64,000 bases of DNA from Streptomyces pactum. GTDB taxonomy: Bacteria > Actinomycetota > Actinomycetes > Streptomycetales > Streptomycetaceae. Below, in pieces: positions 1-64,000 of this stretch (the first letter of the stretch is position 1; each line of letters starts with the position of its first letter). The translations under genes and the position numbers were made by a program. The notes below the pieces were generated by a model, which had not been told where the DNA came from, searched no databases, and was given only the letters and a program-made list of their open reading frames with translations. The stretch spans positions 1,736,001 through 1,800,000 of the forward strand of contig NZ_CP019724.1 of NCBI RefSeq assembly GCF_002005225.1, given 5' to 3'.

Positions 1-39
1 CCGGCACGGCAGGAGAAGGTGACCTGGAAAGCCCGTGCT

Positions 40-59
40 TGAAAATGATTGTCATCGTG
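40..59. promoter_or_regulatory. Zur-type operator upstream of the first importer operon
   Basis: The sequence TGAAAATGATTGTCATCG is A/T-rich in a very G/C-rich neighbourhood and resembles actinobacterial Zur boxes (TGAAAATnATTnTCA). It lies 54 nt before the GTG start of the binding lipoprotein. Three further similar sites occur in this cluster. Assignment to Zur rather than to an iron Fur is inferred from the motif and from the Zur-like gene at the end of this operon. Confidence 0.7.
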
Positions 60-112
60 CTACGGTCGTCGAACGCTCAACCTTTGACCGGCTCTTTACC
101 CGGAGTGACCCC

Positions 113-1600
113 GTGCGCGTCCCCGCCCGCCTCCTGCCTCTCCCCGCGGCACTCGCCGCCTCCGCCCTGCTCACCGGCTGCTTCGCGTCCACGGAAGCCA
201 CCGGCGCCGACGCGGGCGAGCGCATCCGCGTCGCGATGATGCAGCCGCCGCGTTCGGGCCTGTCCCCGCTCTCCGACGACGCGTTCAAGCTGTCCCGCTG
301 GTCGACGGCGGAGACGCTCGTGAAACTGGACGCGGACGGCGACCCCGAACCGGCGCTGGCCACCGGGTGGAAGCAGTCGGGCCGGACCTGGACCTTCACC
401 CTCCGCGAGGGCGTCACCTTCCACGACGGCACCGAGCTGACCGCCGAGGCCGTGGTCCGCTCCCTCACCCGGGCCGCCGGCGCCTCCCCCAAGCCCCGCA
501 TCCTCGACGGGGTCGAGCTGACGGTGAAGGCGGGGGACGCCGGCACCGTGGCCGTCACCACCGCCGAGGAGGACCCCCTGGTCCCGCAGCGGCTCAGCTC
601 CCCGCAGTTGTCGGTCCTCGCGGCGAAGGCCTACCGGGGCAAGACCGTGAACCCGGTCGGCGCCGGCACCGGCCCCTTCGAGCTGACCGAGGTCAACGGC
701 ACCTCCTCCGCCGCCCTCGACCGCTACGACGACTACTGGGGCGGCACGGCCAAGGCTCCCGGCATCGACGTCACGTTCGTGCCGGACGGCACCGCGCGCG
801 CCGCCGCCCTGCGCAGCGGCGAGGCGGACATCGTGGAGGCGGTGCCCGTCTCGCAGGCCGCGCTGCTGGACGAGGACCTGATCACCGAGGTCCCGATGCC
901 CCGCACCAACACGCTGTACCTCAACACGGAGAAGGGCGCCTTCAAGGACCCGGCGCTGCGGGCGGCGGCCCGGGAGGCGATCGACGCCGAGTCGATCGTG
1001 AAGGGCGTGTACGAGGGGAGGGCCGACGTGGCCGAGGGGCTGCTCGGGCCCGCACTGCCGTGGGCGGCCGGGCTGCGCGAACCGGTGCGGCGGGCGAAGG
1101 CGGGTGATCCGTCCGGCAAGAGCATCACCATCGGCACCTTCACCGACCGGGCCGAACTGCCCGAGGTGGCCGCCGCACTGCAACAGCGACTGGAGAAGGC
1201 GGGCTTCCAGGTGAAGCTGGAGGTCCGCGAGTACGCCAACATCGAGTCCGACGCGCTGGCGGGCGCGTTCGACGCGTTCGTCCTCTCCCGGGCCACCGTC
1301 CTCGACTCCGGTGACCCGGCCGCGTACCTGTACAGCGACTTCGCCTCCGACGGCTCCTTCAACATCTCCCAACTCGCCGACCCGGCCGTGGACAAGGCCC
1401 TGCGCAAGGCCGGTGCGACGCCGACGGGTGAGGCCCGGCGCCGGGCCGTCGTCGACGCCGAGGCCGCCGTGCTCGCCACCGACGCGGCCGTACCGATGCT
1501 CCACGAACGCGTGATCCAGGGCGACGCCGCCGACGTGGTCGGCGCGGCGCACGACCCGCGCGAGCGGGAGCTGGTCACGCTCGACACGCACGTCAAGTGA
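113..1600 (+). CDS. Solute-binding lipoprotein, peptide/nickel (SBP_bac_5) family
   Basis: Extracellular substrate-binding component of an Opp/Nik/Cnt-type ABC importer; 495 aa. I place the start at GTG 113, which has a GGAG 7 nt upstream and gives a compact lipoprotein signal (LAASALLTGC, lipidated Cys23). An in-frame ATG at 35 would put the operator inside the coding region. The body has SBP_bac_5 features: a PALATGWKQSGRTWTFTLRE stretch followed by VTFHDG, and GTGPFELTEV. The stop overlaps the next start (GTGA), so it heads an operon with its permease, ATPases and a Zur-like regulator. The operator at 40-59 suggests zinc-repressed expression. The substrate is inferred to be a metallophore complex because staphylopine-type systems use this family; a peptide is possible. 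Confidence 0.85.
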   Translation: MRVPARLLPLPAALAASALLTGCFASTEATGADAGERIRVAMMQPPRSGLSPLSDDAFKLSRWSTAETLVKLDADGDPEPALATGWKQSGRTWTFTLREGVTFHDGTELTAEAVVRSLTRAAGASPKPRILDGVELTVKAGDAGTVAVTTAEEDPLVPQRLSSPQLSVLAAKAYRGKTVNPVGAGTGPFELTEVNGTSSAALDRYDDYWGGTAKAPGIDVTFVPDGTARAAALRSGEADIVEAVPVSQAALLDEDLITEVPMPRTNTLYLNTEKGAFKDPALRAAAREAIDAESIVKGVYEGRADVAEGLLGPALPWAAGLREPVRRAKAGDPSGKSITIGTFTDRAELPEVAAALQQRLEKAGFQVKLEVREYANIESDALAGAFDAFVLSRATVLDSGDPAAYLYSDFASDGSFNISQLADPAVDKALRKAGATPTGEARRRAVVDAEAAVLATDAAVPMLHERVIQGDAADVVGAAHDPRERELVTLDTHVK

Positions 1601-3363
1601 GGCCGCGCGCAGCGGGGGTGACGCGCGCCGTCGCCCTCGTCACCGTGCTGGCCGCCGTCGGCCTGCTGCCCTGGCTCTCCGGCCGGGACCCGGCGCTGAC
1701 CGTGCTGCGCGCCCGGTCGGCCGAACAGGAGCCGACCGAGGAGGCGCTGTCCGCGATCCGCGAGCACCTCGGCCTGGACGCCGGCCCGCTCTCCCTGCTG
1801 GGCGACTGGGCCGCCGGACTGCTCCGCGGCGACCTCGGCACCTCGTGGGTGTCGGGGACGGAGATCCTGCCGTCCGTCGTCTCCGGACTCCAGGTCTCGC
1901 TGGGCCTGATGGCCGCCGCGCTGACCGTGGCGGTGCTGCTGGCCACGGCCCTGGTGGCACCCGTACTGGTGCGGGGCCGGGGGTCGGCCGGGGCGTTCGC
2001 CGCGATGGCCGCCGCCGTGCCCGAGTTCCTCCTGGCCACCGTGGCACTGCTGGTGTGCGGGGTGTGGCTGGGATGGCTGCCGACGTCGGGCTGGCGGGGG
2101 CCCGAGTACCTGGTCCTGCCGGCCCTCGCGCTCGGTGTTCCGGCGGGCGGCCTGCTCGGGCGGCTGGTCGCGGACGCGCTGCCCGCCGTGCTCGACGAAC
2201 GGTGGGTGGAGCTGTGGCGGGGCGCGGGGGTGAGCCGCGCCCGCGTCTCGGCCGCCGCGCTGCGCCGCGTACTGCCGCCGCTGGTCCCGCAGTTCGGGAT
2301 GGTCGCCGTCGGCCTGACGGGCGGCGCGGTCGCGGTGGAGACCGTGTTCGCGGTGCCCGGCATCGGGCGTACGGCGCTGGGCGCGGCCAAGTCGCAGGAC
2401 CTGCCGCTGCTCCAGGGCGCGGTCCTCGCCCTGCTCGCCCTGGGCCTGGTCACCGGCGCGCTGGCCGCCCTGGTACGGCGTCGGCTGCTGGGCCCCGCCC
2501 TGCGCGACGCCGGACTCGCGCTGCCCCCGGCCCGCCCGGTCCGGGCGCACCCGGCGGTCCCGGCCGCCCTCGCCGCCGTACTGCTGGCGGTGATCGGCTG
2601 GGGCCTGCTGCGCGACCCGTACGCGGTGGACACGGCCGCCCGGCTGGCCCCGCCCTCCTGGGCGTACCCGCTGGGCACCGACGGGCTCGGCCGCGACGTG
2701 CTGGCCCGGCTCGGGCACGGCGCCGCCGCTACGGTCGGTACGGCCGTGGCCGTCTGCCTGCTGAGCCTGCTGGCCGGGCTGGCGCTGGGCTTCCTGCCCG
2801 GCGTCGCGGCGGGGGCGGCGGACATCGCCAACGCCCTGCCACCCGTGATCGTCGGCATCCTGGTCGCGGCGGCGGCCGGTCCCGGCACCGGCGGCGCGGC
2901 CCTCGCCGTCGCGCTGATCTCCTGGCCGCCCCTGGCGGCGCACGCGGCGGCGCTGGTGCAGGAGGTGCGGGCGTCGGCGTTCCTGACCGCCCAACGCGCC
3001 ATCGGGGCACCGCCCCTGTGGATCCTCACCCGGCACGTCCTGCCGTCCGTCGCCGCCCCGGTCGCCCGCCACGCCCTCCTCCGGCTGCCCGGCATCGCCC
3101 TCGCCCTGGCCTCCCTGGGCTTCCTGGGGCTGGGCGCCCAGCCGCCCGCCCCCGAGTGGGGCCTGCTCCTGGACGAGTCCCGGGCCTACATCGAACGCGC
3201 CCCCTGGGCCGCGCTCGCCCCGGCCGTCGCGCTGGCCCTGCTGGCGGGGCTGGCCGTGACGGGAGCGGCGTACGCGCAGGGCCGCGGAGCCCGGCGCACG
3301 ACCGGCCGCACGTCACGAAAGGAGACCACCCATGCCGTCCGAGGCACTGCTGTCGGTGCGTGA
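1597..3363 (+). CDS. Fused OppB-OppC-type ABC permease
   Basis: A single 588-aa membrane protein that contains both permease halves normally encoded by two genes. Residues about 1-290 look like an OppB/NikB permease (EAA-loop-like ELWRGAGVSRARVSAAAL near 205-222). Residues about 310-560 look like an OppC/NikC permease (PLGTDGLGRDVLARL near 352-366 and an EAA loop around TAQRAIGAPPLWILTRHVLP). Hydrophobic helices run throughout. It starts by GTGA overlap with the lipoprotein gene, although GTG 1618 is possible, and it overlaps the following ATPase gene by 32 nt. Such a fusion is uncommon in the family and mirrors the fused ATPases of the second importer at 12,556-14,469. It acts in the cytoplasmic membrane. 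Confidence 0.85.
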   Translation: MRPRAAGVTRAVALVTVLAAVGLLPWLSGRDPALTVLRARSAEQEPTEEALSAIREHLGLDAGPLSLLGDWAAGLLRGDLGTSWVSGTEILPSVVSGLQVSLGLMAAALTVAVLLATALVAPVLVRGRGSAGAFAAMAAAVPEFLLATVALLVCGVWLGWLPTSGWRGPEYLVLPALALGVPAGGLLGRLVADALPAVLDERWVELWRGAGVSRARVSAAALRRVLPPLVPQFGMVAVGLTGGAVAVETVFAVPGIGRTALGAAKSQDLPLLQGAVLALLALGLVTGALAALVRRRLLGPALRDAGLALPPARPVRAHPAVPAALAAVLLAVIGWGLLRDPYAVDTAARLAPPSWAYPLGTDGLGRDVLARLGHGAAATVGTAVAVCLLSLLAGLALGFLPGVAAGAADIANALPPVIVGILVAAAAGPGTGGAALAVALISWPPLAAHAAALVQEVRASAFLTAQRAIGAPPLWILTRHVLPSVAAPVARHALLRLPGIALALASLGFLGLGAQPPAPEWGLLLDESRAYIERAPWAALAPAVALALLAGLAVTGAAYAQGRGARRTTGRTSRKETTHAVRGTAVGA

Positions 3364-4291
3364 TCTGCGGATCGCGTTCGGCGCGGTCGAGGCGGTGCGC
3401 GGGCTGACGTTCGACGTCCGCCCGCGCGAGGTGTTCGCCGTCGTCGGGGAGTCGGGCGCGGGCAAGTCCCTCACCGCCCGGGCACTGCTCGGCATGCTGC
3501 CGCGCGGTGCGACGGCCGGCGGCAGCGTGCGGTTGCGGGGCTCCGCCGACCTCGCCGCCGAACGCGGGCGCCGGATCACCCTCGTCCCCCAGGACGCCCT
3601 GTCCGCCCTCTCCCCCGTCCACCCCGTCGGCGACCAGCTCGCGGCAGCCGTGCGCTCGGTGCGGGGCCTGTCCCGCGGCCGGGCGCGCGACCTGGCCGTG
3701 GCGGCACTGGACCGGGTCGGCATCCCGGACGCCGCGCGCCGGGCGCGGGCCTATCCCCACGAGTACTCGGGCGGTATGCGGCAGCGCGCGGTGATCGCCA
3801 TGGCGACGGTCAACGAGCCGGACGTCGTCGTCGCCGACGAACCGACCACCGCGCTGGACGAGGAACGCCGCGAGCAGGTGCTGCGGGTGCTCGCCGAGCA
3901 GCGGGAGGCGGTCGGCGCCGCGCTGGTCCTCGTCACCCACGACCTGGAGGTCGTACGGGAGCACGCGGACCAGGTGCTGGTGATGTACGCGGGCCGGGCG
4001 GCCGAACGAGGCCCGGCCCGGCAGGTCCTCGGCCGTCCGCGCGCCCCGTACACGGCGGGCCTGCTGGCCTCGCTCCCGCAGGACGGCCCCCGGCGCCGCC
4101 GGCTGCCGGCGCTCCCCGGCACCCCGCCCGCGCCGGACGCCCTCGGGCCGGGCTGCGCCTTCGCGCCGCGCTGCCCGCTGGCGACGGACCCGTGCCGCGA
4201 CCGCGAACCCGAACCGCGGACCGTGGACGGACGCCTGGTCGCCTGCCATCACGCCGACGACGTGCCCGACCCTCTCCGGGAGTTCGTGTGA
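3332..4291 (+). CDS. ABC importer ATPase, OppD/DppD type
   Basis: ATP-hydrolysing subunit of the first importer; 319 aa. Walker A GESGAGKS is at residues 39-46, the signature is YSGGMRQR, and Walker B is VVVADEPTTALD. The C-terminus carries the Cys-containing oligopeptide/dipeptide domain (GCAFAPRCPLATDPCRD), typical of the D-type subunit. The ATG at 3332 follows AAGGAG, so translation restarts inside the end of the permease gene. The stop overlaps the next GTG. It should pair with the F-type ATPase encoded next and with the fused permease. Confidence 0.88.
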   Translation: MPSEALLSVRDLRIAFGAVEAVRGLTFDVRPREVFAVVGESGAGKSLTARALLGMLPRGATAGGSVRLRGSADLAAERGRRITLVPQDALSALSPVHPVGDQLAAAVRSVRGLSRGRARDLAVAALDRVGIPDAARRARAYPHEYSGGMRQRAVIAMATVNEPDVVVADEPTTALDEERREQVLRVLAEQREAVGAALVLVTHDLEVVREHADQVLVMYAGRAAERGPARQVLGRPRAPYTAGLLASLPQDGPRRRRLPALPGTPPAPDALGPGCAFAPRCPLATDPCRDREPEPRTVDGRLVACHHADDVPDPLREFV

Positions 4292-4968
4292 ACCACCCCC
4301 TGCTGGACGTCCGCGACCTCGTCGTCCGCTACGGCCCGGTGACCGCCGTGGACGAGGTCTCGTTCACGCTGGACGCCGGTGAGACCCTCGCCCTCAACGG
4401 CCCCTCCGGCTGCGGCAAGTCCTCCACGGCCCTCGCGGTGCTCCAACTGCGCCGGCCCGACGGCGGGCAGGTCCGCTTCGAGGGCCGGGAGCTGACGACC
4501 CTGACGGAACGTGAACTGCGCCCGCTGCGCCCGCGCATGCAGCCCGTCTTCCAGGACCCCTACGGTTCCCTGAGCCCCCGGCACCGCATCCGCGACGCGG
4601 TGGCCGAGCCGCTGAAGGTGCAGGGCGGATGGGACCGGGCCGACGGACCCGCCCGCGTGGCCGAGCTGCTCGACCGGGTCGGCCTCGACCCCTCGTACGG
4701 GGACCGGCGCCCGCACGAACTCTCCGGCGGCCAGTGCCAGCGGGCCGGGATCGCCCGCGCCCTCGCCTCCGGGCCGCGGCTGCTCGTCCTCGACGAACCG
4801 GTGTCGGCGCTCGACGCCTCCGTGCGGGCCGGCGTGCTGAACCTGCTCTGTGACCTCCAGGACGAACTGGGCCTCGGCTACCTGTTCATCTGCCACGACC
4901 GGGCGGTCGTACGGCACTTCGCGGACCGAGTGGTCGAGATGAGGGACGGGCGCGCGGTCCGCGCCTGA
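4288..4968 (+). CDS. ABC importer ATPase, OppF/DppF type
   Basis: Second nucleotide-binding subunit of the first importer; 226 aa from a GTG that overlaps the previous stop as GTGA. Walker A is GPSGCGKSS, the signature is LSGGQCQRAGIARAL and Walker B is LLVLDEPVSALD. It lacks the C-terminal Cys-rich extension of full-length OppF proteins and is therefore shorter than usual, closer to NikE/CntF size. The gene is followed after 72 nt by the Zur-like regulator, which is probably in the same transcript. Confidence 0.85.
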   Translation: MNHPLLDVRDLVVRYGPVTAVDEVSFTLDAGETLALNGPSGCGKSSTALAVLQLRRPDGGQVRFEGRELTTLTERELRPLRPRMQPVFQDPYGSLSPRHRIRDAVAEPLKVQGGWDRADGPARVAELLDRVGLDPSYGDRRPHELSGGQCQRAGIARALASGPRLLVLDEPVSALDASVRAGVLNLLCDLQDELGLGYLFICHDRAVVRHFADRVVEMRDGRAVRA

Positions 4969-5040
4969 CGACTGCGAGAGACCCACTGGACGGACGGCGT
5001 CCGGCACCGCGCGGCCCGCCGGACGCGAGGAGGCACGCCC

Positions 5041-5469
5041 ATGTACGGAACGGCCCGCGGCGAGTGGCGTACGACCCGGCAGCGAGCCGCGGTCCTCGGG
5101 GCCCTGCGCGCCTGCGACGGCTTCGTCTCGGCGCAGGCCCTGCACGCCGCTCTGGCCGCGGACGGCGTGGCGGTGGGGCTGACCACCGTCTACCGCACCC
5201 TGCGGTTACTGGAGTCGGCCGGGCACGTCGACGTGGTACGGGACGGTGACGGTGAGCGTCTCTACCGGCCCAGGCCGGACGGCGGTCACCGGCACTACGC
5301 CGTCTGCCGGGAGTGCGGCCTCAGCCTCGCGGTCGACTCCGAGGAGGTAGAGCAGTGGGTGGCGAGGACCGTACGGCTGATCGGATTCCGCGCGGTGGAC
5401 CACACCGTCGAACTCACGGGCGTGTGCGGTGACTGCCACCGCCCGGCCGACCGCCGGACGGACCCCTGA
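5041..5469 (+). CDS. Fur-family transcriptional repressor, Zur-like
   Basis: 142-aa metal-sensing DNA-binding protein. The N-terminal winged helix has the family hallmark VGLTTVYRTLRLLESAGHVDV. The dimerisation domain has HRHYAVCRECG and a later CGDC pair, that is, the two CxxC elements of the structural zinc site. Overall it looks closer to Streptomyces Zur than to CatR- or Nur-type Fur paralogues. The ATG at 5041 follows GAGGAGG. It closes the importer operon, so it is probably under the operator at 40-59 and autoregulated. It may be a cluster-dedicated paralogue of a chromosomal Zur. Metal specificity is inferred, not shown. Confidence 0.82.
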   Translation: MYGTARGEWRTTRQRAAVLGALRACDGFVSAQALHAALAADGVAVGLTTVYRTLRLLESAGHVDVVRDGDGERLYRPRPDGGHRHYAVCRECGLSLAVDSEEVEQWVARTVRLIGFRAVDHTVELTGVCGDCHRPADRRTDP

Positions 5470-5517
5470 CCGGCGGGCGCGCGAGCGGCTCCCGCAGGCG
5501 CGCCGGCGCACGGACCC

Positions 5518-6618
5518 TCACAGCATCCTGAGCTCGGCCGCCCCGTCCGTCGCCAGGTCCTCGGTGACGCGCAGCGGATCGAGTACCTCCGCGGCGAAGC
5601 GCACACCGGGTGCGATCGCCCCGTGGAGGACCCCGAGCGCGGCGGTGGCGGCCAGGAACCCGCTCAGCTCGTAGGAGTCCTCGGCGCGCAGGACCAGCCT
5701 TGCGGTGGGCGGCCCGTCCTCCACCCCGTCCCAGAGGTGGAACTCCTGTCCGTACCAGGCCCCGTGGCGCCGCACGTCCTCGTCGGCGGCCGTGACCAGC
5801 TCGGCGGTCCCCGTGCCGTCCAGCGCCCACGCCATGGCGAGTTCCTCGGCCAGGCGGCCGCCGCCGAAGACGGTGTACCAGCGCAGGCGGCCGACACCCG
5901 TGTCGCGGGCCAGCCGGACGGCCTCGGCGGACAGGAAGGGGAAGGCGTCCACGGGCGCCGGGAAGGCATCGAGCCGCTCCGCCCGGCGGGGGGCCAGGGC
6001 GCGCTCCCGTATCCGTCCTTCCTCCCAGGCGGCCGCCGGTGTGCCGTGCTCCGGCCCCCGGCCGAGCAGCACGTCGCCGGCCGCGGCCGGGGTGAGCGGC
6101 GCGACACCACCGACGTAGGCGTCCAGTGCGACCGCCGCGGTGGCGCGGGCGGCCAGGGCGCGAGGCAGCAGCGACGACAGACCGGGCAGCGCGCCGGCGG
6201 ACAGCACGGCCACGCGTCCGGCCGCCGCCCATCGCTCGGCGCCTTGGCCGGCGGACAGCAGGTCGCGGACCGGATCGTCACCGGCCGCGTCCACGTAGTC
6301 GGCGCCGTTGCGCAGCGCTGCCCGCGCGACCAGGTCGAGCACGCGGTACGAGGGACCCGCGCAGTTGACGACGAGCCGGCATCCGGCCGTGAAGCGGTCC
6401 AGCGAGTCGGGGTCGGTCAGATCGACGGCCAGGGCAGCCGCGTCCGAGCCGCCCTCCGGGAGTCCGGTGACCAGCGCCGCCGCCCGGTCCGCGTCACGGC
6501 CGGCCACCAGGAGGGGGCCGGCACCCGCCCGGTGGAGCCGTCGCACGACCGCACCGCCGACCGCTCCGTAACCGCCCAGGACGCCGACGGCCGTCTTGTC
6601 TCGCATCGGTATTCCCAC
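5518..6618 (-). CDS. Saccharopine dehydrogenase-like NAD(P)-dependent reductase
   Basis: 366-aa protein with an N-terminal Rossmann fold (VGVLGGYGAVGGAVVRRLH, about residues 10-28) and VVNCAGPSYRVLD, characteristic of saccharopine-dehydrogenase-like oxidoreductases. It starts at GTG 6618; ATG 6606 is an alternative, and both have G-rich ribosome-binding sequence. It diverges from the CxxC flavoenzyme gene, and the operator at 6641-6660 lies between them, so it is probably regulated with the metallophore cluster. The yersiniabactin pathway needs a thiazoline reductase (YbtU), and no YbtU-like gene was seen, so this protein is a candidate for that kind of step or for opine-type chemistry. That role is speculative. 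Confidence 0.65.
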   Translation of the reverse strand: MGIPMRDKTAVGVLGGYGAVGGAVVRRLHRAGAGPLLVAGRDADRAAALVTGLPEGGSDAAALAVDLTDPDSLDRFTAGCRLVVNCAGPSYRVLDLVARAALRNGADYVDAAGDDPVRDLLSAGQGAERWAAAGRVAVLSAGALPGLSSLLPRALAARATAAVALDAYVGGVAPLTPAAAGDVLLGRGPEHGTPAAAWEEGRIRERALAPRRAERLDAFPAPVDAFPFLSAEAVRLARDTGVGRLRWYTVFGGGRLAEELAMAWALDGTGTAELVTAADEDVRRHGAWYGQEFHLWDGVEDGPPTARLVLRAEDSYELSGFLAATAALGVLHGAIAPGVRFAAEVLDPLRVTEDLATDGAAELRML

Positions 6619-6640
6619 CGTTCCCCTCGGACTCCACTGT

Positions 6641-6660
6641 TGAAAATGATAATGATTATC
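6641..6660. promoter_or_regulatory. Zur/Fur-type operator between divergent redox genes
   Basis: Positions 6648-6660 are a perfect 6-1-6 inverted repeat (GATAAT-G-ATTATC), preceded by TGAAAAT. It is placed to control both the reductase gene to the left and the flavoenzyme gene to the right. It is the most symmetric of the four boxes, and also the one that most resembles a classical Fur box. Confidence 0.72.
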
Positions 6661-6693
6661 GTACTAGTTCTTGATCGCCGAACCAGGAAAGAA

Positions 6694-7626
6694 GTGACGA
6701 CGATGTTCGACGTGATCGTGGTGGGCGGCGGGCCCGCGGGCCTCAACGCGGCGCTGGTGTCCGGGCGTCAGCGCAGGCGGGTCCTCCTGCTGGACTCCGA
6801 CCGCCCCCGCAACGCACCCGCGGCGCGGATGCACATGTTCCTCAGCCGTGACGGGTTCCCGCCGGCCGAACTGCGCCGCATAGGCCGCGACCAGCTCTCC
6901 GCCTACCCGAACGTGGAGGTGCGTGGGGCCACCGTCACCACCGCCGCGACCACGCCCCGGGGATTCACCGTGACGCTGGCCGACGGCGCGGTGGAGCACG
7001 CCCGCAGACTGGTCCTCGCCACGGGGCAGGTCGACGTGCTCGACGAGCGGGTGGAGGGGCTGTCCGCGCTGTTCGGCCGGGGCGTGTACCACTGTCCGTT
7101 CTGCCACGGCTGGGAGACCACCGGGATGAGCCTGGCCGTCCTCGGGCATGAACTGCCGCAGGTCATGCAGGCCCTGTACGTCGCCGACCGCTTCAGCCGG
7201 GACGTGATCGTGTGCACCGACGGCCACCCCGTGCCCGAGCAGGCCGCGGGCCGGCTCGCCGACGCGGGGATCGCGGTGGAGGAGACGGGCGTGACCCGGA
7301 TCGAGGGCGAGGAGGGCGCCGTCCGCCTGGTCCTCGCCGACGGCCGGGTCATCGAGCGGCAGGGCGTCTACCACCGGCCGCCGACCCGCCAGCACTCCCC
7401 GCTGGCCGAGCAGTTGGGGTGCCTGATCCTCCCGGACGGCTGTGTGCGGGTCGACGAGTTCCAGCGCACGTCGGTGCCCGGCGTGTACGCGGCCGGGGAC
7501 ACCGCCCGTCTGGAGGCCCTGCCGGACGCCCTCACCTTCGTGATCACCGGCGCCGCCGACGGCGCCCGCGCCGCGGTCTGGCTGGACCAGGAACTCTTCC
7601 GCGAGGACGCCGGCCTGGGCGGCTGA
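6694..7626 (+). CDS. Thioredoxin-reductase-like FAD oxidoreductase with CPFC motif
   Basis: 310-aa flavoprotein. The FAD-binding GxGxxG-type motif is VVGGGPAGLNAALVSG at the N-terminus. The redox pair CPFC lies in YHCPFCHGWE, and the C-terminal FAD motif is GVYAAGDTAR. A CPxCHG pattern near the middle is typical of small-molecule dithiol oxidases such as GliT and HlmI and of related Streptomyces enzymes, rather than of canonical thioredoxin reductases. The start is GTG 6694 (AGGAAAG just upstream) or ATG 6703. The gene shares the operator at 6641-6660 with the divergent reductase. A role in oxidising or reducing a thiol or thiazoline group of the metallophore is plausible but inferred. Confidence 0.72.
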   Translation: MTTMFDVIVVGGGPAGLNAALVSGRQRRRVLLLDSDRPRNAPAARMHMFLSRDGFPPAELRRIGRDQLSAYPNVEVRGATVTTAATTPRGFTVTLADGAVEHARRLVLATGQVDVLDERVEGLSALFGRGVYHCPFCHGWETTGMSLAVLGHELPQVMQALYVADRFSRDVIVCTDGHPVPEQAAGRLADAGIAVEETGVTRIEGEEGAVRLVLADGRVIERQGVYHRPPTRQHSPLAEQLGCLILPDGCVRVDEFQRTSVPGVYAAGDTARLEALPDALTFVITGAADGARAAVWLDQELFREDAGLGG

Positions 7627-7630
7627 CACC

Positions 7631-7666
7631 GGGTGCGGCGGGAGCGGTCCCGCCCCCGCCGCACCC
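7631..7666. terminator. Bidirectional hairpin between convergent genes
   Basis: A 12-bp perfect stem (GGGTGCGGCGGG and its complement) with a 12-nt loop sits in the short gap between the flavoenzyme gene and the end of the long minus-strand NRPS operon. It can serve both directions. Confidence 0.7.
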
Positions 7667-7669
7667 CGT

Positions 7670-9781
7670 TCACCGGCCGTCCGGCTCGCGCAGGGCGGCG
7701 GCGAGCCCGGCCACCGTGGGCTGCCGCAGGAAACGGCGGGGCGTCACCCGTCCCAGCCCCTCCCGCGCGAGCGACCCGAGCATCCGCACCGCGAGCAGCG
7801 AGTCGCCGCCGAGCGCGAAGAACTCGGCGGTGCGTTCGTCCACCGGGCAGTCCAGCGACTTCTCCCAGTGAGCGGCGACGGCCCGCTCGGTGTCGTCGCG
7901 GGGCGGTCCCGGTTCCGCCCGGTCGGTCACCGTCGCGGGCATGGACAGGCGCCGGCCGGATGCCTGCCGGCTCGGTCCCTCCTGCTCGCCGTCGACCGGG
8001 TCCGGCAGTTCGACGACGGCGGACCAGCCGTCCGGCTCGACCAGCGACTCGACGGTGACCATGAGATCGGCGAACATCCGGTCGACATCCGCTCCCGCGA
8101 ACAGCTCCTCCACCAGCGAGAAGACGACCACCAGCTCGCCGCGCAGCTCGAACAGCCGCACCTCAAGGGCCACCTGGGGCGTCCTCAGTTGCTGGTGGTG
8201 GCTCAGCAGGTCGATGACTCCGAGCGGTCCCGCCTCCTGGGGCACCTCACTGCCCAGTGCCGCGTCCACGCCCAGGGTGGACTGGAAGACGACGGGCGCC
8301 ACCGGACGGTGGGTGCCCCGGCGACGGCCCAGTTCGCGGGAGACCTCCACGCCGGTGACCAGGTTGTGGGCGAGGGCGTCGCCGATGTCCTGCTGGGCGC
8401 GGGAGGCGAGGTCGGCGAAGACCGGGGCCGCCGGCAGGTCGACCGGCAGCAGCATGGTGGAGGAGAAGGCTCCCACCAGGCGGGACACGTCCGGGTGGAG
8501 CGGGAGGCGGTTCAGTTGCAGGGTGTTGAGGAGGAAACGGCGGTGCCCGCAGGCCCGCGCGACGGCACCGGCGAACGCGGCGAACATCGCCGCGGAGGGG
8601 GTCACCCCGTGCTCGGTGCTCAGACGGCGCAGCGCCGACCAGCGCTCCGGGGCCAGCACCGCCTGCCGGGTGCCCATCAGGGTGGGGCGCACCTCGGCGG
8701 GGTCGGCCACCAGCGGCAGCGCCGGCGGCAGGGGGAAGGAGTCGAGGCGGTCCCACCACCAGTCGCGGTCCTCCTGCCACGCCTGCGTGCCGGGCAGGTC
8801 GCGCAGGGTCGTCACGTAGTCGCCGTAGTCGATGTCCAGGGGGGCGAGGACGGCGTTGTAGTCGGAGACCAGGGCGAAGAGGTCGCGGTAGAAGACGCCC
8901 GAGGACCAGCCGTCGATGATCAGCAGGCTGGTGGCGGAGTGCAGTCGCGCCCGGTCGCCGGGCATCAGCGTCAGCCGCATGTCCAGCCCGCACCCCGTGG
9001 CGGGGTCGGGCCCCTCGGTGCTCATCTCGTGGCGGATCTCCGCGAGCCGCGCGGCGGCCGTCTCCTCGTCGGCGCCGCGCAGGTCGGTGACGCCGAGCCT
9101 CGGTACCGCGTCCGGATCGTCGAGGGGCAGGATGCGTTGCCGGCCGTCGGGCAGGATGCGGGCACGCAGGACGGCCTGGTGCTCGGCCAGCCGCTCCAGG
9201 GCGTCCTGCAGCGCCTCGGGAGCCTCGTCGGCGTCGATGTCCTCCAGGCCGATGTCCACGTAGTGGTGTGCGGAGCGGTAGGACAGCTCCCAGGCGTCCT
9301 GCTGACCCACGAAGTAGCCCTGCTGGAGCGGCAGAAGCGGGAAGGCGGCGTCCGGGTCCGCACGCCGGCGCAGGTCCAGGGGCAGCGGGCGCAGTGTGCC
9401 GGTGCCGGAACCGGTGCTGCGTTCGTGGACGAGGGCGGCGAGCTGGGCGGCGCTCTGCTCCACCCGGATGTCCGCCAGGGCCAGCGGCGTGCCCAGCCGC
9501 TTGCGCAGCATCGCGGCCATGCGGACGGCCAGGACGGAGTCGCCGCCCAGGCTCAGGAAGCTGGCGTGTGCCGGCACGGCCGTCGGGTCGGTCTCCAGGG
9601 CGTCGGCCCACACGGCGCGGACGGCGTCGACCAGGTCGGCCGGGGCCGACGGCCCGGAGGCGGCGTGCCCGGAGGTGGCATGCCCGGAGGTGGTATGCCC
9701 GGAGGTGGTATGCCCGGAGGTGGCGTGCCCGGAGGTGGTGTGCCCGGAGGTGGTGTGCTCGGAGGTGGAGGGGGAGGTCAA
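7670..9781 (-). CDS. Small NRPS protein: PCP-Cy(variant)-PCP
   Basis: 703 aa. Residues 1-45 are a His-rich tandem repeat (TTSGH/ATSGH). A carrier domain follows (GGDS, Ser82), then a condensation/cyclisation-type domain at about 145-560, then a second carrier (FFALGGDSLLAVRM, Ser661). The Cy signature DxxxxDxxS reads S285-LLII-D290-GW-S293, so its first Asp is missing. It resembles the Cy2-PCP2 end of yersiniabactin HMWP2 but has an additional N-terminal carrier and no adenylation domain. The start is TTG 9781, overlapping the upstream TGA as TTGA, with GGAGA before it. It is the last gene of the operon. The extra carrier may supply the PCP missing from the Cy-TE protein at 17,892-24,800. Confidence 0.85.
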   Translation of the reverse strand: MTSPSTSEHTTSGHTTSGHATSGHTTSGHTTSGHATSGHAASGPSAPADLVDAVRAVWADALETDPTAVPAHASFLSLGGDSVLAVRMAAMLRKRLGTPLALADIRVEQSAAQLAALVHERSTGSGTGTLRPLPLDLRRRADPDAAFPLLPLQQGYFVGQQDAWELSYRSAHHYVDIGLEDIDADEAPEALQDALERLAEHQAVLRARILPDGRQRILPLDDPDAVPRLGVTDLRGADEETAAARLAEIRHEMSTEGPDPATGCGLDMRLTLMPGDRARLHSATSLLIIDGWSSGVFYRDLFALVSDYNAVLAPLDIDYGDYVTTLRDLPGTQAWQEDRDWWWDRLDSFPLPPALPLVADPAEVRPTLMGTRQAVLAPERWSALRRLSTEHGVTPSAAMFAAFAGAVARACGHRRFLLNTLQLNRLPLHPDVSRLVGAFSSTMLLPVDLPAAPVFADLASRAQQDIGDALAHNLVTGVEVSRELGRRRGTHRPVAPVVFQSTLGVDAALGSEVPQEAGPLGVIDLLSHHQQLRTPQVALEVRLFELRGELVVVFSLVEELFAGADVDRMFADLMVTVESLVEPDGWSAVVELPDPVDGEQEGPSRQASGRRLSMPATVTDRAEPGPPRDDTERAVAAHWEKSLDCPVDERTAEFFALGGDSLLAVRMLGSLAREGLGRVTPRRFLRQPTVAGLAAALREPDGR
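9656..9770 (-). repeat. 15-bp tandem repeat encoding a His-rich N-terminus
   Basis: Seven 15-bp units (GGAGGTGGYRTGCCC on the plus strand) plus a partial unit encode the pentapeptide repeat T/A-T/A-S-G-H at the start of the small NRPS protein. Differences between units are mostly silent or Thr/Ala. The array is in frame and is likely to vary in copy number between strains. Confidence 0.9.
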
Positions 9782-11202
9782 CGGGGTTCTCCAGTCGGGA
9801 TGGTGGGGTGGATGATCTCGTCCACGGAGTGGACCCGGGGAGGGCCGGGGGACGGGGGCAGCCGGTCGGCGAGCGCGGCGCGGACGCGGCCGGGGTCCGG
9901 ACGGGCCCCGTGGGCTCGCACCCGTCCCGCGATGACGCGCTGGCCCGCGGCCGCGGCGAGCGGGTGTGCCTCGTGCGGCAGGACGGGCAGCGGGTCGAAG
10001 CCCGCCGCGTCCAACTGCCGCGTCCACTCCTCGGCGGTGAGGAAGACCCGGTCCTGGCCGGCTCGCAGGTCCGTGAACCAGCCCTCCTCGTCGGGCCCGG
10101 GAGACATCAGCAGGTACATGGAGGTGAGTGCCTGGTAGTGCTCCCGGCACGACTCGATCATGACCAGCAGCCCGTCGGGGGCCAGCAGTTCCCGCAGGTC
10201 CGCCAGGCAGCGCCCGGCGTGCCGCGCGTTGTGCAGGACGTTCGCCGCAAGGACGACGTCCCGGGAGCCCGGCTCCAGGCCCTGCCCGTGCGGGTCGGCC
10301 TGGATGTCGAACAGTGCGTACCGCACTCCGGGGCGGTCGCCGAAGGCCTCCTTGGCCGCCCGCAGGAAGAACGGCGAGACATCCGTGAACAGGTAGTCGA
10401 CGGGCGTGTCGCCGAGCGCTTCCAGGACGGCCGTGGTGGTGCCGCCCACCCCGGCGCCCGCTTCGAGGACGCGCAGCGGGCCCCGCTCGCTCCGGCGCCC
10501 GGCCTCAGCGGCGAGCAGGGCGGCGGCGGCGTGGTTGGCCCAGCGGCTGGGCACGCTGTCGCGGTAGTTGCCCTGCGCCGTGTCCGTCTCCCCGTCGGGG
10601 AAGAGAACCTCGTGCAGGGACGTGCGGTCCTGGAGGAGCAGGGGAAGCCGTTCGGCCGCGGCCCGGAAAAACCGGGTCATGGACGCCGGGTAGCCCAGGC
10701 CCGCGCAGGCCCCCTCCAGGTCCCGCAACGCCCGTGCGTGGTCCCGGCGGTCCGGCGCCGTGAGGCGGTGGTGGCGGCCCGTCGCCGCGGCCGGCCGGAG
10801 CCGGTCCTCCGCGGTCAGGGTGCTCAGCCAGCGCCGTACGATCCAGGCGTGCCGGGGGGCGACCGCCAGGGCCGCGAGGATCTCGTCGGTGTGCGGCCGG
10901 CCGGCGTCGCGGAACAGCCGGGTCCGGTCGAGCACCCGGGCCATCGTCAGCAGCGCCGCTTCGTCGAGCTGCCGCATCAGGGCCGCGAGCGGGGCCGGAT
11001 CGGTACCGCGCACGGAGGCGTCACCCGCGTCCGCGGCCCGGCCCGCGGCGTCGGCGTCGGCACGTCCGGCGTCGGCCGGCGGTCGCGGACCGGGCGACGG
11101 GCCCGCCACCAGCAGGCTGTCCCGACCGCCACCGCGCACCAACTGCCAGTCCGTCACGCCCGGGAGTCCGCCGAGGACCTCGTCGGTGAGCACGTCGTTC
11201 AC
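9778..11202 (-). CDS. Free-standing SAM methyltransferase of PKS/NRPS type
   Basis: 474 aa. The N-terminal half has the winged-helix-like region seen in assembly-line methyltransferases. SAM motif I is VLEAGAGVGGTTTAVLEAL, followed by YLFTDVSPFF, DVVLAANVLHN and LLAPDGLLVMIES. This is the methyltransferase type found inside HMWP1 of yersiniabactin synthetase, encoded here as its own gene. The C-terminal 30 residues (ADRLPPSPGPPRVHSVDEI and following) vaguely resemble an adenylation-domain A9/A10 tail and may be a leftover of an ancestral multidomain protein. GTGA overlap with the preceding methyltransferase and TTGA overlap with the following NRPS gene indicate tight coupling. It probably methylates a carrier-bound thiazoline or ketide. 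Confidence 0.85.
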   Translation of the reverse strand: MNDVLTDEVLGGLPGVTDWQLVRGGGRDSLLVAGPSPGPRPPADAGRADADAAGRAADAGDASVRGTDPAPLAALMRQLDEAALLTMARVLDRTRLFRDAGRPHTDEILAALAVAPRHAWIVRRWLSTLTAEDRLRPAAATGRHHRLTAPDRRDHARALRDLEGACAGLGYPASMTRFFRAAAERLPLLLQDRTSLHEVLFPDGETDTAQGNYRDSVPSRWANHAAAALLAAEAGRRSERGPLRVLEAGAGVGGTTTAVLEALGDTPVDYLFTDVSPFFLRAAKEAFGDRPGVRYALFDIQADPHGQGLEPGSRDVVLAANVLHNARHAGRCLADLRELLAPDGLLVMIESCREHYQALTSMYLLMSPGPDEEGWFTDLRAGQDRVFLTAEEWTRQLDAAGFDPLPVLPHEAHPLAAAAGQRVIAGRVRAHGARPDPGRVRAALADRLPPSPGPPRVHSVDEIIHPTIPTGEPR

Positions 11203-12578
11203 GAGCGGCCGTCCTCGCCGCCGTCCACCACGGTGATCGCCGGTGGGCTCGTCGCCGGCTCCGCCCGGCGCAGGTGATCACGCAGGACCTCCGGCAGGCG
11301 GCGCCGCACGAACACGGGAAACGGCTCGTGGGCGGCCGGGCCGGAAGGCATCGCGACGTCCGCGGCGGCGGGGGCGCGGTCCGCGGGCGCGGCCACGGCC
11401 AGCAGGCGCGGATCGGCGACGTCGAGCAGTACGGCGGCGTCGACTCCCTCCAGTGCCTCGCGCAGGGCGTACGGGGTCACCGCTCCCGGGGCGTCGCACA
11501 GGAGCGCGTTGGGGATGCCGTGGACGACGACGGGGCCCGCGCCGAGGGCGCCGCGCAGCGTTGCCCGGGTGTCGCTCCCCCGGAGCCCGTGCCACGGCGT
11601 CCGGCGCACGCGCCGGGTCTCCCGCCCACCGGCGGACGGGCCGACACGCAGGACGACGTCGTAGCGGTAGCGCGTCAGTTCGGTGTCCGCCGCCATGGTG
11701 CGGGCGTGCACGCTCATGCGGACCGGCCGCGGCTGGGCCGCGACGGCCGCGGCGACGGCCGCGGGGCTGAAGGACAGCTCCTCGTCGGCGGCCGCGGCGG
11801 CCGCGGCCCTGGTGGCGATCGTCGTGTCGTCCGCCTCGGGATCCCGTGCCCGCTCCAGTCGTTCGAAGTGGTCGAGCAACAGGCCGGAGTGCCGGTTGTC
11901 TCCGACGATCACGGTGCCGCCGTCCGCTACGGCCGACAGCGCCCCGTGCAGGACGGCGGTCAGGTAGGCCAGGTCGGGGAAGCACTGGGTGACGGAGTTG
12001 AGCAGCACGCAGTCGGGGAGCGTGCCGGGACCGAAGACGGCGTCCATCGCGTCCCGCACTCCGGGGGCGGCGGTCTCGTGGGCGGCGGCCCGGACGAAAG
12101 CGGAGCGGGGCAGGCCGGCGTCGCCGAGGCGGTCCACCGCGACCTGAGCGACGTCGGTGCCGACGTACCCGTCCAGGTGCGGATGGAGTCGGTAGGCGAG
12201 CAGTCCGGTGCCGCAGCCCAGTTCCAGCAGCCGCCTCGGGCGCCGGTCCAGGACGAGTTCCACGGTGCGCTCCACCCAGTCCCGCATGTGGCTCTCGGGC
12301 AACGGCGCTCCGGTGTCGGACGCCCGCCATCCGGACAGGTCCAGGTCGTCGGCGTGCCGCCCCTCGGCCGTCTCGTACACCCACTCGTAGACCTCGGTCC
12401 ACTGCTCGAGGTGTTCGCGCAGCAGAGGGCCCGGCTCGGGCACGGCGGTCACGGCGTACGGGTGCGGGACGACCTGGACGCCGCCGTCGGGCGCGGGGCG
12501 TGCCCGGGCCACCCAGGGGTGGGCGGCCAGCAGCTCCGCGATCCGGCCGGTGTGGTCAGCCGTGGTGTTGTCGGACAC
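11199..12578 (-). CDS. Free-standing NRPS-embedded-type methyltransferase
   Basis: 459 aa from GTG 12578 (GGAG 7 nt upstream); ATG 12602 would overlap the upstream gene further. The core reads like methyltransferases inserted in NRPS adenylation domains: WTEVYEWVYE, LDLSGWRASDTG, motif I LLELGCGTGLLAYRL and VLLNSVTQCFPD. The first 30 residues (GRIAELLAAHPWVARAR) resemble the strand just after A8. The last 30 (LRDHLRRAEPATSPPAITVV) resemble a degraded A9. The gene thus looks excised from a HMWP2/PchE-like A domain. It overlaps the upstream transporter ATPase by 23 nt and the next methyltransferase as GTGA. It likely N- or C-methylates a carrier-bound intermediate in trans. Confidence 0.83.
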   Translation of the reverse strand: MSDNTTADHTGRIAELLAAHPWVARARPAPDGGVQVVPHPYAVTAVPEPGPLLREHLEQWTEVYEWVYETAEGRHADDLDLSGWRASDTGAPLPESHMRDWVERTVELVLDRRPRRLLELGCGTGLLAYRLHPHLDGYVGTDVAQVAVDRLGDAGLPRSAFVRAAAHETAAPGVRDAMDAVFGPGTLPDCVLLNSVTQCFPDLAYLTAVLHGALSAVADGGTVIVGDNRHSGLLLDHFERLERARDPEADDTTIATRAAAAAAADEELSFSPAAVAAAVAAQPRPVRMSVHARTMAADTELTRYRYDVVLRVGPSAGGRETRRVRRTPWHGLRGSDTRATLRGALGAGPVVVHGIPNALLCDAPGAVTPYALREALEGVDAAVLLDVADPRLLAVAAPADRAPAAADVAMPSGPAAHEPFPVFVRRRLPEVLRDHLRRAEPATSPPAITVVDGGEDGRS

Positions 12579-14469
12579 CGTGATGCTCCGTTCTCTGGTC
12601 ATGGGCGGGGTCGGGGAGGGCCGTGGGCGCCCGCGGGATGAGACGGCGCCCGGTCAGGTGCAGTACGTGGTCGGCGCGGGCGGCCGTGTCCGGGTCGTGG
12701 GTGACGGTCAGGATCGCCGGGCCGCTCCCGCGCAGCCGGTCCAGGAGATCGAGGACTCGTCGCGCGGAGACCGGGTCGAGGCCCGCGGTGGGTTCGTCCA
12801 GCAGCAGCACGTCGGGCTCGGCGGCGAGCGCGCGGGCCAGGACGACCCGACGACGCTGGCCGCCGGAGAGCGCCGAGGGCCGGCTGCCGGACAGTTCTGC
12901 GGGCAGTCCCACGGCTTCGAGCAGCTCCCGCACCCGGCGTCGCCCGGCCGTCCCCGTCGTGCCGTGGAACACCCTCAGCGGCCGGGCCACCGACCGGCCC
13001 GCGGTGTGCGCCGGGTTGAGTTCCGTCACCGTGTCCTGTCCGGCCAGTTGGACGGCGCGCAGCATCCGCCGGTCACGCGAGCGCGTTTCGCGGGGCAGCG
13101 GGTGCCCGCGCAGCAGCAGCTCCCCGCCGGCCGGGGGGCGGCGGCCCGCCAGGGCGTGCAGCAGGGTCGTCTTGCCGGAACCCGAAAGTCCGGTGACGGC
13201 CAGCCAGCCGCCCTCGGGCAACTCCAGGTCGCCCGCGTCGAGCAACGGCGCGCCGCCGGGGGTGAGCAGCGACAGACCCCGCGCCGACAGCACGGGAGCC
13301 GGTGGCGACAGCACGGGAGCCGGTGGCGACAGCACGGGAGCCGGTGGCGGTGCGGCAGGATCCGGTGCCGGTGGCTGCGTGGCAGAGGCCGGTGACGGCG
13401 TGGAAGGATCCGGTGCCTGCGCGGCAGTGACCGGTGGCGGCACCACAGGACCGGGCGACGGCGTCGCAGAAGCCGAGGACGACACCACAGGAGCCGGTGA
13501 CGGGGCGGCGGAAGCCGACGACGCGGCCGAAGCAGCCGCCGTGCAGGGTGCGGGCCCGGTCGGAGTCCCGGCGGTCCCGGCGGACGCCTCGTGCGCCGAG
13601 GCGGCCGGAAGCGACTCCCGTACCACGCCGGACGGAAGCGGCTCGCGGACGACGGCGGACGGAAGCGACTCCCGTACCACGGCGGCCGGGCGTGGTCCGT
13701 GCCCCGGGGCTGCCGGGAGCGCCGGGCCGCCGGCGGCCCCCGCGTCGGGCGCGGGACGGGGGCCGCCGGCGAGCACCAGGGTGCGATCGGCCAGTTCGGC
13801 GGCCAGGTGGGCGTCGTGCGTGACCAGGACGACGCACCTGCCGGGGACGTCCCGCCAGGAGCGTACGGTTTCGGCGACCAGGCCGGCCGTCGCACGGTCC
13901 AGCGCCGAAGTCGGTTCGTCCAGTACGAGCAGTTCCGGGTCGGCGCACAGGGCGCGGGCCAGAGCGACCCGCTGTGCCTGTCCGCCGGAGACCTCCCCCG
14001 CCCGTCGTGCGGCGAGGCCGGGTGGCAGGCCCAGCCGGTGCATCAGGACTTCGACGCGCCGCACCCGGGCGCCGGCGTCACCGGTGAACCCCTCGCCGAT
14101 CAGCCGGTCCACGCGCCACAGCGGGTTCAGCGCCGCGCCGGGGTCCTGCCCCAGCCAGCCGCACCGGGCACGCCGCCACCGCCTGGCCGCCCGGCCCGGT
14201 TCCACCGGCGCGCCGCGCCAGCGGACGGTCCCCGCCGGACGGTGCAGTCCGTCCGGCAGGACGTCGAGCAGGGCCCGCAGCAGGGTGGTCTTGCCGGCAC
14301 CGGACGCGCCGGTGACGGCCAGCACCTCGCCGGAGCCGACCTCGAGACCGGCCGGCGGCAGCACCGTGGCTCCGTCGTGGACGCGGCGTACCGTCAATCC
14401 TTCCGCCGCCAGCAGGGGGACGGCGGCGGCTGCGGCTGCGGCTGCGGCAGTGTGCGAACGGGCTGTCAT
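12556..14469 (-). CDS. Fused double ABC ATPase (OppD-OppF type)
   Basis: 637 aa comprising two nucleotide-binding domains. The first, at about 20-230, has GASGAGKTTLL, VSGGQAQRVALARAL and LLVLDEPTSALD. The second, at about 400-620, has GLSGSGKTTLL, LSGGQRRRVVLARAL and LLLDEPTAGLD. They are joined by a linker of about 170 residues rich in Pro, Ala and Ser that contains two tandem repeats. The ATG overlaps the stop of the permease gene as ATGA. It energises the second importer encoded by the three upstream genes. Here the ATPases are fused and the permeases separate, the reverse of the first importer at 113-4,968. Confidence 0.88.
   Translation of the reverse strand: MTARSHTAAAAAAAAAVPLLAAEGLTVRRVHDGATVLPPAGLEVGSGEVLAVTGASGAGKTTLLRALLDVLPDGLHRPAGTVRWRGAPVEPGRAARRWRRARCGWLGQDPGAALNPLWRVDRLIGEGFTGDAGARVRRVEVLMHRLGLPPGLAARRAGEVSGGQAQRVALARALCADPELLVLDEPTSALDRATAGLVAETVRSWRDVPGRCVVLVTHDAHLAAELADRTLVLAGGPRPAPDAGAAGGPALPAAPGHGPRPAAVVRESLPSAVVREPLPSGVVRESLPAASAHEASAGTAGTPTGPAPCTAAASAASSASAAPSPAPVVSSSASATPSPGPVVPPPVTAAQAPDPSTPSPASATQPPAPDPAAPPPAPVLSPPAPVLSPPAPVLSARGLSLLTPGGAPLLDAGDLELPEGGWLAVTGLSGSGKTTLLHALAGRRPPAGGELLLRGHPLPRETRSRDRRMLRAVQLAGQDTVTELNPAHTAGRSVARPLRVFHGTTGTAGRRRVRELLEAVGLPAELSGSRPSALSGGQRRRVVLARALAAEPDVLLLDEPTAGLDPVSARRVLDLLDRLRGSGPAILTVTHDPDTAARADHVLHLTGRRLIPRAPTALPDPAHDQRTEHHGVRQHHG
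13286..13348 (-). repeat. Three perfect 21-bp repeats in the ATPase linker
   Basis: Three identical copies of a 21-bp unit beginning GACAGCACGGGAGCC encode LSPPAPV repeats just before the second ATPase domain. They are in frame and identical at the base level, so the amplification is recent. Confidence 0.9.
13607..13687 (-). repeat. Three 27-bp repeats in the ATPase linker
   Basis: Three contiguous 27-bp units beginning GGAAGCGRCTC encode a nine-residue motif of the form VVRESLPSG soon after the first ATPase domain. The units are imperfect, so this array is older than the 21-bp array in the same linker. Confidence 0.85.
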
Positions 14470-15287
14470 ACGGCCTCCTGCGGCGTGCGGGCGGCGGTCC
14501 CGGCCGCCGCGGCGAACACCCAGGCGCAGCCCGCCAGGGGAACCGCGGGAGCCAGCAGCGCCAGGGGATTGAGCGCGGCGCCGGGCAGGTTCTCGCTGAG
14601 CATCAGGGCCCAGTCGGGGGCGGGCGGCTGCGGTCCCAGGCCGAGCACGGCCAGGGCGGCCGCGATCTGCAGTGCCGTGACCAGCCGGAGTCCGGCGTCG
14701 GCGGCGACCAGACGGCGCAGGTTGGGCAGCACCTCGTGGACGAGCACGGCGGGTGTGCGCTCGCCCCGTTCGACGGCGGCGTGCACGTGTCCGCTGTCGC
14801 GCAGGTGGGCGCACTGGGTGCCGACGACCCGCGCGGTCAGCGGCGCCCCGGCGAGCACCGCCGCCACGACGACCGCCGTGGCCCCGGTCAGCGCGGTGGC
14901 CAGCACCAGCGCCAGGACGAGGGCGGGGACCGCGAGCAGCAGGTCGCACAGGGCCCGCACGGAGCGGGCGGTACGGCCGCCCGACCAGCCCGCGGCGAGG
15001 CCGAGAGCCGTGCCGCAGACGACGGCGGCGAGCGCGGCGAGCAGGGACACGGTGAGGAGTTCGGTGCCCCCTGCCAGCACCCGGGACAGTACGTCGCGGC
15101 CCAGGACGTCGGTGCCCAGGAGGTGCTGCCCGCCGGGCGGCAGCCAGGGCTCGGCGACCGTCCGTTCCGGCGGGTGCGGGGCGGCGTACCGGCCGAGCGG
15201 CACGCACACCAGCACGACGGCGGCCGCGACGACGGGCGCCGTGCGGCGGGCGGTCGTGGGGAAGGACGGCGCGGACCGGCTCACCAT
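14466..15287 (-). CDS. ABC importer permease, OppC/NikC type
   Basis: 273-aa membrane permease of the second peptide/nickel-type importer. The OppC hallmark GTDVLGRDVLSRVL lies in the N-terminal third, and several hydrophobic helices follow. The start is ATG 15287 (GAGGGG upstream) or GTG 15284; both overlap the end of the upstream permease. The stop overlaps the ATPase start (ATGA). It works with the OppB-type permease, the fused ATPase and the binding lipoprotein in the same operon. Confidence 0.85.
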   Translation of the reverse strand: MVSRSAPSFPTTARRTAPVVAAAVVLVCVPLGRYAAPHPPERTVAEPWLPPGGQHLLGTDVLGRDVLSRVLAGGTELLTVSLLAALAAVVCGTALGLAAGWSGGRTARSVRALCDLLLAVPALVLALVLATALTGATAVVVAAVLAGAPLTARVVGTQCAHLRDSGHVHAAVERGERTPAVLVHEVLPNLRRLVAADAGLRLVTALQIAAALAVLGLGPQPPAPDWALMLSENLPGAALNPLALLAPAVPLAGCAWVFAAAAGTAARTPQEAV

Positions 15288-16267
15288 CCGGCCCCTCCGG
15301 GTCCGTCCGGCACGGCGCGTCCGGCGCCCCGGGAGAGGCGCGGGAGCATGGTGCGGCGGGCGGCCAGGTCGGCCAGGAGCATGCCCAGCAGCAGGACGGC
15401 GGCCGGGAGGAGGGCCGCGGCCTGGACGACGGGGACGTCCCGCACCACTACGGCGGACACCAGTAGCTGGCCGGTGCCCGGATAGCCGAACAGGGTCTCC
15501 GCCAGGGCGGTTCCCGCCACCAGTCCCCCGGCCAGCAGGGCCGCCACCTGGAGCGCCGGCGCGTACAGGAAGGGCAGGACGTGCCGGTGCAGCACGAGCG
15601 GCGCGGGCAGGCCGCGCAGTCGTGCGTCGGCCACGTGGGGGCGGCGCAGGGCGTCGCCCAGCGCTCCGCGCAGCAGGACGGTGGCGAAGGCGGCCGAGGG
15701 CAGGGCGAGGGTGAGGGCGGGCAGCACCAGGAGCCGGGGATCGGCCAGGGGCGAGCCGCCGGGCGGGAGCAGGGACACGGGAGGCAGCCAGCCCAGCAGC
15801 CCGGCCAGGACCGCGCCGAGCGACGCCGCGTAGACCGGCTGCGGCACGGCGGCCAGCGCGGCGGCGGCCGTGCCGCCCCGGCCCCCACGCAGGTACGTCA
15901 GGGTCAGGGCCGTCGCGGTCAGCAGCACGGTGACGGCCAGCGCCACGGCCACCAGCACGGCGGTGGCGGGCAGCCGTTCGGCGAACAGCGTCGCCACCGG
16001 CCTGTCGCCCGCCAGCGAGCGTCCCAGGTCTCCCCGGACCAGACCGTACAGCCAGTCGAGGTAGCGCACCGCGGCCGGCCGGTCCAGTCCGAGACGGTGC
16101 CGTTCCGCCGCGACGTCCTCCTGGGAGGCCCGGCCCGTCGTCCGCAGCTCCCCGGCGTCGCCGGGGAGGAGCTCCGTCGCCGTGAAGACCACCGCCGTGG
16201 CGGCGACGGCCAGGGCCGCGGCCCGGCCCAGCGGGCGCAGGGCACGGCCGGCAGCACGCGGGGTCAC
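15281..16267 (-). CDS. ABC importer permease, OppB/NikB type
   Basis: 328-aa membrane protein with the OppB pattern: an N-terminal helix, an ERHRLGLDRPAAVRYLDWL stretch, LGRSLAGDRPV, four to five further helices and a terminal TLFGYPGTGQLLVSAV motif typical of B-type permeases. It starts at GTG 16267, overlapping the stop of the binding-protein gene as GTGA. It is the partner of the OppC-type permease encoded immediately downstream. Confidence 0.85.
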   Translation of the reverse strand: MTPRAAGRALRPLGRAAALAVAATAVVFTATELLPGDAGELRTTGRASQEDVAAERHRLGLDRPAAVRYLDWLYGLVRGDLGRSLAGDRPVATLFAERLPATAVLVAVALAVTVLLTATALTLTYLRGGRGGTAAAALAAVPQPVYAASLGAVLAGLLGWLPPVSLLPPGGSPLADPRLLVLPALTLALPSAAFATVLLRGALGDALRRPHVADARLRGLPAPLVLHRHVLPFLYAPALQVAALLAGGLVAGTALAETLFGYPGTGQLLVSAVVVRDVPVVQAAALLPAAVLLLGMLLADLAARRTMLPRLSRGAGRAVPDGPGGAGW

Positions 16268-17841
16268 TCGGCCATCCACACCTGGTCGATGAACATGCGC
16301 TGGAAGCCGGGCCCGTCGGGGAGGCCGCGCACCCCGGGCGCGGCGAGGTCCAGTCCGTCGCCGGTGCCCCAGACGACGTAGCCGCCGTCCTTCCACAGCT
16401 CGCGCTGGATGCCGGAGAGCAGTTCCTCGCGCCGTGCCTCGTTCGCGGTGGCCATGGCCCTGGCGAAGCCGTCGTCGAAGGTCTTGCTGCGCCAGGCGGT
16501 CTCGTTGGTGGGCGCGTCGGCCAGCAGGCCGACACGGACCAGGTCGGGGAAGGAGATGCCGCCGTAGTAGCCGGTGTAGAACGCCTTCTTGGCGTAGACG
16601 GCGGTCCAGTAGGTGTCGGCGGGCTCGACCTTCACCTCCGCGTCGACGCCGATGTCGGCGAGCTGCTGGGCGTAGAGCGTGGCCGCCGTGTCCATGCCGG
16701 GATAGGAGGTGGTGGTGTGCAGGGTGACGGACAGCCCGTCGGCGTGGCCCGCTTCCTCGAGGAGTCTCCTGGCCTTCTCCACGTCACGGGTGCGCTGCGG
16801 AAGGTCGTCGGGCGCCGAGGGGTCGTAGGGGGTGGGGAGGTCGTTGGCGACCTCCCCGTAGCCCAGGAACACGGTGTCGACCAGGGCCTTCCGGTCGGCG
16901 GCGAGGCGGAATGCCTCGCGGACCCCGGGGTCGTCGAACGGCTCGGTGTCCAAGCGCATGACGAACGGGTACTCGGTGACCCCGTCGCGGCGCACGACCT
17001 GGGTCTTCGCCGAGGAGCCGGTGCTCTTGACGGCGGCGGGGCTGACGCTTCCGGCGACGTCGGCCTGCCCGGAGGCGACGGCGCTCGCCCGTGCCTGCGG
17101 GTCGGCGACGGCCTGGACCTCGATCCGGTCCAGGTGCGGGCGCTCGCCCCACCACGTGTCGTTGCGGGTGAGCACGGTGGTCTGGGCGCTGGTCCGCTCC
17201 ACCCGGTACGGTCCCGAGCCGGGGACGGGACGGGAGAAGTCCTCGGTGCCCTCGGGTACGACGAAGGTGACGGATTCCAGCGCGCGGGGCGCGTCGGCCA
17301 TCGGGGCGCGGGTGGCGAGGACGACGGTGTGCTCGTCGGGGGCCGTGGACTTCCGCAGGTCGAAGTCGGCGAGTCGGCCGTAGTTCTCGGCGGCCTTGCC
17401 GGCGATGCGGCGCAGGGAGTAGAGCACGTCGGCGGCGCGTACCGGGGCGCCGTCGGTGAAGCGGGCGTCGTCGCGCAGGGTGAGGGTCCAGCGGTTCATG
17501 GCGTCGTTGGGCTTCCACGACGTGGCGAGCCGCGGCCGGGTCCTCCCGTCTTCGCCGGGGACGGTCAGGACGTCGTAGGTCAGGGCGAAGCGCATGACGT
17601 CGGACTCGTTGCCGAGTCCGCCGTGCGGGTCGTCACTGGCGGTGGCGGGTGATCCGGCGACGGCGTACCGCAGGGTGCCGCCGTCTACCGGTGTGCCGGT
17701 GCCGGCGGCGGGCGCGTCCGCGTCCGCGGCGGGTGTGCCGGAACAGGCGCCGAGCAGCAGGGCGCCGGCCGCCGTGAGGGCGGCGAGGGCGGATCCGCGG
17801 GAGCGGGACGGGCGGACACGGGACGAGGGGTGCTGGTGCAT
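16264..17841 (-). CDS. Second solute-binding lipoprotein, SBP_bac_5 family
   Basis: 525-aa lipoprotein with lipobox LLLGAC (Cys33) after a basic N-terminus, then GGTLRYAVAGSPATASDDPH and RWTLTLRDDARFTDGAPV, typical of peptide/nickel/opine binding proteins. GGAAAG precedes the ATG. It lies 50 nt after the PKS gene, the widest gap in the operon, and begins a four-gene importer block embedded between the PKS and methyltransferase genes. It is only distantly similar to the lipoprotein at 113-1,600, so the two importers probably recognise different ligands or metal states. That is inferred. Confidence 0.85.
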   Translation of the reverse strand: MHQHPSSRVRPSRSRGSALAALTAAGALLLGACSGTPAADADAPAAGTGTPVDGGTLRYAVAGSPATASDDPHGGLGNESDVMRFALTYDVLTVPGEDGRTRPRLATSWKPNDAMNRWTLTLRDDARFTDGAPVRAADVLYSLRRIAGKAAENYGRLADFDLRKSTAPDEHTVVLATRAPMADAPRALESVTFVVPEGTEDFSRPVPGSGPYRVERTSAQTTVLTRNDTWWGERPHLDRIEVQAVADPQARASAVASGQADVAGSVSPAAVKSTGSSAKTQVVRRDGVTEYPFVMRLDTEPFDDPGVREAFRLAADRKALVDTVFLGYGEVANDLPTPYDPSAPDDLPQRTRDVEKARRLLEEAGHADGLSVTLHTTTSYPGMDTAATLYAQQLADIGVDAEVKVEPADTYWTAVYAKKAFYTGYYGGISFPDLVRVGLLADAPTNETAWRSKTFDDGFARAMATANEARREELLSGIQRELWKDGGYVVWGTGDGLDLAAPGVRGLPDGPGFQRMFIDQVWMAE

Positions 17842-17891
17842 GGTTGCTTTCCGCGGGATTCGGGTGTCGCAGGGGCTGGGGCTGCCGGCTT

Positions 17892-20800
17892 TCACCGGTC
17901 GGCGGGTACGGCGGCCAGGGCCCGGTCGATGAGGGCGGCGGTCCGCCGTACCGCGGGGTCGTGGAGCAGGGAGTAGTGGTGGCCCTCGACGGTGTGGGCG
18001 TCGACGGGGCCGTTGACGTGCGGCAGCCACCCCAGGGCGGGCAGGTCCCCGGCGTCGTCGACGCCCATGCCGACGCCGGCGTTGTGCGGCGAGGGGCGGG
18101 ACGCGGCGATGAGCAGGAGCCGGGTGGCCGGGTCGGTGAGGTGTCCGGCCCGGTGGTCCGCCAGGGCCCGCAGGTGGCGTTCGAAGACCTCCAGCCGGGT
18201 GTCGGCGGTGTCGTGCGGGCCGAGCAGGCCGGCCAGCCGCAGTCGCTCGGTGACGGCCCGGCGCACGGCGGCCGGGGTCGGGGCCTCGCGGATCTCCTTC
18301 GCGTCCGCGCCGAGGTCCAGGTCGAGGTCGAGGAACGCCTCCAGCGAGCGCAGGTAGCGGACGGCCGCGTGGGCGGTGGTCCGGGTGCGGCCGGTCCCCG
18401 CCAGGGCCCGGATGCGGTCGGGGGTGTTGGAGTCGATCAGGACCAGAAGGTCGGTTCTCTCACCGCGTCGTTCGAGTTCCACGGCCATCTGGTGGGCGAC
18501 CGTGCCGCCCATCGACCAGCCGCCCAGCAGGTAGGGCCCCCGCGGCTGGTGGGCGCGCAGCGCGGCGAGGTAGCGGTCGGTCATCTCGGCGATGGTCCGC
18601 GCCCCGGTGCCGCCGGTCAGGGCGGGGTCGGTGAGGGCCACGACGGGCCGGCCGTCGGTGAGGAGGCGGGCGAGTTCGCCGTAGCACAGCACGTCGCCGC
18701 CGGAGGGGTGCATCAGGAACAGCGGGCGGTCGCCGTTGCCGTGGTGCAGCAGCATGGCGGCGTCGGCATCGGCATCGGCGCGGTTGCGGGCGTCGCCACC
18801 GGCGCGGGCAGCGGCGTCGGTATCGCCACCGGCACCGGCACCGGCACCGGCACCGGTATCGCCACCGGCGTCGCCACCGGCACCGGTATCGCCACCGGCG
18901 TGGGCAGCGGCGTCGGGGCCCGGGCCGTGGCCGGCCGGTTTCGCCGTCCGGGAGGCGTCGGCGGGTGCCGGCCGGTCCGGTGCGCGGGCCGGGACGGGGA
19001 GCGCGGCGCGGGGCTCGTCGAGGTCCCACGCCGACGGCGCGTCGGCCAGCAGGCGTACCCGCTCGGTGTAGGCGGCGAACGCGGCGTTGGCCTCCTCGGC
19101 GGGCAGGGCGCTCTCCAGCACGTCCCACTGGAGCAGGAGCGCCCCGTGCTGCTCGATCACCTGGTGGTCCAGCCAGGTCTGCGGGGTGCTGCTCACGCCG
19201 TGCACCGGTGTGCCCGCCCAGTCCAGGTCGTGGCCGCCGCCGAGCGGTCCGGACAGACCCAGGGCGCTGGTGAAGACCACGGGAACGGACTCGGAGCGGC
19301 CGGTGCGCGAGGACTTCTCGGCCAGCAGGTCGAGCGCGGAGAACTCCCGGTGGTCCAGGTCCTCGAAGAGGGTGCGCTGGGCCCGTACGGCGGCGTCGGC
19401 GAAGCGGCGGGTGTCCGAGCGGTCCACCTCGTGCAGCATCAGCGAGGTGAAGTCGCCGACCACGGCGTCCGCCCCGGGCAGGTGCGCGGGCCGGTCGAAG
19501 AGGGTGAGGGTGAGGGAGAACCGGTCCTGTCCCGACCATCCGGCGAGTGCCTCGCCGTATGCCGCCAGCAGGACGGCCGTGGGGGTCAGTCCGCGCCGGG
19601 CCGCCTCGGCCTTGAGGGCGTCCCAGCGGTCCGGCTCCAGACGGGCGGTGCGCCGTGCGAAGCGGGGCCGCTCCCGCGGATTCCGGTCCTGGACGGGAAG
19701 CGCCGGCGCGCCGGGCAGGTCGTCCAGTCTGGCACGCCAGTAGGCGGCGGCCCGGGCGTGTCCGGGGCCTTCGGCGCGGTGCTGGAGCGCGGCCACGCAC
19801 TGCGCGAAGGTGGTGGTCAGCGGAGGGAGTCGTGCGGCCGGGTCGTGGTAGAGGGCGCGCAGTTCCCGGTCCCAGACCAGGTAGCTCGCCGTGTCGCACA
19901 CCAGGACGTCCACGTTGACGAACAGGCGGACGACGTCGCCGGGCAGCCGGGCGGCCCGGATGTCGACCAGGGGCCAGCGGCCCGGGCGGGGTTCGCGGCG
20001 GACCATGCGCTCGCGGACGCGTTCCAGCTTCCGGGCGCGCTCGCCGTCGTCGTCCCCCGTCAGGTCCTGGACGCGGATCCGGTAGTGGGGCACCTTGTCG
20101 AGGATCCGGTTGCGGCCCTCGGGTGAGACGACCGCGCGCAGCATGGGATGGCGGGCGATGACCGCGTTCCAGGCGGCTTCGTAGCGGTCGGTGTCCAGGT
20201 CGGGACAGTCGTACTCCAGGTGGAAGGAGCAGGGGACGTCGCCGAGGCGGTAGCCACCCGACCCGCCCACCCAGTAGGCGTGCTGCACCCGGGTGAGGGG
20301 GAACTCGCGCGGCTCCTCGTCGGGTCCGGGGGGTGGGGCGGCCTCCGTGTCCTGCGGTCCGGCCGGTGGGCGCCGGTCCGGCCCGCCGGGCAGCATCGGG
20401 GCCAGGGCCGCGATGGAGGGCCGGGCGAGGAGGTCTTGCAGCAGCAGGTCGGCGCCGTGGTCGTCGCGCAGCCGGGCGAGCATCCGGGTGGCCAGCAGCG
20501 AGTGTCCGCCGAGAGCGAAGAAGTCGGCGTCGCGGTCGGTGACGGGGAAGCCGAGCAGGTCCGACCACACCTCGGCCAGCCGTGCCTCCGCCGCGGTGGT
20601 GAATGCCGTGCCGTCCCGCGGCTCCGACGTGGACACGCCGGGTGCGGCGGCGGCCACGACGGCGGGCGTGCCCGCGGTGCGGGGCGCGAGGTCGGCCGGC
20701 GAGACGACGACGGAGGCCGGCGAACGGCCCGCGGCCGCGAGGGCCAGCAGCCGGTCCACGGTGCGCATGCCGTCCGCCAGGCCGATCGAGTGCCGGGAGG

Positions 20801-23800
20801 CCACGGTGCGTTCGCTGCGGCCGGGCCCTACGCGCCAGCCGTCCCAGGCCACGCTGAGCCAGCGGGGCGCGTCCGGGTCCGCGCTGTGCTCGTGTTCGGC
20901 GAGCGCGTCCAGGTAGCGGTTGACGGCCGCGTACGGGGCGAGGCCGAGGCCGCCGACGAACGCCGTGGCCGAGGACATCAGCAGTACGGTGCCCGGGCGG
21001 CGGCCGGGCGGGAGGGCGTTGACGGCGCTACGCAGCGCGAGCGCCGCGGTGACCTTGGCGTGGGCGTGCGCGCGCACGCTCTCCTCCTCGGTGGCCCGCA
21101 GCGGTGCGACGGCGGCGGAGGCGACGACGCCTGCGGCGTGCACGACGAGGTCCAGCGGGCCGTGGCGGCCGGTCAGTTCGCTCAGCAGGTCCGTGGTGGC
21201 CGCGATGTCCGCGGCGTCGGCGGCGCGGACCTCGATGTCGGCGCCGGACGCCCGCAGAAGGCGTAGGGTCTCCGCGCGTTCGGCGTCCTTGCCGCCGGAG
21301 CCGGGACGCGGGTCGAGTCCGGCGCGGCCGGTCACCACGACGCGCCGCCCGGAGCGGGCCAGGTGTCCGGCCAGGGCCAGGCCCACGTCGCCGAGTCCGC
21401 CGAGCACCACCGCGGTTCCGGTGCCGCCCTCGGTGACGGCGGGTCCTTCCGGGTCCGGTGCGGGGGCGGACGGCCGCCAGGGCGTGATGCCGCGCGTCCA
21501 GCGGTGTCCGCCGCGGACCGCGCACTCGGTGCCGTTCGGCCCGCCGGACACCAGGTCCGCGGCCTCCGCGAGTACGGCCTCCGTGCCGAGGGCGTCCGGT
21601 GGTCCGGCCGGCAGGTCCAGGGCACGCCAGCGCAGGCCTGGGAACTCCTGGGCGAGCACCCGGGGTACGGCGAGCGTGGCGGCGGCGTGGGCCGCGGGCC
21701 GGTCGGCGCTCTCCACCTGCTGGGCGTCGTGGCTGACGTGCAGCAGACAGGCGCGGTGGGCCCAGGAGGCGGCGGCTCGGGCCACCTCCGCGTAGCGCAG
21801 GACCGACGCGGTGACGGTCGCGGCGGGGTCCGCTCCCTCGGCCGGGGACTCGCCGCGGCCGCCGTGCGGGCCGGTCACGACGATGCCCTCGCACGGGATG
21901 TCCGGATCCCGGACCGCCTCGTCGAGGGTGACGGCCTCGGCGCCCGCGGCGACGAGCGCGGCCCGCACCGGGCCGGCCGACGGCGAGTCGGGGGACGCGG
22001 CCACGAGCCAACGGCCCCGTAGCGCCGAACGGTCCGCCTCGAGGGGCGGCGTGCGCGTCCACACGGGCAACTGGAGCGGCTCGGACTCGTCGGGTACCGG
22101 CTGCCCCGAACGGTGCCGCCGGCCATCCGCCGGCACAGCGGCGGCGGGCGGGTCGATCCACAGTCTGCGGCGGGCCAGGGGCAGGCCCGGCAGGGTGGTC
22201 CTCCGGCGCCCCGGGCGGTGCAGGGCGGCCGCGTCCAGGGGGACTCCGTACGTCCACAGTTCGCCGGCGGCCGCGAGCAGCGCCGCCCGCCCGCCACGGG
22301 GATCGTCGCGGTCGGGGAAGGTGGCCAGGGTGGCCGGCGCCCGCCGGTCCCCCTGTCGGCGGGCCAGTTGGAGCAGGCCACTGCCCGGCCCCGTCTGCAT
22401 CAGGACGGCCGGCCCGTCGCCGAGGGCCGTGGCCAGGGCGTCGGAGAAGCGCACGGTGGAACGCAGGTGCGCCACCCAGTGGTCGGCATCGGGAGCGGTG
22501 TCCAGCAGCTTCCCGGTGAGGGTCGTGGCGAGCGGGATGCCGGGAACGCCCGGCTGGACGCCTTCGGCGGCCGCGCGCAGTTCCGGCAGGACCGGGTCGA
22601 CCAGGCGGGAGTGGGCGGCCGCGTCGAGGGAGAGCCGTACGGTGTGCTCGCCCCGCGCGGTGAGGGCCAGTTCCAGATCGGTCACGGCCCGCGCGGGCCC
22701 GGACACGACGCAGGAGCGCGGACCGTTGACGGCGGCCAGGTCCAGCTCCGGATGGTCGATGAGCAGGGCCAGGACCTGCCGCTCGGTCAGCGGGACGGTC
22801 AGCATCGCCCCGCCGCCGGCCGCCCGGGACATGCCGCGTGAGCGGACCGCCACCAGCGTCGCCGCGTCGGGCAGTGACAGGGCTCCGGCCAGCACGGCGG
22901 CCACGTACTCGCCGAGGCTGTGACCGACCACCGCGTCCGGTTCCACGCCCCAGGAGCGCAGCGTCCGCGCGGCGGCGAGGGAAGCGGCGAACAGGGCCGG
23001 CAGGCCGTGTTCGGGGTCGCGCAGCAGCCGGCGTGCCCCCTCGTCGGACGGCTCGGCCGTGATCAGCTCGGTGAGGCCGGAGCCGACGCCGTCGTCGAAC
23101 AGGTCGGCGCACGCCTCCACGGTGCGGGCGAACTCCTCCTCCTGCGCGTACAGTTCGCGCCCCATGCCCGCGTACTGTGCTCCCCCGCCGGGGAAGGCCA
23201 GCACGATCCGGGGCGGTGTGGGGCCGGGACGGCGCCGCGGTGCGGTGCGCAGGGCGCGGCTGTCGGCCGCCCGCCGGCCGGTGAGTACGGCCGCGGCGCG
23301 GTACGGCAGCGTCGCGCGGCCGGTGTGCAGGGTGTGGGCGGCGTCGGCGGGATCGGCGGCCGTGGTGTGCAGGGCGGTCGCGGTGTCCTCGGCCAGGCGG
23401 GCGAGGGCGTCGTCGCGGTGCGCGCTGAGCAGGGCGAGTTGTGGGCGCGGGTCGGCGGGAGGTGCGGGCCGGACGGGGGCGCTGCCCAGGACGACGTGGC
23501 AGTTGGTGCCGCCGATGCCGAAGGAGCTGACGCCCGCGTACCGGGGCCCGGTCCAGTCGGCGGTCTCGTGCACGACGGTGAAGGGCGAGTCGGCCAACCG
23601 GAGGTCGGGGTTGAGCGGCAGGGCGTCCAGGGTGGGTGGCAGCACACCGTGGTGCAGGGCGAGCACGGTCTTGGCGAAACCGGCGATGCCCGCGGCCGAG
23701 TTGGCGTGCCCGATGTTGCTCTTGACCGAGCCGAGGGCGCACCAGGCCGGGCCGGTGTCGCCGAAGACGCGGCGCAGTGCGGCGACCTCCACGACGTCGC

Positions 23801-24800
23801 CGAGGCGGGTGGCGGTGCCGTGGGCCTCGACGTAGGTGATGTCCCTCGGCGTGAGACCGGCCACGGCGAGTGCCTCGTTCACGGCACGGGCCTGTCCACG
23901 CGGTGAGGGGGCCGTGAATCCGGTGCGGTCGCCGCCGTCGTTGTTGACCGCGGAGCCGTGCAGGACGGCCAGCACCGGGTCGCCGTCGGCCAGCGCCTCG
24001 CGCAGCCGCCGAAGGACGGTCACCCCGACGCCCTGGGTGTGCACGATGCCGGTCCCCCCGGCGGAGAAGGTCCGCACGTGCCCGTCGACGGAGAAGATGC
24101 CGTCGGGGACGTGGAGGTAACCCCTGCCCTGCGGGATGATCAGGGAGGATCCGCCCGCGAGCGCGGTGTCGCACTCCCCCGCCAGCAGCGACTGGGCCGC
24201 CAGGTGCACGGCCACCAGCGAGGTCGAGCACGCGGTACCGACCGCGACGGCCGGCCCGGTGAGCGCGAGGCGGTGCGCGACGTGCAGCGGGAGGTAGTCG
24301 GCGACTCCCGCGAGGGCGGCCTGCAGGCTGCCGACGGGGTCGGTGGCGGAGGCGGCGTACCGGTCCGCGAGGTTGCGGGCGAGGTAGTCGCTGTGGGCGG
24401 CGCCCGCGAAGACCCCCACGGCGCCCGCTCCGGCGCCGCCGCCGTGCCCGGCGCTTTCCAGGGCACGCAGGCAGGCCTCGAGGAAGAGCCGCTGCTGCGG
24501 GTCCATCACGGCCGCCTCGGCGTCGGACAGGCCGAACGGCTCGGGGTCGAAGTGGTCCTGTCCGTCGATGATCCCGCTGACGGGTACGTGCGCGGGGTTG
24601 CCCGGCGACTCCCGCTCGCTGTGCCGGGTCAGTCCGCTGCGGCCGTTGACGAGCAGGTCCCAGTACGCCGCCGTGTCAGGGGCTCCGGGGAACCGGCAGT
24701 CCAGGGCGGTGACGGCGATCAGGTCGTCCTCGCCGGCCGGGTTGCCGGGCGGGGACGCGTCCGGCGCATGTTCTCGGGAGGTGGTCGGTCCGGTGCTCAC
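17892..24800 (-). CDS. Hybrid PKS-NRPS: KS-AT-KR-ACP-Cy-TE
   Basis: 2302 aa. KS at about 25-445 has active-site Cys191 in GTACSTSL and a later EAHGTATRLGD. AT at about 540-840 has GHSLGEY near residue 628. KR at about 1130-1340 has the nucleotide motif VVLGGLGDVGLALA and catalytic PYAAVNRYL. ACP has GGHS near 1433. Cy at about 1500-1940 has canonical DVLVCDTAS near 1632. TE at about 2040-2302 has GWSMGG near 2095 and a late HH. This is the HMWP1 (yersiniabactin) order without the two internal methyltransferases and without a PCP between Cy and TE; a Gly/Ala/Asp-rich repeat fills that place. AT specificity is probably malonyl-CoA (AAHS at the usual motif), but this is uncertain. GTGA overlap links it to the upstream NRPS gene. 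Confidence 0.9.
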   Translation of the reverse strand: MSTGPTTSREHAPDASPPGNPAGEDDLIAVTALDCRFPGAPDTAAYWDLLVNGRSGLTRHSERESPGNPAHVPVSGIIDGQDHFDPEPFGLSDAEAAVMDPQQRLFLEACLRALESAGHGGGAGAGAVGVFAGAAHSDYLARNLADRYAASATDPVGSLQAALAGVADYLPLHVAHRLALTGPAVAVGTACSTSLVAVHLAAQSLLAGECDTALAGGSSLIIPQGRGYLHVPDGIFSVDGHVRTFSAGGTGIVHTQGVGVTVLRRLREALADGDPVLAVLHGSAVNNDGGDRTGFTAPSPRGQARAVNEALAVAGLTPRDITYVEAHGTATRLGDVVEVAALRRVFGDTGPAWCALGSVKSNIGHANSAAGIAGFAKTVLALHHGVLPPTLDALPLNPDLRLADSPFTVVHETADWTGPRYAGVSSFGIGGTNCHVVLGSAPVRPAPPADPRPQLALLSAHRDDALARLAEDTATALHTTAADPADAAHTLHTGRATLPYRAAAVLTGRRAADSRALRTAPRRRPGPTPPRIVLAFPGGGAQYAGMGRELYAQEEEFARTVEACADLFDDGVGSGLTELITAEPSDEGARRLLRDPEHGLPALFAASLAAARTLRSWGVEPDAVVGHSLGEYVAAVLAGALSLPDAATLVAVRSRGMSRAAGGGAMLTVPLTERQVLALLIDHPELDLAAVNGPRSCVVSGPARAVTDLELALTARGEHTVRLSLDAAAHSRLVDPVLPELRAAAEGVQPGVPGIPLATTLTGKLLDTAPDADHWVAHLRSTVRFSDALATALGDGPAVLMQTGPGSGLLQLARRQGDRRAPATLATFPDRDDPRGGRAALLAAAGELWTYGVPLDAAALHRPGRRRTTLPGLPLARRRLWIDPPAAAVPADGRRHRSGQPVPDESEPLQLPVWTRTPPLEADRSALRGRWLVAASPDSPSAGPVRAALVAAGAEAVTLDEAVRDPDIPCEGIVVTGPHGGRGESPAEGADPAATVTASVLRYAEVARAAASWAHRACLLHVSHDAQQVESADRPAAHAAATLAVPRVLAQEFPGLRWRALDLPAGPPDALGTEAVLAEAADLVSGGPNGTECAVRGGHRWTRGITPWRPSAPAPDPEGPAVTEGGTGTAVVLGGLGDVGLALAGHLARSGRRVVVTGRAGLDPRPGSGGKDAERAETLRLLRASGADIEVRAADAADIAATTDLLSELTGRHGPLDLVVHAAGVVASAAVAPLRATEEESVRAHAHAKVTAALALRSAVNALPPGRRPGTVLLMSSATAFVGGLGLAPYAAVNRYLDALAEHEHSADPDAPRWLSVAWDGWRVGPGRSERTVASRHSIGLADGMRTVDRLLALAAAGRSPASVVVSPADLAPRTAGTPAVVAAAAPGVSTSEPRDGTAFTTAAEARLAEVWSDLLGFPVTDRDADFFALGGHSLLATRMLARLRDDHGADLLLQDLLARPSIAALAPMLPGGPDRRPPAGPQDTEAAPPPGPDEEPREFPLTRVQHAYWVGGSGGYRLGDVPCSFHLEYDCPDLDTDRYEAAWNAVIARHPMLRAVVSPEGRNRILDKVPHYRIRVQDLTGDDDGERARKLERVRERMVRREPRPGRWPLVDIRAARLPGDVVRLFVNVDVLVCDTASYLVWDRELRALYHDPAARLPPLTTTFAQCVAALQHRAEGPGHARAAAYWRARLDDLPGAPALPVQDRNPRERPRFARRTARLEPDRWDALKAEAARRGLTPTAVLLAAYGEALAGWSGQDRFSLTLTLFDRPAHLPGADAVVGDFTSLMLHEVDRSDTRRFADAAVRAQRTLFEDLDHREFSALDLLAEKSSRTGRSESVPVVFTSALGLSGPLGGGHDLDWAGTPVHGVSSTPQTWLDHQVIEQHGALLLQWDVLESALPAEEANAAFAAYTERVRLLADAPSAWDLDEPRAALPVPARAPDRPAPADASRTAKPAGHGPGPDAAAHAGGDTGAGGDAGGDTGAGAGAGAGGDTDAAARAGGDARNRADADADAAMLLHHGNGDRPLFLMHPSGGDVLCYGELARLLTDGRPVVALTDPALTGGTGARTIAEMTDRYLAALRAHQPRGPYLLGGWSMGGTVAHQMAVELERRGERTDLLVLIDSNTPDRIRALAGTGRTRTTAHAAVRYLRSLEAFLDLDLDLGADAKEIREAPTPAAVRRAVTERLRLAGLLGPHDTADTRLEVFERHLRALADHRAGHLTDPATRLLLIAASRPSPHNAGVGMGVDDAGDLPALGWLPHVNGPVDAHTVEGHHYSLLHDPAVRRTAALIDRALAAVPADR
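18760..18910 (-). repeat. Low-complexity tandem repeats in the Cy-TE linker
   Basis: Six-base CGGCAC/CGGCAT-type units and longer ATCGCCACCGG-containing units alternate and encode a Gly/Ala/Asp/Thr-rich stretch (GGDTGAG, ADADA). The array sits exactly where the terminal PCP of an HMWP1-like protein would be expected. Confidence 0.85.
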
Positions 24801-27800
24801 GCGGTCTCCTCGGCCAGGGCGCGGGCGGCGATGCGGGAGGTTCTGCGCGAGGGCCGCGCGGGTTGCGGGGGTTGCGCGGTCGCGGACGGCGGGACGGCGT
24901 CGGTGTCCGGGCCAGGGCCCGGGCCTGTGCCTCTGTCCGTTCCGGTTCCGGTTCCGGTGGCGGTGGCGCCAGGCGGTCGGCCGTGGTCCGGGGCGCTATG
25001 GCCGGTGATGCGGGCGGCCAGCGCGGCGACGGTGGGATGCTCGAACATGTCCGCCAGCGCCAGCCGGGGGGCGATGCTCTCGCGGAGCCGGCGGTGGGCG
25101 AGGACCAGGGTGAGGGAGGTCGCCCCCAGGTCGCCGAAGGTGCTGTCGGGCGTCACCGGCACGTCCGTGAAGTCGGCCAGTACGCCGGTGAGTGCCTCCA
25201 GTACGGCCGGGTCGACGAGTGCGGCGGGGCCGTGCCCGCGACGCCGGGGGGCCGTGCGGGACGCGCTGCCGTGCGGGTCAGGCGCCGAGGCCGGGGGCGG
25301 GGCTCCGGCTTCCGACGCCGGACCGGGGGCCGGGGCGGGTGTCTCGGGCGCGCTCCCGTCGGGGTGCCAGACCACCTCCGCGAGCCCTGCGGCGGCCAGG
25401 CGCGGTTCGGCGCCCCTGCCGTCCGCGGTCCGCGCCACGCTTCGCAGCCAACGGGCGGAAGCCTCCAGCGCCCGGTCCGGGCTGAGCCGTCCGGGCCGGA
25501 CCACGAGGGCCGCCTCCAGCCCGAGGCCGGCCGCCTCGGCCAGCGCCGCGGCCACCCACTCCCTGCCCGCGTCGGCGGCCGGGGCCGGCTCGGTGACGGC
25601 TCCGGCCGAAGCCGTGCTCCGGGGCGCGGAGGGTTCGTCCCGTTCCGCGCCGGACGCACCCGACTCGCCGGTCTCCGTGGGTCCGGAGTCGGCCGGCGCG
25701 GCGGTCAGGGCCGTGTGGTCGATCTTGCCGTTGGCCGTCACCGGAAGCCGGTCCAGGATCACGAACCGGCCGGGCACCATGTAGTCGGGCAACCGCTCGC
25801 GCAAGGCGTCCGCCAACTCCTGGGCCGTCGGCGGCTCGCTCGCCCCGCGGGGCGCCAGGTGGGCGACCAGCCGGGGCCGCCCGTCGGGCCCCCGTACGGA
25901 CGACACCACGCACTGGCGGACCGCCGGGTGGCGGGCCAGCACCGCCTCCACCTCGCCCAGTTCGATGCGGTGCCCGCGGATCTTCACCTGCCGGTCGACG
26001 CGCCCGAGGAACTCGATGGTGCCGTCGGCGGTCCACCGGCCGAGGTCCCCGGTGCGGTACAGCCTGCGGCCGAGTACGGGGTGGACGGCGAACCTCTCGG
26101 CGGTCTGCACCGGGTCACCGGTGTAGCCGCGGGCCAGTCCGTCGCCGCCGATGTACAACTCCCCCGCCTCGCCGACCGGGCGGGGCGAGCCGTCCTCGCC
26201 GAGGACGTGGAAGCTCTGGCCGCGCAGGGCCCTGCCGTAGGGGATGCTGCGCCAGTTCGGGTCGGTGTGCCCGACCGGATGGGTGATGGACCAGATGGAG
26301 GCCTCGGTGGCCCCGCCCAGACTCATCACCTGAGCCCGGGGCGCGAGCCGTCGCAGCCGGTCGGGCAGGGTCAGCGGGATCCAGTCGCCGGAGAGCATCA
26401 CCAGACGCAGCGCGCGCAGCGCCTCGCCGGCCTCGTCCGGCTCCATCTCCGCGTACTCGACGAGCATTTCCAGCAGGGCGGGGGCGGTGTTCCACACGGT
26501 GACGCCGTGCCGTCCGGCCTGTTCGAGCCAGTGCTGCGGATCGCGCTGCCGCGCGGGGTCGGGCAGTACCAGGGATCCGCCGGCGCCGAGGACGCCGTAG
26601 ACGTCGAACACGGACAGGTCGAAGCTGAGTGCCGACAGCGCCAGCACCCGGTCGTCGGGGCCGATGGCGAACCGGTCGACGATGTCGTCGATGGTGGTGC
26701 GCGCGGCCCGGTGCTCGATCTCCACGCCCTTGGGGCTGCCGGTGGAGCCGGACGTGAAGATCGTGTAGGCGATGTCGTCGGGGCGCGGGGCCGTGGGCGA
26801 CGGCTCCGGCGCGGGCGGCAGCGCGGCCCCGCGGGCGGGCCGTCCGGCAGCGGTCAGGCGGTGCGCCGTGACCGAGTCGGGCCAGTGCGTCTGCACGCCC
26901 CGGCCGACCAGCGCGTGGCGGACGCCGGCGCGCTCGCAGACCGCGGCGACGCGCGCGGCCGGCCAGGACGGTTCGACCGGCAGGTATCCGGCTCCGCTCA
27001 GGCTGACGCCCAGTACGGCGGTGATCTGCGCGGAGCCCTTCTCGCAGGCGACGGCGACCATCTCGCCGGGGCCCGCGCCGTGAGCGGCCAGCAGGGCGGC
27101 GGTGGCGGCGGCGTTGCCCGCGAGGCGGGCGTGGGTGACGGTGGCGGCGGAGGTGAGCAGGGCGGGCCGCCTCGGATGCCGCTGAGCCGCGTCGGCGACC
27201 GGGTCGTGCAGCAGAGGGCCGGCGGTGGTGAAGGGCCGGACGTCCAGCGGCTCCTCGGGGCGGAAGGAGGGGTCCCAGCCGAGGGCCGGGTCGTGCCAGG
27301 CCGCGGGGCGGGTCAGGGTGGTGAGCAGGCGTACGTAGGCGTCGAGCAGGGCCGGTATCCAGCCGTCGGGGAAGGCTCCCTCGACCGCGTCCCACGCCAG
27401 GCGGAGCCGGCCGCCCTCGTCCCACACGATGTGGTCGAGCAGGACCTGCGGGGTCTGGGATATGCCGTACACCTCCCGGCCGAGCCAGGAGGCCGGGGGC
27501 TTCCCGTCGCCCGCGAGACCGACGCCGCTGGTGAAGACCACCGGGTGGCTGGGGGCTCCCACCGGCCGCGCGGTGCGGTCCCGCAGGTCCCGGAGCACTT
27601 CCACACCGGAGACGGACCGGTGGTCCAGGTCCTCCCAGAAGCGGTGGTTCACGGCGGCGGCGTAGTCGGCGAAGCCCTTCCAGTCGGCCGGGTGGAAGCG
27701 GGGCGTGCCGACCAGTGCGGTGGTGGTGAAGTCGCCGACCACGTTCTCGGCCCCGTTCCCCTCCTCCGGGCGGTCGAACAGCGTGGTGTTGAGGCACAGC

Positions 27801-28960
27801 CGCTCCCCGGCGCCCCACCGGCCGAGCACGACGGCGAAGGCGGCGAGGAGGGCGGCGGTCGGTGTGACCGCGTGCTGGGCGCATCGGGCGCGCAGTTCCG
27901 CCCAGCTTCCGGCGTCGAGTTCGGCCGCGGAGCGGACGAAGCGGGGCGGGGTGGTGTCGGCGGGGTCGCGCAGCAGGGGCAGTCGCGGTGACGGCGGCAG
28001 GACGGGGGCGCGCTCGGCCCAGTAGGCGCGGTCACGAGCGCGCCGGGCGGCCCACTCGGGGTCCGCGGACCGGGCCCGCTGGAGGTCGGCGAACCGCGCC
28101 GACGGTTCGGGGAGCCGGTGGGCGGGGTCCTCGACGAGGCGGCCCCACTGGCGCATCAGCAGCATCCAGCCGGCCAGGTCGGTCAGCAGCACGTCGACCC
28201 CGACGTGCAGCCGCGTCCGTCCGTCGGGCACCAGCGTGGCGTGGACGTCGAACAGCGGCCAGGAGCCGGTGGGGCGGTTCCGGTGGGATCGCTCCCGCCG
28301 CTGTGCCGCCAGGGCTTCCCGCACGCCCTCGGCGGGCTCGCGCCGCAGGTCGGTGACGCCGATCCGGTAGGGGCCCGGAGCAGCGGCGATGTGCTGGCGG
28401 CCCCGGTGGTCCACCGTCATACGCAGCATCGGGTGGTGGTCGACCAGTCGGTTCCAGGCGGTCTCCAGACGGTCGACGTCCACGAGCGGGTCCGCGTCAC
28501 CGGGCGTGCGGTCGTACTCGTGGTAGTAGTACGTGGCGACCCCGCCCAGCGGCATGCCCTCGGCCCGTCCGGCGAGGTACGAGGCCTGGATCGGCGTCAG
28601 CGGGAAGCCTTCCCCCGTCACTCCCCCACCGCCGGGGCCCGCCTCCGCCGCCGCCAGCGCGTCGGGGCCGGCAGGCGCGGGCCGCGCGGGGTCCGCCGAC
28701 GCCGCGGACGCCTCGGCGGCGATCAGCAGGTCCGTCACCGCGCGGGCCGTGGCGCCGTCACCGAGGAAGGCGGTCAACGGCAGGTCCCGGCCGGTGCGTT
28801 CGCGGATCCGCCGCCTCAATCGCACCGCGGTGAAGGATTCGAGCCCCAGGGCCGCGAGCGGAGTCGTCAGCGCGACCGTCCGCGGTGGTGTGCCGAGGAC
28901 GTCGGCTATGCAATCGACGACGCGGGCAAGGGTGTCTTCGCTCGGCACAGGCTGGTTCAT
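24797..28960 (-). CDS. NRPS: carrier-Cy-A(Cys)-linker-PCP
   Basis: 1387 aa. The N-terminal carrier has GLES (Ser42), like aryl/acyl carriers. Cy at about 118-560 has signature D256-VLLT-D261-LA-G264, with the usual Ser replaced by Gly. A at about 585-1115 has IFTSGSTGSPKG near 735 and ends at TANGKID. The specificity residues I read, D-L-F-N-M-S-L-I-W-K, closely match the Cys code of Cy-type NRPSs (DLYNLSLIWK). A linker of about 170 residues containing an unassigned 75-residue segment follows, then a PCP (GATS near 1281). This equals ArCP-Cy1-A-PCP1 of HMWP2 with no methyltransferase in A. GGAGA precedes the ATG. It is the first gene of the operon, about 90 nt from a Zur-type box. Confidence 0.9.
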   Translation of the reverse strand: MNQPVPSEDTLARVVDCIADVLGTPPRTVALTTPLAALGLESFTAVRLRRRIRERTGRDLPLTAFLGDGATARAVTDLLIAAEASAASADPARPAPAGPDALAAAEAGPGGGGVTGEGFPLTPIQASYLAGRAEGMPLGGVATYYYHEYDRTPGDADPLVDVDRLETAWNRLVDHHPMLRMTVDHRGRQHIAAAPGPYRIGVTDLRREPAEGVREALAAQRRERSHRNRPTGSWPLFDVHATLVPDGRTRLHVGVDVLLTDLAGWMLLMRQWGRLVEDPAHRLPEPSARFADLQRARSADPEWAARRARDRAYWAERAPVLPPSPRLPLLRDPADTTPPRFVRSAAELDAGSWAELRARCAQHAVTPTAALLAAFAVVLGRWGAGERLCLNTTLFDRPEEGNGAENVVGDFTTTALVGTPRFHPADWKGFADYAAAVNHRFWEDLDHRSVSGVEVLRDLRDRTARPVGAPSHPVVFTSGVGLAGDGKPPASWLGREVYGISQTPQVLLDHIVWDEGGRLRLAWDAVEGAFPDGWIPALLDAYVRLLTTLTRPAAWHDPALGWDPSFRPEEPLDVRPFTTAGPLLHDPVADAAQRHPRRPALLTSAATVTHARLAGNAAATAALLAAHGAGPGEMVAVACEKGSAQITAVLGVSLSGAGYLPVEPSWPAARVAAVCERAGVRHALVGRGVQTHWPDSVTAHRLTAAGRPARGAALPPAPEPSPTAPRPDDIAYTIFTSGSTGSPKGVEIEHRAARTTIDDIVDRFAIGPDDRVLALSALSFDLSVFDVYGVLGAGGSLVLPDPARQRDPQHWLEQAGRHGVTVWNTAPALLEMLVEYAEMEPDEAGEALRALRLVMLSGDWIPLTLPDRLRRLAPRAQVMSLGGATEASIWSITHPVGHTDPNWRSIPYGRALRGQSFHVLGEDGSPRPVGEAGELYIGGDGLARGYTGDPVQTAERFAVHPVLGRRLYRTGDLGRWTADGTIEFLGRVDRQVKIRGHRIELGEVEAVLARHPAVRQCVVSSVRGPDGRPRLVAHLAPRGASEPPTAQELADALRERLPDYMVPGRFVILDRLPVTANGKIDHTALTAAPADSGPTETGESGASGAERDEPSAPRSTASAGAVTEPAPAADAGREWVAAALAEAAGLGLEAALVVRPGRLSPDRALEASARWLRSVARTADGRGAEPRLAAAGLAEVVWHPDGSAPETPAPAPGPASEAGAPPPASAPDPHGSASRTAPRRRGHGPAALVDPAVLEALTGVLADFTDVPVTPDSTFGDLGATSLTLVLAHRRLRESIAPRLALADMFEHPTVAALAARITGHSAPDHGRPPGATATGTGTGTDRGTGPGPGPDTDAVPPSATAQPPQPARPSRRTSRIAARALAEETA

Positions 28961-29050
28961 CCGGTCTCCGTTGCGGCGGCGGGCGGGAAGGGGCCTCCCC
29001 TCCCCGGCAGGGCACCAGGACCCGGGGGGAGCAGGACACGAATGAACCTA

Positions 29051-29070
29051 GATGAAAATGATTATCAGAT
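29051..29070. promoter_or_regulatory. Zur-type operator of the assembly-line operon
   Basis: TGAAAATGATTATCA at 29053-29067 lies between the end of the small methyltransferase gene and the first NRPS gene, about 90 nt upstream of its ATG. It is the only promoter-proximal operator visible for the nine overlapping genes from 28,960 down to 7,670. Confidence 0.75.
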
Positions 29071-29822
29071 CAACTATTGGACGTGGGTGCTTCCTTCGCG
29101 TGCTCCACGACACACAGCCCCAGCCCCGGATCACCGGCCGCGCCGAGCCGGAGCCCAGCCCCGGCGGCCTCGGCCGCCAGCTCCTCCACCGTGGCGACCC
29201 ACCACCGGTACTGGACCGAGGTCCCGCCCACCGGCTCCCCCCGACGCAGAACCCGGTAGTCCATGCGCCAAGTGACCTCGTCCGGACCCGTTGGCCGAGC
29301 ACTGGCCCAGCCCTCGTACTCCAGTTCGCCGATGACGACCCGGGCCATCCGCACCCGCTCCACCTCCACCGGGGCGTACGGCCGAGTGACGTTGAACACC
29401 AGCACCCCGCCCGGGGCGAGTTGCCGGGCGGCGCGGCTCCACAGCACACGCCTCTCGCCGGGCGGAAGGTGACCGATCACGTTCAGGGCCACGACCGCGC
29501 GCACCCCGTCGGGCCAGTCGGCACTCGCGCAGTCACCCGGGAGCACGGTGACGCGCCCGCGCAGCCGGTCGTCCTCGTGGACCCGGGCCAGCAGGACGGC
29601 ACGCATCGCCGCCGACGGTTCGACGGCGAGCACCGGAGCCTGCGGCAGTGCGTCACAGATGACGCGGACACCCCGGCCGGACCCGGCCCCGAGGTCCACC
29701 ACGGCACCGGTTTCGGCGCGCACCCGCGACAGGACGTCCGTCAGCGCCGGCGCCAGCGGCTCCCACGCCTCGGCGATCATGATGTCGAGGTACTCCGCGG
29801 ACCGCTCGTAGGGGTCGCTCAT
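29070..29822 (-). CDS. Class I SAM-dependent methyltransferase
   Basis: 250-aa protein starting at ATG 29822 with AGGAG upstream. SAM-binding motif I is VVDLGAGSGRGVRV, motif II region is VLAVEPSAAMRAVL, and motif III region is LAPGGVLVFNVTRP. It is a compact small-molecule methyltransferase unlike the two assembly-line types in the same cluster. It has its own Zur-type box upstream (about 29,957-29,976) and is followed by the NRPS operon in the same direction, so it could be partly co-transcribed. The substrate is unknown; tailoring of the metallophore is inferred from co-regulation. Confidence 0.78.
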   Translation of the reverse strand: MSDPYERSAEYLDIMIAEAWEPLAPALTDVLSRVRAETGAVVDLGAGSGRGVRVICDALPQAPVLAVEPSAAMRAVLLARVHEDDRLRGRVTVLPGDCASADWPDGVRAVVALNVIGHLPPGERRVLWSRAARQLAPGGVLVFNVTRPYAPVEVERVRMARVVIGELEYEGWASARPTGPDEVTWRMDYRVLRRGEPVGGTSVQYRWWVATVEELAAEAAGAGLRLGAAGDPGLGLCVVEHAKEAPTSNS

Positions 29823-29952
29823 CACTGCTCCTGGAATCGTTGGCACACAGTTCGGCAACGAGCCGACGCGACGGCCGGCGACCGGGGACGGGGCGGATCA
29901 CCAGGCATCCGACTGCGCCTTCGGGCCAGGGCGCGCGGCACTCGATCGGCAC

Positions 29953-29977
29953 GATAATCGATAATGATTACCATTAC
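29953..29977. promoter_or_regulatory. Zur/Fur-type operator upstream of the small methyltransferase gene
   Basis: GATAATGATTACCATTA (29960-29976) is the least symmetric of the four boxes but keeps the ATAATGATTA core, preceded by an additional GATAAT half-site at 29953. It lies about 130 nt upstream of the methyltransferase start. Confidence 0.6.
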
Positions 29978-30050
29978 TAGATGAGTGCGGGAGGACCGAG
30001 GGAGCGTCAGGTCGCGGCTGCGGACTGGACGACGGCGTGGGTGCGGCAAG

Positions 30051-30161
30051 GGGGACGCCCGGGTCGTACCGCTGCTTGATCCGGCCGAGACGCTCGTACG
30101 TTTCGGGGGCGTACCGGCACCGGACGTCGCCCACCTCGTCGGAGCCGGCCGGGAAGTCGGC
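30051..30161 (-). pseudogene. C-terminal remnant of a berberine-bridge-type FAD oxidase
   Basis: After a TAG at 30162-30164 the minus strand reads ADFPAGSDEVGDVRCRYAPE and then TYERLGRIKQRYDP. This matches the conserved end of BBE-like (FAD_binding_4/BBE) oxidoreductases, where the sequence YGPETYERLxxLKxRYDP is normally followed by FRLNQNI. That ending is missing and the frame runs into unrelated sequence. No FAD-binding portion is present nearby. This is a decayed fragment left at the edge of the metallophore cluster. Confidence 0.55.
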
Positions 30162-30199
30162 CTAGGCGCGTCCGGTGCTCCACGGGCCCGGAGCGGGCC

Positions 30200-31741
30200 T
30201 CAGCGGGCGGTCCGCAGCGGGTTGGGCAGCGGCAGGTAGCGGGCGTCGGCGCCGTCCGCGCCCGTCCAGCGCAGCAGGAGGTTGGTCTTGCCGGGGAGGG
30301 TGGGCGAGTCGAGGAGGGCCGGGACCTCGGGCAGGTCGTCGTGGCGGGCCAGGGCGTGGCGGACGGCGGGCCAGGGGTCGAGGCCGGGGTGGTGCTCGGC
30401 CAGCGCCGCGGCGAGCTCGCAGAGGTGGTTGACGACCAGGCAGTAGACCAGCCGTTCCCAGCCGGCCGCCCGCGAGGTGTCCGGCAGCAGCTTGACGCCC
30501 TCGGCGTCCCGGAACAGCGCCTGCACCGGTGTGCCGCCCCGGTCCACGGCGACCAGCGTGTTCTGCAGGTGTGCCTCCAGGACGACGCCGTCGTCGGCGA
30601 AGGCGGTCAGCACGGGCGGGACGACGGCGGCGAGGTAGGCCTCCCACCAGGCCGCCGGGTCCGCGGCGGCCTCCAGCGGGCTGCCCGGGAAGCCCTCCAC
30701 CAGTGCGGCGGCGAGCACCGGGGTCGCGCCCGGCAGGGCGTGGTCGCGCAGTCCGTCGCGAACGACGACGGCCAGTTCCTCGAAGGCGAAGTCCGCGGTG
30801 CGGTAGCCGCGGTCGCCCAGCCAGGCCGCCGGGGAGGCGATGGCGGCGAAGGCCTCGGTGACCGCGGTGTCGGTGCGGCGCAGTTCCATCAGGTCGTGGC
30901 GCCACAGGCGACGGACGTCGTTGGTGATGCGCACGTCGAGGCTGAACTTGAGGAACAGGTCGCGCCCCGGAAGGTACTCGGGTGCGTACACCGTGCGGAT
31001 CGCGGCGGTCGGCCAGGTGGGGAAGCCGGTCGTGCCCAGCCGGAGGAGGCGGCCGTCGGCGAAGGCCGGGGCCAGGGCGGCCGCGGTCAGGTCGAGTTGC
31101 CAGGGGTGGGCCGGGAGCAGCCGGTAGCCGGGCGGGGCCTCCCCCAGGGCGTCCAGGGCGGCGGTGTCGCCCTCGTCGACGACCGCGTCCTCGCGCACGG
31201 CGAGCAGCGGCAGCGGGAAACGGGCGTGCGCCTCGGGCGCGTACGGCAGCCAGCCCGCGTGCGGGCCACCGCCGCGCGCCTTGGGGGCGGGGTGGTGGGT
31301 GTGGCCGGTGAGCAGGGACTGCTCGGAGCGGAGGTACGGGTCCTCGGGCGGGGTCGCTGCCGCGCGTGCCGTCAGCAGCGCGGCCACCGCGTCCCGGCTG
31401 TCGGTCATCTCGGTGGGCAGTTCGTGGTTGGTCAGACCGGTGTGCCGGCGCAGCTCCTCCGCGACGAGTTTCACCAGCTCGGTGTGGCCGACGCGGTGCC
31501 AGCCGCCGGCCGCGCGCACCTCCGGCTCGGCGGGGCGCCGGCCTCCGCGTACGCGGAGCAGTCTGCCGCCGGGCAGCCGGTACACCGGCCGGGCGCCGGG
31601 GGCCGGCAGCGGTTCGGCCACCTCCCGCAGCAGGCAGTTCAGCAGCGGCACCGCCGCGTAGGCGTCGGCGCGTTGTGCGACGTCGTCCCGAAAGGCGGCG
31701 TCGGCGCCGGTGGGCGGGGGCAGGAGATCCACGCGTTCCAC
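30200..31741 (-). CDS. IucA/IucC-family NIS siderophore synthetase
   Basis: 513-aa ATP-dependent ligase of the NRPS-independent siderophore family, which joins a carboxylate such as citrate to an amine or alcohol. Motifs seen are SLLTGHTHHPAPKARGG (family SxxxGHPxHPxxKxR), LLPAHPWQLDL and FLKFSLDVRITNDVRRLWR; the C-terminal FhuF-like region is present. The start is GTG 31741 after AGGGA. It diverges from a second NIS synthetase gene across 131 bp. No ornithine/lysine hydroxylase, decarboxylase or exporter is adjacent, so the product is unclear. No Zur-type box was seen between the pair. Confidence 0.85.
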   Translation of the reverse strand: MERVDLLPPPTGADAAFRDDVAQRADAYAAVPLLNCLLREVAEPLPAPGARPVYRLPGGRLLRVRGGRRPAEPEVRAAGGWHRVGHTELVKLVAEELRRHTGLTNHELPTEMTDSRDAVAALLTARAAATPPEDPYLRSEQSLLTGHTHHPAPKARGGGPHAGWLPYAPEAHARFPLPLLAVREDAVVDEGDTAALDALGEAPPGYRLLPAHPWQLDLTAAALAPAFADGRLLRLGTTGFPTWPTAAIRTVYAPEYLPGRDLFLKFSLDVRITNDVRRLWRHDLMELRRTDTAVTEAFAAIASPAAWLGDRGYRTADFAFEELAVVVRDGLRDHALPGATPVLAAALVEGFPGSPLEAAADPAAWWEAYLAAVVPPVLTAFADDGVVLEAHLQNTLVAVDRGGTPVQALFRDAEGVKLLPDTSRAAGWERLVYCLVVNHLCELAAALAEHHPGLDPWPAVRHALARHDDLPEVPALLDSPTLPGKTNLLLRWTGADGADARYLPLPNPLRTAR

Positions 31742-31872
31742 TCGTTCCCTACGGTCTGTCCATGCTGCCCATGCTGTCCATGGCCAAGATGGCGGAGTTG
31801 CCGGAGACGATCAGTATGTCTGTCGTCGACCGTCCGCCGTGACGTCCTGTCTCGTACCCGAGGAGCCCGCCC

Positions 31873-33372
31873 GTGCATCGTTCCCCCAGCGCAGAGGCCG
31901 AGGTCGCCGACGAGCTGGCGGTCGTCCGCCCCGGTCTGGTCGCCCGGTTCACGGCCGGGCTGCCCGGCGCCCGCGCGGCCGTGCTGTCCCGGCTGTGGCG
32001 TGCGTTCGCCCATGAACCGCTGCCGTGGATCGCGGGCCGGGGCAGCGGCCGGGAGGAACTCGTGCTGCGCCTCCGGGACGGCCGCCGGCTGGCCGGTCCG
32101 GCCGCCGACCCGTACCGCACGGACGCGTACGTCGGCGTGGTGCGGCTCGACGGGGCCGCGTACGACGATGCGGCGCGGCTGGTGACGGACCTCGCCGTAC
32201 CGCGCTCCGCGGGATTCGCGGCCGAACTCGGGCACAGTGTCGCGTCGTTGGCGCTGTCGCGGGCGGGGCAGGAGAATCACCCGGACGAGTGGCCGGACAG
32301 CGACTGGGCCTGGGAGCAGCGGGTGGTCGACGGCCATCCGTACCACCCCGGCTGCCGTTCCCGCCCGGGCTTCTCGGTGGCGGAGCAGCTCGCGTACGGG
32401 CCCGAGCACGGGCCGGTGGTGGGGCTGGGGCTGGTGCCGGTACCGGCGGCCGAGTGCCTGGTCACGGGGGTGTGGCCGCGGGAACTGCGCGAGGGCGCGA
32501 AGGTCCTGCTGCCCGTGCACCCGTGGCAGGCCGCGCACGTGCTCAAGCGGCCGTGCGACGAGCGGCTGGCCGCCCACCCGCTGATGTCCCTGCGCACCCT
32601 CGCCCTGCCCGGCGGACCGCACGTCAAGACCGCGCTGAGCACCCGGCTGACCTCCTCCGTGCGGGACATCTCGGTCGCCTCGGTCGCCGCGTCGGCGGAG
32701 GTGTCGGAGTTCGGGCAGGCGCTGACGGCTCGGGCGGACGGGCTGCTGCACGTCACCCGCACCCTGGGAGCGGCGGCCGCCGGCTCACCCGACCTGGCCG
32801 CCGTACTGCGCGAGTCGCCCCGGGTGTACGCGGCCCCCGGCGAGCGCGTCGTCCCGGTGGCCGCACTGGCCGGCACCGGGCTGCCCGGCTCTCCCGCGTG
32901 GCGGGCGGGGTTCGCTCGCCTCGCCCTCACCGTGGGGCTGCGTCTGCTGGAACTGGGCGTGGCCCTGGAGGCGCACGGCCAGAACCTTCTCGTGGTGCTG
33001 TCCCCGGCGGGCGATCCGCTGCGCCTGGTCTACCGCGACCTGGCCGACATCCGGGTCAGCCCGGCGCGCCTCGCCCGCCACGGCGTCGCCGCCCCGGGCC
33101 TGCCCGCACGCATGCTCACCGACGACCCGGTGGCGCTGCGCCGCAAACTGTTCGGCTCGCTGGTGGGCGGCGCGCTGGCGGCGACGGTGGGCTCGGGCGC
33201 GGCGCTGCGGGAGGTGCTGGAGGAGGCCGTACGCGAACTGCCGCGCACCCCCGACGTCGTGGCGCTGTGCGAGGAGCCGCTGCCGGTGAAAGCACTGACG
33301 CTGATGCGCACTTCGCCGGGGACCGCCGGGGACCTGTGGGCGCTTCTGCCCAACCCGCTGCGCTGGAGGTGA
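31873..33372 (+). CDS. Second IucA/IucC-family NIS synthetase
   Basis: 499 aa starting at GTG 31873 with GAGGAG upstream. Family motifs are LGHSVASLALSR and GHPYHPGCRSRPGF, LLPVHPWQAAHVL, and VKTALSTRLTSSVRDISVAS. The C-terminal half has LVYRDLADIRVS. It is divergent from the first synthetase and clearly paralogous but not close in sequence, as expected when two NIS enzymes perform successive condensations. It may act on a carboxylate-amine scaffold with its neighbour. Whether the pair belongs to the zinc-type cluster or to a separate small siderophore locus cannot be decided from the sequence. Confidence 0.82.
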   Translation: MHRSPSAEAEVADELAVVRPGLVARFTAGLPGARAAVLSRLWRAFAHEPLPWIAGRGSGREELVLRLRDGRRLAGPAADPYRTDAYVGVVRLDGAAYDDAARLVTDLAVPRSAGFAAELGHSVASLALSRAGQENHPDEWPDSDWAWEQRVVDGHPYHPGCRSRPGFSVAEQLAYGPEHGPVVGLGLVPVPAAECLVTGVWPRELREGAKVLLPVHPWQAAHVLKRPCDERLAAHPLMSLRTLALPGGPHVKTALSTRLTSSVRDISVASVAASAEVSEFGQALTARADGLLHVTRTLGAAAAGSPDLAAVLRESPRVYAAPGERVVPVAALAGTGLPGSPAWRAGFARLALTVGLRLLELGVALEAHGQNLLVVLSPAGDPLRLVYRDLADIRVSPARLARHGVAAPGLPARMLTDDPVALRRKLFGSLVGGALAATVGSGAALREVLEEAVRELPRTPDVVALCEEPLPVKALTLMRTSPGTAGDLWALLPNPLRWR

Positions 33373-33434
33373 AGTCGGGGCGTCGTCGCGGTCTCGTTTT
33401 GGAACCCGGCACCACTGATCAATAGGATCCGCCG

Positions 33435-34700
33435 ATGATCACAAGAACACGGCTGGCGGCGGGTGCCTGTGCCCTGCTCGCCGCGCTGACGGCCGGGATC
33501 GCCTTCCCGGCCGGGGCGGCCGCCGGTGAACCCACGGGCGAGGACGCGCCGAAGGTCAACCTGGTGCTCGACGTCAGCGGTTCGATGCGGACGCGGGACA
33601 TCGACGGCGGTACGCGGATGGCGGCGGCGAAGCAGGCGTTCAACGAGGTGCTCGACGCGACGCCCGAGGAGGTGCGGCTCGGGATCCGGACCCTGGGCGC
33701 CGACTATCCGGGGGACGACCGCAAGACCGGCTGCAAGGACACCGCGCAGCTCTACCCGGTCGGCCCGCTGGACCGCACCGAGGCCAAGACGGCGGTGGCG
33801 ACGCTGGCGCCCACCGGCTGGACGCCGATCGGCCCCGCGCTCCTCAAGGCGGCCGACGACCTCGAGGGCGGCGGCGGCTCGAAGCGCATCGTGCTGATCA
33901 GCGACGGCGAGGACACCTGTGCCCCGCTCGACCCGTGCGAGGTGGCCCGGGAGATCGCCGCCAAGGGCATCGGGCTGACCATCGACACGCTGGGCCTGGT
34001 CCCCAACGCCAAGATGCGGCAGCAGCTCAGTTGCATCGCCGAGGCGACCGGCGGGACGTACACCTCGGTCGAACACACCGACGAACTCACCGACAAGGTC
34101 AACCAGTTGGTGGACCGCGCGGCCGACCCGGTGGTGACGCCGGTCGCCACCGAGGGCGCGGACACGTGCGCGAAGGCGCCGACGCTCGAGTCGGGTCTGT
34201 ACACCGACCGCGAGGAGTTCGGCCGGCAGCGCTGGTACCGGGTGGACGTGGAGCCCGGCCAGGAGCTGCGCGCCTCGGTGAGCGTGGGCGCCGACCGCGC
34301 CGTGAACCCCTCCTACGGCGTGCTGCTGCGGGCGGTGACGGTGCACGGCCGGGAGATCGTGCGCGGTGAGGCGGCGGGCAACGGCCGCACGGACGTGCTC
34401 TCCACGGGGCTGCGGTATCCGAAGGCGGCGAGCGACGAGGAGGACGCCCCGGCCGAGACCGTGTGTCTCCAGGTCACCAACTCCTTCTCCGTCGCCGCCG
34501 GGGTGAAGACCACGCCGGGGCTGCCGCTGGAACTGACGGTCGACGTCGTGGACGGTCCGAGTGACGCCGACGACGTGGCCTCCTTCGGTCTCGGGCGCGG
34601 CTGGTGGCTGCTGGGGGCACTGATCCTGGCCGGCTTCCTCGCCGGTCTGCTGTGGGGCTGGCTGTCGCGCTGGCGATTCGCGGTCTGGAGGACCAACTGA
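33435..34700 (+). CDS. Secreted, membrane-anchored von Willebrand factor A protein
   Basis: 421 aa. An N-terminal signal peptide (LLAALTAGIAFPAGAAAG) is followed by a VWA domain with a MIDAS motif (LVLDVSGSMRTRD) and GWTPIGPALLKAADDL. A C-terminal beta-rich region comes next, and then a single membrane helix (WWLLGALILAGFLAGLLWGW) with a short cytoplasmic tail. The topology is extracellular and tail-anchored. The stop overlaps the next gene as TGATG, and the partner is similar in layout (signal peptide, extracellular domain, C-terminal helix). The function is unknown; VWA proteins of this layout typically bind divalent metals and partner proteins at the surface. Confidence 0.8.
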   Translation: MITRTRLAAGACALLAALTAGIAFPAGAAAGEPTGEDAPKVNLVLDVSGSMRTRDIDGGTRMAAAKQAFNEVLDATPEEVRLGIRTLGADYPGDDRKTGCKDTAQLYPVGPLDRTEAKTAVATLAPTGWTPIGPALLKAADDLEGGGGSKRIVLISDGEDTCAPLDPCEVAREIAAKGIGLTIDTLGLVPNAKMRQQLSCIAEATGGTYTSVEHTDELTDKVNQLVDRAADPVVTPVATEGADTCAKAPTLESGLYTDREEFGRQRWYRVDVEPGQELRASVSVGADRAVNPSYGVLLRAVTVHGREIVRGEAAGNGRTDVLSTGLRYPKAASDEEDAPAETVCLQVTNSFSVAAGVKTTPGLPLELTVDVVDGPSDADDVASFGLGRGWWLLGALILAGFLAGLLWGWLSRWRFAVWRTN

Positions 34701-35515
34701 TGCGCATCACCCGGACACTGAGTGCCGCGACGCTGCTGCTCGGCCTCGCCGCGGCCCCCGCTGCGGCCGACTCCTCACCCTCCGCGGGGCCGTCGGACGA
34801 CGGCGGTGCGCCGACCGAGGCGGGCACGTCCTTCCGTACGGCGACCGAGCTGGAGCAGGGCCGGCAGGCCACGGCGAACGGCTCCGCGGGCGACTACCTG
34901 TACTGGTCCTTCCCGGCCGACGCCGGACAGCGCCCCACCGTGAAGGCAACGGTGAAACTGCCCGAGACGCACGCCGCCGAGACCTGGCGGATCGACGTGT
35001 ACGACGGTCTGCGCCGCCGCCAGGCCTGCCAGTACGGCGCGCAGACCCGCACGGCGACGGTGGACGCGTCCTCCGTGGAGCTGGCCTGCGTGCTGCGCAC
35101 GGTCCGCGCCTGGGCGGAGCCGTGGGCCAACGATCCGCTGCCGGGGACGTACTACGTCCGGCTGACGGCGGTGGACCTGCCGACGTCGGATCTCGGTGTC
35201 CCGGTCGGCGCCGAGGTCCGGGTGGACTCCGAGGACGTCGGCGGGGCGGCGGCGGTGGACGGCTCGCTGGCCGAGCCGCTGGTGCCTGGCGTGGCGATGA
35301 CGTCCGGCGCTGACTCCGGCGCGGACGAGGACGGCTCGGACCGCGGCGCGGTGCTGTCCGCGGTCGAGCCCGAGGACGGCTGGTCCTCCGGCTGGTGGTC
35401 CGACCGATGGGTGTGGACCGGGGCCGGCGGGGTGCTGGCCGCGCTGGCGGGCATCGGCGGATACGCGCTGACCCGCGGGACGGGACGGCCGCGACGGGTG
35501 CCGCCGGGCGTGTGA
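34700..35515 (+). CDS. Secreted C-terminally anchored protein, partner of the VWA protein
   Basis: 271 aa from ATG 34700 in a TGATG overlap. The signal peptide is LLLGLAAAPAAADS. A beta-rich extracellular domain follows with GDYLYWSFPADAGQRPTVKA and two Cys (ACQYG and ELACV) that may form a disulfide. An acidic stretch and a membrane helix (GAGGVLAALAGIGGYAL) close the protein before a basic tail. It resembles the non-VWA part of the upstream protein, so the two probably form a surface pair. No known enzyme family was recognised. Confidence 0.72.
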   Translation: MRITRTLSAATLLLGLAAAPAAADSSPSAGPSDDGGAPTEAGTSFRTATELEQGRQATANGSAGDYLYWSFPADAGQRPTVKATVKLPETHAAETWRIDVYDGLRRRQACQYGAQTRTATVDASSVELACVLRTVRAWAEPWANDPLPGTYYVRLTAVDLPTSDLGVPVGAEVRVDSEDVGGAAAVDGSLAEPLVPGVAMTSGADSGADEDGSDRGAVLSAVEPEDGWSSGWWSDRWVWTGAGGVLAALAGIGGYALTRGTGRPRRVPPGV

Positions 35516-35517
35516 CG

Positions 35518-35592
35518 CTCCCCGGAAGACCCCCGGAAGACGACTCCCCGGAAGACGGCTCCCCGGAAGGCCCGCCACGGCGGGCCTTCCGG
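35518..35592. terminator. Convergent terminator with preceding short direct repeats
   Basis: A 14-bp perfect stem, CCGGAAGGCCCGCC and its complement, occupies 35563-35592 between convergent genes. Just before it, four imperfect copies of CCCCGGAAGAC occur between 35518 and 35570, the last of which forms part of the stem. Confidence 0.78.
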
Positions 35593-35596
35593 CGTT

Positions 35597-36238
35597 TCAG
35601 CCCTCCCGGAGCGCCTTGGCCGCGGTGCCTTCGCCGCTCACCCCGACGCGGCCGTCCCGCACCGCGTCCCGCAGGCCGAGCTCCCCGCGGCCGATCGCGG
35701 CGCAGGTCCCGGAGTCCAGCACGAGCAGGGCGTCGGGCTCCTCCGGTGCGGGCCCGTCTCCGTACACGGGGCGGTCCTCGCCCCCGCCCGCGTACAGGTG
35801 GAAGTTCCCCTCCTCCAGCCGGACCTCGACGAGCCCCTCCCCCGCACCGGCCTCGCGCAGGGCCCGCAGCAGGGGCAGCGCGAACCAGTGCGCCCGCAGG
35901 GCGTCCGTCGGCCGCCGCTCCCCCAGCTCGCCGGCGCCCCAGGCCCCGAGCGCCTCGAGTACCGGCAGCAACCCGCGCCCGCGAGAGGTCAGTTCGTAGA
36001 CGTACGCCGCTGCTGGCGGGGGCAGCCGGCGCCGGGTCGTCAAGCCGTCCCGCTCCATGTCCTTGAGCCGCGAGGCGAGTACGTCCGTGCTGACGCCGGG
36101 CAGGTCGGCGTGCAGGTCGGTGTAGCGCCGCGGACCGGCGAGCAGCTCCCGGACGATCAGCAGGGTCCAGCGGTCGCCGACGGCGTCGAGGGCGCGGGCG
36201 GCGGAACAGTACTGGTCGTAGCTTCGGCGAGGTGACAT
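35597..36238 (-). CDS. HxlR-family regulator with SCP2-like C-terminus
   Basis: 213 aa from ATG 36238. The N-terminal MarR/HxlR winged helix has the family pattern YDQYCSAARALDAVGDRW and LLAGPRRYTDLHADLPGVS, followed by DVLASRLKDMERDGL. The C-terminal 90 residues (NFHLYAGGGEDRPVYGD, RDAVRDGRVGVSGEGTAA) resemble the sterol-carrier-like domain attached to many actinobacterial HxlR proteins. It is divergent from an aminotransferase gene, and two perfect palindromes lie between them, which suggests autoregulation and control of the neighbour. Confidence 0.83.
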   Translation of the reverse strand: MSPRRSYDQYCSAARALDAVGDRWTLLIVRELLAGPRRYTDLHADLPGVSTDVLASRLKDMERDGLTTRRRLPPPAAAYVYELTSRGRGLLPVLEALGAWGAGELGERRPTDALRAHWFALPLLRALREAGAGEGLVEVRLEEGNFHLYAGGGEDRPVYGDGPAPEEPDALLVLDSGTCAAIGRGELGLRDAVRDGRVGVSGEGTAAKALREG

Positions 36239-36260
36239 GCGACGCAGTGTAGACAAGCTG

Positions 36261-36295
36261 TTGGACTTTCCAAGCTTGCACTTGGTAAAACCAAG
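36261..36295. promoter_or_regulatory. Twin palindromes in the HxlR/aminotransferase intergenic region
   Basis: TTGGA-CTT-TCCAA (36261-36273) and CTTGGT-AAA-ACCAAG (36281-36295) are both perfect inverted repeats. Their centres are 21 bp apart, two helical turns, so two dimers could bind one face of the DNA. They are the natural operator candidates for the HxlR regulator. Confidence 0.7.
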
Positions 36296-36326
36296 CAACA
36301 CCAGATACCGGAGGGGAAGCGCCGCC

Positions 36327-37535
36327 ATGGAGTTCCGGCAGTCGAACAAGCTCAGCGAGGTCTGTTACGAGATCCGCGGCCCGGTCATCGAGCAGGCCAA
36401 CGCACTGGAGGAGGCGGGGCACAGCGTGCTGCGCCTGAACACCGGCAACCCCGCGCTCTTCGGTTTCGAGGCCCCGGAGGAGATCCTCCAGGACATGATC
36501 CGCATGCTGCCTAGCGCGCACGGCTACACCGACTCCCGCGGCGTCCTCTCCGCCCGCCGGGCCGTCGCGCAGCGCTACCAGGCCCTCGGCCTGGAGGTCG
36601 ACGTCGACGACGTCTTCCTCGGCAACGGCGTATCCGAGCTGGTCTCCATGGCCGTACAGGCCCTGCTCGAGGACGGCGACGAGGTCCTCGTCCCCGCCCC
36701 CGACTTCCCCCTCTGGACGGCGGTGACGACCCTCGCGGGCGGCAAGGCGGTCCACTACCTGTGCGACGAGCGGGCGGACTGGTACCCGGACCTGGCCGAC
36801 ATGGAGTCCAAGATCACCGACCGCACCAAGGCGGTCGTCATCATCAACCCCAACAACCCCACCGGCGCCGTCTACCCCAAGGAGATCGTCGAGGGCATCC
36901 TCGACCTCGCCCGCCGCCACGGCCTGATGGTCTTCGCCGACGAGATCTACGACCAGATCCTGTACGACGACGCCGTGCACCATTCGGCCGCCGCCCTCGC
37001 TCCCGATCTGGTGGTCCTCACCTTCTGCGGCCTGTCCAAGACCTACCGGGTGGCGGGCTTCCGCTCGGGCTGGCTGGTGGTCACGGGCCCGCGGCAGCAC
37101 GCGCGGAACTACCTGGAGGGCCTGACCATGCTGGCCTCCATGCGCCTGTGCGCCAACGCGCCCGCCCAGTACGCCATCCAGGCGGCGCTCGGCGGCCGCC
37201 AGTCGATCCGCGAGCTGACGGCACCGGGCGGACGCCTGCGCGAACAGCGCGACGTGGCCTGGGAGAAGCTGAACGAGATCCCGGGTGTGTCGTGCGTGAA
37301 GCCGAAGGGCGCGCTGTACGCGTTCCCGCGCATCGACCCGAAGGTGCACGAGATCCACGACGACGAGCGGTTCGTCCTGGACCTGCTGCTGAGGGAGAAG
37401 ATCCAGGTGGTCCAGGGCACCGGCTTCAACTGGCCCTCCCCCGACCACTTCCGCATCCTGACCCTGCCTCACGCGGACGACCTGGAGGCGGCCATCGGGC
37501 GGATCGGCCGGTTCCTGGGCGGGTACCGGCAGTAG
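36327..37535 (+). CDS. alaA: PLP-dependent aminotransferase, AlaA-like
   Basis: 402-aa fold-type I aminotransferase. The PLP-lysine motif is FCGLSKTYRVAGFRSGW, the cofactor Asp/Tyr region is VFADEIYDQILYD, and NPNNPTGAVYPKEI is also seen. Length and the N-terminal MEFRQSNKLSEVCYEIRGP match glutamate-pyruvate aminotransferases (AlaA/YfbQ), which interconvert alanine and pyruvate with glutamate in the cytoplasm. GGAGGGG lies upstream of the ATG. It is divergent from the HxlR gene and probably controlled through the twin palindromes. Confidence 0.85.
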   Translation: MEFRQSNKLSEVCYEIRGPVIEQANALEEAGHSVLRLNTGNPALFGFEAPEEILQDMIRMLPSAHGYTDSRGVLSARRAVAQRYQALGLEVDVDDVFLGNGVSELVSMAVQALLEDGDEVLVPAPDFPLWTAVTTLAGGKAVHYLCDERADWYPDLADMESKITDRTKAVVIINPNNPTGAVYPKEIVEGILDLARRHGLMVFADEIYDQILYDDAVHHSAAALAPDLVVLTFCGLSKTYRVAGFRSGWLVVTGPRQHARNYLEGLTMLASMRLCANAPAQYAIQAALGGRQSIRELTAPGGRLREQRDVAWEKLNEIPGVSCVKPKGALYAFPRIDPKVHEIHDDERFVLDLLLREKIQVVQGTGFNWPSPDHFRILTLPHADDLEAAIGRIGRFLGGYRQ

Positions 37536-37595
37536 GGCGAGCCCCCGTGGCCCGCCCCGAGCGGGCCGGAGGGCGCCGACAGTAGCCTGGGCGGT

Positions 37596-38195
37596 ATGGG
37601 TGATCTCTTTCTGGTCCGGCACGGTGAGACCGAGTGGTCGCGGTCCGGACGGCACACCGGGCTGACGGATGTGCCGCTGACCGAGAACGGCAGGGAGCAG
37701 GCTCGGAGTCTCGTGCCGTTGATCCGGTCGCACCGGATCGGTGCCGCGTTCGTCAGCCCGTTCCAGCGGGCTCGGGAGACGGCCGAGCTGATCGGGCTGC
37801 ACGGGGTGCGGATCGAGCCGGACCTGCACGAGTGGGACTACGGCGGATACGAGGGGATCACGACGGTCGAGATCCACCGGACCCGGCCGGACTGGTTCCT
37901 GTTCTCCGACGGCGTGACGCCCGGCCCGCCGGACCACCCCGGGGAGACGCCGGAGCAGGTCGGGGAGCGGGCCGACCGGGTGCTGGCCAAGGTGGAGGCC
38001 GCGTTCGCGAACACCGAGGGGTGCGTGGTGCTGGTGGCGCACGGGCACTTCCTGCGCGTGCTGACCGCGCGGCACCTGGGGCTGCCGGCATCGGACGGCG
38101 CCCTGTTCCAGCTCGGCACGGGGACGCTGTGCCGGCTGGGCACGGAGCACGGGCGGCCGGTGATCGCCGCCTGGAATGTCAGACCCCCGTCGTAG
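37596..38195 (+). CDS. Histidine phosphatase family protein
   Basis: 199 aa with the branch-1 histidine phosphatase signature FLVRHGETEWS at the N-terminus (catalytic His in RHG) and the second catalytic His in VLVAHGHFLRVLTARHLGL. LTDVPLTENGREQA is the usual following segment. It is a cytoplasmic phosphomonoesterase related to phosphoglycerate mutase and RNase H-associated acid phosphatases; the substrate cannot be told. It is co-directional with the genes on both sides, with no overlap. Confidence 0.83.
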   Translation: MGDLFLVRHGETEWSRSGRHTGLTDVPLTENGREQARSLVPLIRSHRIGAAFVSPFQRARETAELIGLHGVRIEPDLHEWDYGGYEGITTVEIHRTRPDWFLFSDGVTPGPPDHPGETPEQVGERADRVLAKVEAAFANTEGCVVLVAHGHFLRVLTARHLGLPASDGALFQLGTGTLCRLGTEHGRPVIAAWNVRPPS

Positions 38196-38232
38196 TCTTC
38201 GAAGACGTCACCGGTGAGGGAGGGAGGACGCC

Positions 38233-38877
38233 GTGGCCCTGTCGCCCACGCCCGCGCAGCGGCGCGTCATCGACGCCGCCGATCCTGCCACCGGACGCCT
38301 GAGGGGAACGGAGACGCAGCTCGCGGCGCTGGTGAAACGAGGGCTCGCGTTCCGGCATCCGCGACCGCCGCACGACCACTTCCTGACACCGGCCGGGCAC
38401 CGGGTACGGGAGTCGCCCGCCGAGCCCGAGCCGCCGGGGACGACGGAGCCGGCCGCACCGGCCGCCGGTGGGGTGTTCGCCGCCCGGGTGGGCGGGGAGG
38501 AGGCCGGGCCGGGCGGCGCCGGGCCGGCGCGGCTGCGGGAGGTGCGCGGTGCCTGGCAGGGGCTGCTGGAGCTGCGCCGGATGACACGTTCCGACGGGAG
38601 CACGGACCGGCCCTGCGGGTGGGAGCGGACGCACCTCGTGCAGGCCGCCGCGCTCGCCCTGGAGGCTGCGGGGCACCCTCCGGCCGGTCCGGACGGCGAG
38701 GACGGGTACCGGGTGCGCGCGACGCCGCAGCCGGAGGCCGTCGCCGTGTACGCGCCCGACGGCGCCGCGCTGCGGGGGTGTGCGGTGACGCTGGAACGGG
38801 CGGGGTGGCAGGTCGGCGAGCACACCGAGCCGCGTACACGGGCCCGTTACCTGCTGGCGTCCCCGCGGAAGGTGTGA
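38233..38877 (+). CDS. Conserved hypothetical protein
   Basis: 214 aa from GTG 38233 with GGAGG upstream. The N-terminal half, with AQRRVIDAADPATGRLRGTE and LAALVKRGLAFRHPRPPHDH, looks like a winged-helix fold with a recognition segment LTPAGHRVRE, as seen in Streptomyces proteins of unknown function. A Pro/Ala-rich linker leads to a C-terminal half with MTRSDGSTDRPCGWERTHLV. I recognise no enzyme motif. Codon use is like that of its neighbours. Confidence 0.65.
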   Translation: MALSPTPAQRRVIDAADPATGRLRGTETQLAALVKRGLAFRHPRPPHDHFLTPAGHRVRESPAEPEPPGTTEPAAPAAGGVFAARVGGEEAGPGGAGPARLREVRGAWQGLLELRRMTRSDGSTDRPCGWERTHLVQAAALALEAAGHPPAGPDGEDGYRVRATPQPEAVAVYAPDGAALRGCAVTLERAGWQVGEHTEPRTRARYLLASPRKV

Positions 38878-38939
38878 CGCTCTCATGACAGGATCGGTCG
38901 GTCAGTACGGCAGTACGTCCACGAGGAGAGGCAGCAGCG

Positions 38940-39362
38940 GTGAGTGAGCCGTTTTCCGTGCCGGTCACGGTCCGCGGGTACGAGATCGATACGCAGGGCC
39001 ACCTGAACCAGTCCGTGTACCTGAACTACGCGGAGCACGCCCGCTGGTCGCTGCTCCAGGCGGCCGGCGTCCGGCAGGCCGACCTGATCGCCCGCGGTGT
39101 GGGGCCGGTCGCCCTGGAGACGACCATCCGCTACCGGCGGGAGTTGCTCGCCGGCGACGAGGTCGAGGTGACCTGCGCGTTCGAGTGGGGCGAGGGCAGG
39201 ACGTTCCGGATCCGGCAGCTCATCCGCAAGGCGGACGGCACGGTCGCGGCGGAGATCGAGGGCGTCGGCGGGCTCATGGACCTCGAGGCCCGCAAACTGG
39301 TGGCGGATCCGCACCGGCGGCTCAAGGAGCTGGCCTCGGATCCCGCGCTGTTCGGGCCGTGA
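38940..39362 (+). CDS. Acyl-CoA thioesterase, 4HBT hotdog fold
   Basis: 140 aa from GTG 38940. The hotdog thioesterase pattern is VRGYEIDTQGHLNQSVYLNY with the active-site Asp in IDTQGH (family D-x-x-GHxNN), then YAEHARWSLLQ. Members hydrolyse acyl- or aryl-CoA thioesters. It is a single-domain protein of normal family length. It is followed by a gene-poor stretch of about 370 bp that ends in a terminator for the opposing permease gene. Confidence 0.8.
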   Translation: MSEPFSVPVTVRGYEIDTQGHLNQSVYLNYAEHARWSLLQAAGVRQADLIARGVGPVALETTIRYRRELLAGDEVEVTCAFEWGEGRTFRIRQLIRKADGTVAAEIEGVGGLMDLEARKLVADPHRRLKELASDPALFGP

Positions 39363-39672
39363 GCGAGCCGTGCCGTCCGAGCCTCGGGGAGAGGCGGGGC
39401 GCGCTCAACGCTCGTTCGAGCCCCGGGGAGAGGATCACGGCATGGGCCGCCGGGCCCGCCGGCACCGCGAACACCCTCGCGACGGGCACGGCGACCGTCA
39501 GGGTGGCACCCTCTCCTCGGCCATGGTCCGCACGCTCCTCGTCATCTCACGCCGGGCCTTGCGCGGGTGCGGAAGAGTACGTTCCCGACAGGGAGGTGAC
39601 GCGGCGGGACGAAACCCATCGGTGCCCGCGCCCGTGCCGCCACCTCGCCCGTTCCCTTCCCGGTCGTCCAGC
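39363..39672. other. Gene-free stretch with a short direct repeat
   Basis: No convincing gene. Two near-identical 17-nt copies of CGAGCCYCGGGGAGAGG occur at 39378-39394 and 39417-39433. Open frames here lack ribosome-binding sites and any recognisable family; the segment may be eroded coding sequence. Confidence 0.5.
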
Positions 39673-39722
39673 GCGGGTGGGCCGGGGCGTCTCGACGGAT
39701 CGAGAGGCTCCGGCCCACCCGC
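39673..39722. terminator. Strong hairpin after the NCS2 permease gene
   Basis: A 13-bp perfect outer stem (GCGGGTGGGCCGG with its complement at 39710-39722) encloses a second inverted repeat around TCTCGA/TCGAGA. It lies just past the stop of the minus-strand permease gene. Confidence 0.78.
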
Positions 39723-39737
39723 GTCAGGGCCTCGGGA

Positions 39738-41126
39738 TCACGGCGTGGCCGGGGCCCGGGACGCCTCGCTGATCTCCGTGCCGGCCTCCATCGGATGGGT
39801 CACGTCCTCCGCTTCCCGCCCCCGGCCGCCGATGTGGTTGAAGATCAGGTTGAGCAGGACGGCGGCCACACAGCCGGTCGAGATGCCCGAGTCGAGGATG
39901 ATCTTCGCGTTCTCCGGGAACGAGTGGTAGAACTCCGGCGCCGCGATCGGGATGATGCCGACGGCCAGGGACACCGCCACGATCAGGACGTTGTTGTCCT
40001 TGTCCAGGCTCGCCCGGACCAGGGTCTGGATGCCGCTGGCCGCGACCGAGCCGAACAGCACCACGCCGGCGCCGCCGAGCACCGGGCGGGGCACGACGGC
40101 GATGAGCGAGGCGGCCATGGGACACAGGCCCATCAGGACCAGGAAGCCGCCGCCCGCGGCGACGACGTAGCGGCTGCGGATCTTCGTCATCGCGACCAGG
40201 CCGATGTTCTGGGCGAAGGCGCTGCACATGAAGCCGTTGAACAGCGGGCTGATCGCCGAGCCGAGGGTGTCGGCGCGCAGGCCGGCCGCGATGACCTTCT
40301 CGTCGGCCTTGCGGTCCACGATCTCGCCCAGGGCGAGCATGTCGGCGGTGGACTCCGTCATGGAGACCACCATCACCACGCACATGGAGAGGATCGCCGC
40401 GAGCTGGAACTGCGGGGCGCCGAAGTGGAACGGGGTCGGGAAGCCGACGACGCTCGCGTCCGCGACCGGCCCGAAGTCCGTGACGCCGAACGGGATGGCG
40501 ATGAGCGTGCCCGCGACGAGGCCGAGCAGCACGGCGATCTGCTTGACGAAACCGCGGGTGAAGCGTCGCAGGAGCAGGACGATGACGAGGGTGATCGCGG
40601 CCAGGCCCAGATTGGTCGCGGACCCGAAGTCGTCGGCCTCGGGACTGGCGCCCTGGGCCCAGCCGAAGGCCACCGGCAGCAGGGATATGCCGATCAGGGT
40701 GATGACCGTGCCGGTGACGACCGGTGGGAAGAAGCGGATCGCCTTGCTGAAGAAGGGGGCCGCGACGAATCCGAGGAGTCCGGCGACGATGACGGCGCCG
40801 AAGATGATCGGCAACGCGTCGGACTTGTCCTCCGTGGAGGCGACGATCGCGGTCATGGGGGCGACACCGGCGAAGGTGACGCCGTTGACGAAGGGCAGCC
40901 GGGCACCGATCTTCCAGATGCCGAGGGTCTGCAGGAAGGTGGCGAGGCCTGCCGTGAACAGGCAGGCGCCGGTGAGGAAGGTCAGTTCGGTGGCGGTCAG
41001 GCCGATGGCCGCACCGACGATCAGGGGTGGTGCGACGACTCCGGCGTACATGGCGGCCACGTGCTGCAGGCCGGTCGTCGCCATTTTCAGTGGCGGAAGT
41101 TTCTCGTCAACAGGGTGGTCGGCCAC
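39738..41126 (-). CDS. NCS2-family nucleobase (purine/xanthine-type) permease
   Basis: 462-aa polytopic membrane protein starting at GTG 41126. The start region HPVDEKLPPLKMATTGLQHV and LQHVAAMYAGVVAPPLIVG are typical of the uric acid/xanthine branch of NCS2 transporters, as is FVNGVTFAGVAPM. About 12-14 hydrophobic helices are present. The helix-8 region (ESTADMLALGEIVDRK) contains the conserved Glu of the family. It probably imports a purine by proton symport for the deaminase and uricase encoded next. It is paralogous to the permease at 42,891-44,303. Confidence 0.85.
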   Translation of the reverse strand: MADHPVDEKLPPLKMATTGLQHVAAMYAGVVAPPLIVGAAIGLTATELTFLTGACLFTAGLATFLQTLGIWKIGARLPFVNGVTFAGVAPMTAIVASTEDKSDALPIIFGAVIVAGLLGFVAAPFFSKAIRFFPPVVTGTVITLIGISLLPVAFGWAQGASPEADDFGSATNLGLAAITLVIVLLLRRFTRGFVKQIAVLLGLVAGTLIAIPFGVTDFGPVADASVVGFPTPFHFGAPQFQLAAILSMCVVMVVSMTESTADMLALGEIVDRKADEKVIAAGLRADTLGSAISPLFNGFMCSAFAQNIGLVAMTKIRSRYVVAAGGGFLVLMGLCPMAASLIAVVPRPVLGGAGVVLFGSVAASGIQTLVRASLDKDNNVLIVAVSLAVGIIPIAAPEFYHSFPENAKIILDSGISTGCVAAVLLNLIFNHIGGRGREAEDVTHPMEAGTEISEASRAPATP

Positions 41127-41431
41127 GGCGGCGTTCCTCCGGTCGGTTACACGTCGGCTTTGACGTCAGTGTCAGGGAGGTGGTGCTGGTGAGGGGCATG
41201 GGGTACCTCCCGCTCGAGAGAAGTCGAGAGTGGGGGAGGGACCGTGACGGGCCGTTCGGGGAAACGGTGACCGCTCCGGGGGCGTGCACATGGGCGCACG
41301 CCCCGGAGACGGCCGCCGTGGACCCCGCTCGGGTCCACGGCTACCGGCCGGAAGCCGTCCCTTCCGGCCGGAGATCAAGTGGTGTTCAGTTGTGCGTGCC
41401 CCGGCTGCCGGCGGACCGGTGGCCGGGTGGT
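41127..41431. other. Gene-free stretch with a REP-like element and tandem hairpins
   Basis: Positions 41196-41240 contain GGGTACCTCCCGCTCGAGAG followed by a complementary GTCGAGAGTGGGGGAGG. From memory, this is a short interspersed palindromic sequence type common between Streptomyces genes. Three further hairpins follow at 41274-41308, 41316-41340 (10-bp perfect stem, CCGTGGACCC) and 41344-41371 (11-bp perfect stem, CCGGCCGGAAG). The last two are well placed to terminate the minus-strand deaminase transcript. Confidence 0.65.
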
Positions 41432-42820
41432 TCAGTCCTGGGCCGCGATCCGCGCCAGGCGCCGCGCCTCGTCCCGGGTGGAGCGGGCGATGGCGTCCTC
41501 GTCGACCGTGAGCAGCCGGCCGTTCTCGACGATCTGGCGGCCGTTCACGAACGATGCCGTGACCGGGGCCGCGGCGCCGAAGACCAGGGCGGTCACCGGG
41601 TCGGCGATGGAGGAGTGGGCGAGGGTGTCCATCCGCCACAGCACCAGGTCGGCCAGCTTGCCGGGCTCCAGTGAGCCGGTCTCGGCGGCCCGGCCCAGGA
41701 CCCGGGCACCGCCGTAGGTGCCCAGCCGCAGCGCCTCGCGGGCGTTCAGCGCGGCCTCGCGGTGGGCACCGAGGCGGTTGACCAGCAGGGCGCCTCGCAG
41801 TTCGGTGTGGAGTTCGCCGGACTCGTTGGAGGCGGTGCCGTCGACGCCGAGACCGACCGGGACGCCGGCGGCGAGCATGTCGGGGACCCGGGCGATTCCG
41901 GCGGCCAGTCGCGCGTTGGAGGACGGGCAGTGGGCGACACCGGTCCTGGTGCGGGCGAAGGCGGCGATGTCGGCGTCGTTCATGTGGACGCAGTGCGCCA
42001 TCCACACGTCCTCGCCGAGCCATCCGGTGGACTCGAAGTAGTCGGTCGGGCCCATGCCGAACAGCTCGTGGCAGAACTTCTCCTCCTCCACGGTCTCCGA
42101 GCCGTGGGTGTGCAGCCGTACGCCGAGCCGGCGGGCCAGCTCCGCGCCCTGGCGCATCAGTTCGGTGGAGACGGAGAACGGGGAGCAGGGGGCGCCGGCG
42201 ACCTGGGTCATCGCGTCGAAGGAGGAGTCGTGGTGCTGCCTGACGGTGGCCTCGGTGGCGGCGAGCGCGTCGTCCAGGCTCTCCACCGCGAAGTCCGGCG
42301 GCAGGCCGCCGTCGGACTCGCCGCGGTCCATGGAGCCGCGGGCGAGGGTGAAGCGGACGCCCGTCTCGCGGGCGGCGCGGATGATCGCGCCGGACAGGTC
42401 GCCGGAGCCCCGCGGGAAGACGTAGTGGTGGTCCATGGCGGTGGTGACGCCGCCGCGGGCCATCATGGCGAGGGAGCCCTGGGCCGCCGCGTATGCCATC
42501 GGCTCGTCGATGCGCGCCCAGGTCGGGTAGAGCGCGACCAGCCAGTCGAACAGGTTGTGGTCGGTGGCCAGGCCCCGGGTGAGCCACTGGTAGAAGTGGT
42601 GGTGGGTGTTGACCAGGCCGGGGGTGGCCAGGTGGCCGGTCGCGTCGATCCGGCGCGCCACGTTCCCCAGACCCTCGGGTGCCCCTCCCGCGCCGACGGA
42701 CTCGATCCTGTTGCCGGCGAGGACGAGGTGGCCCGAGGCGATCTCGGTGTCGCCCGCGTCCACCGTGGCGATCGCACAGTTCTCGATCACCACGCGCTCG
42801 GCTGCCGATGATGCTGCCAT
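41432..42820 (-). CDS. 8-oxoguanine deaminase-type amidohydrolase
   Basis: 462 aa from ATG 42820. It is an amidohydrolase of the TrzN/AtzB/8-oxoguanine deaminase group. Metal ligands are in GLVNTHHHFYQWLTRGL (HxH), LHTHGSE and MAHCVHMNDADI, and the catalytic region is GLGVDGTASNES. The length and the THHHFYQWLTR element match 8-oxoguanine deaminases, which convert 8-oxoguanine to urate, rather than guanine deaminase. The position between two NCS2 permease genes and upstream of the uricase operon fits urate formation from oxidised or imported purines. Another aminopurine or triazine substrate cannot be excluded. Confidence 0.82.
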   Translation of the reverse strand: MAASSAAERVVIENCAIATVDAGDTEIASGHLVLAGNRIESVGAGGAPEGLGNVARRIDATGHLATPGLVNTHHHFYQWLTRGLATDHNLFDWLVALYPTWARIDEPMAYAAAQGSLAMMARGGVTTAMDHHYVFPRGSGDLSGAIIRAARETGVRFTLARGSMDRGESDGGLPPDFAVESLDDALAATEATVRQHHDSSFDAMTQVAGAPCSPFSVSTELMRQGAELARRLGVRLHTHGSETVEEEKFCHELFGMGPTDYFESTGWLGEDVWMAHCVHMNDADIAAFARTRTGVAHCPSSNARLAAGIARVPDMLAAGVPVGLGVDGTASNESGELHTELRGALLVNRLGAHREAALNAREALRLGTYGGARVLGRAAETGSLEPGKLADLVLWRMDTLAHSSIADPVTALVFGAAAPVTASFVNGRQIVENGRLLTVDEDAIARSTRDEARRLARIAAQD

Positions 42821-42890
42821 GCTGCTTCCTTGTCTTTCGGTGGGGCCCGCGGGCGGGACTGCGTGCCCACGGGGAGGGCACGGCAGGACC

Positions 42891-44303
42891 CTAGGAGGAT
42901 TTGAGTGCCGCAGCCGCGGGACGGCCCCGGGTGCCGAGGTGGTGGAAGAACAGGTTGAGCGAGACCGCGACGAGCGCGCCGGCGCTGATGCCGGAGCCGA
43001 GGACGGTCTGCGCCCAGGCGGGGAACTCGGCGTAGAAGGTGGGCGCGGCCAGCGGGATGATGCCCGCACCGAGCGCCACGGCCACCAGGATGATGTTGGA
43101 GCTGTCGTCGAGGCCGGCCTCGGACAGCGTACGGATGCCGCTGACGGCGATCGAGCCGAAGAGGACGATGCCCGCGCCGCCGAGGACCGGCATCGGCACC
43201 AGGGAGACGACCGCGCCGAGGACCGGGAAGGCGCCGAGGACCAGCAGGGTGGCGCCGGCGACGGCGACGACGTAGCGGCTGCGCACCCGGGTGAGGGAGA
43301 CGACGCCGACGTTCTGGGCGAAGGCGGAGGTGGGGAAGCCGCCGAAGACGGGGCCGACCAGGGTGGCGAGGCCGTCGGTGCGCAGACCGCGGGTGATGAC
43401 CCTGGCGTCGGCGCGGCGGTCGCAGATCTCGCCCAGGGCGAGCATGCCGGCGCTGGACTCGGTCATCAGGACCAGCATCACGATGCACAGCGAGAGGATG
43501 GCCGCGGGCTGGAACTCCGGGGCGCCGAAGGCGAAGGGGGCGGGCAGCGCGGCTAGGGGCGCGGACTTCAGGGCGCTGAAGTCGGCCATGCCGGCCGGGA
43601 CGGCGACCAGGGTGCCGATGAGCAGGCCGAAGAGCAGGGCGACCTGCTTGAGGAACCCCTTGCCGAAGCGCTGGATGACGAGGATGGCGCCGAGGGTGAA
43701 GGCGGCGAGCGCGAGGTTGCGCATCGAGCCGAAGTCGGCGGCGGCCTCGTCACCGCCCTGGGCCCAGCCGACCGGGACCGGCATCAGCGTGACCCCGATG
43801 AGGGTGATGACGACGCCCGTGACCAGCGGCGGGAAGAAGCGGAGCAGCCGGCCGAAGAACGGGCCGACGGCGAGGCAGAAGACGCCGGCGACCATCACCG
43901 CGCCGTAGATGGCGGGGAGTTGGCCGCCGTCGCCGTTGGTCTCGGCGATGGCGAGGATCGGGGCGATGCCGGCGGAGGAGGCGGCGTTGACGAACGGCAG
44001 GCGGTTGCCGACGAAGCCCTTGACGCCGAGGGTCTGGAGCAGGGTGGCGACGCCCGCGATGAGCAGGCTCGCGGCGATCAGCCGGGTGCGGCCCTCGATG
44101 TCGAGTCCGACGGCCTGGCCGATGATGAGCGGAGGAGTGACAACGCCCGCGTACATGGCGGCGATGTGCTGGAGCGCGGCGGGGACGAGCCGCGAGGGGT
44201 GGAGCTTCTCGTCCACCGGGTGCACGGACGTGACGGCGTCCTCTTCGTGCACCGGCGGGGTGGAACCCGGGCCTGTCACGGGCCCTTTCGCAGGCAGTGC
44301 CAT
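42891..44303 (-). CDS. NCS2-family urate/xanthine-type permease
   Basis: 470-aa membrane transporter from ATG 44303. It shares the VHPVDEKLHPSRLVPAALQH start and LQHIAAMYAGVVTPPLIIGQ with the permease at 39,738-41,126; further family residues are FVNAASSAGIAPI and ESSAGMLALGEICDRR. Glutamate in the latter and GQ at the end of helix 1 are typical of uric acid/xanthine transporters. The gene lies between the deaminase and uricase genes on the same strand, but strong hairpins separate it from the uricase gene, so it probably has its own transcript. Confidence 0.85.
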   Translation of the reverse strand: MALPAKGPVTGPGSTPPVHEEDAVTSVHPVDEKLHPSRLVPAALQHIAAMYAGVVTPPLIIGQAVGLDIEGRTRLIAASLLIAGVATLLQTLGVKGFVGNRLPFVNAASSAGIAPILAIAETNGDGGQLPAIYGAVMVAGVFCLAVGPFFGRLLRFFPPLVTGVVITLIGVTLMPVPVGWAQGGDEAAADFGSMRNLALAAFTLGAILVIQRFGKGFLKQVALLFGLLIGTLVAVPAGMADFSALKSAPLAALPAPFAFGAPEFQPAAILSLCIVMLVLMTESSAGMLALGEICDRRADARVITRGLRTDGLATLVGPVFGGFPTSAFAQNVGVVSLTRVRSRYVVAVAGATLLVLGAFPVLGAVVSLVPMPVLGGAGIVLFGSIAVSGIRTLSEAGLDDSSNIILVAVALGAGIIPLAAPTFYAEFPAWAQTVLGSGISAGALVAVSLNLFFHHLGTRGRPAAAALKSS

Positions 44304-44320
44304 GTTCTTTCCTCCGGTGT

Positions 44321-44360
44321 GGCGCGCCCCCGGGCCCGGTCGGCCGGCCGGGGGCGCGCC
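44321..44360. terminator. Hairpin after the uricase gene
   Basis: A 13-bp perfect stem, GGCGCGCCCCCGG with its complement at 44348-44360, separates the uricase gene from the downstream permease gene on the minus strand. Confidence 0.78.
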
Positions 44361-44367
44361 TTCCGCG

Positions 44368-45303
44368 TCAGAGGTTGGTCATGTCGACCGGGATGAGTTG
44401 CTCGGCGCCGTCCCGCAGGATGGTGGCCTCGATCAGGCCGTACGGGCGGTCGGCGGCGTAGTAGACGGCGCCGTCCTTGGCCTCGTTGTCGATCCCGAAG
44501 GGCGACAGGTCCGAGCGGAAGTGGTGCTTGTTGGGCATCGAGAAGCGGATCTCGTCGACCTCGTCGCGGGAGTTCAGCACCCGCACACCCATCTCGAAGA
44601 GGGTCTGCTGGAGCGAGTACGAGTAGGTCTCGGCGAACGCCTGGAGGGCGTGCTTGCGCACCCCGGCGTACGAGCGGTCCCAGTCCGGGGCGTGCGAGTC
44701 GACGCCGTCCCAGTTGTGCCGCCACCAGGTGGAGACGGTGGTGGCGAGGATGCGGTCGTAGTCCTCCTGGAGGGTGGTGTACTTGTCCTTCAGGAAGCCG
44801 AAGAACTCGGAGCTGGTCGAGTTCAGGACGGTCAGGTCCTTGAAGCCGGAGAGCACCTGGACGCCGTGGCCGTCGTAGGTGATCTGCGCGACGCGGGTCT
44901 CCTGGCCCTTGCGGACGAAGGAGTGGGCGATCTCCTCGGAGCCGACGAAGCGGGCGCCGCCCTTCGAGGTCTCGATCCGCTCCCAGGAGTACTCCTCGAC
45001 GCGGATGCGGGCCCGGTGGATGGGCTCGTTGTTGTCCACGAAGTGGCGGGCGAGCTTGACGCCGAGGTCCTCGGCGCTCTCGATGCCGTGCTCCTTGGCG
45101 AAGGCGAACACCGTGTTCTTGGTGGTGTCGGTCGGCAGGACGTTCGCGTTGGACCCGCTGCGGTGGACCTCCTCCATGTCGCCGGAGAGGGCGACGGAGA
45201 CGTTCAGGTCCTTGATGTGGTGCGTGTCGCCGTCACGCGTGATCTTGACAACGCGGTTCTCTGCCTTGCCGTACTGGTTCTGTCCCAGGACGAAACGGGT
45301 CAT
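44368..45303 (-). CDS. Urate oxidase (uricase)
   Basis: 311-aa cofactor-free oxidase that converts urate, O2 and water to 5-hydroxyisourate and H2O2. Family motifs are VLPTDTTKNTVFAFAKEHG with the catalytic Thr, NEPIHRARIRVEEYSWERI, GFKDLTVLNSTSSEFFGF and RFSMPNKHHF. The length is normal for the family. It is the last gene of a three-gene operon, after OHCU decarboxylase and 5-hydroxyisourate hydrolase genes that process its unstable product. Production of H2O2 gives a rationale for the operator shared with the catalase gene at 49,122. Confidence 0.95.
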   Translation of the reverse strand: MTRFVLGQNQYGKAENRVVKITRDGDTHHIKDLNVSVALSGDMEEVHRSGSNANVLPTDTTKNTVFAFAKEHGIESAEDLGVKLARHFVDNNEPIHRARIRVEEYSWERIETSKGGARFVGSEEIAHSFVRKGQETRVAQITYDGHGVQVLSGFKDLTVLNSTSSEFFGFLKDKYTTLQEDYDRILATTVSTWWRHNWDGVDSHAPDWDRSYAGVRKHALQAFAETYSYSLQQTLFEMGVRVLNSRDEVDEIRFSMPNKHHFRSDLSPFGIDNEAKDGAVYYAADRPYGLIEATILRDGAEQLIPVDMTNL

Positions 45304-45310
45304 GTGTCGG

Positions 45311-45712
45311 TCAGCTCCCTCGGTAAACGGAGTAGCCGAACGGGTTGAGCAGCAGCGGAACGTGGTAGTGCTCCCCGGGCACCACCGCGAAGGTGATGGT
45401 GACCTCGGGGAAGAACACGGGCCGGCCGTTCTCGCTGTCCCGGAGCGCGGGGGCGTCCTGCTGGGCCGCGGCTTGTTTCTTGGCGAAGTACGTCTCGGTG
45501 TCGAAGTCGAGCCGTACGTGGGTGGTGCCCTCCGGCAGGGCCGGGAGGTCTTTGCACCGGCCGTCCGCGTCGGTCGCGGAGCCGCCGAGTGTCCGCCAGT
45601 CCGCGTGCTGCCCCGAGCGGGCGGCGAGTTGGACGGCGACGCCCTCGGCGGGGCGGCCGGCGCTGGTGTCCAGGATGTGCGTGGACACGGAGGCGGTGGT
45701 GCTGGTGCTCAT
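45311..45712 (-). CDS. uraH: 5-hydroxyisourate hydrolase (transthyretin-like)
   Basis: 133 aa. The transthyretin-like fold has SVSTHILDTSAGRPAEGVAV at the N-terminus (conserved His in THxLD), Arg in VRLDFDTETYF, HYHVPLLLNPFGYS, and the terminal YRGS signature of the enzyme family, where transthyretins proper differ. It hydrolyses 5-hydroxyisourate to OHCU. It lies 2 nt after the OHCU decarboxylase gene and 7 nt before the uricase gene, clearly in one operon. Confidence 0.93.
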   Translation of the reverse strand: MSTSTTASVSTHILDTSAGRPAEGVAVQLAARSGQHADWRTLGGSATDADGRCKDLPALPEGTTHVRLDFDTETYFAKKQAAAQQDAPALRDSENGRPVFFPEVTITFAVVPGEHYHVPLLLNPFGYSVYRGS

Positions 45713-45714
45713 GG

Positions 45715-46224
45715 TCAGGCGTCCTGTTCGACGAGTCGGGTCAGGCGGATGCGGTTGATCTTCCCCAGTTCGGCGCGGATGATCTCGCGCTCCTGCTCGG
45801 GCGAGTTGCCGATCCGCTCCAGAGCCGCGTCCCGCATCTGCTCGCCGGTCCGGCCGGTGGCGCAGATGAGGAAGACGTGGCCGAACTTGTCCTGGTAGGC
45901 CAGGTTGAGTTCGAGCATCTCCGCCTTGAGTTCCTCGGAGGCGCCGGCCATCCCGGCCTGCTCGCGGGACGAGGTCGGGTCGCCCGGCTCGGGCCGGCCG
46001 ATCGGCGGGTGCCCGGCCATCGCCTCGTCGAGGTCGTCCGCCGTCAGCTCGGCCATGGCGGCGTCACTGGCGGTGTACAGGTCCTCGACGGTGGCGAAGG
46101 GGCGGGCGGCGAGCAGGTGCCGGGCCCACGCCGTGGAGGCACACGCCTCGTGGAGTTCGGCGAGCGCCGCGGACTCCTCACCGGCGTTGAGACGGGCCAG
46201 GCCCGGCGCGGAAGTGGACGTCAC
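45715..46224 (-). CDS. uraD: OHCU decarboxylase
   Basis: 169 aa from GTG 46224 with GGAGG upstream. It is 2-oxo-4-hydroxy-4-carboxy-5-ureidoimidazoline decarboxylase, giving (S)-allantoin. Family residues are the catalytic His in AGHPPIGRP, and FGHVFLICATGRTGEQM followed by RIGNSPEQEREI. It is first in the operon uraD-uraH-uricase gene. The promoter region contains an 18-mer palindromic operator at 46287-46304 that is also present before the catalase gene. Confidence 0.92.
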   Translation of the reverse strand: MTSTSAPGLARLNAGEESAALAELHEACASTAWARHLLAARPFATVEDLYTASDAAMAELTADDLDEAMAGHPPIGRPEPGDPTSSREQAGMAGASEELKAEMLELNLAYQDKFGHVFLICATGRTGEQMRDAALERIGNSPEQEREIIRAELGKINRIRLTRLVEQDA

Positions 46225-46286
46225 GGGAGCCTCCGTGGCCTTGTGCTGGACGGGCGTGCCGATAGCTAACGCCCTCGGAAACAACG

Positions 46287-46304
46287 CGTCAACAGTTTGT
46301 TGAA
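46287..46304. promoter_or_regulatory. Palindromic operator of the uricase operon
   Basis: CGTCAACAGTTTGTTGAA contains a perfect TCAACA-GTT-TGTTGA inverted repeat. The same 18 bases occur, inverted, at 49031-49048 before the catalase gene. It lies about 65 nt upstream of the uraD start. Confidence 0.78.
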
Positions 46305-46320
46305 AATTCGGGGTAACGAA

Positions 46321-46349
46321 AGCCGCCGCCCGGTTACCGGACGGCGGCT
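46321..46349. terminator. Hairpin after the HTH regulator gene
   Basis: AGCCGCCGCCCGG pairs with CCGGACGGCGGCT with one mismatch and a short loop. It is placed 25 nt past the stop of the regulator gene on the minus strand. Confidence 0.65.
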
Positions 46350-46373
46350 CGTCATACGGGGCTCCCGCGCAGG

Positions 46374-46742
46374 TCAGGAGTCCTTCTCGCGGTTGAGGTA
46401 GTTGTAGACGGTGAAGCGGCTGACGCCGAGGGCGCCCGCGACGGTCTCCACTCCGTGCCGCACGGAGAAGGCGCCGCGCGCCTCCAGGGTGCGGACGACC
46501 TCCTGCTTGGCCCGGCGGTCCAGCTCGGCCAGCGGCCTGCCCTGCCGGCGCTCCATGGCGGCCAGGATGTGGTCCAGGGAGTCGGCGAGCTGCGGCAGGC
46601 GTACGGCGACGACGTCGGCACCCTCCCAGGAGAGCACGACGTCGTCCTGGCCCGCCTCGTCCGGCGGGAGCATCTCGCCGCCGATGGCGTCGACCAGCGG
46701 CTTCACGGACGCGATGAAGGGCTCCTCCCCCGGGCCCGTCAC
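46374..46742 (-). CDS. Small HTH regulator, DauR/YheO-like C-terminus
   Basis: 122 aa from GTG 46742. The C-terminal helix-turn-helix has GVETVAGALGVSRFTVYNYL, typical of the DauR/HTH_22 group. The N-terminal part (KPLVDAIGGEMLPPDEAGQD) looks like a shortened PAS-like sensor region. It overlaps the upstream thiamine-binding-like gene as GTGA. It is located next to the uricase operon and could be its regulator through the TCAACA palindrome, but that link is inferred. Confidence 0.7.
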   Translation of the reverse strand: MTGPGEEPFIASVKPLVDAIGGEMLPPDEAGQDDVVLSWEGADVVAVRLPQLADSLDHILAAMERRQGRPLAELDRRAKQEVVRTLEARGAFSVRHGVETVAGALGVSRFTVYNYLNREKDS

Positions 46743-47005
46743 CGCTCACCCTCCCCGGCCACGCTCTCCTCGACCACGTTGACCTGGAGGGAGATCCGGG
46801 TGGCGCCCGCCCGGAGGGACCGGCGCAGCAGCGCGTCCACGGCGGTGAGCACCGCGTCGGCGCCGCCCTCGGCGGTGTTGCCGAACGGGCCGACGTCCAC
46901 CTCGTCCAGCTCCGCGGCCTCGACGACCTCCCGGGCCACCACCGCGTGCGCGGGCGCCTCGTCCAGGTCGAAGGGTTCGGTCGTGAACTCCACTCTCAAT
47001 CGCAC
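46739..47005 (-). CDS. Thiamine-binding-like (MTH1187/YkoF family) protein
   Basis: 88 aa from GTG 47005. It resembles the small ferredoxin-like fold of the thiamine-binding/UPF0045 family: LRVEFTTEPFDLDEAPAHAV, then VDVGPFGNTAEGGADAV and RISLQVNVVEE. The PFGNTAEG segment corresponds to the conserved ligand-side loop. It is translationally coupled to the HTH regulator gene. It might sense a small heterocycle and influence the regulator; this is speculation from coupling alone. Confidence 0.68.
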   Translation of the reverse strand: MRLRVEFTTEPFDLDEAPAHAVVAREVVEAAELDEVDVGPFGNTAEGGADAVLTAVDALLRRSLRAGATRISLQVNVVEESVAGEGER

Positions 47006-47097
47006 CCGGTCAACCTAACGCGCGGTGACCGTTTCCGCCGCCCCCTCTTGACAAGGGTGAAGCCCTGGCGGCAATCTTCCATTAAGCAGAAACGAAC

Positions 47098-47112
47098 TTC
47101 CGTAATACGGAA
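47098..47112. promoter_or_regulatory. TTCCG-N5-CGGAA operator before hyi
   Basis: TTCCGTAATACGGAA is a perfect 7-1-7 inverted repeat 33 nt upstream of the hydroxypyruvate isomerase start. A related copy (TTCCGTATAGCGAAA) occurs before gcl at 53923. IclR-type regulators of allantoin/glyoxylate metabolism (AllR) bind sites of this general form; assignment is from memory. Confidence 0.72.
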
Positions 47113-47144
47113 TCGCGATCGAACGGAAGGGAGCGCGGCACCCC

Positions 47145-47984
47145 ATGGGATTCGCAGACCAGCGCTTCAACGTCAACCTGTCGATCCTCTTCACGGAACT
47201 CCCGCTCCTGGAGCGCCCCGCGGCCGCCGCCGCGGCCGGCTTCACCGCGGTCGAGCTGTGGTGGCCCTGGATCGACTCGCCCACCCCCGAGCAGGCCGAG
47301 CTCGACGCCCTGAAGAAGGCCGTCGAGGACGCGGGCGTCCAGCTCACCGGGCTGAACTTCTACGCCGGCCGGCTGCCGGGCCCCGACCGCGGCGCCCTGT
47401 CGGTCCCCGGCGAGGAGTCGGACCGGTTCCGCGCCAACATCGACGTGGCCGCCGACTTCGCGAAGTCGCTGGGCTGCACGGCGCTCAACGCCCTGTACGG
47501 CAACCGCGTCGAGGGCGTGGACCCGGCCGAACAGGACGGGCTCGCGCTGGAGAACCTGGTGCTCGCCGCCCGCGCGGCCGACCGGATCGGCGCGATCCTG
47601 CTGGTCGAGGCGCTCAACAAGCCCGAGTCGCCGCTGTACCCGCTGGTGTCGGCGCCCGCCGCCGTCGCGGTGGTCGACAAGGTCAACGAGGCCACCGGAC
47701 TGGGCAACGCCAAGTTCCTCATGGACCTGTACCACCTGTCCATGAACGGCGAGGACCTGCCGCGGGTGATCGACGCCTACGCCGCGAAGACCGGCCACGT
47801 GCAGATCGCCGACAACCCCGGCCGCGGCGCCCCCGGCACCGGCTCCCTCCCGCTGGAGGAGCTGCTCGACCAGCTCGGGAAGGCCGGTTACGAGGGGTGG
47901 GTCGGCCTGGAGTACAAGCCGGGCGACAACCCCAGCGCCGCGTCCTTCTCCTGGCTGCCGGCCGAGGCCCGCGCGGCCCGCTGA
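47145..47984 (+). CDS. hyi: Hydroxypyruvate isomerase
   Basis: 279-aa xylose-isomerase-like TIM barrel that interconverts hydroxypyruvate and tartronate semialdehyde. Seen are FNVNLSILFTELPLLERPAA, then VELWWPW, LLVEALNKPESPLYPL (metal-ligand Glu), KFLMDLYHLSMNGEDL and HVQIADNPGRGAPGTG. Length and motifs fit Hyi of the gcl-hyi-glxR pathway. AAGGGAG precedes the ATG. It is followed by the tartronate semialdehyde reductase gene after 47 nt. Confidence 0.92.
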   Translation: MGFADQRFNVNLSILFTELPLLERPAAAAAAGFTAVELWWPWIDSPTPEQAELDALKKAVEDAGVQLTGLNFYAGRLPGPDRGALSVPGEESDRFRANIDVAADFAKSLGCTALNALYGNRVEGVDPAEQDGLALENLVLAARAADRIGAILLVEALNKPESPLYPLVSAPAAVAVVDKVNEATGLGNAKFLMDLYHLSMNGEDLPRVIDAYAAKTGHVQIADNPGRGAPGTGSLPLEELLDQLGKAGYEGWVGLEYKPGDNPSAASFSWLPAEARAAR

Positions 47985-48031
47985 GCGCCGTCCCGCAGGA
48001 ACTCTTCAGAGATTTCAGAGAGGCACCCATC

Positions 48032-48922
48032 ATGAGCACCCTTCCCAAGGTCGCCTGGATCGGTCTCGGCATCATGGGATCCCCCATGTCGGAGAACCTG
48101 ATCAAGGCGGGTTACCAGGTCACCGGCTTCACGCTGGAGCAGGAGAAGCTGGACCGTCTGTCCGCCGCCGGCGGCACCGCGGCCGGCTCGATCGCCGAGG
48201 CCGTGCGCGACGCGGACGTCGTGGTCACCATGGTGCCCGCGTCCCCGCAGGTCGAGGCCATCGCGTACGGCCCCGACGGCATCCTGGAGAACGCGAAGTC
48301 CGGCGCGCTGCTGGTCGACATGTCCTCGATCACCCCGCAGACCTCGGTCGACCTGGCGAAGGCCGCGAAGGACAAGGGCATCCGCGTCCTGGACGCCCCC
48401 GTCTCCGGCGGCGAGGCCGGCGCCGTCGAGGCCGTGCTGTCCATCATGGTCGGCGGCGAGCAGGCCGACTTCGACGAGGCCAGGCCGCTGCTGGAGACGC
48501 TCGGCAAGACCATCGTGCTGTGCGGCCCGCACGGCTCGGGCCAGACCGTCAAGGCCGCCAACCAGCTCATCGTCGCCGTGAACATCCAGGCGTGCGCCGA
48601 GGCCGTGGTCTTCCTGGAGAAGTCGGGCGTGGACCTCAAGGCCGCCCTCGACGTCCTCAACGGCGGACTGGCGGGCTCCACCGTGCTGACGCGGAAGAAG
48701 GACAACTTCCTCGACCGCGACTTCAAACCGGGCTTCCGCATCGACCTGCACCACAAGGACATGGGCATCGTCACCGACGCCGCCCGCAACGTCGGCGCCG
48801 CGCTTCCGGTGGGCGCCGTGGTGGCCCAGCTCGTCGCGTCGCTGCGCGCCCAGGGCGACGGCGGCCTGGACCACTCGGCCCTGCTGCGGGCCGTGGAGCG
48901 CCTCTCCGGCGCCCAGGTCTGA
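48032..48922 (+). CDS. glxR: 2-hydroxy-3-oxopropionate (tartronate semialdehyde) reductase
   Basis: 296-aa beta-hydroxyacid dehydrogenase. The NAD(P) motif is VAWIGLGIMGSPMSENLIKA, the substrate loop DAPVSGGEAGAV, and the catalytic Lys region CGPHGSGQTVKAANQLIVA. It reduces tartronate semialdehyde to D-glycerate, following the carboligase reaction encoded at 52,067-53,851. It is in one transcript with hyi and presumably under the TTCCG-N5-CGGAA site. Confidence 0.92.
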   Translation: MSTLPKVAWIGLGIMGSPMSENLIKAGYQVTGFTLEQEKLDRLSAAGGTAAGSIAEAVRDADVVVTMVPASPQVEAIAYGPDGILENAKSGALLVDMSSITPQTSVDLAKAAKDKGIRVLDAPVSGGEAGAVEAVLSIMVGGEQADFDEARPLLETLGKTIVLCGPHGSGQTVKAANQLIVAVNIQACAEAVVFLEKSGVDLKAALDVLNGGLAGSTVLTRKKDNFLDRDFKPGFRIDLHHKDMGIVTDAARNVGAALPVGAVVAQLVASLRAQGDGGLDHSALLRAVERLSGAQV

Positions 48923-49030
48923 CCGCGGGCACCCCATGAGACCTCCGGGTGGCGCCGTCGCTGACACCTGTCCCGTCGCGCCCGAGCGGCGGCGCCGCCC
49001 GGAACCCGGCTCAACGAACCGCCGATGAAC

Positions 49031-49048
49031 TTCAACAAACTGTTGACG
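49031..49048. promoter_or_regulatory. Palindromic operator before the catalase gene, same as uricase site
   Basis: TTCAACAAACTGTTGACG is the exact reverse complement of the 18-mer at 46287-46304, with the perfect 6-3-6 core at 49032-49046. It lies 74 nt upstream of the catalase ATG. Confidence 0.78.
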
Positions 49049-49077
49049 TTCCATCGCCCCAAATCTAGGCTCCACGA

Positions 49078-49097
49078 AGCGGAAACAAGTTTCCGCT
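49078..49097. promoter_or_regulatory. 20-bp perfect palindrome in the catalase leader
   Basis: AGCGGAAACAAGTTTCCGCT is a perfect 9-2-9 inverted repeat, 25 nt upstream of the catalase start. It may be a second operator or an RNA hairpin in the leader. It contains CGGAAA and TTTCCG arms in the opposite order to the hyi and gcl sites. Confidence 0.65.
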
Positions 49098-49121
49098 GAC
49101 CCCTCGCACGGAAGGTCCCCG

Positions 49122-50600
49122 ATGTCGCAGCGCGTGCTCACGACGCGGACTCTCACCACGGAGTCCGGCGCCCCGGTCGCAGACAACCAGAACTCCGCCT
49201 CCGCCGGCATCGGCGGTCCCCTCCTCATCCAGGACCAGCACCTGCTGGAGAAGCTCGCCCGCTTCAACCGCGAGCGCATCCCGGAGCGCGTGGTGCACGC
49301 CCGCGGCTCCGGCGCCTACGGCCACTTCGAGGTGACCGACGACGTCACCGGCTTCACGCACGCCGACTTCCTGAGCACCGTCGGCAAGCGCACCGAGGTC
49401 TTCCTGCGCTTCTCCACCGTGGCCGACTCGCTGGGCGGCGCGGACGCGGTCCGCGACCCGCGCGGCTTCGCGCTGAAGTTCTACACCGAGGAGGGCAACT
49501 ACGACCTCGTCGGCAACAACACCCCGGTGTTCTTCATCAAGGACCCGATCAAGTTCCCCGACTTCATCCACTCGCAGAAGCGCGACCCGTTCTCGGGCCG
49601 CCAGGAGCCGGACAACGTCTGGGACTTCTGGGCGCACTCCCCCGAGGCCACGCACCAGGTGACCTGGCTGATGGGCGACCGCGGCATCCCGGCGTCGTAC
49701 CGCCACATGGACGGCTTCGGCTCGCACACCTACCAGTGGACGAACGGCAAGGGCGAGTCCTTCTTCGTCAAGTACCACTTCAAGACGGACCAGGGCATCC
49801 GCTGTCTGACCGCCGACCAGGCCGCGGAGCTCGCGGGCCAGGACCCGACCTCGCACCAGACGGACCTGGTGCAGGCGATCGAGCGGGGCGTGTACCCGTC
49901 CTGGACGCTGCACGTGCAGCTCATGCCGGTGGCCGAGGCCGCGAACTACCGCTTCAACCCCTTCGACGTGACCAAGGTGTGGCCGCACGCCGACTACCCG
50001 CTCAAGCGGGTGGGCCGGCTGGTGCTGGACCGCAACCCGGACAACGTCTTCGCCGAGGTCGAGCAGGCCGCGTTCTCCCCGAACAACTTCGTTCCGGGCA
50101 TCGGCCCCTCCCCCGACAAGATGCTCCAGGGCCGGCTGTTCGCCTACGCGGACGCGCACCGCTACCGCCTGGGCGTCAACCACACCCAGCTCGCGGTGAA
50201 CGCCCCGAAGGCGGTGCCCGGCGGCGCGGACAACTACGGCCGCGACGGCCTCATGGCCTCCCACTCGCGGGGCCGGGACGCCAAGAACTACGAGCCGAAC
50301 TCGTACGACGGCCCGGTCGAGACCGGCCGTCCGCTGGCGGCCCCGCTCGCGGTGTCCGGCCACACCGGCACCCACGCGGCGCCGCAGCACACCAAGGACG
50401 ACGACTTCCTCCAGGCCGGTGAGCTGTACCGCCTGATGTCCGAGGACGAGAGGAAGCGCCTGATCGCGAACATCGCCGGCGGCCTGTCCCAGGTCTCCCG
50501 GGGCGACGTGGTCGAGAAGAACCTCGCGCACTTCCACGCCGCCGACACCGAGTACGGCAGGCGCGTGGAGGAGGCGGTCCGCGCCCTGCGCGAGGACTGA
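49122..50600 (+). CDS. Monofunctional haem catalase, small-subunit type
   Basis: 492 aa. Clade motifs are [21 protein letters not shown] with the catalytic His in [24 protein letters not shown] with the essential Asn region, and the proximal haem Tyr in [15 protein letters not shown]. It removes H2O2 in the cytoplasm. It is located within the purine/glyoxylate island and shares an 18-mer operator with the uricase operon, which produces H2O2. The length is that of small-subunit catalases. Confidence 0.93.
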
Positions 50601-51057
50601 CGCAAGGCTCGCGCACGGGACCCGGCGGGGAGGCCGGGACCGTGTGCGCGGCCCGCGCAGGCACCGGAGCGGCCCGGATGAGGGGTGACCGCCCGGGGAC
50701 TGCGCGGGCAGGGCGAGGACCGCGGCGGCCTGCGAGCCAGTGCGGTGGTGAAGGGCCCGGGGGCTTCTCCTACGACCTGAGGGGAGAGGCGTTCCGGACC
50801 CGTCGCACCGCCGCGGTCCCAGCCACCACCCGCCCCTTGCGCGAAAGGGGCCCCAGAACTCCGTCCGGCGGCGCGAACGACCTGTCGCGCCCAGCCTCGC
50901 GCCGTCGGACGGACACCACGTGACAGCACCTGACAGCACGTGAAGAAGCCTCACCGGCCGCGGAGCGCCGGATGCGGACGGTCCCGCATCCGGCGCTCCG
51001 CGGTGTTCGCCCCGGCGCCGGGGTGCGGATCGCGCGTCCGCGCAGCAGCCTGGAGAC
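50601..51057. other. Gene-free stretch ending in a strong hairpin
   Basis: A GC-rich imperfect hairpin at about 50,609-50,653 may terminate the catalase transcript. A much stronger hairpin at 50960-51001 has an 18-bp perfect stem (GCGGAGCGCCGGATGCGG with its complement). No gene ends there on either strand. Open frames in the interval show no family features. Confidence 0.6.
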
Positions 51058-51309
51058 ATGGCAATGGCGCACCCGTCCGAGCACCCGCACATCGTCGTCC
51101 ACTCCCCCGCCCTCGACGGATCCCGCCGGGTCACCTCCGGCGAGGAGACCCTGGGCGTCGCCTCGCACGTCGACGACGTCGCCGAGCTGCTGCGGCTGGC
51201 CGACCTGTACGTGACCGACGTGGAGGACAGCGAGCTGGTCGAGTGGCAGGGCGGCGGCCCGGACGACTGGCCGGGACTGCACGAACACCATGAGCACCAC
51301 GGGGGCTGA
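51058..51309 (+). CDS. Small conserved hypothetical protein
   Basis: 83 aa from ATG 51058. It is acidic, with VHSPALDGSRRVTSGEETLG, then ASHVDDVAELLRLADL and a His-rich C-terminal tail (HEHHEHH). I know similar short proteins only as Streptomyces hypotheticals. The tail could bind metal. A clear ribosome-binding site is not obvious upstream, but the codon use is coding-like. Confidence 0.6.
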   Translation: MAMAHPSEHPHIVVHSPALDGSRRVTSGEETLGVASHVDDVAELLRLADLYVTDVEDSELVEWQGGGPDDWPGLHEHHEHHGG

Positions 51310-51376
51310 ACGCGCGTAGGCGCCCCCGGCAGCGGGCACAACCCGGGGCACACGGGGTGCTCTCGGGGGTGGTCTC

Positions 51377-51988
51377 ATGGACGACGACAGGACGGTCCGT
51401 CTCGCACCGCACGAGGTGGCACTGCTGCGCGGCGGCCCCCGTGCCGCCGTGACGGTCTGCGTGGTGGACCTGTACCTGCGGGGCGCCGTCGACGCCGGCC
51501 CGCCGGGCACCGTACGCGCCCTGTCGTCGGCGCCCGGGGCGGCCGCGGTCCCCCTGCCGCCCCTGGCGGAGGCGGTGCGCGGGTGCCTCCACGAGCCCCT
51601 CGCGCCACGGCGGCTGACCCGGCACCCGGACGTCCGCCTGGCGGTGGCGCTGATGCGGATCCCCCTGGCGGAAGCGGGCTTGCTGCGCTACCCGCTGCTC
51701 GGTCCGACCCGTGCCGCCCGTCGCCGGGTGCGAGCCCTCCGGGAGGCGCACCCGCTGCCCGCGAGCCGGCGCGGTCTGACGGCCGACGACAGGCTGCTCG
51801 CCGTCGCCCTGCACGACGTGGCCGCCCTGCGCGTCCTGCTGCCCCGCTTCGCTCTGCGGGCCGGGCTCACCGACCGGGTGGAGGTGGCGGACAAGGGCCT
51901 GCTCAAGCACGCCCGGCCGGAACGCGGAAGCGGCCCGGGAGGCGGCATGGCGTACTACTGCGGCGGAGGCGGCGGGGGCGGGGACTGA
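51377..51988 (+). CDS. TIGR04222-like protein with C-terminal Gly/Cys tail
   Basis: 203 aa. LAPHEVALLRGGPRAAVTVC at the N-terminus matches the start of the actinobacterial TIGR04222 family. The protein ends in AYYCGGGGGGGD, the Gly-rich tail with Cys typical of that family. The usual membrane segments are weak or absent, so this may be a soluble short version. The function of the family is unknown. A convergent terminator follows at 52016-52048. Confidence 0.7.
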   Translation: MDDDRTVRLAPHEVALLRGGPRAAVTVCVVDLYLRGAVDAGPPGTVRALSSAPGAAAVPLPPLAEAVRGCLHEPLAPRRLTRHPDVRLAVALMRIPLAEAGLLRYPLLGPTRAARRRVRALREAHPLPASRRGLTADDRLLAVALHDVAALRVLLPRFALRAGLTDRVEVADKGLLKHARPERGSGPGGGMAYYCGGGGGGGD

Positions 51989-52015
51989 GCGGGAGCCCGC
52001 GGCAGGGCACGCGAA

Positions 52016-52048
52016 AGAGCGGCCCGTTCGTCGGGAACGGGCCGCTCT
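52016..52048. terminator. Convergent terminator before gcl
   Basis: A 14-bp perfect stem, AGAGCGGCCCGTTC with its complement at 52035-52048 and a 5-nt loop, lies between convergent genes. Confidence 0.85.
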
Positions 52049-52066
52049 CGGCGTACCGCGTACGGG

Positions 52067-53851
<1,785 letters not shown>

Positions 53852-53922
53852 CGAGTACTCCTGCTCCGGCTGTCGGATTCGCACTACCGTCGCGCCCCGC
53901 GGTGAGCTTCTTCCGTAGCAAC

Positions 53923-53937
53923 TTCCGTATAGCGAAA
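53923..53937. promoter_or_regulatory. TTCCG-N5-type operator before gcl
   Basis: TTCCGTATAGCGAAA matches the hyi site (TTCCG-N5-CGGAA) except for one base in the right arm. An extra TTCCGTAG half-site begins at 53911. It could also affect the divergent gene at 53,999. Confidence 0.62.
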
Positions 53938-53998
53938 TTTATTTTCTACGATCTGGAAGTAATGTAAGTGGGCGGCCGAGGGCCGTCAAGAGAGGACG

Positions 53999-54685
53999 AT
54001 GGGGGTCATGTCCGAGACCATCTCGGTGTGCTGCGCCGCCTGCGGGCGCCGGCACCGCTACACGGCACCGTCGTACCCCTGCGCGTGCGGCGCGCCCGTC
54101 GCCCCGGAGCTCGATCCGCGCGGGACCGCGACCGAGGTCACCCACCGGACCTGGGACGAGGAGTGGATCGGCGTGCGCTGCGCGGCCTGCGGGACCGAGA
54201 GCCGGTGGCCGCGGCCGGAGCTGGGCTGCTCGTGCGGGACCGTGCTGTGCGTGCCGGTGGACGGCGCGGCCACCGGCCGGTCCGGGCGCGCCCCCGGGTC
54301 ACGGGTCCCCGCCCATCGGGCCGTCCCGGTCAGGACCGCCCGCGACGCGGTCACCGCCGCCGTCCTGTATCTGCGCGGGCTGGGCCACCGGGACGTCCGG
54401 CGCGCCGAGCAGCGGCCCATGTCCGGCATCGGGCTGGCCGCGCCCGGCATCGTCGTCCAGGTGGACCCGACGGTGGGCCCGGCCTCGGTGCGGGACGTGG
54501 AGTGCCTGTGGCTGACCGCCATGGCGGAGTCCGCGGACTGCGTCTACTTCTCCCTCGCCGGGTACGCCGAGGAGGCGCGGGCCCGGGCCGGTGCGCTGGG
54601 CGTCCCGCTCTTCGTCCTCGACCCCGGGGGTGTGCCGCGCCCGGTCAACGCGCCGGCCGTGGCGCTGGACGCCACGGCCGGCTGA
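53999..54685 (+). CDS. Zinc-ribbon protein with Mrr-like (restriction-endonuclease-fold) domain
   Basis: 228 aa from ATG 53999 (ATG 54008 possible). The N-terminal half has Cys pairs CCAACGRRHRY, CACG and CAACGTES plus GCSCG, that is, two probable zinc ribbons. The C-terminal half, with AAVLYLRGLGHRDVRR, IVVQVDPTVGPASVRDVECL and GVPLFVLDPGGVPRPVN, looks like a degenerate PD-(D/E)xK restriction-endonuclease fold as in Mrr-type proteins; similar proteins are common Streptomyces hypotheticals. Catalytic residues are not all evident. It is divergent from gcl. Confidence 0.62.
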   Translation: MGVMSETISVCCAACGRRHRYTAPSYPCACGAPVAPELDPRGTATEVTHRTWDEEWIGVRCAACGTESRWPRPELGCSCGTVLCVPVDGAATGRSGRAPGSRVPAHRAVPVRTARDAVTAAVLYLRGLGHRDVRRAEQRPMSGIGLAAPGIVVQVDPTVGPASVRDVECLWLTAMAESADCVYFSLAGYAEEARARAGALGVPLFVLDPGGVPRPVNAPAVALDATAG

Positions 54686-54703
54686 CCTCTCACCAGGCGC
54701 GGC

Positions 54704-56332
54704 CTACGCGCCGTACCGCTCCCGCAGCTCGATCTTGCGCACCTTCCCGGAGACGGTCATCGGGAAGGAGCCGAGGAGCTGGAGGCGGCTGGGCACCTTG
54801 TAGTGGGCCAACTGCCCGTCGCAGTAGGCGCGCAGCTCCTCCAGGGTGAGCGGGTCGGCCGCGTCGCGCGGGACGACGCAGGCCAGGACCTCCTCGCCGT
54901 AGCGCTCGTGCGGCACGCCGACGACCTGGACGTCCGCGATCTTCGGGTGGGCGTAGAGGAACTCCTCGACCTCGCGCGGGTAGATGTTCTCGCCGCCCCG
55001 GATGATCATGTCCTTGATGCGGCCGACGATCTCGACGTACCCGTCCTCGCGCATCACCGCGAGGTCCCCGGTGTGCATCCAGCGGCCCGCGTCGATCGCC
55101 TCGGCGGTCTTCTCGGGCTCCTCCCAGTAGCCGAGCATCACGCTGTAGCCGCGGGTGCACAGCTCGCCCGCGTCGCCGCGCGGCAGGGTCACGCCGGTCA
55201 CCGGGTCGACGACCTTGACCTCGATGTGGGGCAGGACCCGGCCGACGGTGCCGGTGCGGTGTTCGAGGTCGTCGTCCATCCGGGTCTGCAGGGAGACCGG
55301 GGAGGTCTCGGTCATGCCGTAGCAGATGGAGACCTCCTCCATGTGCATCTCGGCGACCACCCGCTTCATGACCTCCACCGGACAGGGCGAGCCCGCCATG
55401 ATGCCGGTGCGCAGGGAGGTGAGGTCGTAGGAGGCGAAGCCGGGGAGGTTCAGCTCCGCGATGAACATGGTCGGGACGCCGTACAGGGACGTGCACCGCT
55501 CCCGCTGTACCGCCTCCAGCGTGGCCGCCGGTTCGAAGGACGGGCCGGGGATGACGATGCAGGCGGCGTGCGAGGTGGCGCCCAGGTTGCCCATGACCAT
55601 GCCGAAGCAGTGGTAGAAGGGGACGGGCAGACAGACCCGGTCCTGCTCCGTGTAGCCGACCGTACGGCCCACCCAGTAGCCGTTGTTGAGGATGTTGTGG
55701 TGGGAGAGGGTGGCGCCCTTCGGGAAGCCGGTCGTGCCCGAGGTGTACTGGATGTTGACCGGGTCGTCGCAGCTCAGCTCGGCGGCGGCCGCCGCCAGCC
55801 GCTCCCGCGGCACCGAGGCCGCGCCCGCCGTCAGCGCGTCCCAGGACGGGTCGCCGATGTAGACGGTCTCCCGCAGCGCGGGGCACCTGACGCGGACCTG
55901 CTCCACGATCGCCCGGTAGTCGCTGCTCTTGTGGGACAGGGACGCGATCAGCACGGTGATGCCGGACTGCCCGAGCACGTATTCCAGCTCGTGCGCCCGG
56001 TAGGCCGGGTTGACGTTGACCATGACGGCGCCGATGCGGGCGGTGGCGTACTGGACGAGGACCCACTCGGGGCAGTTGACCGCCCAGATGCCGACCCGGT
56101 CGCCCTTGGTGACGCCCTTCGCCAGCAGTCCGCGCGCCACCTCGTCGACCGCGGCGCCGAACTCGGCGTAGGTCCAGCGCCGCCCGGACGGTACGTCGAC
56201 CAGGGCGTCGCGGTCCGGATGCGCGGCGACCGCGCGGTCGAGGTTGGCGCCGATGGTGTCGCCGAGGAGCGGGGTGGTGCCGGTGCCGTGGGCGTACGAC
56301 GCCTGCGGCGAGCGCGGCGGTCGCGAAGTCAC
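54704..56332 (-). CDS. Acyl-CoA synthetase, FadD-like
   Basis: 542-aa AMP-forming ligase. The P-loop is IQYTSGTTGFPKGATLSHHN, the A5 region YGMTETSPVS, the A7/A8 region MHTGDLAVMREDGYVEIVGR with GGENIYPREVEEF, and the terminal Lys is in MTVSGKVRKIELRE. It is likely a medium- or long-chain fatty acyl-CoA synthetase. The GTG start overlaps the stop of the upstream synthetase gene as GTGA. The two form an operon divergent from a GAF-LuxR regulator. It has no carrier or starter-loading features that would connect it with the NRPS cluster 25 kb away. Confidence 0.86.
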   Translation of the reverse strand: MTSRPPRSPQASYAHGTGTTPLLGDTIGANLDRAVAAHPDRDALVDVPSGRRWTYAEFGAAVDEVARGLLAKGVTKGDRVGIWAVNCPEWVLVQYATARIGAVMVNVNPAYRAHELEYVLGQSGITVLIASLSHKSSDYRAIVEQVRVRCPALRETVYIGDPSWDALTAGAASVPRERLAAAAAELSCDDPVNIQYTSGTTGFPKGATLSHHNILNNGYWVGRTVGYTEQDRVCLPVPFYHCFGMVMGNLGATSHAACIVIPGPSFEPAATLEAVQRERCTSLYGVPTMFIAELNLPGFASYDLTSLRTGIMAGSPCPVEVMKRVVAEMHMEEVSICYGMTETSPVSLQTRMDDDLEHRTGTVGRVLPHIEVKVVDPVTGVTLPRGDAGELCTRGYSVMLGYWEEPEKTAEAIDAGRWMHTGDLAVMREDGYVEIVGRIKDMIIRGGENIYPREVEEFLYAHPKIADVQVVGVPHERYGEEVLACVVPRDAADPLTLEELRAYCDGQLAHYKVPSRLQLLGSFPMTVSGKVRKIELRERYGA

Positions 56333-58002
56333 CGGAAGTCCTCCTCGCGGTACTCGTTCGCGGAACCGGCCGCCGTGGCCTCGCGCAGCTCGACGCGGCG
56401 GATCTTGCCGGAGACGGTCTTGGGGAGCTCGCCGAACTCCAGGCGGCGGATGCGCTTGTAGGGGGCGAGGGTCTCCCGGGAGTGCTCGAACAGCACCTTC
56501 GCGGTGTCCGGGCCCGGCTCCCAGCCCGCCGCCGGCACGACGTAGGCCTTCGGCACCGCGAGGCGCAGTGCGTCCGGTGCGGGCACGACCGCGGCCTCGG
56601 CGACCGCCTCGTGCTCCAGCAGCGCGCTCTCCAGCTCGAACGGGGAGATCTTGTAGTCGGACGCCTTGAAGACGTCGTCGGCGCGGCCGACGTAGGTGAG
56701 GTAGCCGTCGGCGTCGCGGGCGCCGATGTCGCCGGTGCGGTAGTAGCCGCCGGCCATCGCCTCGGCGGTGCGGTCGGGGTCGCCGTGGTAGCCGGTCATC
56801 AGGCCGACGGGACGGTCGGACAGGTCCAGGGCGATCTCGCCCTCGTCGGCGCCGGGCGCGCCGGTGACCGGGTCGAGGAGTGCGACGCGGTAGCCGGGGC
56901 TGGGGCGGCCCATGGAGCCGGTCTTCAGCACCTGGCCGGGGCTGTTGGCGACCTGGACGGCGGTCTCCGTCTGCCCGAAGCCGTCCCGGATGGTCCGGCC
57001 CCAGGAGCGGCGGACCTGTTCGATCACCTCGGGGTTCAGCGGCTCACCGGCGGCGACGACCTCGCGCGGCGGGGTGGCGAGCTGGGTCAGGTCGGCCTGG
57101 ATGAGCATGCGCCACACGGTCGGCGGGGCGCAGAAGGTGGTCACCCGGGCCCGGTCCATCTCGGCCATCAGCCGGACCGCGTCGAACCGGGTGTAGTTGT
57201 AGAGGAAGACGGTCGCCTCGGCGTTCCACGGTGCGAACAGGTTCGACCAGGCGTGCTTGGCCCAGCCGGGCGAGGAGATGTTCAGGTGGATGTCGCCGGG
57301 CTTCAGCCCGATCCAGTACATGGTCGCCAGGTGCCCGACGGGGTACGACACGTGGGTGTGCTCGACCAGCTTGGGCCGGGCGGTCGTGCCCGAGGTGAAG
57401 TACAGCATCAGCGGGTCGCCGGCGGCGGTCGGGCCGTCGGGCGTGAAGGTGCCGGAGGCGGCGTGGGCGTCCTCGTACGCCTGCCAGCCGGGTGCCGTCG
57501 TGCCGCCGACCGCGACGCGCGTGTAGTCGCCGGGCACGTCGGAGAACTTGGCGGTGTCCTCGGCCCGCACGACGACGTGCTTCACCCGGCCGCGGTCGAC
57601 GCGGTCGCGCAGGTCGGCGGGGCCGAGCAGGGGGGTGGCCGGAATGACGACGGCGCGCAGCTTCATCGCGGCGAGCGCGGTCTCCCACAGTTCGGCCTGG
57701 TTGCCGAGCATGACGAGGACGCGGTCCCCGGGGCCGACGCCCCACTCGCGCAGCCGGTTCGCCACGCGGTTCGAGCGGGCGGACATCTCGGCGAAGGAGA
57801 CCCGGACCTCGGAGCCGTCCTCCTCGACGATGTGCAGGGCGGTGCGCTCGTTGCCGTCGGCGAGGGCGTCGAACCAGTCCAGCGCCCAGTTGAAGTACTC
57901 GGGCCGGGGCCACCGGAACCCCTCGTAGGCGGCGGTGTAGTCCTCGCGGTGTTCCAGCAGGAAGTCCCGTGCGCTGCGGAACAGCTCCGTGGCCGTCGTC
58001 AT
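56329..58002 (-). CDS. Acyl-CoA synthetase, acetyl-CoA synthetase-like
   Basis: 557 aa from ATG 58002 with GGAGGA upstream. AMP-binding motifs are MLYFTSGTTARPKLVEHTH, GFGQTETAVQVANSPGQVLK and YYRTGDIGARDADGYLTYVGR with DDVFKASDYKISPFELESAL, and the terminal Lys in KTVSGKIRRVELRE. Sequence style is that of medium-chain (AcsM) and benzoate/acetate-type CoA ligases. It is the first gene of the two-synthetase operon; a perfect palindrome at 58074-58089 lies in the intergenic region shared with the regulator gene. Confidence 0.86.
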   Translation of the reverse strand: MTTATELFRSARDFLLEHREDYTAAYEGFRWPRPEYFNWALDWFDALADGNERTALHIVEEDGSEVRVSFAEMSARSNRVANRLREWGVGPGDRVLVMLGNQAELWETALAAMKLRAVVIPATPLLGPADLRDRVDRGRVKHVVVRAEDTAKFSDVPGDYTRVAVGGTTAPGWQAYEDAHAASGTFTPDGPTAAGDPLMLYFTSGTTARPKLVEHTHVSYPVGHLATMYWIGLKPGDIHLNISSPGWAKHAWSNLFAPWNAEATVFLYNYTRFDAVRLMAEMDRARVTTFCAPPTVWRMLIQADLTQLATPPREVVAAGEPLNPEVIEQVRRSWGRTIRDGFGQTETAVQVANSPGQVLKTGSMGRPSPGYRVALLDPVTGAPGADEGEIALDLSDRPVGLMTGYHGDPDRTAEAMAGGYYRTGDIGARDADGYLTYVGRADDVFKASDYKISPFELESALLEHEAVAEAAVVPAPDALRLAVPKAYVVPAAGWEPGPDTAKVLFEHSRETLAPYKRIRRLEFGELPKTVSGKIRRVELREATAAGSANEYREEDFR

Positions 58003-58073
58003 CTGTCCTCCTCGGTGCCGGACCTTGCCGGGCGGCTGGGTGCCATCGTCTAATCCGTGATGCGGGTCTCACT

Positions 58074-58089
58074 ACCCCCGAACGGGGGT
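58074..58089. promoter_or_regulatory. Perfect palindrome between synthetase operon and regulator
   Basis: ACCCCCGAACGGGGGT is a perfect 7-2-7 inverted repeat in the intergenic region between the acyl-CoA synthetase gene and the divergent GAF-LuxR gene. It is a natural operator for that regulator and would lie inside the coding region if the regulator began at 58060. Confidence 0.62.
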
Positions 58090-58125
58090 GTGCGCCCCGG
58101 ACGGGTGCGAGGGAGGACGGAACCA

Positions 58126-58962
58126 GTGGCGGTGGACGCGGCCGACATGGCGGAGATCCGCAGCGCGCTGACGCGGCTGCGGCGCACGACCGGGCTGCCG
58201 GTCGCCTTCGGCGGCCTGATGGAGACCGGCCGGCGGCGGGTGCGCATCAGCGCGCTCAGCGGCACCGCCACGGCCGCGCTGAGCTCCCTCGCCGTGACCT
58301 CGGGCAACGGCCTGGGCGGCAAGGCGGTGGAGCTCACCCGGCCGTGCGCCGTGACGGACTACTCCGCGTCCCGGCGGATCAGCCACGAGTACGACCTCCC
58401 CGTCGCCGCCGAGGGCCTGCGCTCGGTGCTGGCGGTGCCGGTGGTCGTACGGCGCCGGGTGCGCGGCGTGCTGTACGGCGCGCTGCGCACGGCCCAGCCG
58501 CTGGGCGACCGCACGCTGAGGGCGGCGGTGGCGGCGGCGCGGGACGTGGAACAGGCGCTGGTGCTGCGGGACGAGGCGGGCGAACTGCTGGCGGCGGCCC
58601 GGCCGGAGCCGGCGCACGACCCGGCGGGCCCGGCGGCCTGGGAACAGGTGCGGGAGGCGCACACGGCGCTGCGGGCACTGGCGCCCAGGATCGCGGACCC
58701 GGCACTGCGGGACGAACTGCTGCGCGCGTGCGGCCTGCTCGCCGCGGGAAGCGGACCCGCGCGGGAGGCCCGCCCGGCTCCGCGCGAGGTGGACGTGCTG
58801 GCCTGCGTCGCCGCGGGGGCGACCAACGCGGCGGCCGCGCGACGGCTCGGCGTACGGCCGGAAACCGTCAAGAGCTACCTGCGCTCGGCCATGCGCAAGC
58901 TCGGCGCGCGCACCCGCGGAGAGGCGGTCGTCATGGCACGCCGGGCGGGGTGGCTGCCGTAG
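58126..58962 (+). CDS. GAF-LuxR transcriptional regulator
   Basis: 278 aa from GTG 58126, which has GGAGG 9 nt upstream; in-frame ATG 58060 lacks a site and would overlap the palindrome. The GAF-like ligand domain is at about 1-150 (ALTRLRRTTGLPVAFGG, LGGKAVELTRPCAVTDY, VLAVPVVVRRRVRGVLYG). The LuxR-type HTH is at about 205-270 (REVDVLACVAAGATNAAAAR, then VRPETVKSYLRSAMRKLG). It is divergent from two CoA ligase genes, and regulators of this type commonly control such an adjacent acs-like operon. Confidence 0.8.
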   Translation: MAVDAADMAEIRSALTRLRRTTGLPVAFGGLMETGRRRVRISALSGTATAALSSLAVTSGNGLGGKAVELTRPCAVTDYSASRRISHEYDLPVAAEGLRSVLAVPVVVRRRVRGVLYGALRTAQPLGDRTLRAAVAAARDVEQALVLRDEAGELLAAARPEPAHDPAGPAAWEQVREAHTALRALAPRIADPALRDELLRACGLLAAGSGPAREARPAPREVDVLACVAAGATNAAAARRLGVRPETVKSYLRSAMRKLGARTRGEAVVMARRAGWLP

Positions 58963-59112
58963 GCCCGTGCGCGCGGCGGGGGCCACTTTTCGCGGGCTTT
59001 TGTGTATTCGGATCCGGTGTTTGTTGTTCGGCTCACCTTCTCGTCCCACCGTAATTCAATGGACCAATGCCTAATATTGGCCGGGACACGACATCGGAGG
59101 GGAGCGGTCACC

Positions 59113-61941
59113 GTGCGACGGGACTTCGCGGAGTCTGCCGGGTGCCGTTCCGACCTGCTCATCGGGCGGGAGGAGGCGTTCGGCGCGGCACGGGAGCAGC
59201 TCGCCAGAGGGGGGAGCGTGCTGCTGCACGGGCCCGCCGGAATCGGAAAGTCGACCGTCCTGCGGACCCTGGCCGCGGAATACGCCGGCACGGCTCACAC
59301 CGTCTTGCGCTGCTCGGCCACCGAGTCCGAATCACATCTTCCCTTCCTGGCCCTCGCCGACCTCCTGGGCCTGGTCCTGGGCGACGTGTCGGACGCACTG
59401 CCCGCCGCCCAGCGCACCGCACTGGAATCGGCGCTCACCGGCCGGGAGTCCACGCTCCAGCGCGACGGCCTCGCGCTGCGCCTCGCCGTGCTCTCCGCGC
59501 TGCGCGCGCTCGCCGCCGACGGCCCCGTCCTCGTGGTCGCCGACGATCTGCAGTGGCTCGATCCGGCCAGCGCCGAACTCCTCGGCTTCGCCGCCCGCCG
59601 CCTGGGCGACACCCCGGTACGGCTGCTGTGCGCGGTGCGGACGGAGGGACCGGAGACCGAGGGCGCGGAGTACGACCGCCACCTGCGCGCCTCCCCGCCG
59701 GACACCCGCGCGGTCCGCCTGGGACCGCTGACCCGCGCCCAGGTGTCGACGCTGCTCGACGAACGCGGCTACTCGGGTCTGCCCCGGTCCACGGTCCGCG
59801 ACATCCACCGCACCAGCGGCGGCAACCCGCTCTTCGCACTGGAGCTGGGCCGGGCACTCGCCGAGAGCCCCACCCCGCCGCGGCCGGGCGAGCCGCTGCC
59901 GGTGCCGACCTCGCTGCGCGCCCTGGTCCTGTCCCGGCTGGAGATGCTGTCGGACGAGGCACGCCGCACCCTCCTGGTCGCGAGCGCCGGCGCCCGCCCG
60001 ACCCCGGCCCTGCTGCACGCGGCCGGCCGGGACAACGCCGAGGCCGAGACCGCCCAGGCGGCGACGCTCGGGCTGCTGGCGACCGCCCAGGAGGGTCCGA
60101 CCGTACGGTTCGCGCATCCGCTGATCTCGGCCGCGCTGTACGCCGAGGCACCGGCGCCGGAGCGGCGGGCGGCGCACGCCGCGCTGTCCACGGCGGCCTC
60201 GGACCCGATCGAGCGCGCCCGGCACCTTGCCCTGGCCACCACCGGCACCGACCCGGAGGTGGCGGCCCGGCTGGCCGAGGCCGCCGCGCTGTCCCGGGAC
60301 CGGGGAGCGCCCTCGGTGGCCGCGTCGCTGGGGCTGCTCGCGGCCCGGCACACCCCGGCGGACGGCGCACCGGGGCCGGACGAGCGCCGGCTGACGGCCG
60401 CGGACGACGCGATCACCGCCGGCGAGCCGGACCTGGCCCGGGACATCGCCCGCGAGGTGCTGACCCGCGCCGGCGCGCCCGGTGAGCGGGTACGCGCCTG
60501 GATGGTGGTGATCGAGGCCGCCGGGCAGGCCATCGGCGAGGTCGACGCCGTCTTCCCGCAGGCGCTGGCCGACGCGGGCGACGACCCGCGGCTGCTCGCC
60601 CTGGTCCACTACCAGTTGGCCTGGCGCTCCCTGGTGGTGCAGGGCGACTTCGCGCAGGGCAGGGAGGACGCCGCGCACGCGGCCCGGCTGGCGGCGCGGG
60701 CCGGGGACCGGCGCACCGAGCTGCTCGCGCTCGCCTTCCAGGCGCAGGCGGAGACGCTGATGGGGCATCCGGCCGCCCCGGCGACCATCCGGCGGGCACT
60801 GGAGGAGCCGCAGGACCCGCGGGTGGCCTGCCATCACAACGGGGCCGGCTCCTCTCGGTTCCGGTGGCTGGTGATGAGCGACCGGCTGGTGGAGGCGCGG
60901 ACCACCGTCACGGCGCTGCTGCGCGAGGTGCGCCGGCGCGGCATGGCCGAGAGCGAGGTCCACTACCTGCGTTTCCTCGCCGAGACCGAACTGCACTCCG
61001 GGCACTGCGGCCGGGCCCTGGAACTGTCCCGGGAGAGCCTGACACTGGCCCGGGACGCGGGCATCGGCGAGGGCGCCGGCGCGATGCAGGCCGCGCTCGC
61101 CGAGGCCGCCGGCGGTGACGTCGAACGGGCGCTGGCGCTGGCCCGGGAGGCGGTGCGGCGGGCCGAGGAGGACGGCGACGCCGTGTACCTGTCGCGGGCG
61201 CTGGCCGCGCTCGGCCACGCGAGCCTGGTGGCGGGCGACGCCGGCGCGGCCGTGCGGGCGCTGCGCCGGGTGCGGGAGCTGGAGGCCGGCGCCGGCATCA
61301 CCGACCCGGCGCGCGGCCGGTGGCAGGGCGACCTCGCCGAGGCGCTGGTGCGTACCGGGGAGCCGGCCGAGGCCCAGGACGTCATCGAGGTCACGCGCGC
61401 GCACGCCCTGCGGCTCGGGCGGGAGAGCGTGCTCGCCGTGCTGGACCGGGCCGAGGCGCAGGTGCGGGCGGCGCGGGGTGAGCACCGGGCCGCGGTCACC
61501 CGGCTGACGTCGGCGCGGGAGCGGCTCGCCGGGCTGGGCTACGGCCTGGAGGAGGCGCGGGCGGCGTTCGCGCTGGCGGCACTGCACGCCGGCCGGCCGG
61601 GGCGGGCGCCGGGTCCCGCGTCGTACGACGAGGCGGCTCGGTTGTTCCGGCGCTGCCGGGCGCTGCCCTGGCTGCGGCAGGTGGAGGCGGCGGTCGCGGC
61701 GCAGGCGGCCGGACCGCCCCCGGCGCCACCCGTCGTGCCGGACGGTCTGGCGGGGCTCGCCTCGATGGAGCGTCAGGTCGCCGCACTCGTCATGGAGGGC
61801 GCGACCAACCGGGAGATCGCCGCCCGCCTGTTCGTCAGCGTCAAGACCGTCGAGGCGACCCTGACCCGGGTCTACCGCAAACTCGGGATCCGTTCCCGGG
61901 TCGACATCGTCCGACTGGCGGCGGGCCGGCGGACCGACTGA
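59113..61941 (+). CDS. LAL-type ATP-binding LuxR regulator
   Basis: 942 aa from GTG 59113 (GGAGGGGAG upstream). The N-terminal AAA/STAND ATPase has Walker A GPAGIGKST at about residues 42-50 and Walker B VLVVADDLQWLDP. A long helical middle region with TPR-like repeats rich in Ala, Leu and Arg follows. The C-terminal LuxR HTH, ASMERQVAALVMEGATNREI followed by FVSVKTVEATLTRVYRKLG, is intact. LAL regulators usually activate secondary metabolism or uptake genes. The nearest potential target is the short transcript at about 62.1 kb with the palindrome GGTTTACC-N3-GGTAAACC at 62022-62040. Confidence 0.86.
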   Translation: MRRDFAESAGCRSDLLIGREEAFGAAREQLARGGSVLLHGPAGIGKSTVLRTLAAEYAGTAHTVLRCSATESESHLPFLALADLLGLVLGDVSDALPAAQRTALESALTGRESTLQRDGLALRLAVLSALRALAADGPVLVVADDLQWLDPASAELLGFAARRLGDTPVRLLCAVRTEGPETEGAEYDRHLRASPPDTRAVRLGPLTRAQVSTLLDERGYSGLPRSTVRDIHRTSGGNPLFALELGRALAESPTPPRPGEPLPVPTSLRALVLSRLEMLSDEARRTLLVASAGARPTPALLHAAGRDNAEAETAQAATLGLLATAQEGPTVRFAHPLISAALYAEAPAPERRAAHAALSTAASDPIERARHLALATTGTDPEVAARLAEAAALSRDRGAPSVAASLGLLAARHTPADGAPGPDERRLTAADDAITAGEPDLARDIAREVLTRAGAPGERVRAWMVVIEAAGQAIGEVDAVFPQALADAGDDPRLLALVHYQLAWRSLVVQGDFAQGREDAAHAARLAARAGDRRTELLALAFQAQAETLMGHPAAPATIRRALEEPQDPRVACHHNGAGSSRFRWLVMSDRLVEARTTVTALLREVRRRGMAESEVHYLRFLAETELHSGHCGRALELSRESLTLARDAGIGEGAGAMQAALAEAAGGDVERALALAREAVRRAEEDGDAVYLSRALAALGHASLVAGDAGAAVRALRRVRELEAGAGITDPARGRWQGDLAEALVRTGEPAEAQDVIEVTRAHALRLGRESVLAVLDRAEAQVRAARGEHRAAVTRLTSARERLAGLGYGLEEARAAFALAALHAGRPGRAPGPASYDEAARLFRRCRALPWLRQVEAAVAAQAAGPPPAPPVVPDGLAGLASMERQVAALVMEGATNREIAARLFVSVKTVEATLTRVYRKLGIRSRVDIVRLAAGRRTD

Positions 61942-61956
61942 GACGGCAGGGAGACC

Positions 61957-62040
61957 GGCACGGGAAACAGCACGGGGAACGGCACGGGAAACAGCACGGG
62001 GAACGGCACGGGAAACGGCAGGGTTTACCGGCGGTAAACC
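61957..62040. repeat. 24-bp tandem repeats followed by a perfect palindrome
   Basis: A 24-bp unit beginning GGCACGGGAAACAGC occurs twice (61957-61980, 61981-62004) with a third partial copy. It is followed at 62022-62040 by GGTTTACC-GGC-GGTAAACC, a perfect 8-3-8 inverted repeat. The region lies between the LAL regulator gene and a short promoter-like segment; the palindrome could be an activator site or a terminator without a U-tract. Confidence 0.7.
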
Positions 62041-62213
62041 GAGGGTTTTCCCTGCCCGACTCCCCTAGGGGCTTCCCTCATTGGGCGGTCCGCACCGCCG
62101 GTTCTAGCGTGAGCACGTGCCGCTCGCCCGGGCATACGGGGGTCTGTCCCGAGACCCCCGTGCAACCCCCCACGCCCGTGCGACCCCCCACCGGCAACCC
62201 CTTGAGGAGACTC

Positions 62214-62351
62214 ATGTTCGGGCTCACCCGTGCCAGATCGGCCGCCGCCGCCCTGGCCACCGCCGGCGCCGCCGTCACCGCGCGGCTCGCCGCCCCCTCC
62301 GCCGTCGCCGCGCCGCAGCCCATCGTAGCCCCGTGCCGGGGGCCCTCCTGA
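62214..62351 (+). CDS. Very short putative secreted peptide
   Basis: 45 aa with a good ribosome-binding site (GAGGAGA 5 nt before the ATG). Residues 1-31 look like a signal peptide (LTRARSAAAALATAGAAVTA, then APSAVAA), which would leave a mature peptide of about 14 residues starting PQPIVAP. Promoter-like sequence (TTCTAGCGTG near 62102) is upstream and a strong terminator is just downstream, so a short transcript is plausible. It may instead be the surviving 5' end of a lost secreted protein gene. Confidence 0.45.
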   Translation: MFGLTRARSAAAALATAGAAVTARLAAPSAVAAPQPIVAPCRGPS

Positions 62352-62381
62352 TCTCCTGAGTACCCCTCAGGTGAGAGACCG

Positions 62382-62422
62382 GGGGGCGTTGCGAGCCTCC
62401 ACGAGCGGCCCGCAACGCCCCC
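62382..62422. terminator. Convergent terminator
   Basis: A 12-bp perfect stem, GGGGGCGTTGCG with its complement at 62411-62422, is followed by TTT. It lies between the short secreted ORF and the convergent glycosylase gene. Confidence 0.8.
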
Positions 62423-62430
62423 TTTCCACG

Positions 62431-63540
62431 TCAGCCGCGTACCGTCCCGAAGCGGACGCCGTACGCGGCGTCCGGGTGCATCGTCGCCAGCATCCGCTCC
62501 CCCTCGGCCACCACCTCGTCGCGGCTCGTTCCCGTGAGGCGGTCGAAGGGCTCGACGACGAGCGCGTCGTCGGCCGGCTTCCACAGCCCGGCCACGAAGC
62601 CGTCGACGAGCAGGACGCGGTAGGCCTGGTTCTTCTTCCAGGTGCGGCCCTTGTACGCGGGCGGGACGACGCGAGCGCGGTCGGCGTGGGAGAGGAGCAG
62701 GTTGTCGAACTCGGGCAGGAAGCGCGGCGGGGCCGGCGTGTCCGGGTCGGGGCGGGGCGCGTCCGGGAGGTCGAACAGCTCGGTACCGTCCACGCTCCGG
62801 AAGGTGACGAGCCGGGGGCGGAGCCGTTCGAAGGCGTCCCGCAGGCGGGTCAGACCCGCCCAGGTCTGCATGTCCTTCACGGAGGCGGGACCGAAGGCGG
62901 CGAGGTAGCGCAGCACGGTGTCGTCCGGTGCCGGCGCGGGCCGCGCGGGACGTCCGAGCCAGTGCTCGGCGGTGGTGAGCCTGACCTGGCCGCTCCTGCC
63001 CCACAGTCCGCGCGGCGTGACCTGCACGAGCGGGAGCCGGCAGCGGGCGGCGACGGACAGGGCCTGCGGGTCGGCGCCGGGCCACTCGGCGAGGAGGGCC
63101 TCGCGCAGCTCCCCCATGGTGCGCGGTTCGGCCTCGACCAGTTCGCGGGCCAGGACGGCGAGGCGGTCCAGGTCCACTCCCACCAGGCCCTTGCGGAAGT
63201 TGCCCAGCTCCCTGTCCCGTGCGGCCTGCACCAGCGGACGCAGGGTCAGGCAGTCGTCGGCGGTGTGGGTGTGGATGGTCGAGCGCAGGGTGACGAGGCG
63301 GGCGGTCCGGCGCTCGGCCATCGGCCCGGACAGGTCGTCGGGCGTGAAGCCTTCGATGCGGGCGGCGAGCGCGTAGTACGGAGGCTTCACGTTCTGCGCC
63401 TGGAGTCCGACGAGATGGGCGACGGCGGCCTCGGCGGACATCGACGCGCGGCGCAGCAGCAACTGCCGGGCCAGGGTGGCGCGGCCCAGGGCCCGGGTCC
63501 CGAGGACGGGGGCCGTCGACGTTCGTGCCTTGGTCGTCAT
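62431..63540 (-). CDS. AlkZ-like DNA glycosylase (winged-helix, HTH_42)
   Basis: 369 aa from ATG 63540. It matches the HTH_42/AlkZ family of tandem winged-helix DNA glycosylases. The HLVGLQAQNVKPPYYALAAR segment includes the catalytic Q-x-Q motif (QAQ). RTARLVTLRSTIHTHTADDC, TWAGLTRLRDAFERLRP and FLPEFDNLLLSHADRARVVP are other conserved stretches. Family members such as AlkZ and YcaQ unhook alkylated bases or interstrand crosslinks, and some give self-resistance in antibiotic producers. No DNA-alkylating biosynthesis genes are adjacent, so a general repair role is more likely here. Confidence 0.82.
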   Translation of the reverse strand: MTTKARTSTAPVLGTRALGRATLARQLLLRRASMSAEAAVAHLVGLQAQNVKPPYYALAARIEGFTPDDLSGPMAERRTARLVTLRSTIHTHTADDCLTLRPLVQAARDRELGNFRKGLVGVDLDRLAVLARELVEAEPRTMGELREALLAEWPGADPQALSVAARCRLPLVQVTPRGLWGRSGQVRLTTAEHWLGRPARPAPAPDDTVLRYLAAFGPASVKDMQTWAGLTRLRDAFERLRPRLVTFRSVDGTELFDLPDAPRPDPDTPAPPRFLPEFDNLLLSHADRARVVPPAYKGRTWKKNQAYRVLLVDGFVAGLWKPADDALVVEPFDRLTGTSRDEVVAEGERMLATMHPDAAYGVRFGTVRG

Positions 63541-63751
63541 GGTGTGCACGGTAGCGGGGCTTGCGGACAGGTTCCGTCCGCGGTCCGGCCCGGATGCGGG
63601 CGTCCGGGCCCCCGGGGCCGGGCGGGGGGAGGCGGGCGTACAGAGCGTCGTCCCCGCGACCACCGCGCCCCGGCCGTCGCCCGCGCCGTACCCGGCGCGG
63701 TGACCGCCGCCCTCGCGGAGACGGCGCCCGGCGCGCAGGTGACGGTGACCG

Positions 63752-64000
63752 TCACCGAAGCGGTGTGGGCCGGTGGCCGCGCTGTCCGCAGGTGGGCCGG
63801 AAGGCGAGCTGCGGCAGGAGTTCGTGCCAGGTGCCGGGGGTGAGGTCGCCGCCGGTGCGGGCGCAGATGTGTCGGACCGTCCGTTCCGTGTCGAGCGTCC
63901 ACAGCCGGGCGGTCAGGTCGATGCCCGCGGAGGCGAGGGTGTCGCCGTCGGAGCTGAACGCGACCGAGGTGACCGTCTCCAGGTGGCCGGTGAGCGCGTC
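63752..64000 (-). CDS. C-terminal end of a WD40-repeat protein (cut by window edge)
   Basis: Reading the minus strand from the window edge gives DALTGHLETVTSVAFSSDGD followed by TLASAGIDLTARLWTLDTER, one WD40 blade, then a tail with VRHICARTGGDLTPGTWHEL and LPQLAFRPTCG before a TGA at 63752-63754. The tail is the usual end of Streptomyces STAND/kinase proteins with a WD40 propeller. The N-terminal effector part lies outside the window, so its type cannot be told. Confidence 0.78.
   Translation of the reverse strand, partial: DALTGHLETVTSVAFSSDGDTLASAGIDLTARLWTLDTERTVRHICARTGGDLTPGTWHELLPQLAFRPTCGQRGHRPTPLR

Follow-up and report, generated by a model that had tools for sequence, protein, structure and literature searches.

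A 64,000-nt stretch of Streptomyces pactum DNA (NZ_CP019724.1, positions 1,736,001-1,800,000, forward strand; hereafter the window) carries a gene cluster that is probably a zinc-starvation regulon for making and re-importing a yersiniabactin-like, phenol-free thiazoline metallophore. We infer that this molecule is a zincophore. The control by zinc that the original prediction proposed is supported by a match to an experimental Zur motif, the absence of iron boxes, the presence of boxes at zinc-type loci, and the conservation of the boxes in distant clusters.

Cluster organization

Profile searches recover the gene content that had been predicted, with an NRPS/PKS line, two SBP_bac_5 importers, redox enzymes of the NAD(P) and FAD types, and three methyltransferases (Table 1). 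The predicted Zur-like repressor gene is present as one FUR gene, but it encodes a paralogue with a degraded M-site and not a genuine Zur. Four apparent transcription units can be drawn. Box 1 heads SBP1-permease-ATPases-Fur, box 2 lies within the divergent RED/TRXR pair, box 3 heads a nine-gene minus-strand run from N1 to N3 in which neighbouring genes overlap or lie close together, and box 4 heads MT3. None of the cluster's genes in the window was recognised as an exporter.

Table 1. Boxes and genes of the cluster, in window coordinates
Feature	Position	Strand	Evidence
Box 1, Zur-type, upstream of SBP1	40..54	+	0 mismatches to published ScZur motif
SBP1, family-5 solute-binding lipoprotein	113..1600	+	PF00496 1.9e-69
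PERM1, two fused ABC permease units	1597..3363	+	PF00528, two stretches
ATP1, Opp/Dpp-type ABC ATPase	3332..4291	+	PF00005, PF08352
ATP2, ABC ATPase	4288..4968	+	PF00005 1e-28; start by reading
Zur paralogue	5041..5469	+	PF01475; best PDB match 3mwm; ungapped comparison
RED, saccharopine-dehydrogenase-like NAD(P) enzyme	5518..6606	-	PF03435 1.6e-12; start by reading
Box 2, two overlapping 7-1-7 boxes, 6-bp offset, RED/TRXR divergent region	6641..6661	.	1 mismatch each
TRXR, DepH/GliT-type dithiol oxidoreductase, CPFC motif	6703..7626	+	DepH 4nte 1.2e-44; 4ntd 1.7e-42
N3, PCP-Cy(variant)-PCP without A domain	7670..9781	-	PF00550 two stretches, PF00668
MT1, free-standing PKS-type C-methyltransferase	9778..11202	-	CurJ 5thy 8.3e-33
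MT2, free-standing methyltransferase	11199..12602	-	PF13489 1.3e-7
ABC, two fused ATPase units of importer 2	12556..14469	-	PF00005, two stretches; start by reading
PERM2, ABC permease	14466..15287	-	PF00528 3.7e-15
PERM3, ABC permease	15281..16267	-	read by eye
SBP2, family-5 solute-binding lipoprotein	16264..17841	-	PF00496 4.6e-76
N2, KS-AT-KR-ACP-Cy-TE	17892..24800	-	Pfam domains; Cy type by eye from DVLVCD motif
N1, ACP-like carrier-Cy-A (cysteine type)-PCP	24797..28960	-	Pfam
Box 3, Zur-type, 92 bp upstream of N1	29053..29067	.	0 mismatches to ScZur motif
MT3, SAM methyltransferase	29070..29822	-	PF13649 9.6e-11
Box 4, Zur-type, weakest, 136 bp upstream of MT3	29959..29973	.	2 mismatches

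Zur-type boxes in the window and genome

The four Zur-type boxes at the heads of the apparent transcription units, first noticed in the original prediction, are confirmed by their motif fit and rarity. Scored against the ChIP-derived 15-bp ScZur motif of Streptomyces coelicolor as given in PMC5472717 (tGaNNatSatNNtCa), boxes 1-4 have 0, 1, 0 and 2 mismatches, and box 2 is an overlapping pair (6641-6655 and 6647-6661). The window contains 16 matches with up to 2 mismatches, compared with a mean of 1.04 and a maximum of 4 in 100 dinucleotide shuffles, but 11 of the 16 lie outside the boxes, so the shuffles underrate the yield of coding sequence at this threshold. The strength of the box evidence resides in the matches with 0-1 mismatches, all four of which fall in boxes 1-3. 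When an A/T filter is added at up to 2 mismatches, the four boxes and one further site (39839) are left. By the measure of promoter sites that fit the 15-bp motif beyond chance, the cluster classes as a predicted actinobacterial Zur regulon. A sigma-70 scan around the boxes returned no promoter-like site, and the placement of the boxes over promoters is consequently a reading by eye.

Across the 8.55-Mb S. pactum genome, the ScZur motif occurs without mismatch at 6 places, 2 of them in the window. One mismatch makes the published motif alone too permissive for a genome scan (107 places, or about 0.8 expected per 64 kb; control 13). The stricter pattern TGAAAATNATTWTCA, which was picked once the boxes had been seen, occurs without mismatch solely at box 3. 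It has three distinct places at up to one mismatch and 14 at up to two, with two and four of these, respectively, in the window, and its reversed form, used as a control, matches once. The genome scan that had been suggested as a check therefore puts two of the three best places inside the window. Other places with this pattern include several zinc-type loci, among them a gene read as znuA, whose box departs from the ScZur motif at 2 positions, and some sit at genes that are not zinc-related in appearance.

Iron boxes of the DmdR/IdeR type have the consensus TTAGGTTAGGCT. The corresponding iron scan, also suggested beforehand, finds no such box at up to 3 mismatches in the window versus 15 distinct places elsewhere in the genome, in line with the zinc reading. 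In 583 kb of related loci there is one at up to 4 mismatches, in L124, where some 12 kb separate it from the cluster genes. On these scans of the window, genome and related loci, iron control of the cluster was rejected. It is accordingly very improbable that the cluster makes an iron siderophore and that its A/T-rich boxes are coincidental, even though two relatives of its assembly line, dihydroaeruginoic acid synthetase and HMWP2, belong to siderophores, for the boxes both fit the Zur motif and are conserved.

Conservation in related clusters

Boxes were counted in the window plus 20 related clusters (L027 and L029, whose contigs equal those of L116 and L126 in length, were left out as presumed duplicates), with gene starts in the relatives taken from open-frame or tblastn boundaries that may be off by some codons. 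With the window included, 14 of 21 TRXR heads have a Zur-type box where about 0.07 would be expected, and 11 of 12 N1 operon heads have one against an expectation of about 0.06; these chance values come from plain letter shuffles. Nine of the boxed N1 operon heads have the box directly before N1 and two before an MT3 that precedes it; in these two, G350 and G022, the head was assigned to MT3 once its box was known. A box is absent at the Amycolatopsis N1 head, 7 of the 21 TRXR heads and 2 of 6 MT3 heads. Other operon heads are boxed in 6 of 6 cases, but they were chosen after the boxes were seen and are left out as evidence. The double arrangement of box 2 also recurs in relatives. Outside such clusters, none of 64 TRXR homologues has a box, the best match having 5 mismatches or more. 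Two of these control loci (L082 and L101) hold an NRPS-like stretch with 27-28% identity.

The recurrent core consists of RED, TRXR, N1-N3, MT1-MT3 and the second importer, and this core with its Zur-type boxes is common to other, distant actinobacterial genera. Importer 1 and the Fur paralogue seem to be accessory. RED was considered as a family marker and rejected as non-specific, because it also occurs in more distant clusters (L127/L128, L129/L130 and L131; 41-52% identity) without boxes near it. An A/T-filtered box scan of L127, L129 and L131 gave one weak match, in L129 and far from RED, and a slightly looser scan of the five loci L127-L131 gave a few weak matches, none near RED.

Assembly line and starter unit

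The assembly line is split over three proteins, N1, N2 and N3, which together contain five carriers, three Cy-type domains, one cysteine-type A domain, one PKS module (KS-AT-KR) and a TE. N1 is related to 6lta, BmdB and dihydroaeruginoic acid synthetase (7emy), and its first carrier has PKS carriers as best matches. The Cy domain of N3 is related to those of EpoB, BmdB and HMWP2. The first Asp of its DxxxxD motif is Ser, and this Asp is missing in all 120 of the N3 homologues listed, which makes the reaction of this domain uncertain.

The likeness to yersiniabactin in the original prediction holds for the domain inventory, which is as in HMWP1/HMWP2, but not for the salicylate cap. The neighbourhood of the line yielded no aryl-acid ligase. 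In the S. pactum genome, neither the salicylate synthase profile TIGR03494 nor the DHB-AMP ligase profile TIGR02275, which is not a salicyl-AMP-ligase profile as such, has a match over its cut-off; the best ligase-like match lies at 54.7-56.3 kb of the window (219 bits versus a cut-off of 724). A salicylate starter encoded elsewhere in this genome was rejected, as there is no synthase or DHB-type ligase above cut-off. Of 13 cluster-bearing genomes, 11 show no salicylate synthase, and in the other two it is on different contigs from the cluster. Because the first carrier resembles PKS acyl carriers, we expect a phenol-free product, which should favor Zn(II) over Fe(III) if it lacks a phenolate ligand.

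Importers and TRXR

Both importers are of the Nik/Opp type. The best NCBIfam profile for SBP1 is NikA (NF045468, 1.8e-61), at 208 bits and thus below the cut-off of 600, and the PDB matches of SBP2 include nickel-binding and oligopeptide-binding proteins. Importer 2, judged on its genes other than ABC, recurs in those relatives whose examined stretch covers it, and the place of PERM3 in relatives is also matched by PERM1 at 32-35%.

TRXR has the features that define the DepH/HlmI/GliT group, a low-molecular-weight TrxR-like sequence with CxxC, and is a putative oxidoreductase. Its closest matches are DepH and 4ntd, which we take to be HlmI, and these are enzymes of disulfide antibiotics. In four related loci (L031, L032, L033 and L040) there is an FAD enzyme that matches halogenases weakly. 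Both observations would suit a product that is a secreted zinc-withholding or antibiotic dithiol and not an uptake carrier. With an importer inside the same gene run that recurs in relatives, this seems distinctly improbable, and an uptake carrier is the better reading.

Such a carrier could also be Zur-controlled and yet transport a different, zinc-sparing metal, for instance cobalt or nickel. The importer proteins do match NikA-type and other family-5 binders, and PMC11481552 offers a precedent in its proposal that pyochelin-cobalt is zinc-sparing in Pseudomonas aeruginosa. Zinc, cobalt and nickel are not separable from sequence, but none of the cluster's genes was recognised as specific for cobalt or nickel, and we consider this alternative to zinc uptake unlikely.

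Chromosomal Zur and the cluster paralogue

The cluster paralogue is 50% identical to S. coelicolor Zur, presumably the protein of 3mwm. An ungapped comparison finds that its C-site (4/4), D-site (4/4) and His36 are kept, whereas the M-site has one of four ligands, with Cys79, His85 and His87 replaced (C79R, H85R and H87Y in ScZur numbering). Without the full set of Zur-family C-, D- and M-sites, the gene is classed as a paralogue and not a canonical Zur. A genuine Zur that is 97% identical to that of S. coelicolor is encoded elsewhere in the genome, adjoining genes read as znu.

The paralogue could itself be the main regulator of the boxes in place of chromosomal Zur, given that its gene is in the cluster, that the structural site, D-site and His36 are kept, and that PMC11077047 reports a Synechococcus Zur lacking the M-site. 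This is improbable, however, since many related clusters without the paralogue keep the boxes. Copies are found in two of the 20 related clusters (80% in G316 and 41% in L037), although several of these loci are cut short and further copies could be missed. Chromosomal Zur thus remains the protein that probably reads the boxes.

Proposed mechanism

When zinc is ample, chromosomal Zur would occupy the four boxes that are present in the DNA and keep the cluster off, and when zinc falls it would leave them. To judge from domain content, N1, N3 and N2 could then build a chain, in this presumed order, from an acyl starter, cysteines and one malonate-type unit. The single A domain would activate the cysteines for loading onto several carriers. 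The loaded cysteines might be closed to thiazolines and reduced or methylated by RED and MT1-MT3, and TRXR, if it acts like DepH, may oxidise or reduce a thiol/disulfide of the product or precursor. The metal-loaded molecule would re-enter through importer 2 and, in the S. pactum strain, perhaps also through importer 1. The Zur paralogue, with its D-site kept and M-site lost, may adjust the switch more finely in those few strains with a copy, and it would test zinc sensing by a Zur without an M-site in Streptomyces.

Comparison with known systems

To our knowledge, few dedicated bacterial zincophores are known, and we recognised no paper describing this cluster in the open-licence PMC literature, which is weak evidence of novelty. 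Conserved Zur boxes may provide a rule by which a cluster for a zincophore is distinguished from one for a siderophore. According to PMC10127202, efforts to isolate coelibactin, the reference case among actinobacteria, were unsuccessful. A predicted zinc switch is built into the present cluster, which is also found in actinobacteria of distant genera, so culturing under zinc chelation could bring its product to light.

Coelibactin of S. coelicolor is described as Zur-controlled (PMC5472717), and it and sorangibactin share a heterocyclising NRPS with the window cluster. A salicylate-derived phenol is described or predicted for both, and a P450 is common to them (PMC10127202). Set against these descriptions, the window cluster differs in its PKS module and split proteins, and no P450 or phenol-starter/aryl ligase was found among the ORFs profile-searched at window 1-31.7 kb. 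For an SrbE-type saccharopine-dehydrogenase-like enzyme, another mark of the coelibactin/sorangibactin family, the observation from the window cluster is the PF03435 profile match of RED.

The HMWP2/HMWP1 line of yersiniabactin comprises five carriers, three Cy-type domains, one cysteine-type A domain, one KS-AT-KR-ACP module, a TE and two methyltransferases, and the window cluster has the same inventory. An Aeromicrobium relative encodes an N1-like protein of 1815 aa that is HMWP2-like, having three carriers and two condensation domains. The window cluster differs from yersiniabactin in its split N1/N2/N3 and free-standing methyltransferases, in an N2 that shows no carrier between Cy and TE, in its ACP-like first carrier, and in having no salicylate genes, another reductase family and a binding-protein importer. 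More tentatively, the cluster might represent a class of zincophores, widespread among actinobacteria, that are phenol-free, acyl-primed thiazolines made by a shattered yersiniabactin line. Here loss of the hard phenolate donor and gain of a DepH-type-handled thiol/disulfide would shift metal choice from iron to zinc, and in some strains the cluster would have gained another Zur, devoid of the M-site.

TRXR, with its CPFC motif, finds its best structural-database match in DepH, but the context of TRXR, unlike that of DepH, HlmI and GliT, is a Zur-boxed NRPS-PKS cluster with an importer. The zinc chelator [S,S]-EDDS is not known to be made by an NRPS/PKS line. Its cluster in Amycolatopsis japonicum was found by Zur sites (cited in PMC12161575) and is a precedent for this route of discovery, although this small molecule differs in type from the product expected of the window cluster.

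Zur-type boxes and their conservation

The candidate Zur boxes before the units of the cluster are borne out by their scores against tGaNNatSatNNtCa, the ChIP-derived motif for S. coelicolor Zur (ScZur) given in PMC5472717, and by their conservation in relatives. With up to two mismatches the window has 16 matches versus 1.04 expected from shuffles, a baseline that is too lenient at this threshold because 11 of the 16 lie outside the boxes. With at most one mismatch there are four, every one in boxes 1-3, while the 107 such places genome-wide predict about 0.8 per window. The pattern TGAAAATNATTWTCA occurs at 3 distinct genomic places with at most one mismatch (two in the window) and at 14 with at most two (four in the window). 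This comparison of Zur with iron boxes, a check proposed in the original prediction, finds Zur-type boxes enriched in the window and no iron (DmdR-type) box there; a slightly looser iron pattern, allowed up to three mismatches, occurs at 15 distinct genomic places.

Positions of boxes, assembly-line proteins and neighboring features
Feature	Position	Description
Box 1, before SBP1	window 40	0 mismatches to ScZur motif
Box 2, between RED and TRXR	window 6641/6647	1 and 1 mismatches; matches overlap, offset 6 bp
Box 3, before N1	window 29053	0 mismatches
Box 4, before MT3	window 29959	2 mismatches
N1		carrier-Cy-A-PCP (domain profiles; Cy type from relatives and motifs by eye)
N2		KS-AT-KR-ACP-Cy-TE (domain profiles; Cy type from motif by eye)
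N3	window 7670-9781	PCP-Cy-PCP (domain profiles; Cy type from relatives and motifs by eye)
IucA/IucC-FhuF siderophore-synthetase-type genes	window 30200-31741 (-), 31873-33372 (+)	divergent pair right of box 4
Purine/urate-breakdown-like block	window 39.7-54 kb	xanthine/uracil permeases, amidohydrolase, uricase, OHCU decarboxylase, catalase, TPP enzyme
TGAAAATNATTWTCA-type place	genome 4006519	between genes read as L31 type B/CobW and L28/S14
TGAAAATNATTWTCA-type places	genome 355293, 359403	flank ABC-importer genes with Peripla_BP_2 protein
Importer-type ABC genes, Peripla_BP_2 protein, divergent 399-aa protein	L132:4173-10700	Zur-type boxes at L132 5294, 9404
TGAAAATNATTWTCA-type place	genome 1418775	before second SBP1/PERM1-like importer (54% and 53%)
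Second SBP1/PERM1-like importer	L133:10361-13790	G000:C1 about 1415-1419 kb
Other places	genome 166088, 168452, 3837887, 3976097	neighborhoods read as not zinc-related
Other places	genome 8382328, 8384692	matched letters repeat those at 166088, 168452

We scored gene heads (from 250 bp upstream to 40 bp into the gene; box at up to two mismatches; chance from shuffles) in the window and 20 related clusters found via TRXR, a DepH/GliT-type dithiol oxidoreductase, or RED, a saccharopine-dehydrogenase-like enzyme. Boxes precede 14 of 21 TRXR genes (0.07 by shuffles), 11 of 12 N1 operons (0.06) and 4 of 6 genes for the methyltransferase MT3. Nine of the N1 operon boxes lie immediately before N1, and two (G350, G022) lie before an MT3 that precedes it. 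Boxes are absent from the TRXR heads of Actinocorallia, Actinomadura madurae, Actinomadura KC345, Micromonospora, Aeromicrobium, Saccharopolyspora and Nocardiopsis (weaker sites exist in the latter two), the N1 head of Amycolatopsis and the MT3 heads of G316 and G378. A comparison set of 64 TRXR homologues from other contexts, most of them in mycobacteria, shows no box at all, and every match there to TGAAAATNATTTTCA has at least 5 mismatches. Adjacent matches in cluster loci (up to three mismatches) are by far most often offset by 6 bp (35 pairs, against 7 pairs for the next commonest spacing), which may place two dimers at each promoter. Such overlapping pairs are frequent in related loci (e.g., L036:9955/9961, L054:6543/6549).

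Elsewhere in the genome, the place at 1418775 suggests a further Zur-controlled importer. Close to the chromosomal zur lies a gene read as znuA, whose start carries a site 2 mismatches away from the ScZur motif. The 399-aa protein of L132 is presumably AztD-like.

Candidate regulators

Five proteins of this genome match the FUR family; one is 97% identical to ScZur and the product of the cluster gene 50%. Over 125 ungapped residues, nothing is lost in this paralogue from the Cys4 structural site, the D-site (all four residues) or His36, but its M-site has Cys79 changed to Arg, His85 to Arg and His87 to Tyr. PMC11077047 places Cys79 and His87 in the M-site and His84 and Glu105 in the D-site, adds a His36 site, and cites a Synechococcus Zur that lacks an M-site. 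The paralogue could read the boxes itself, but the reader shared by these clusters is more likely the chromosomal Zur, because many related clusters have boxes and no paralogue copy was found in the stretch covered.

Assembly line

The A domain of N1 aligns closely with the bacillamide synthetase BmdB. Its pocket, read by eye as D-L-F-N-M-S-L-I-W, differs from what we take to be the cysteine code by two conservative changes. All 12 N1 orthologues compared retain LGL[ED]S in the first carrier, which best matches PKS carriers in a structural-database search (4.8e-6); an acyl starter is therefore more likely here than an aryl or amino acid one. In this genome neither TIGR03494 (salicylate synthase) nor TIGR02275 (DHB-AMP ligase) has a match over cut-off, and a salicylate synthase was not found in 11 of 13 cluster-bearing genomes (E <= 1e-60; several are fragmented drafts, one 86% complete). 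The other two (G330, A. madurae) have it on a contig other than the cluster's. MT1 is a free-standing CurJ-like C-methyltransferase.

The N1 of Aeromicrobium (1815 aa) has two condensation and three carrier domains, a layout that fits N3 being a split-off second half. Of 8000 candidates scored against N3, 235 are related to it at E <= 1e-40; among the 120 listed are proteins from Streptomyces, Micromonospora, Saccharopolyspora, Amycolatopsis, Nonomuraea, Actinomadura, Embleya and Nocardiopsis. All 120 have another residue in place of the first Asp of the DxxxxD motif in Cy (Ser in 111), which marks a conserved noncanonical heterocyclization-type domain.

Setting, distribution and comparison

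The genome is a single 8.55-Mb contig with the window at bases 1736001-1800000. Nine ORFs in about 10 kb to its left, searched against Pfam, include malate synthase, an IclR regulator, allantoicase, an amidohydrolase, an SDR and a HipA-like kinase; three have no Pfam family, and none has NRPS or PKS assembly-line domains, barring a weak KR match in the SDR. The purine/urate block is unrelated to the cluster. A pair similar to the IucA/IucC-FhuF genes (75-78%) lies a few kb from RED in G022 (L125).

The cluster is uncommon within the genus, since RED occurs at 64% identity or more in 8 of 392 sampled genomes (this one included, one a partial match), yet it is found in distant genera. In Saccharothrix a CobW-family GTPase gene adjoins the cluster, and in Salinispora a MacB/FtsX-type gene lies near it. 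At L127-L131, RED-related enzymes stand beside other NRPS pairs that have no Zur boxes at them, and L131 also has a P450-type gene.

The original prediction was of a zinc-responsive metallophore regulon. Its regulatory half holds up, as sequence and conservation argue strongly for Zur control; that the product is a zincophore we infer with good reason. The open-licence literature searched yielded no paper recognized as describing this cluster. Among metallophore clusters of the Zur-controlled, yersiniabactin-like kind it forms a variant of its own.
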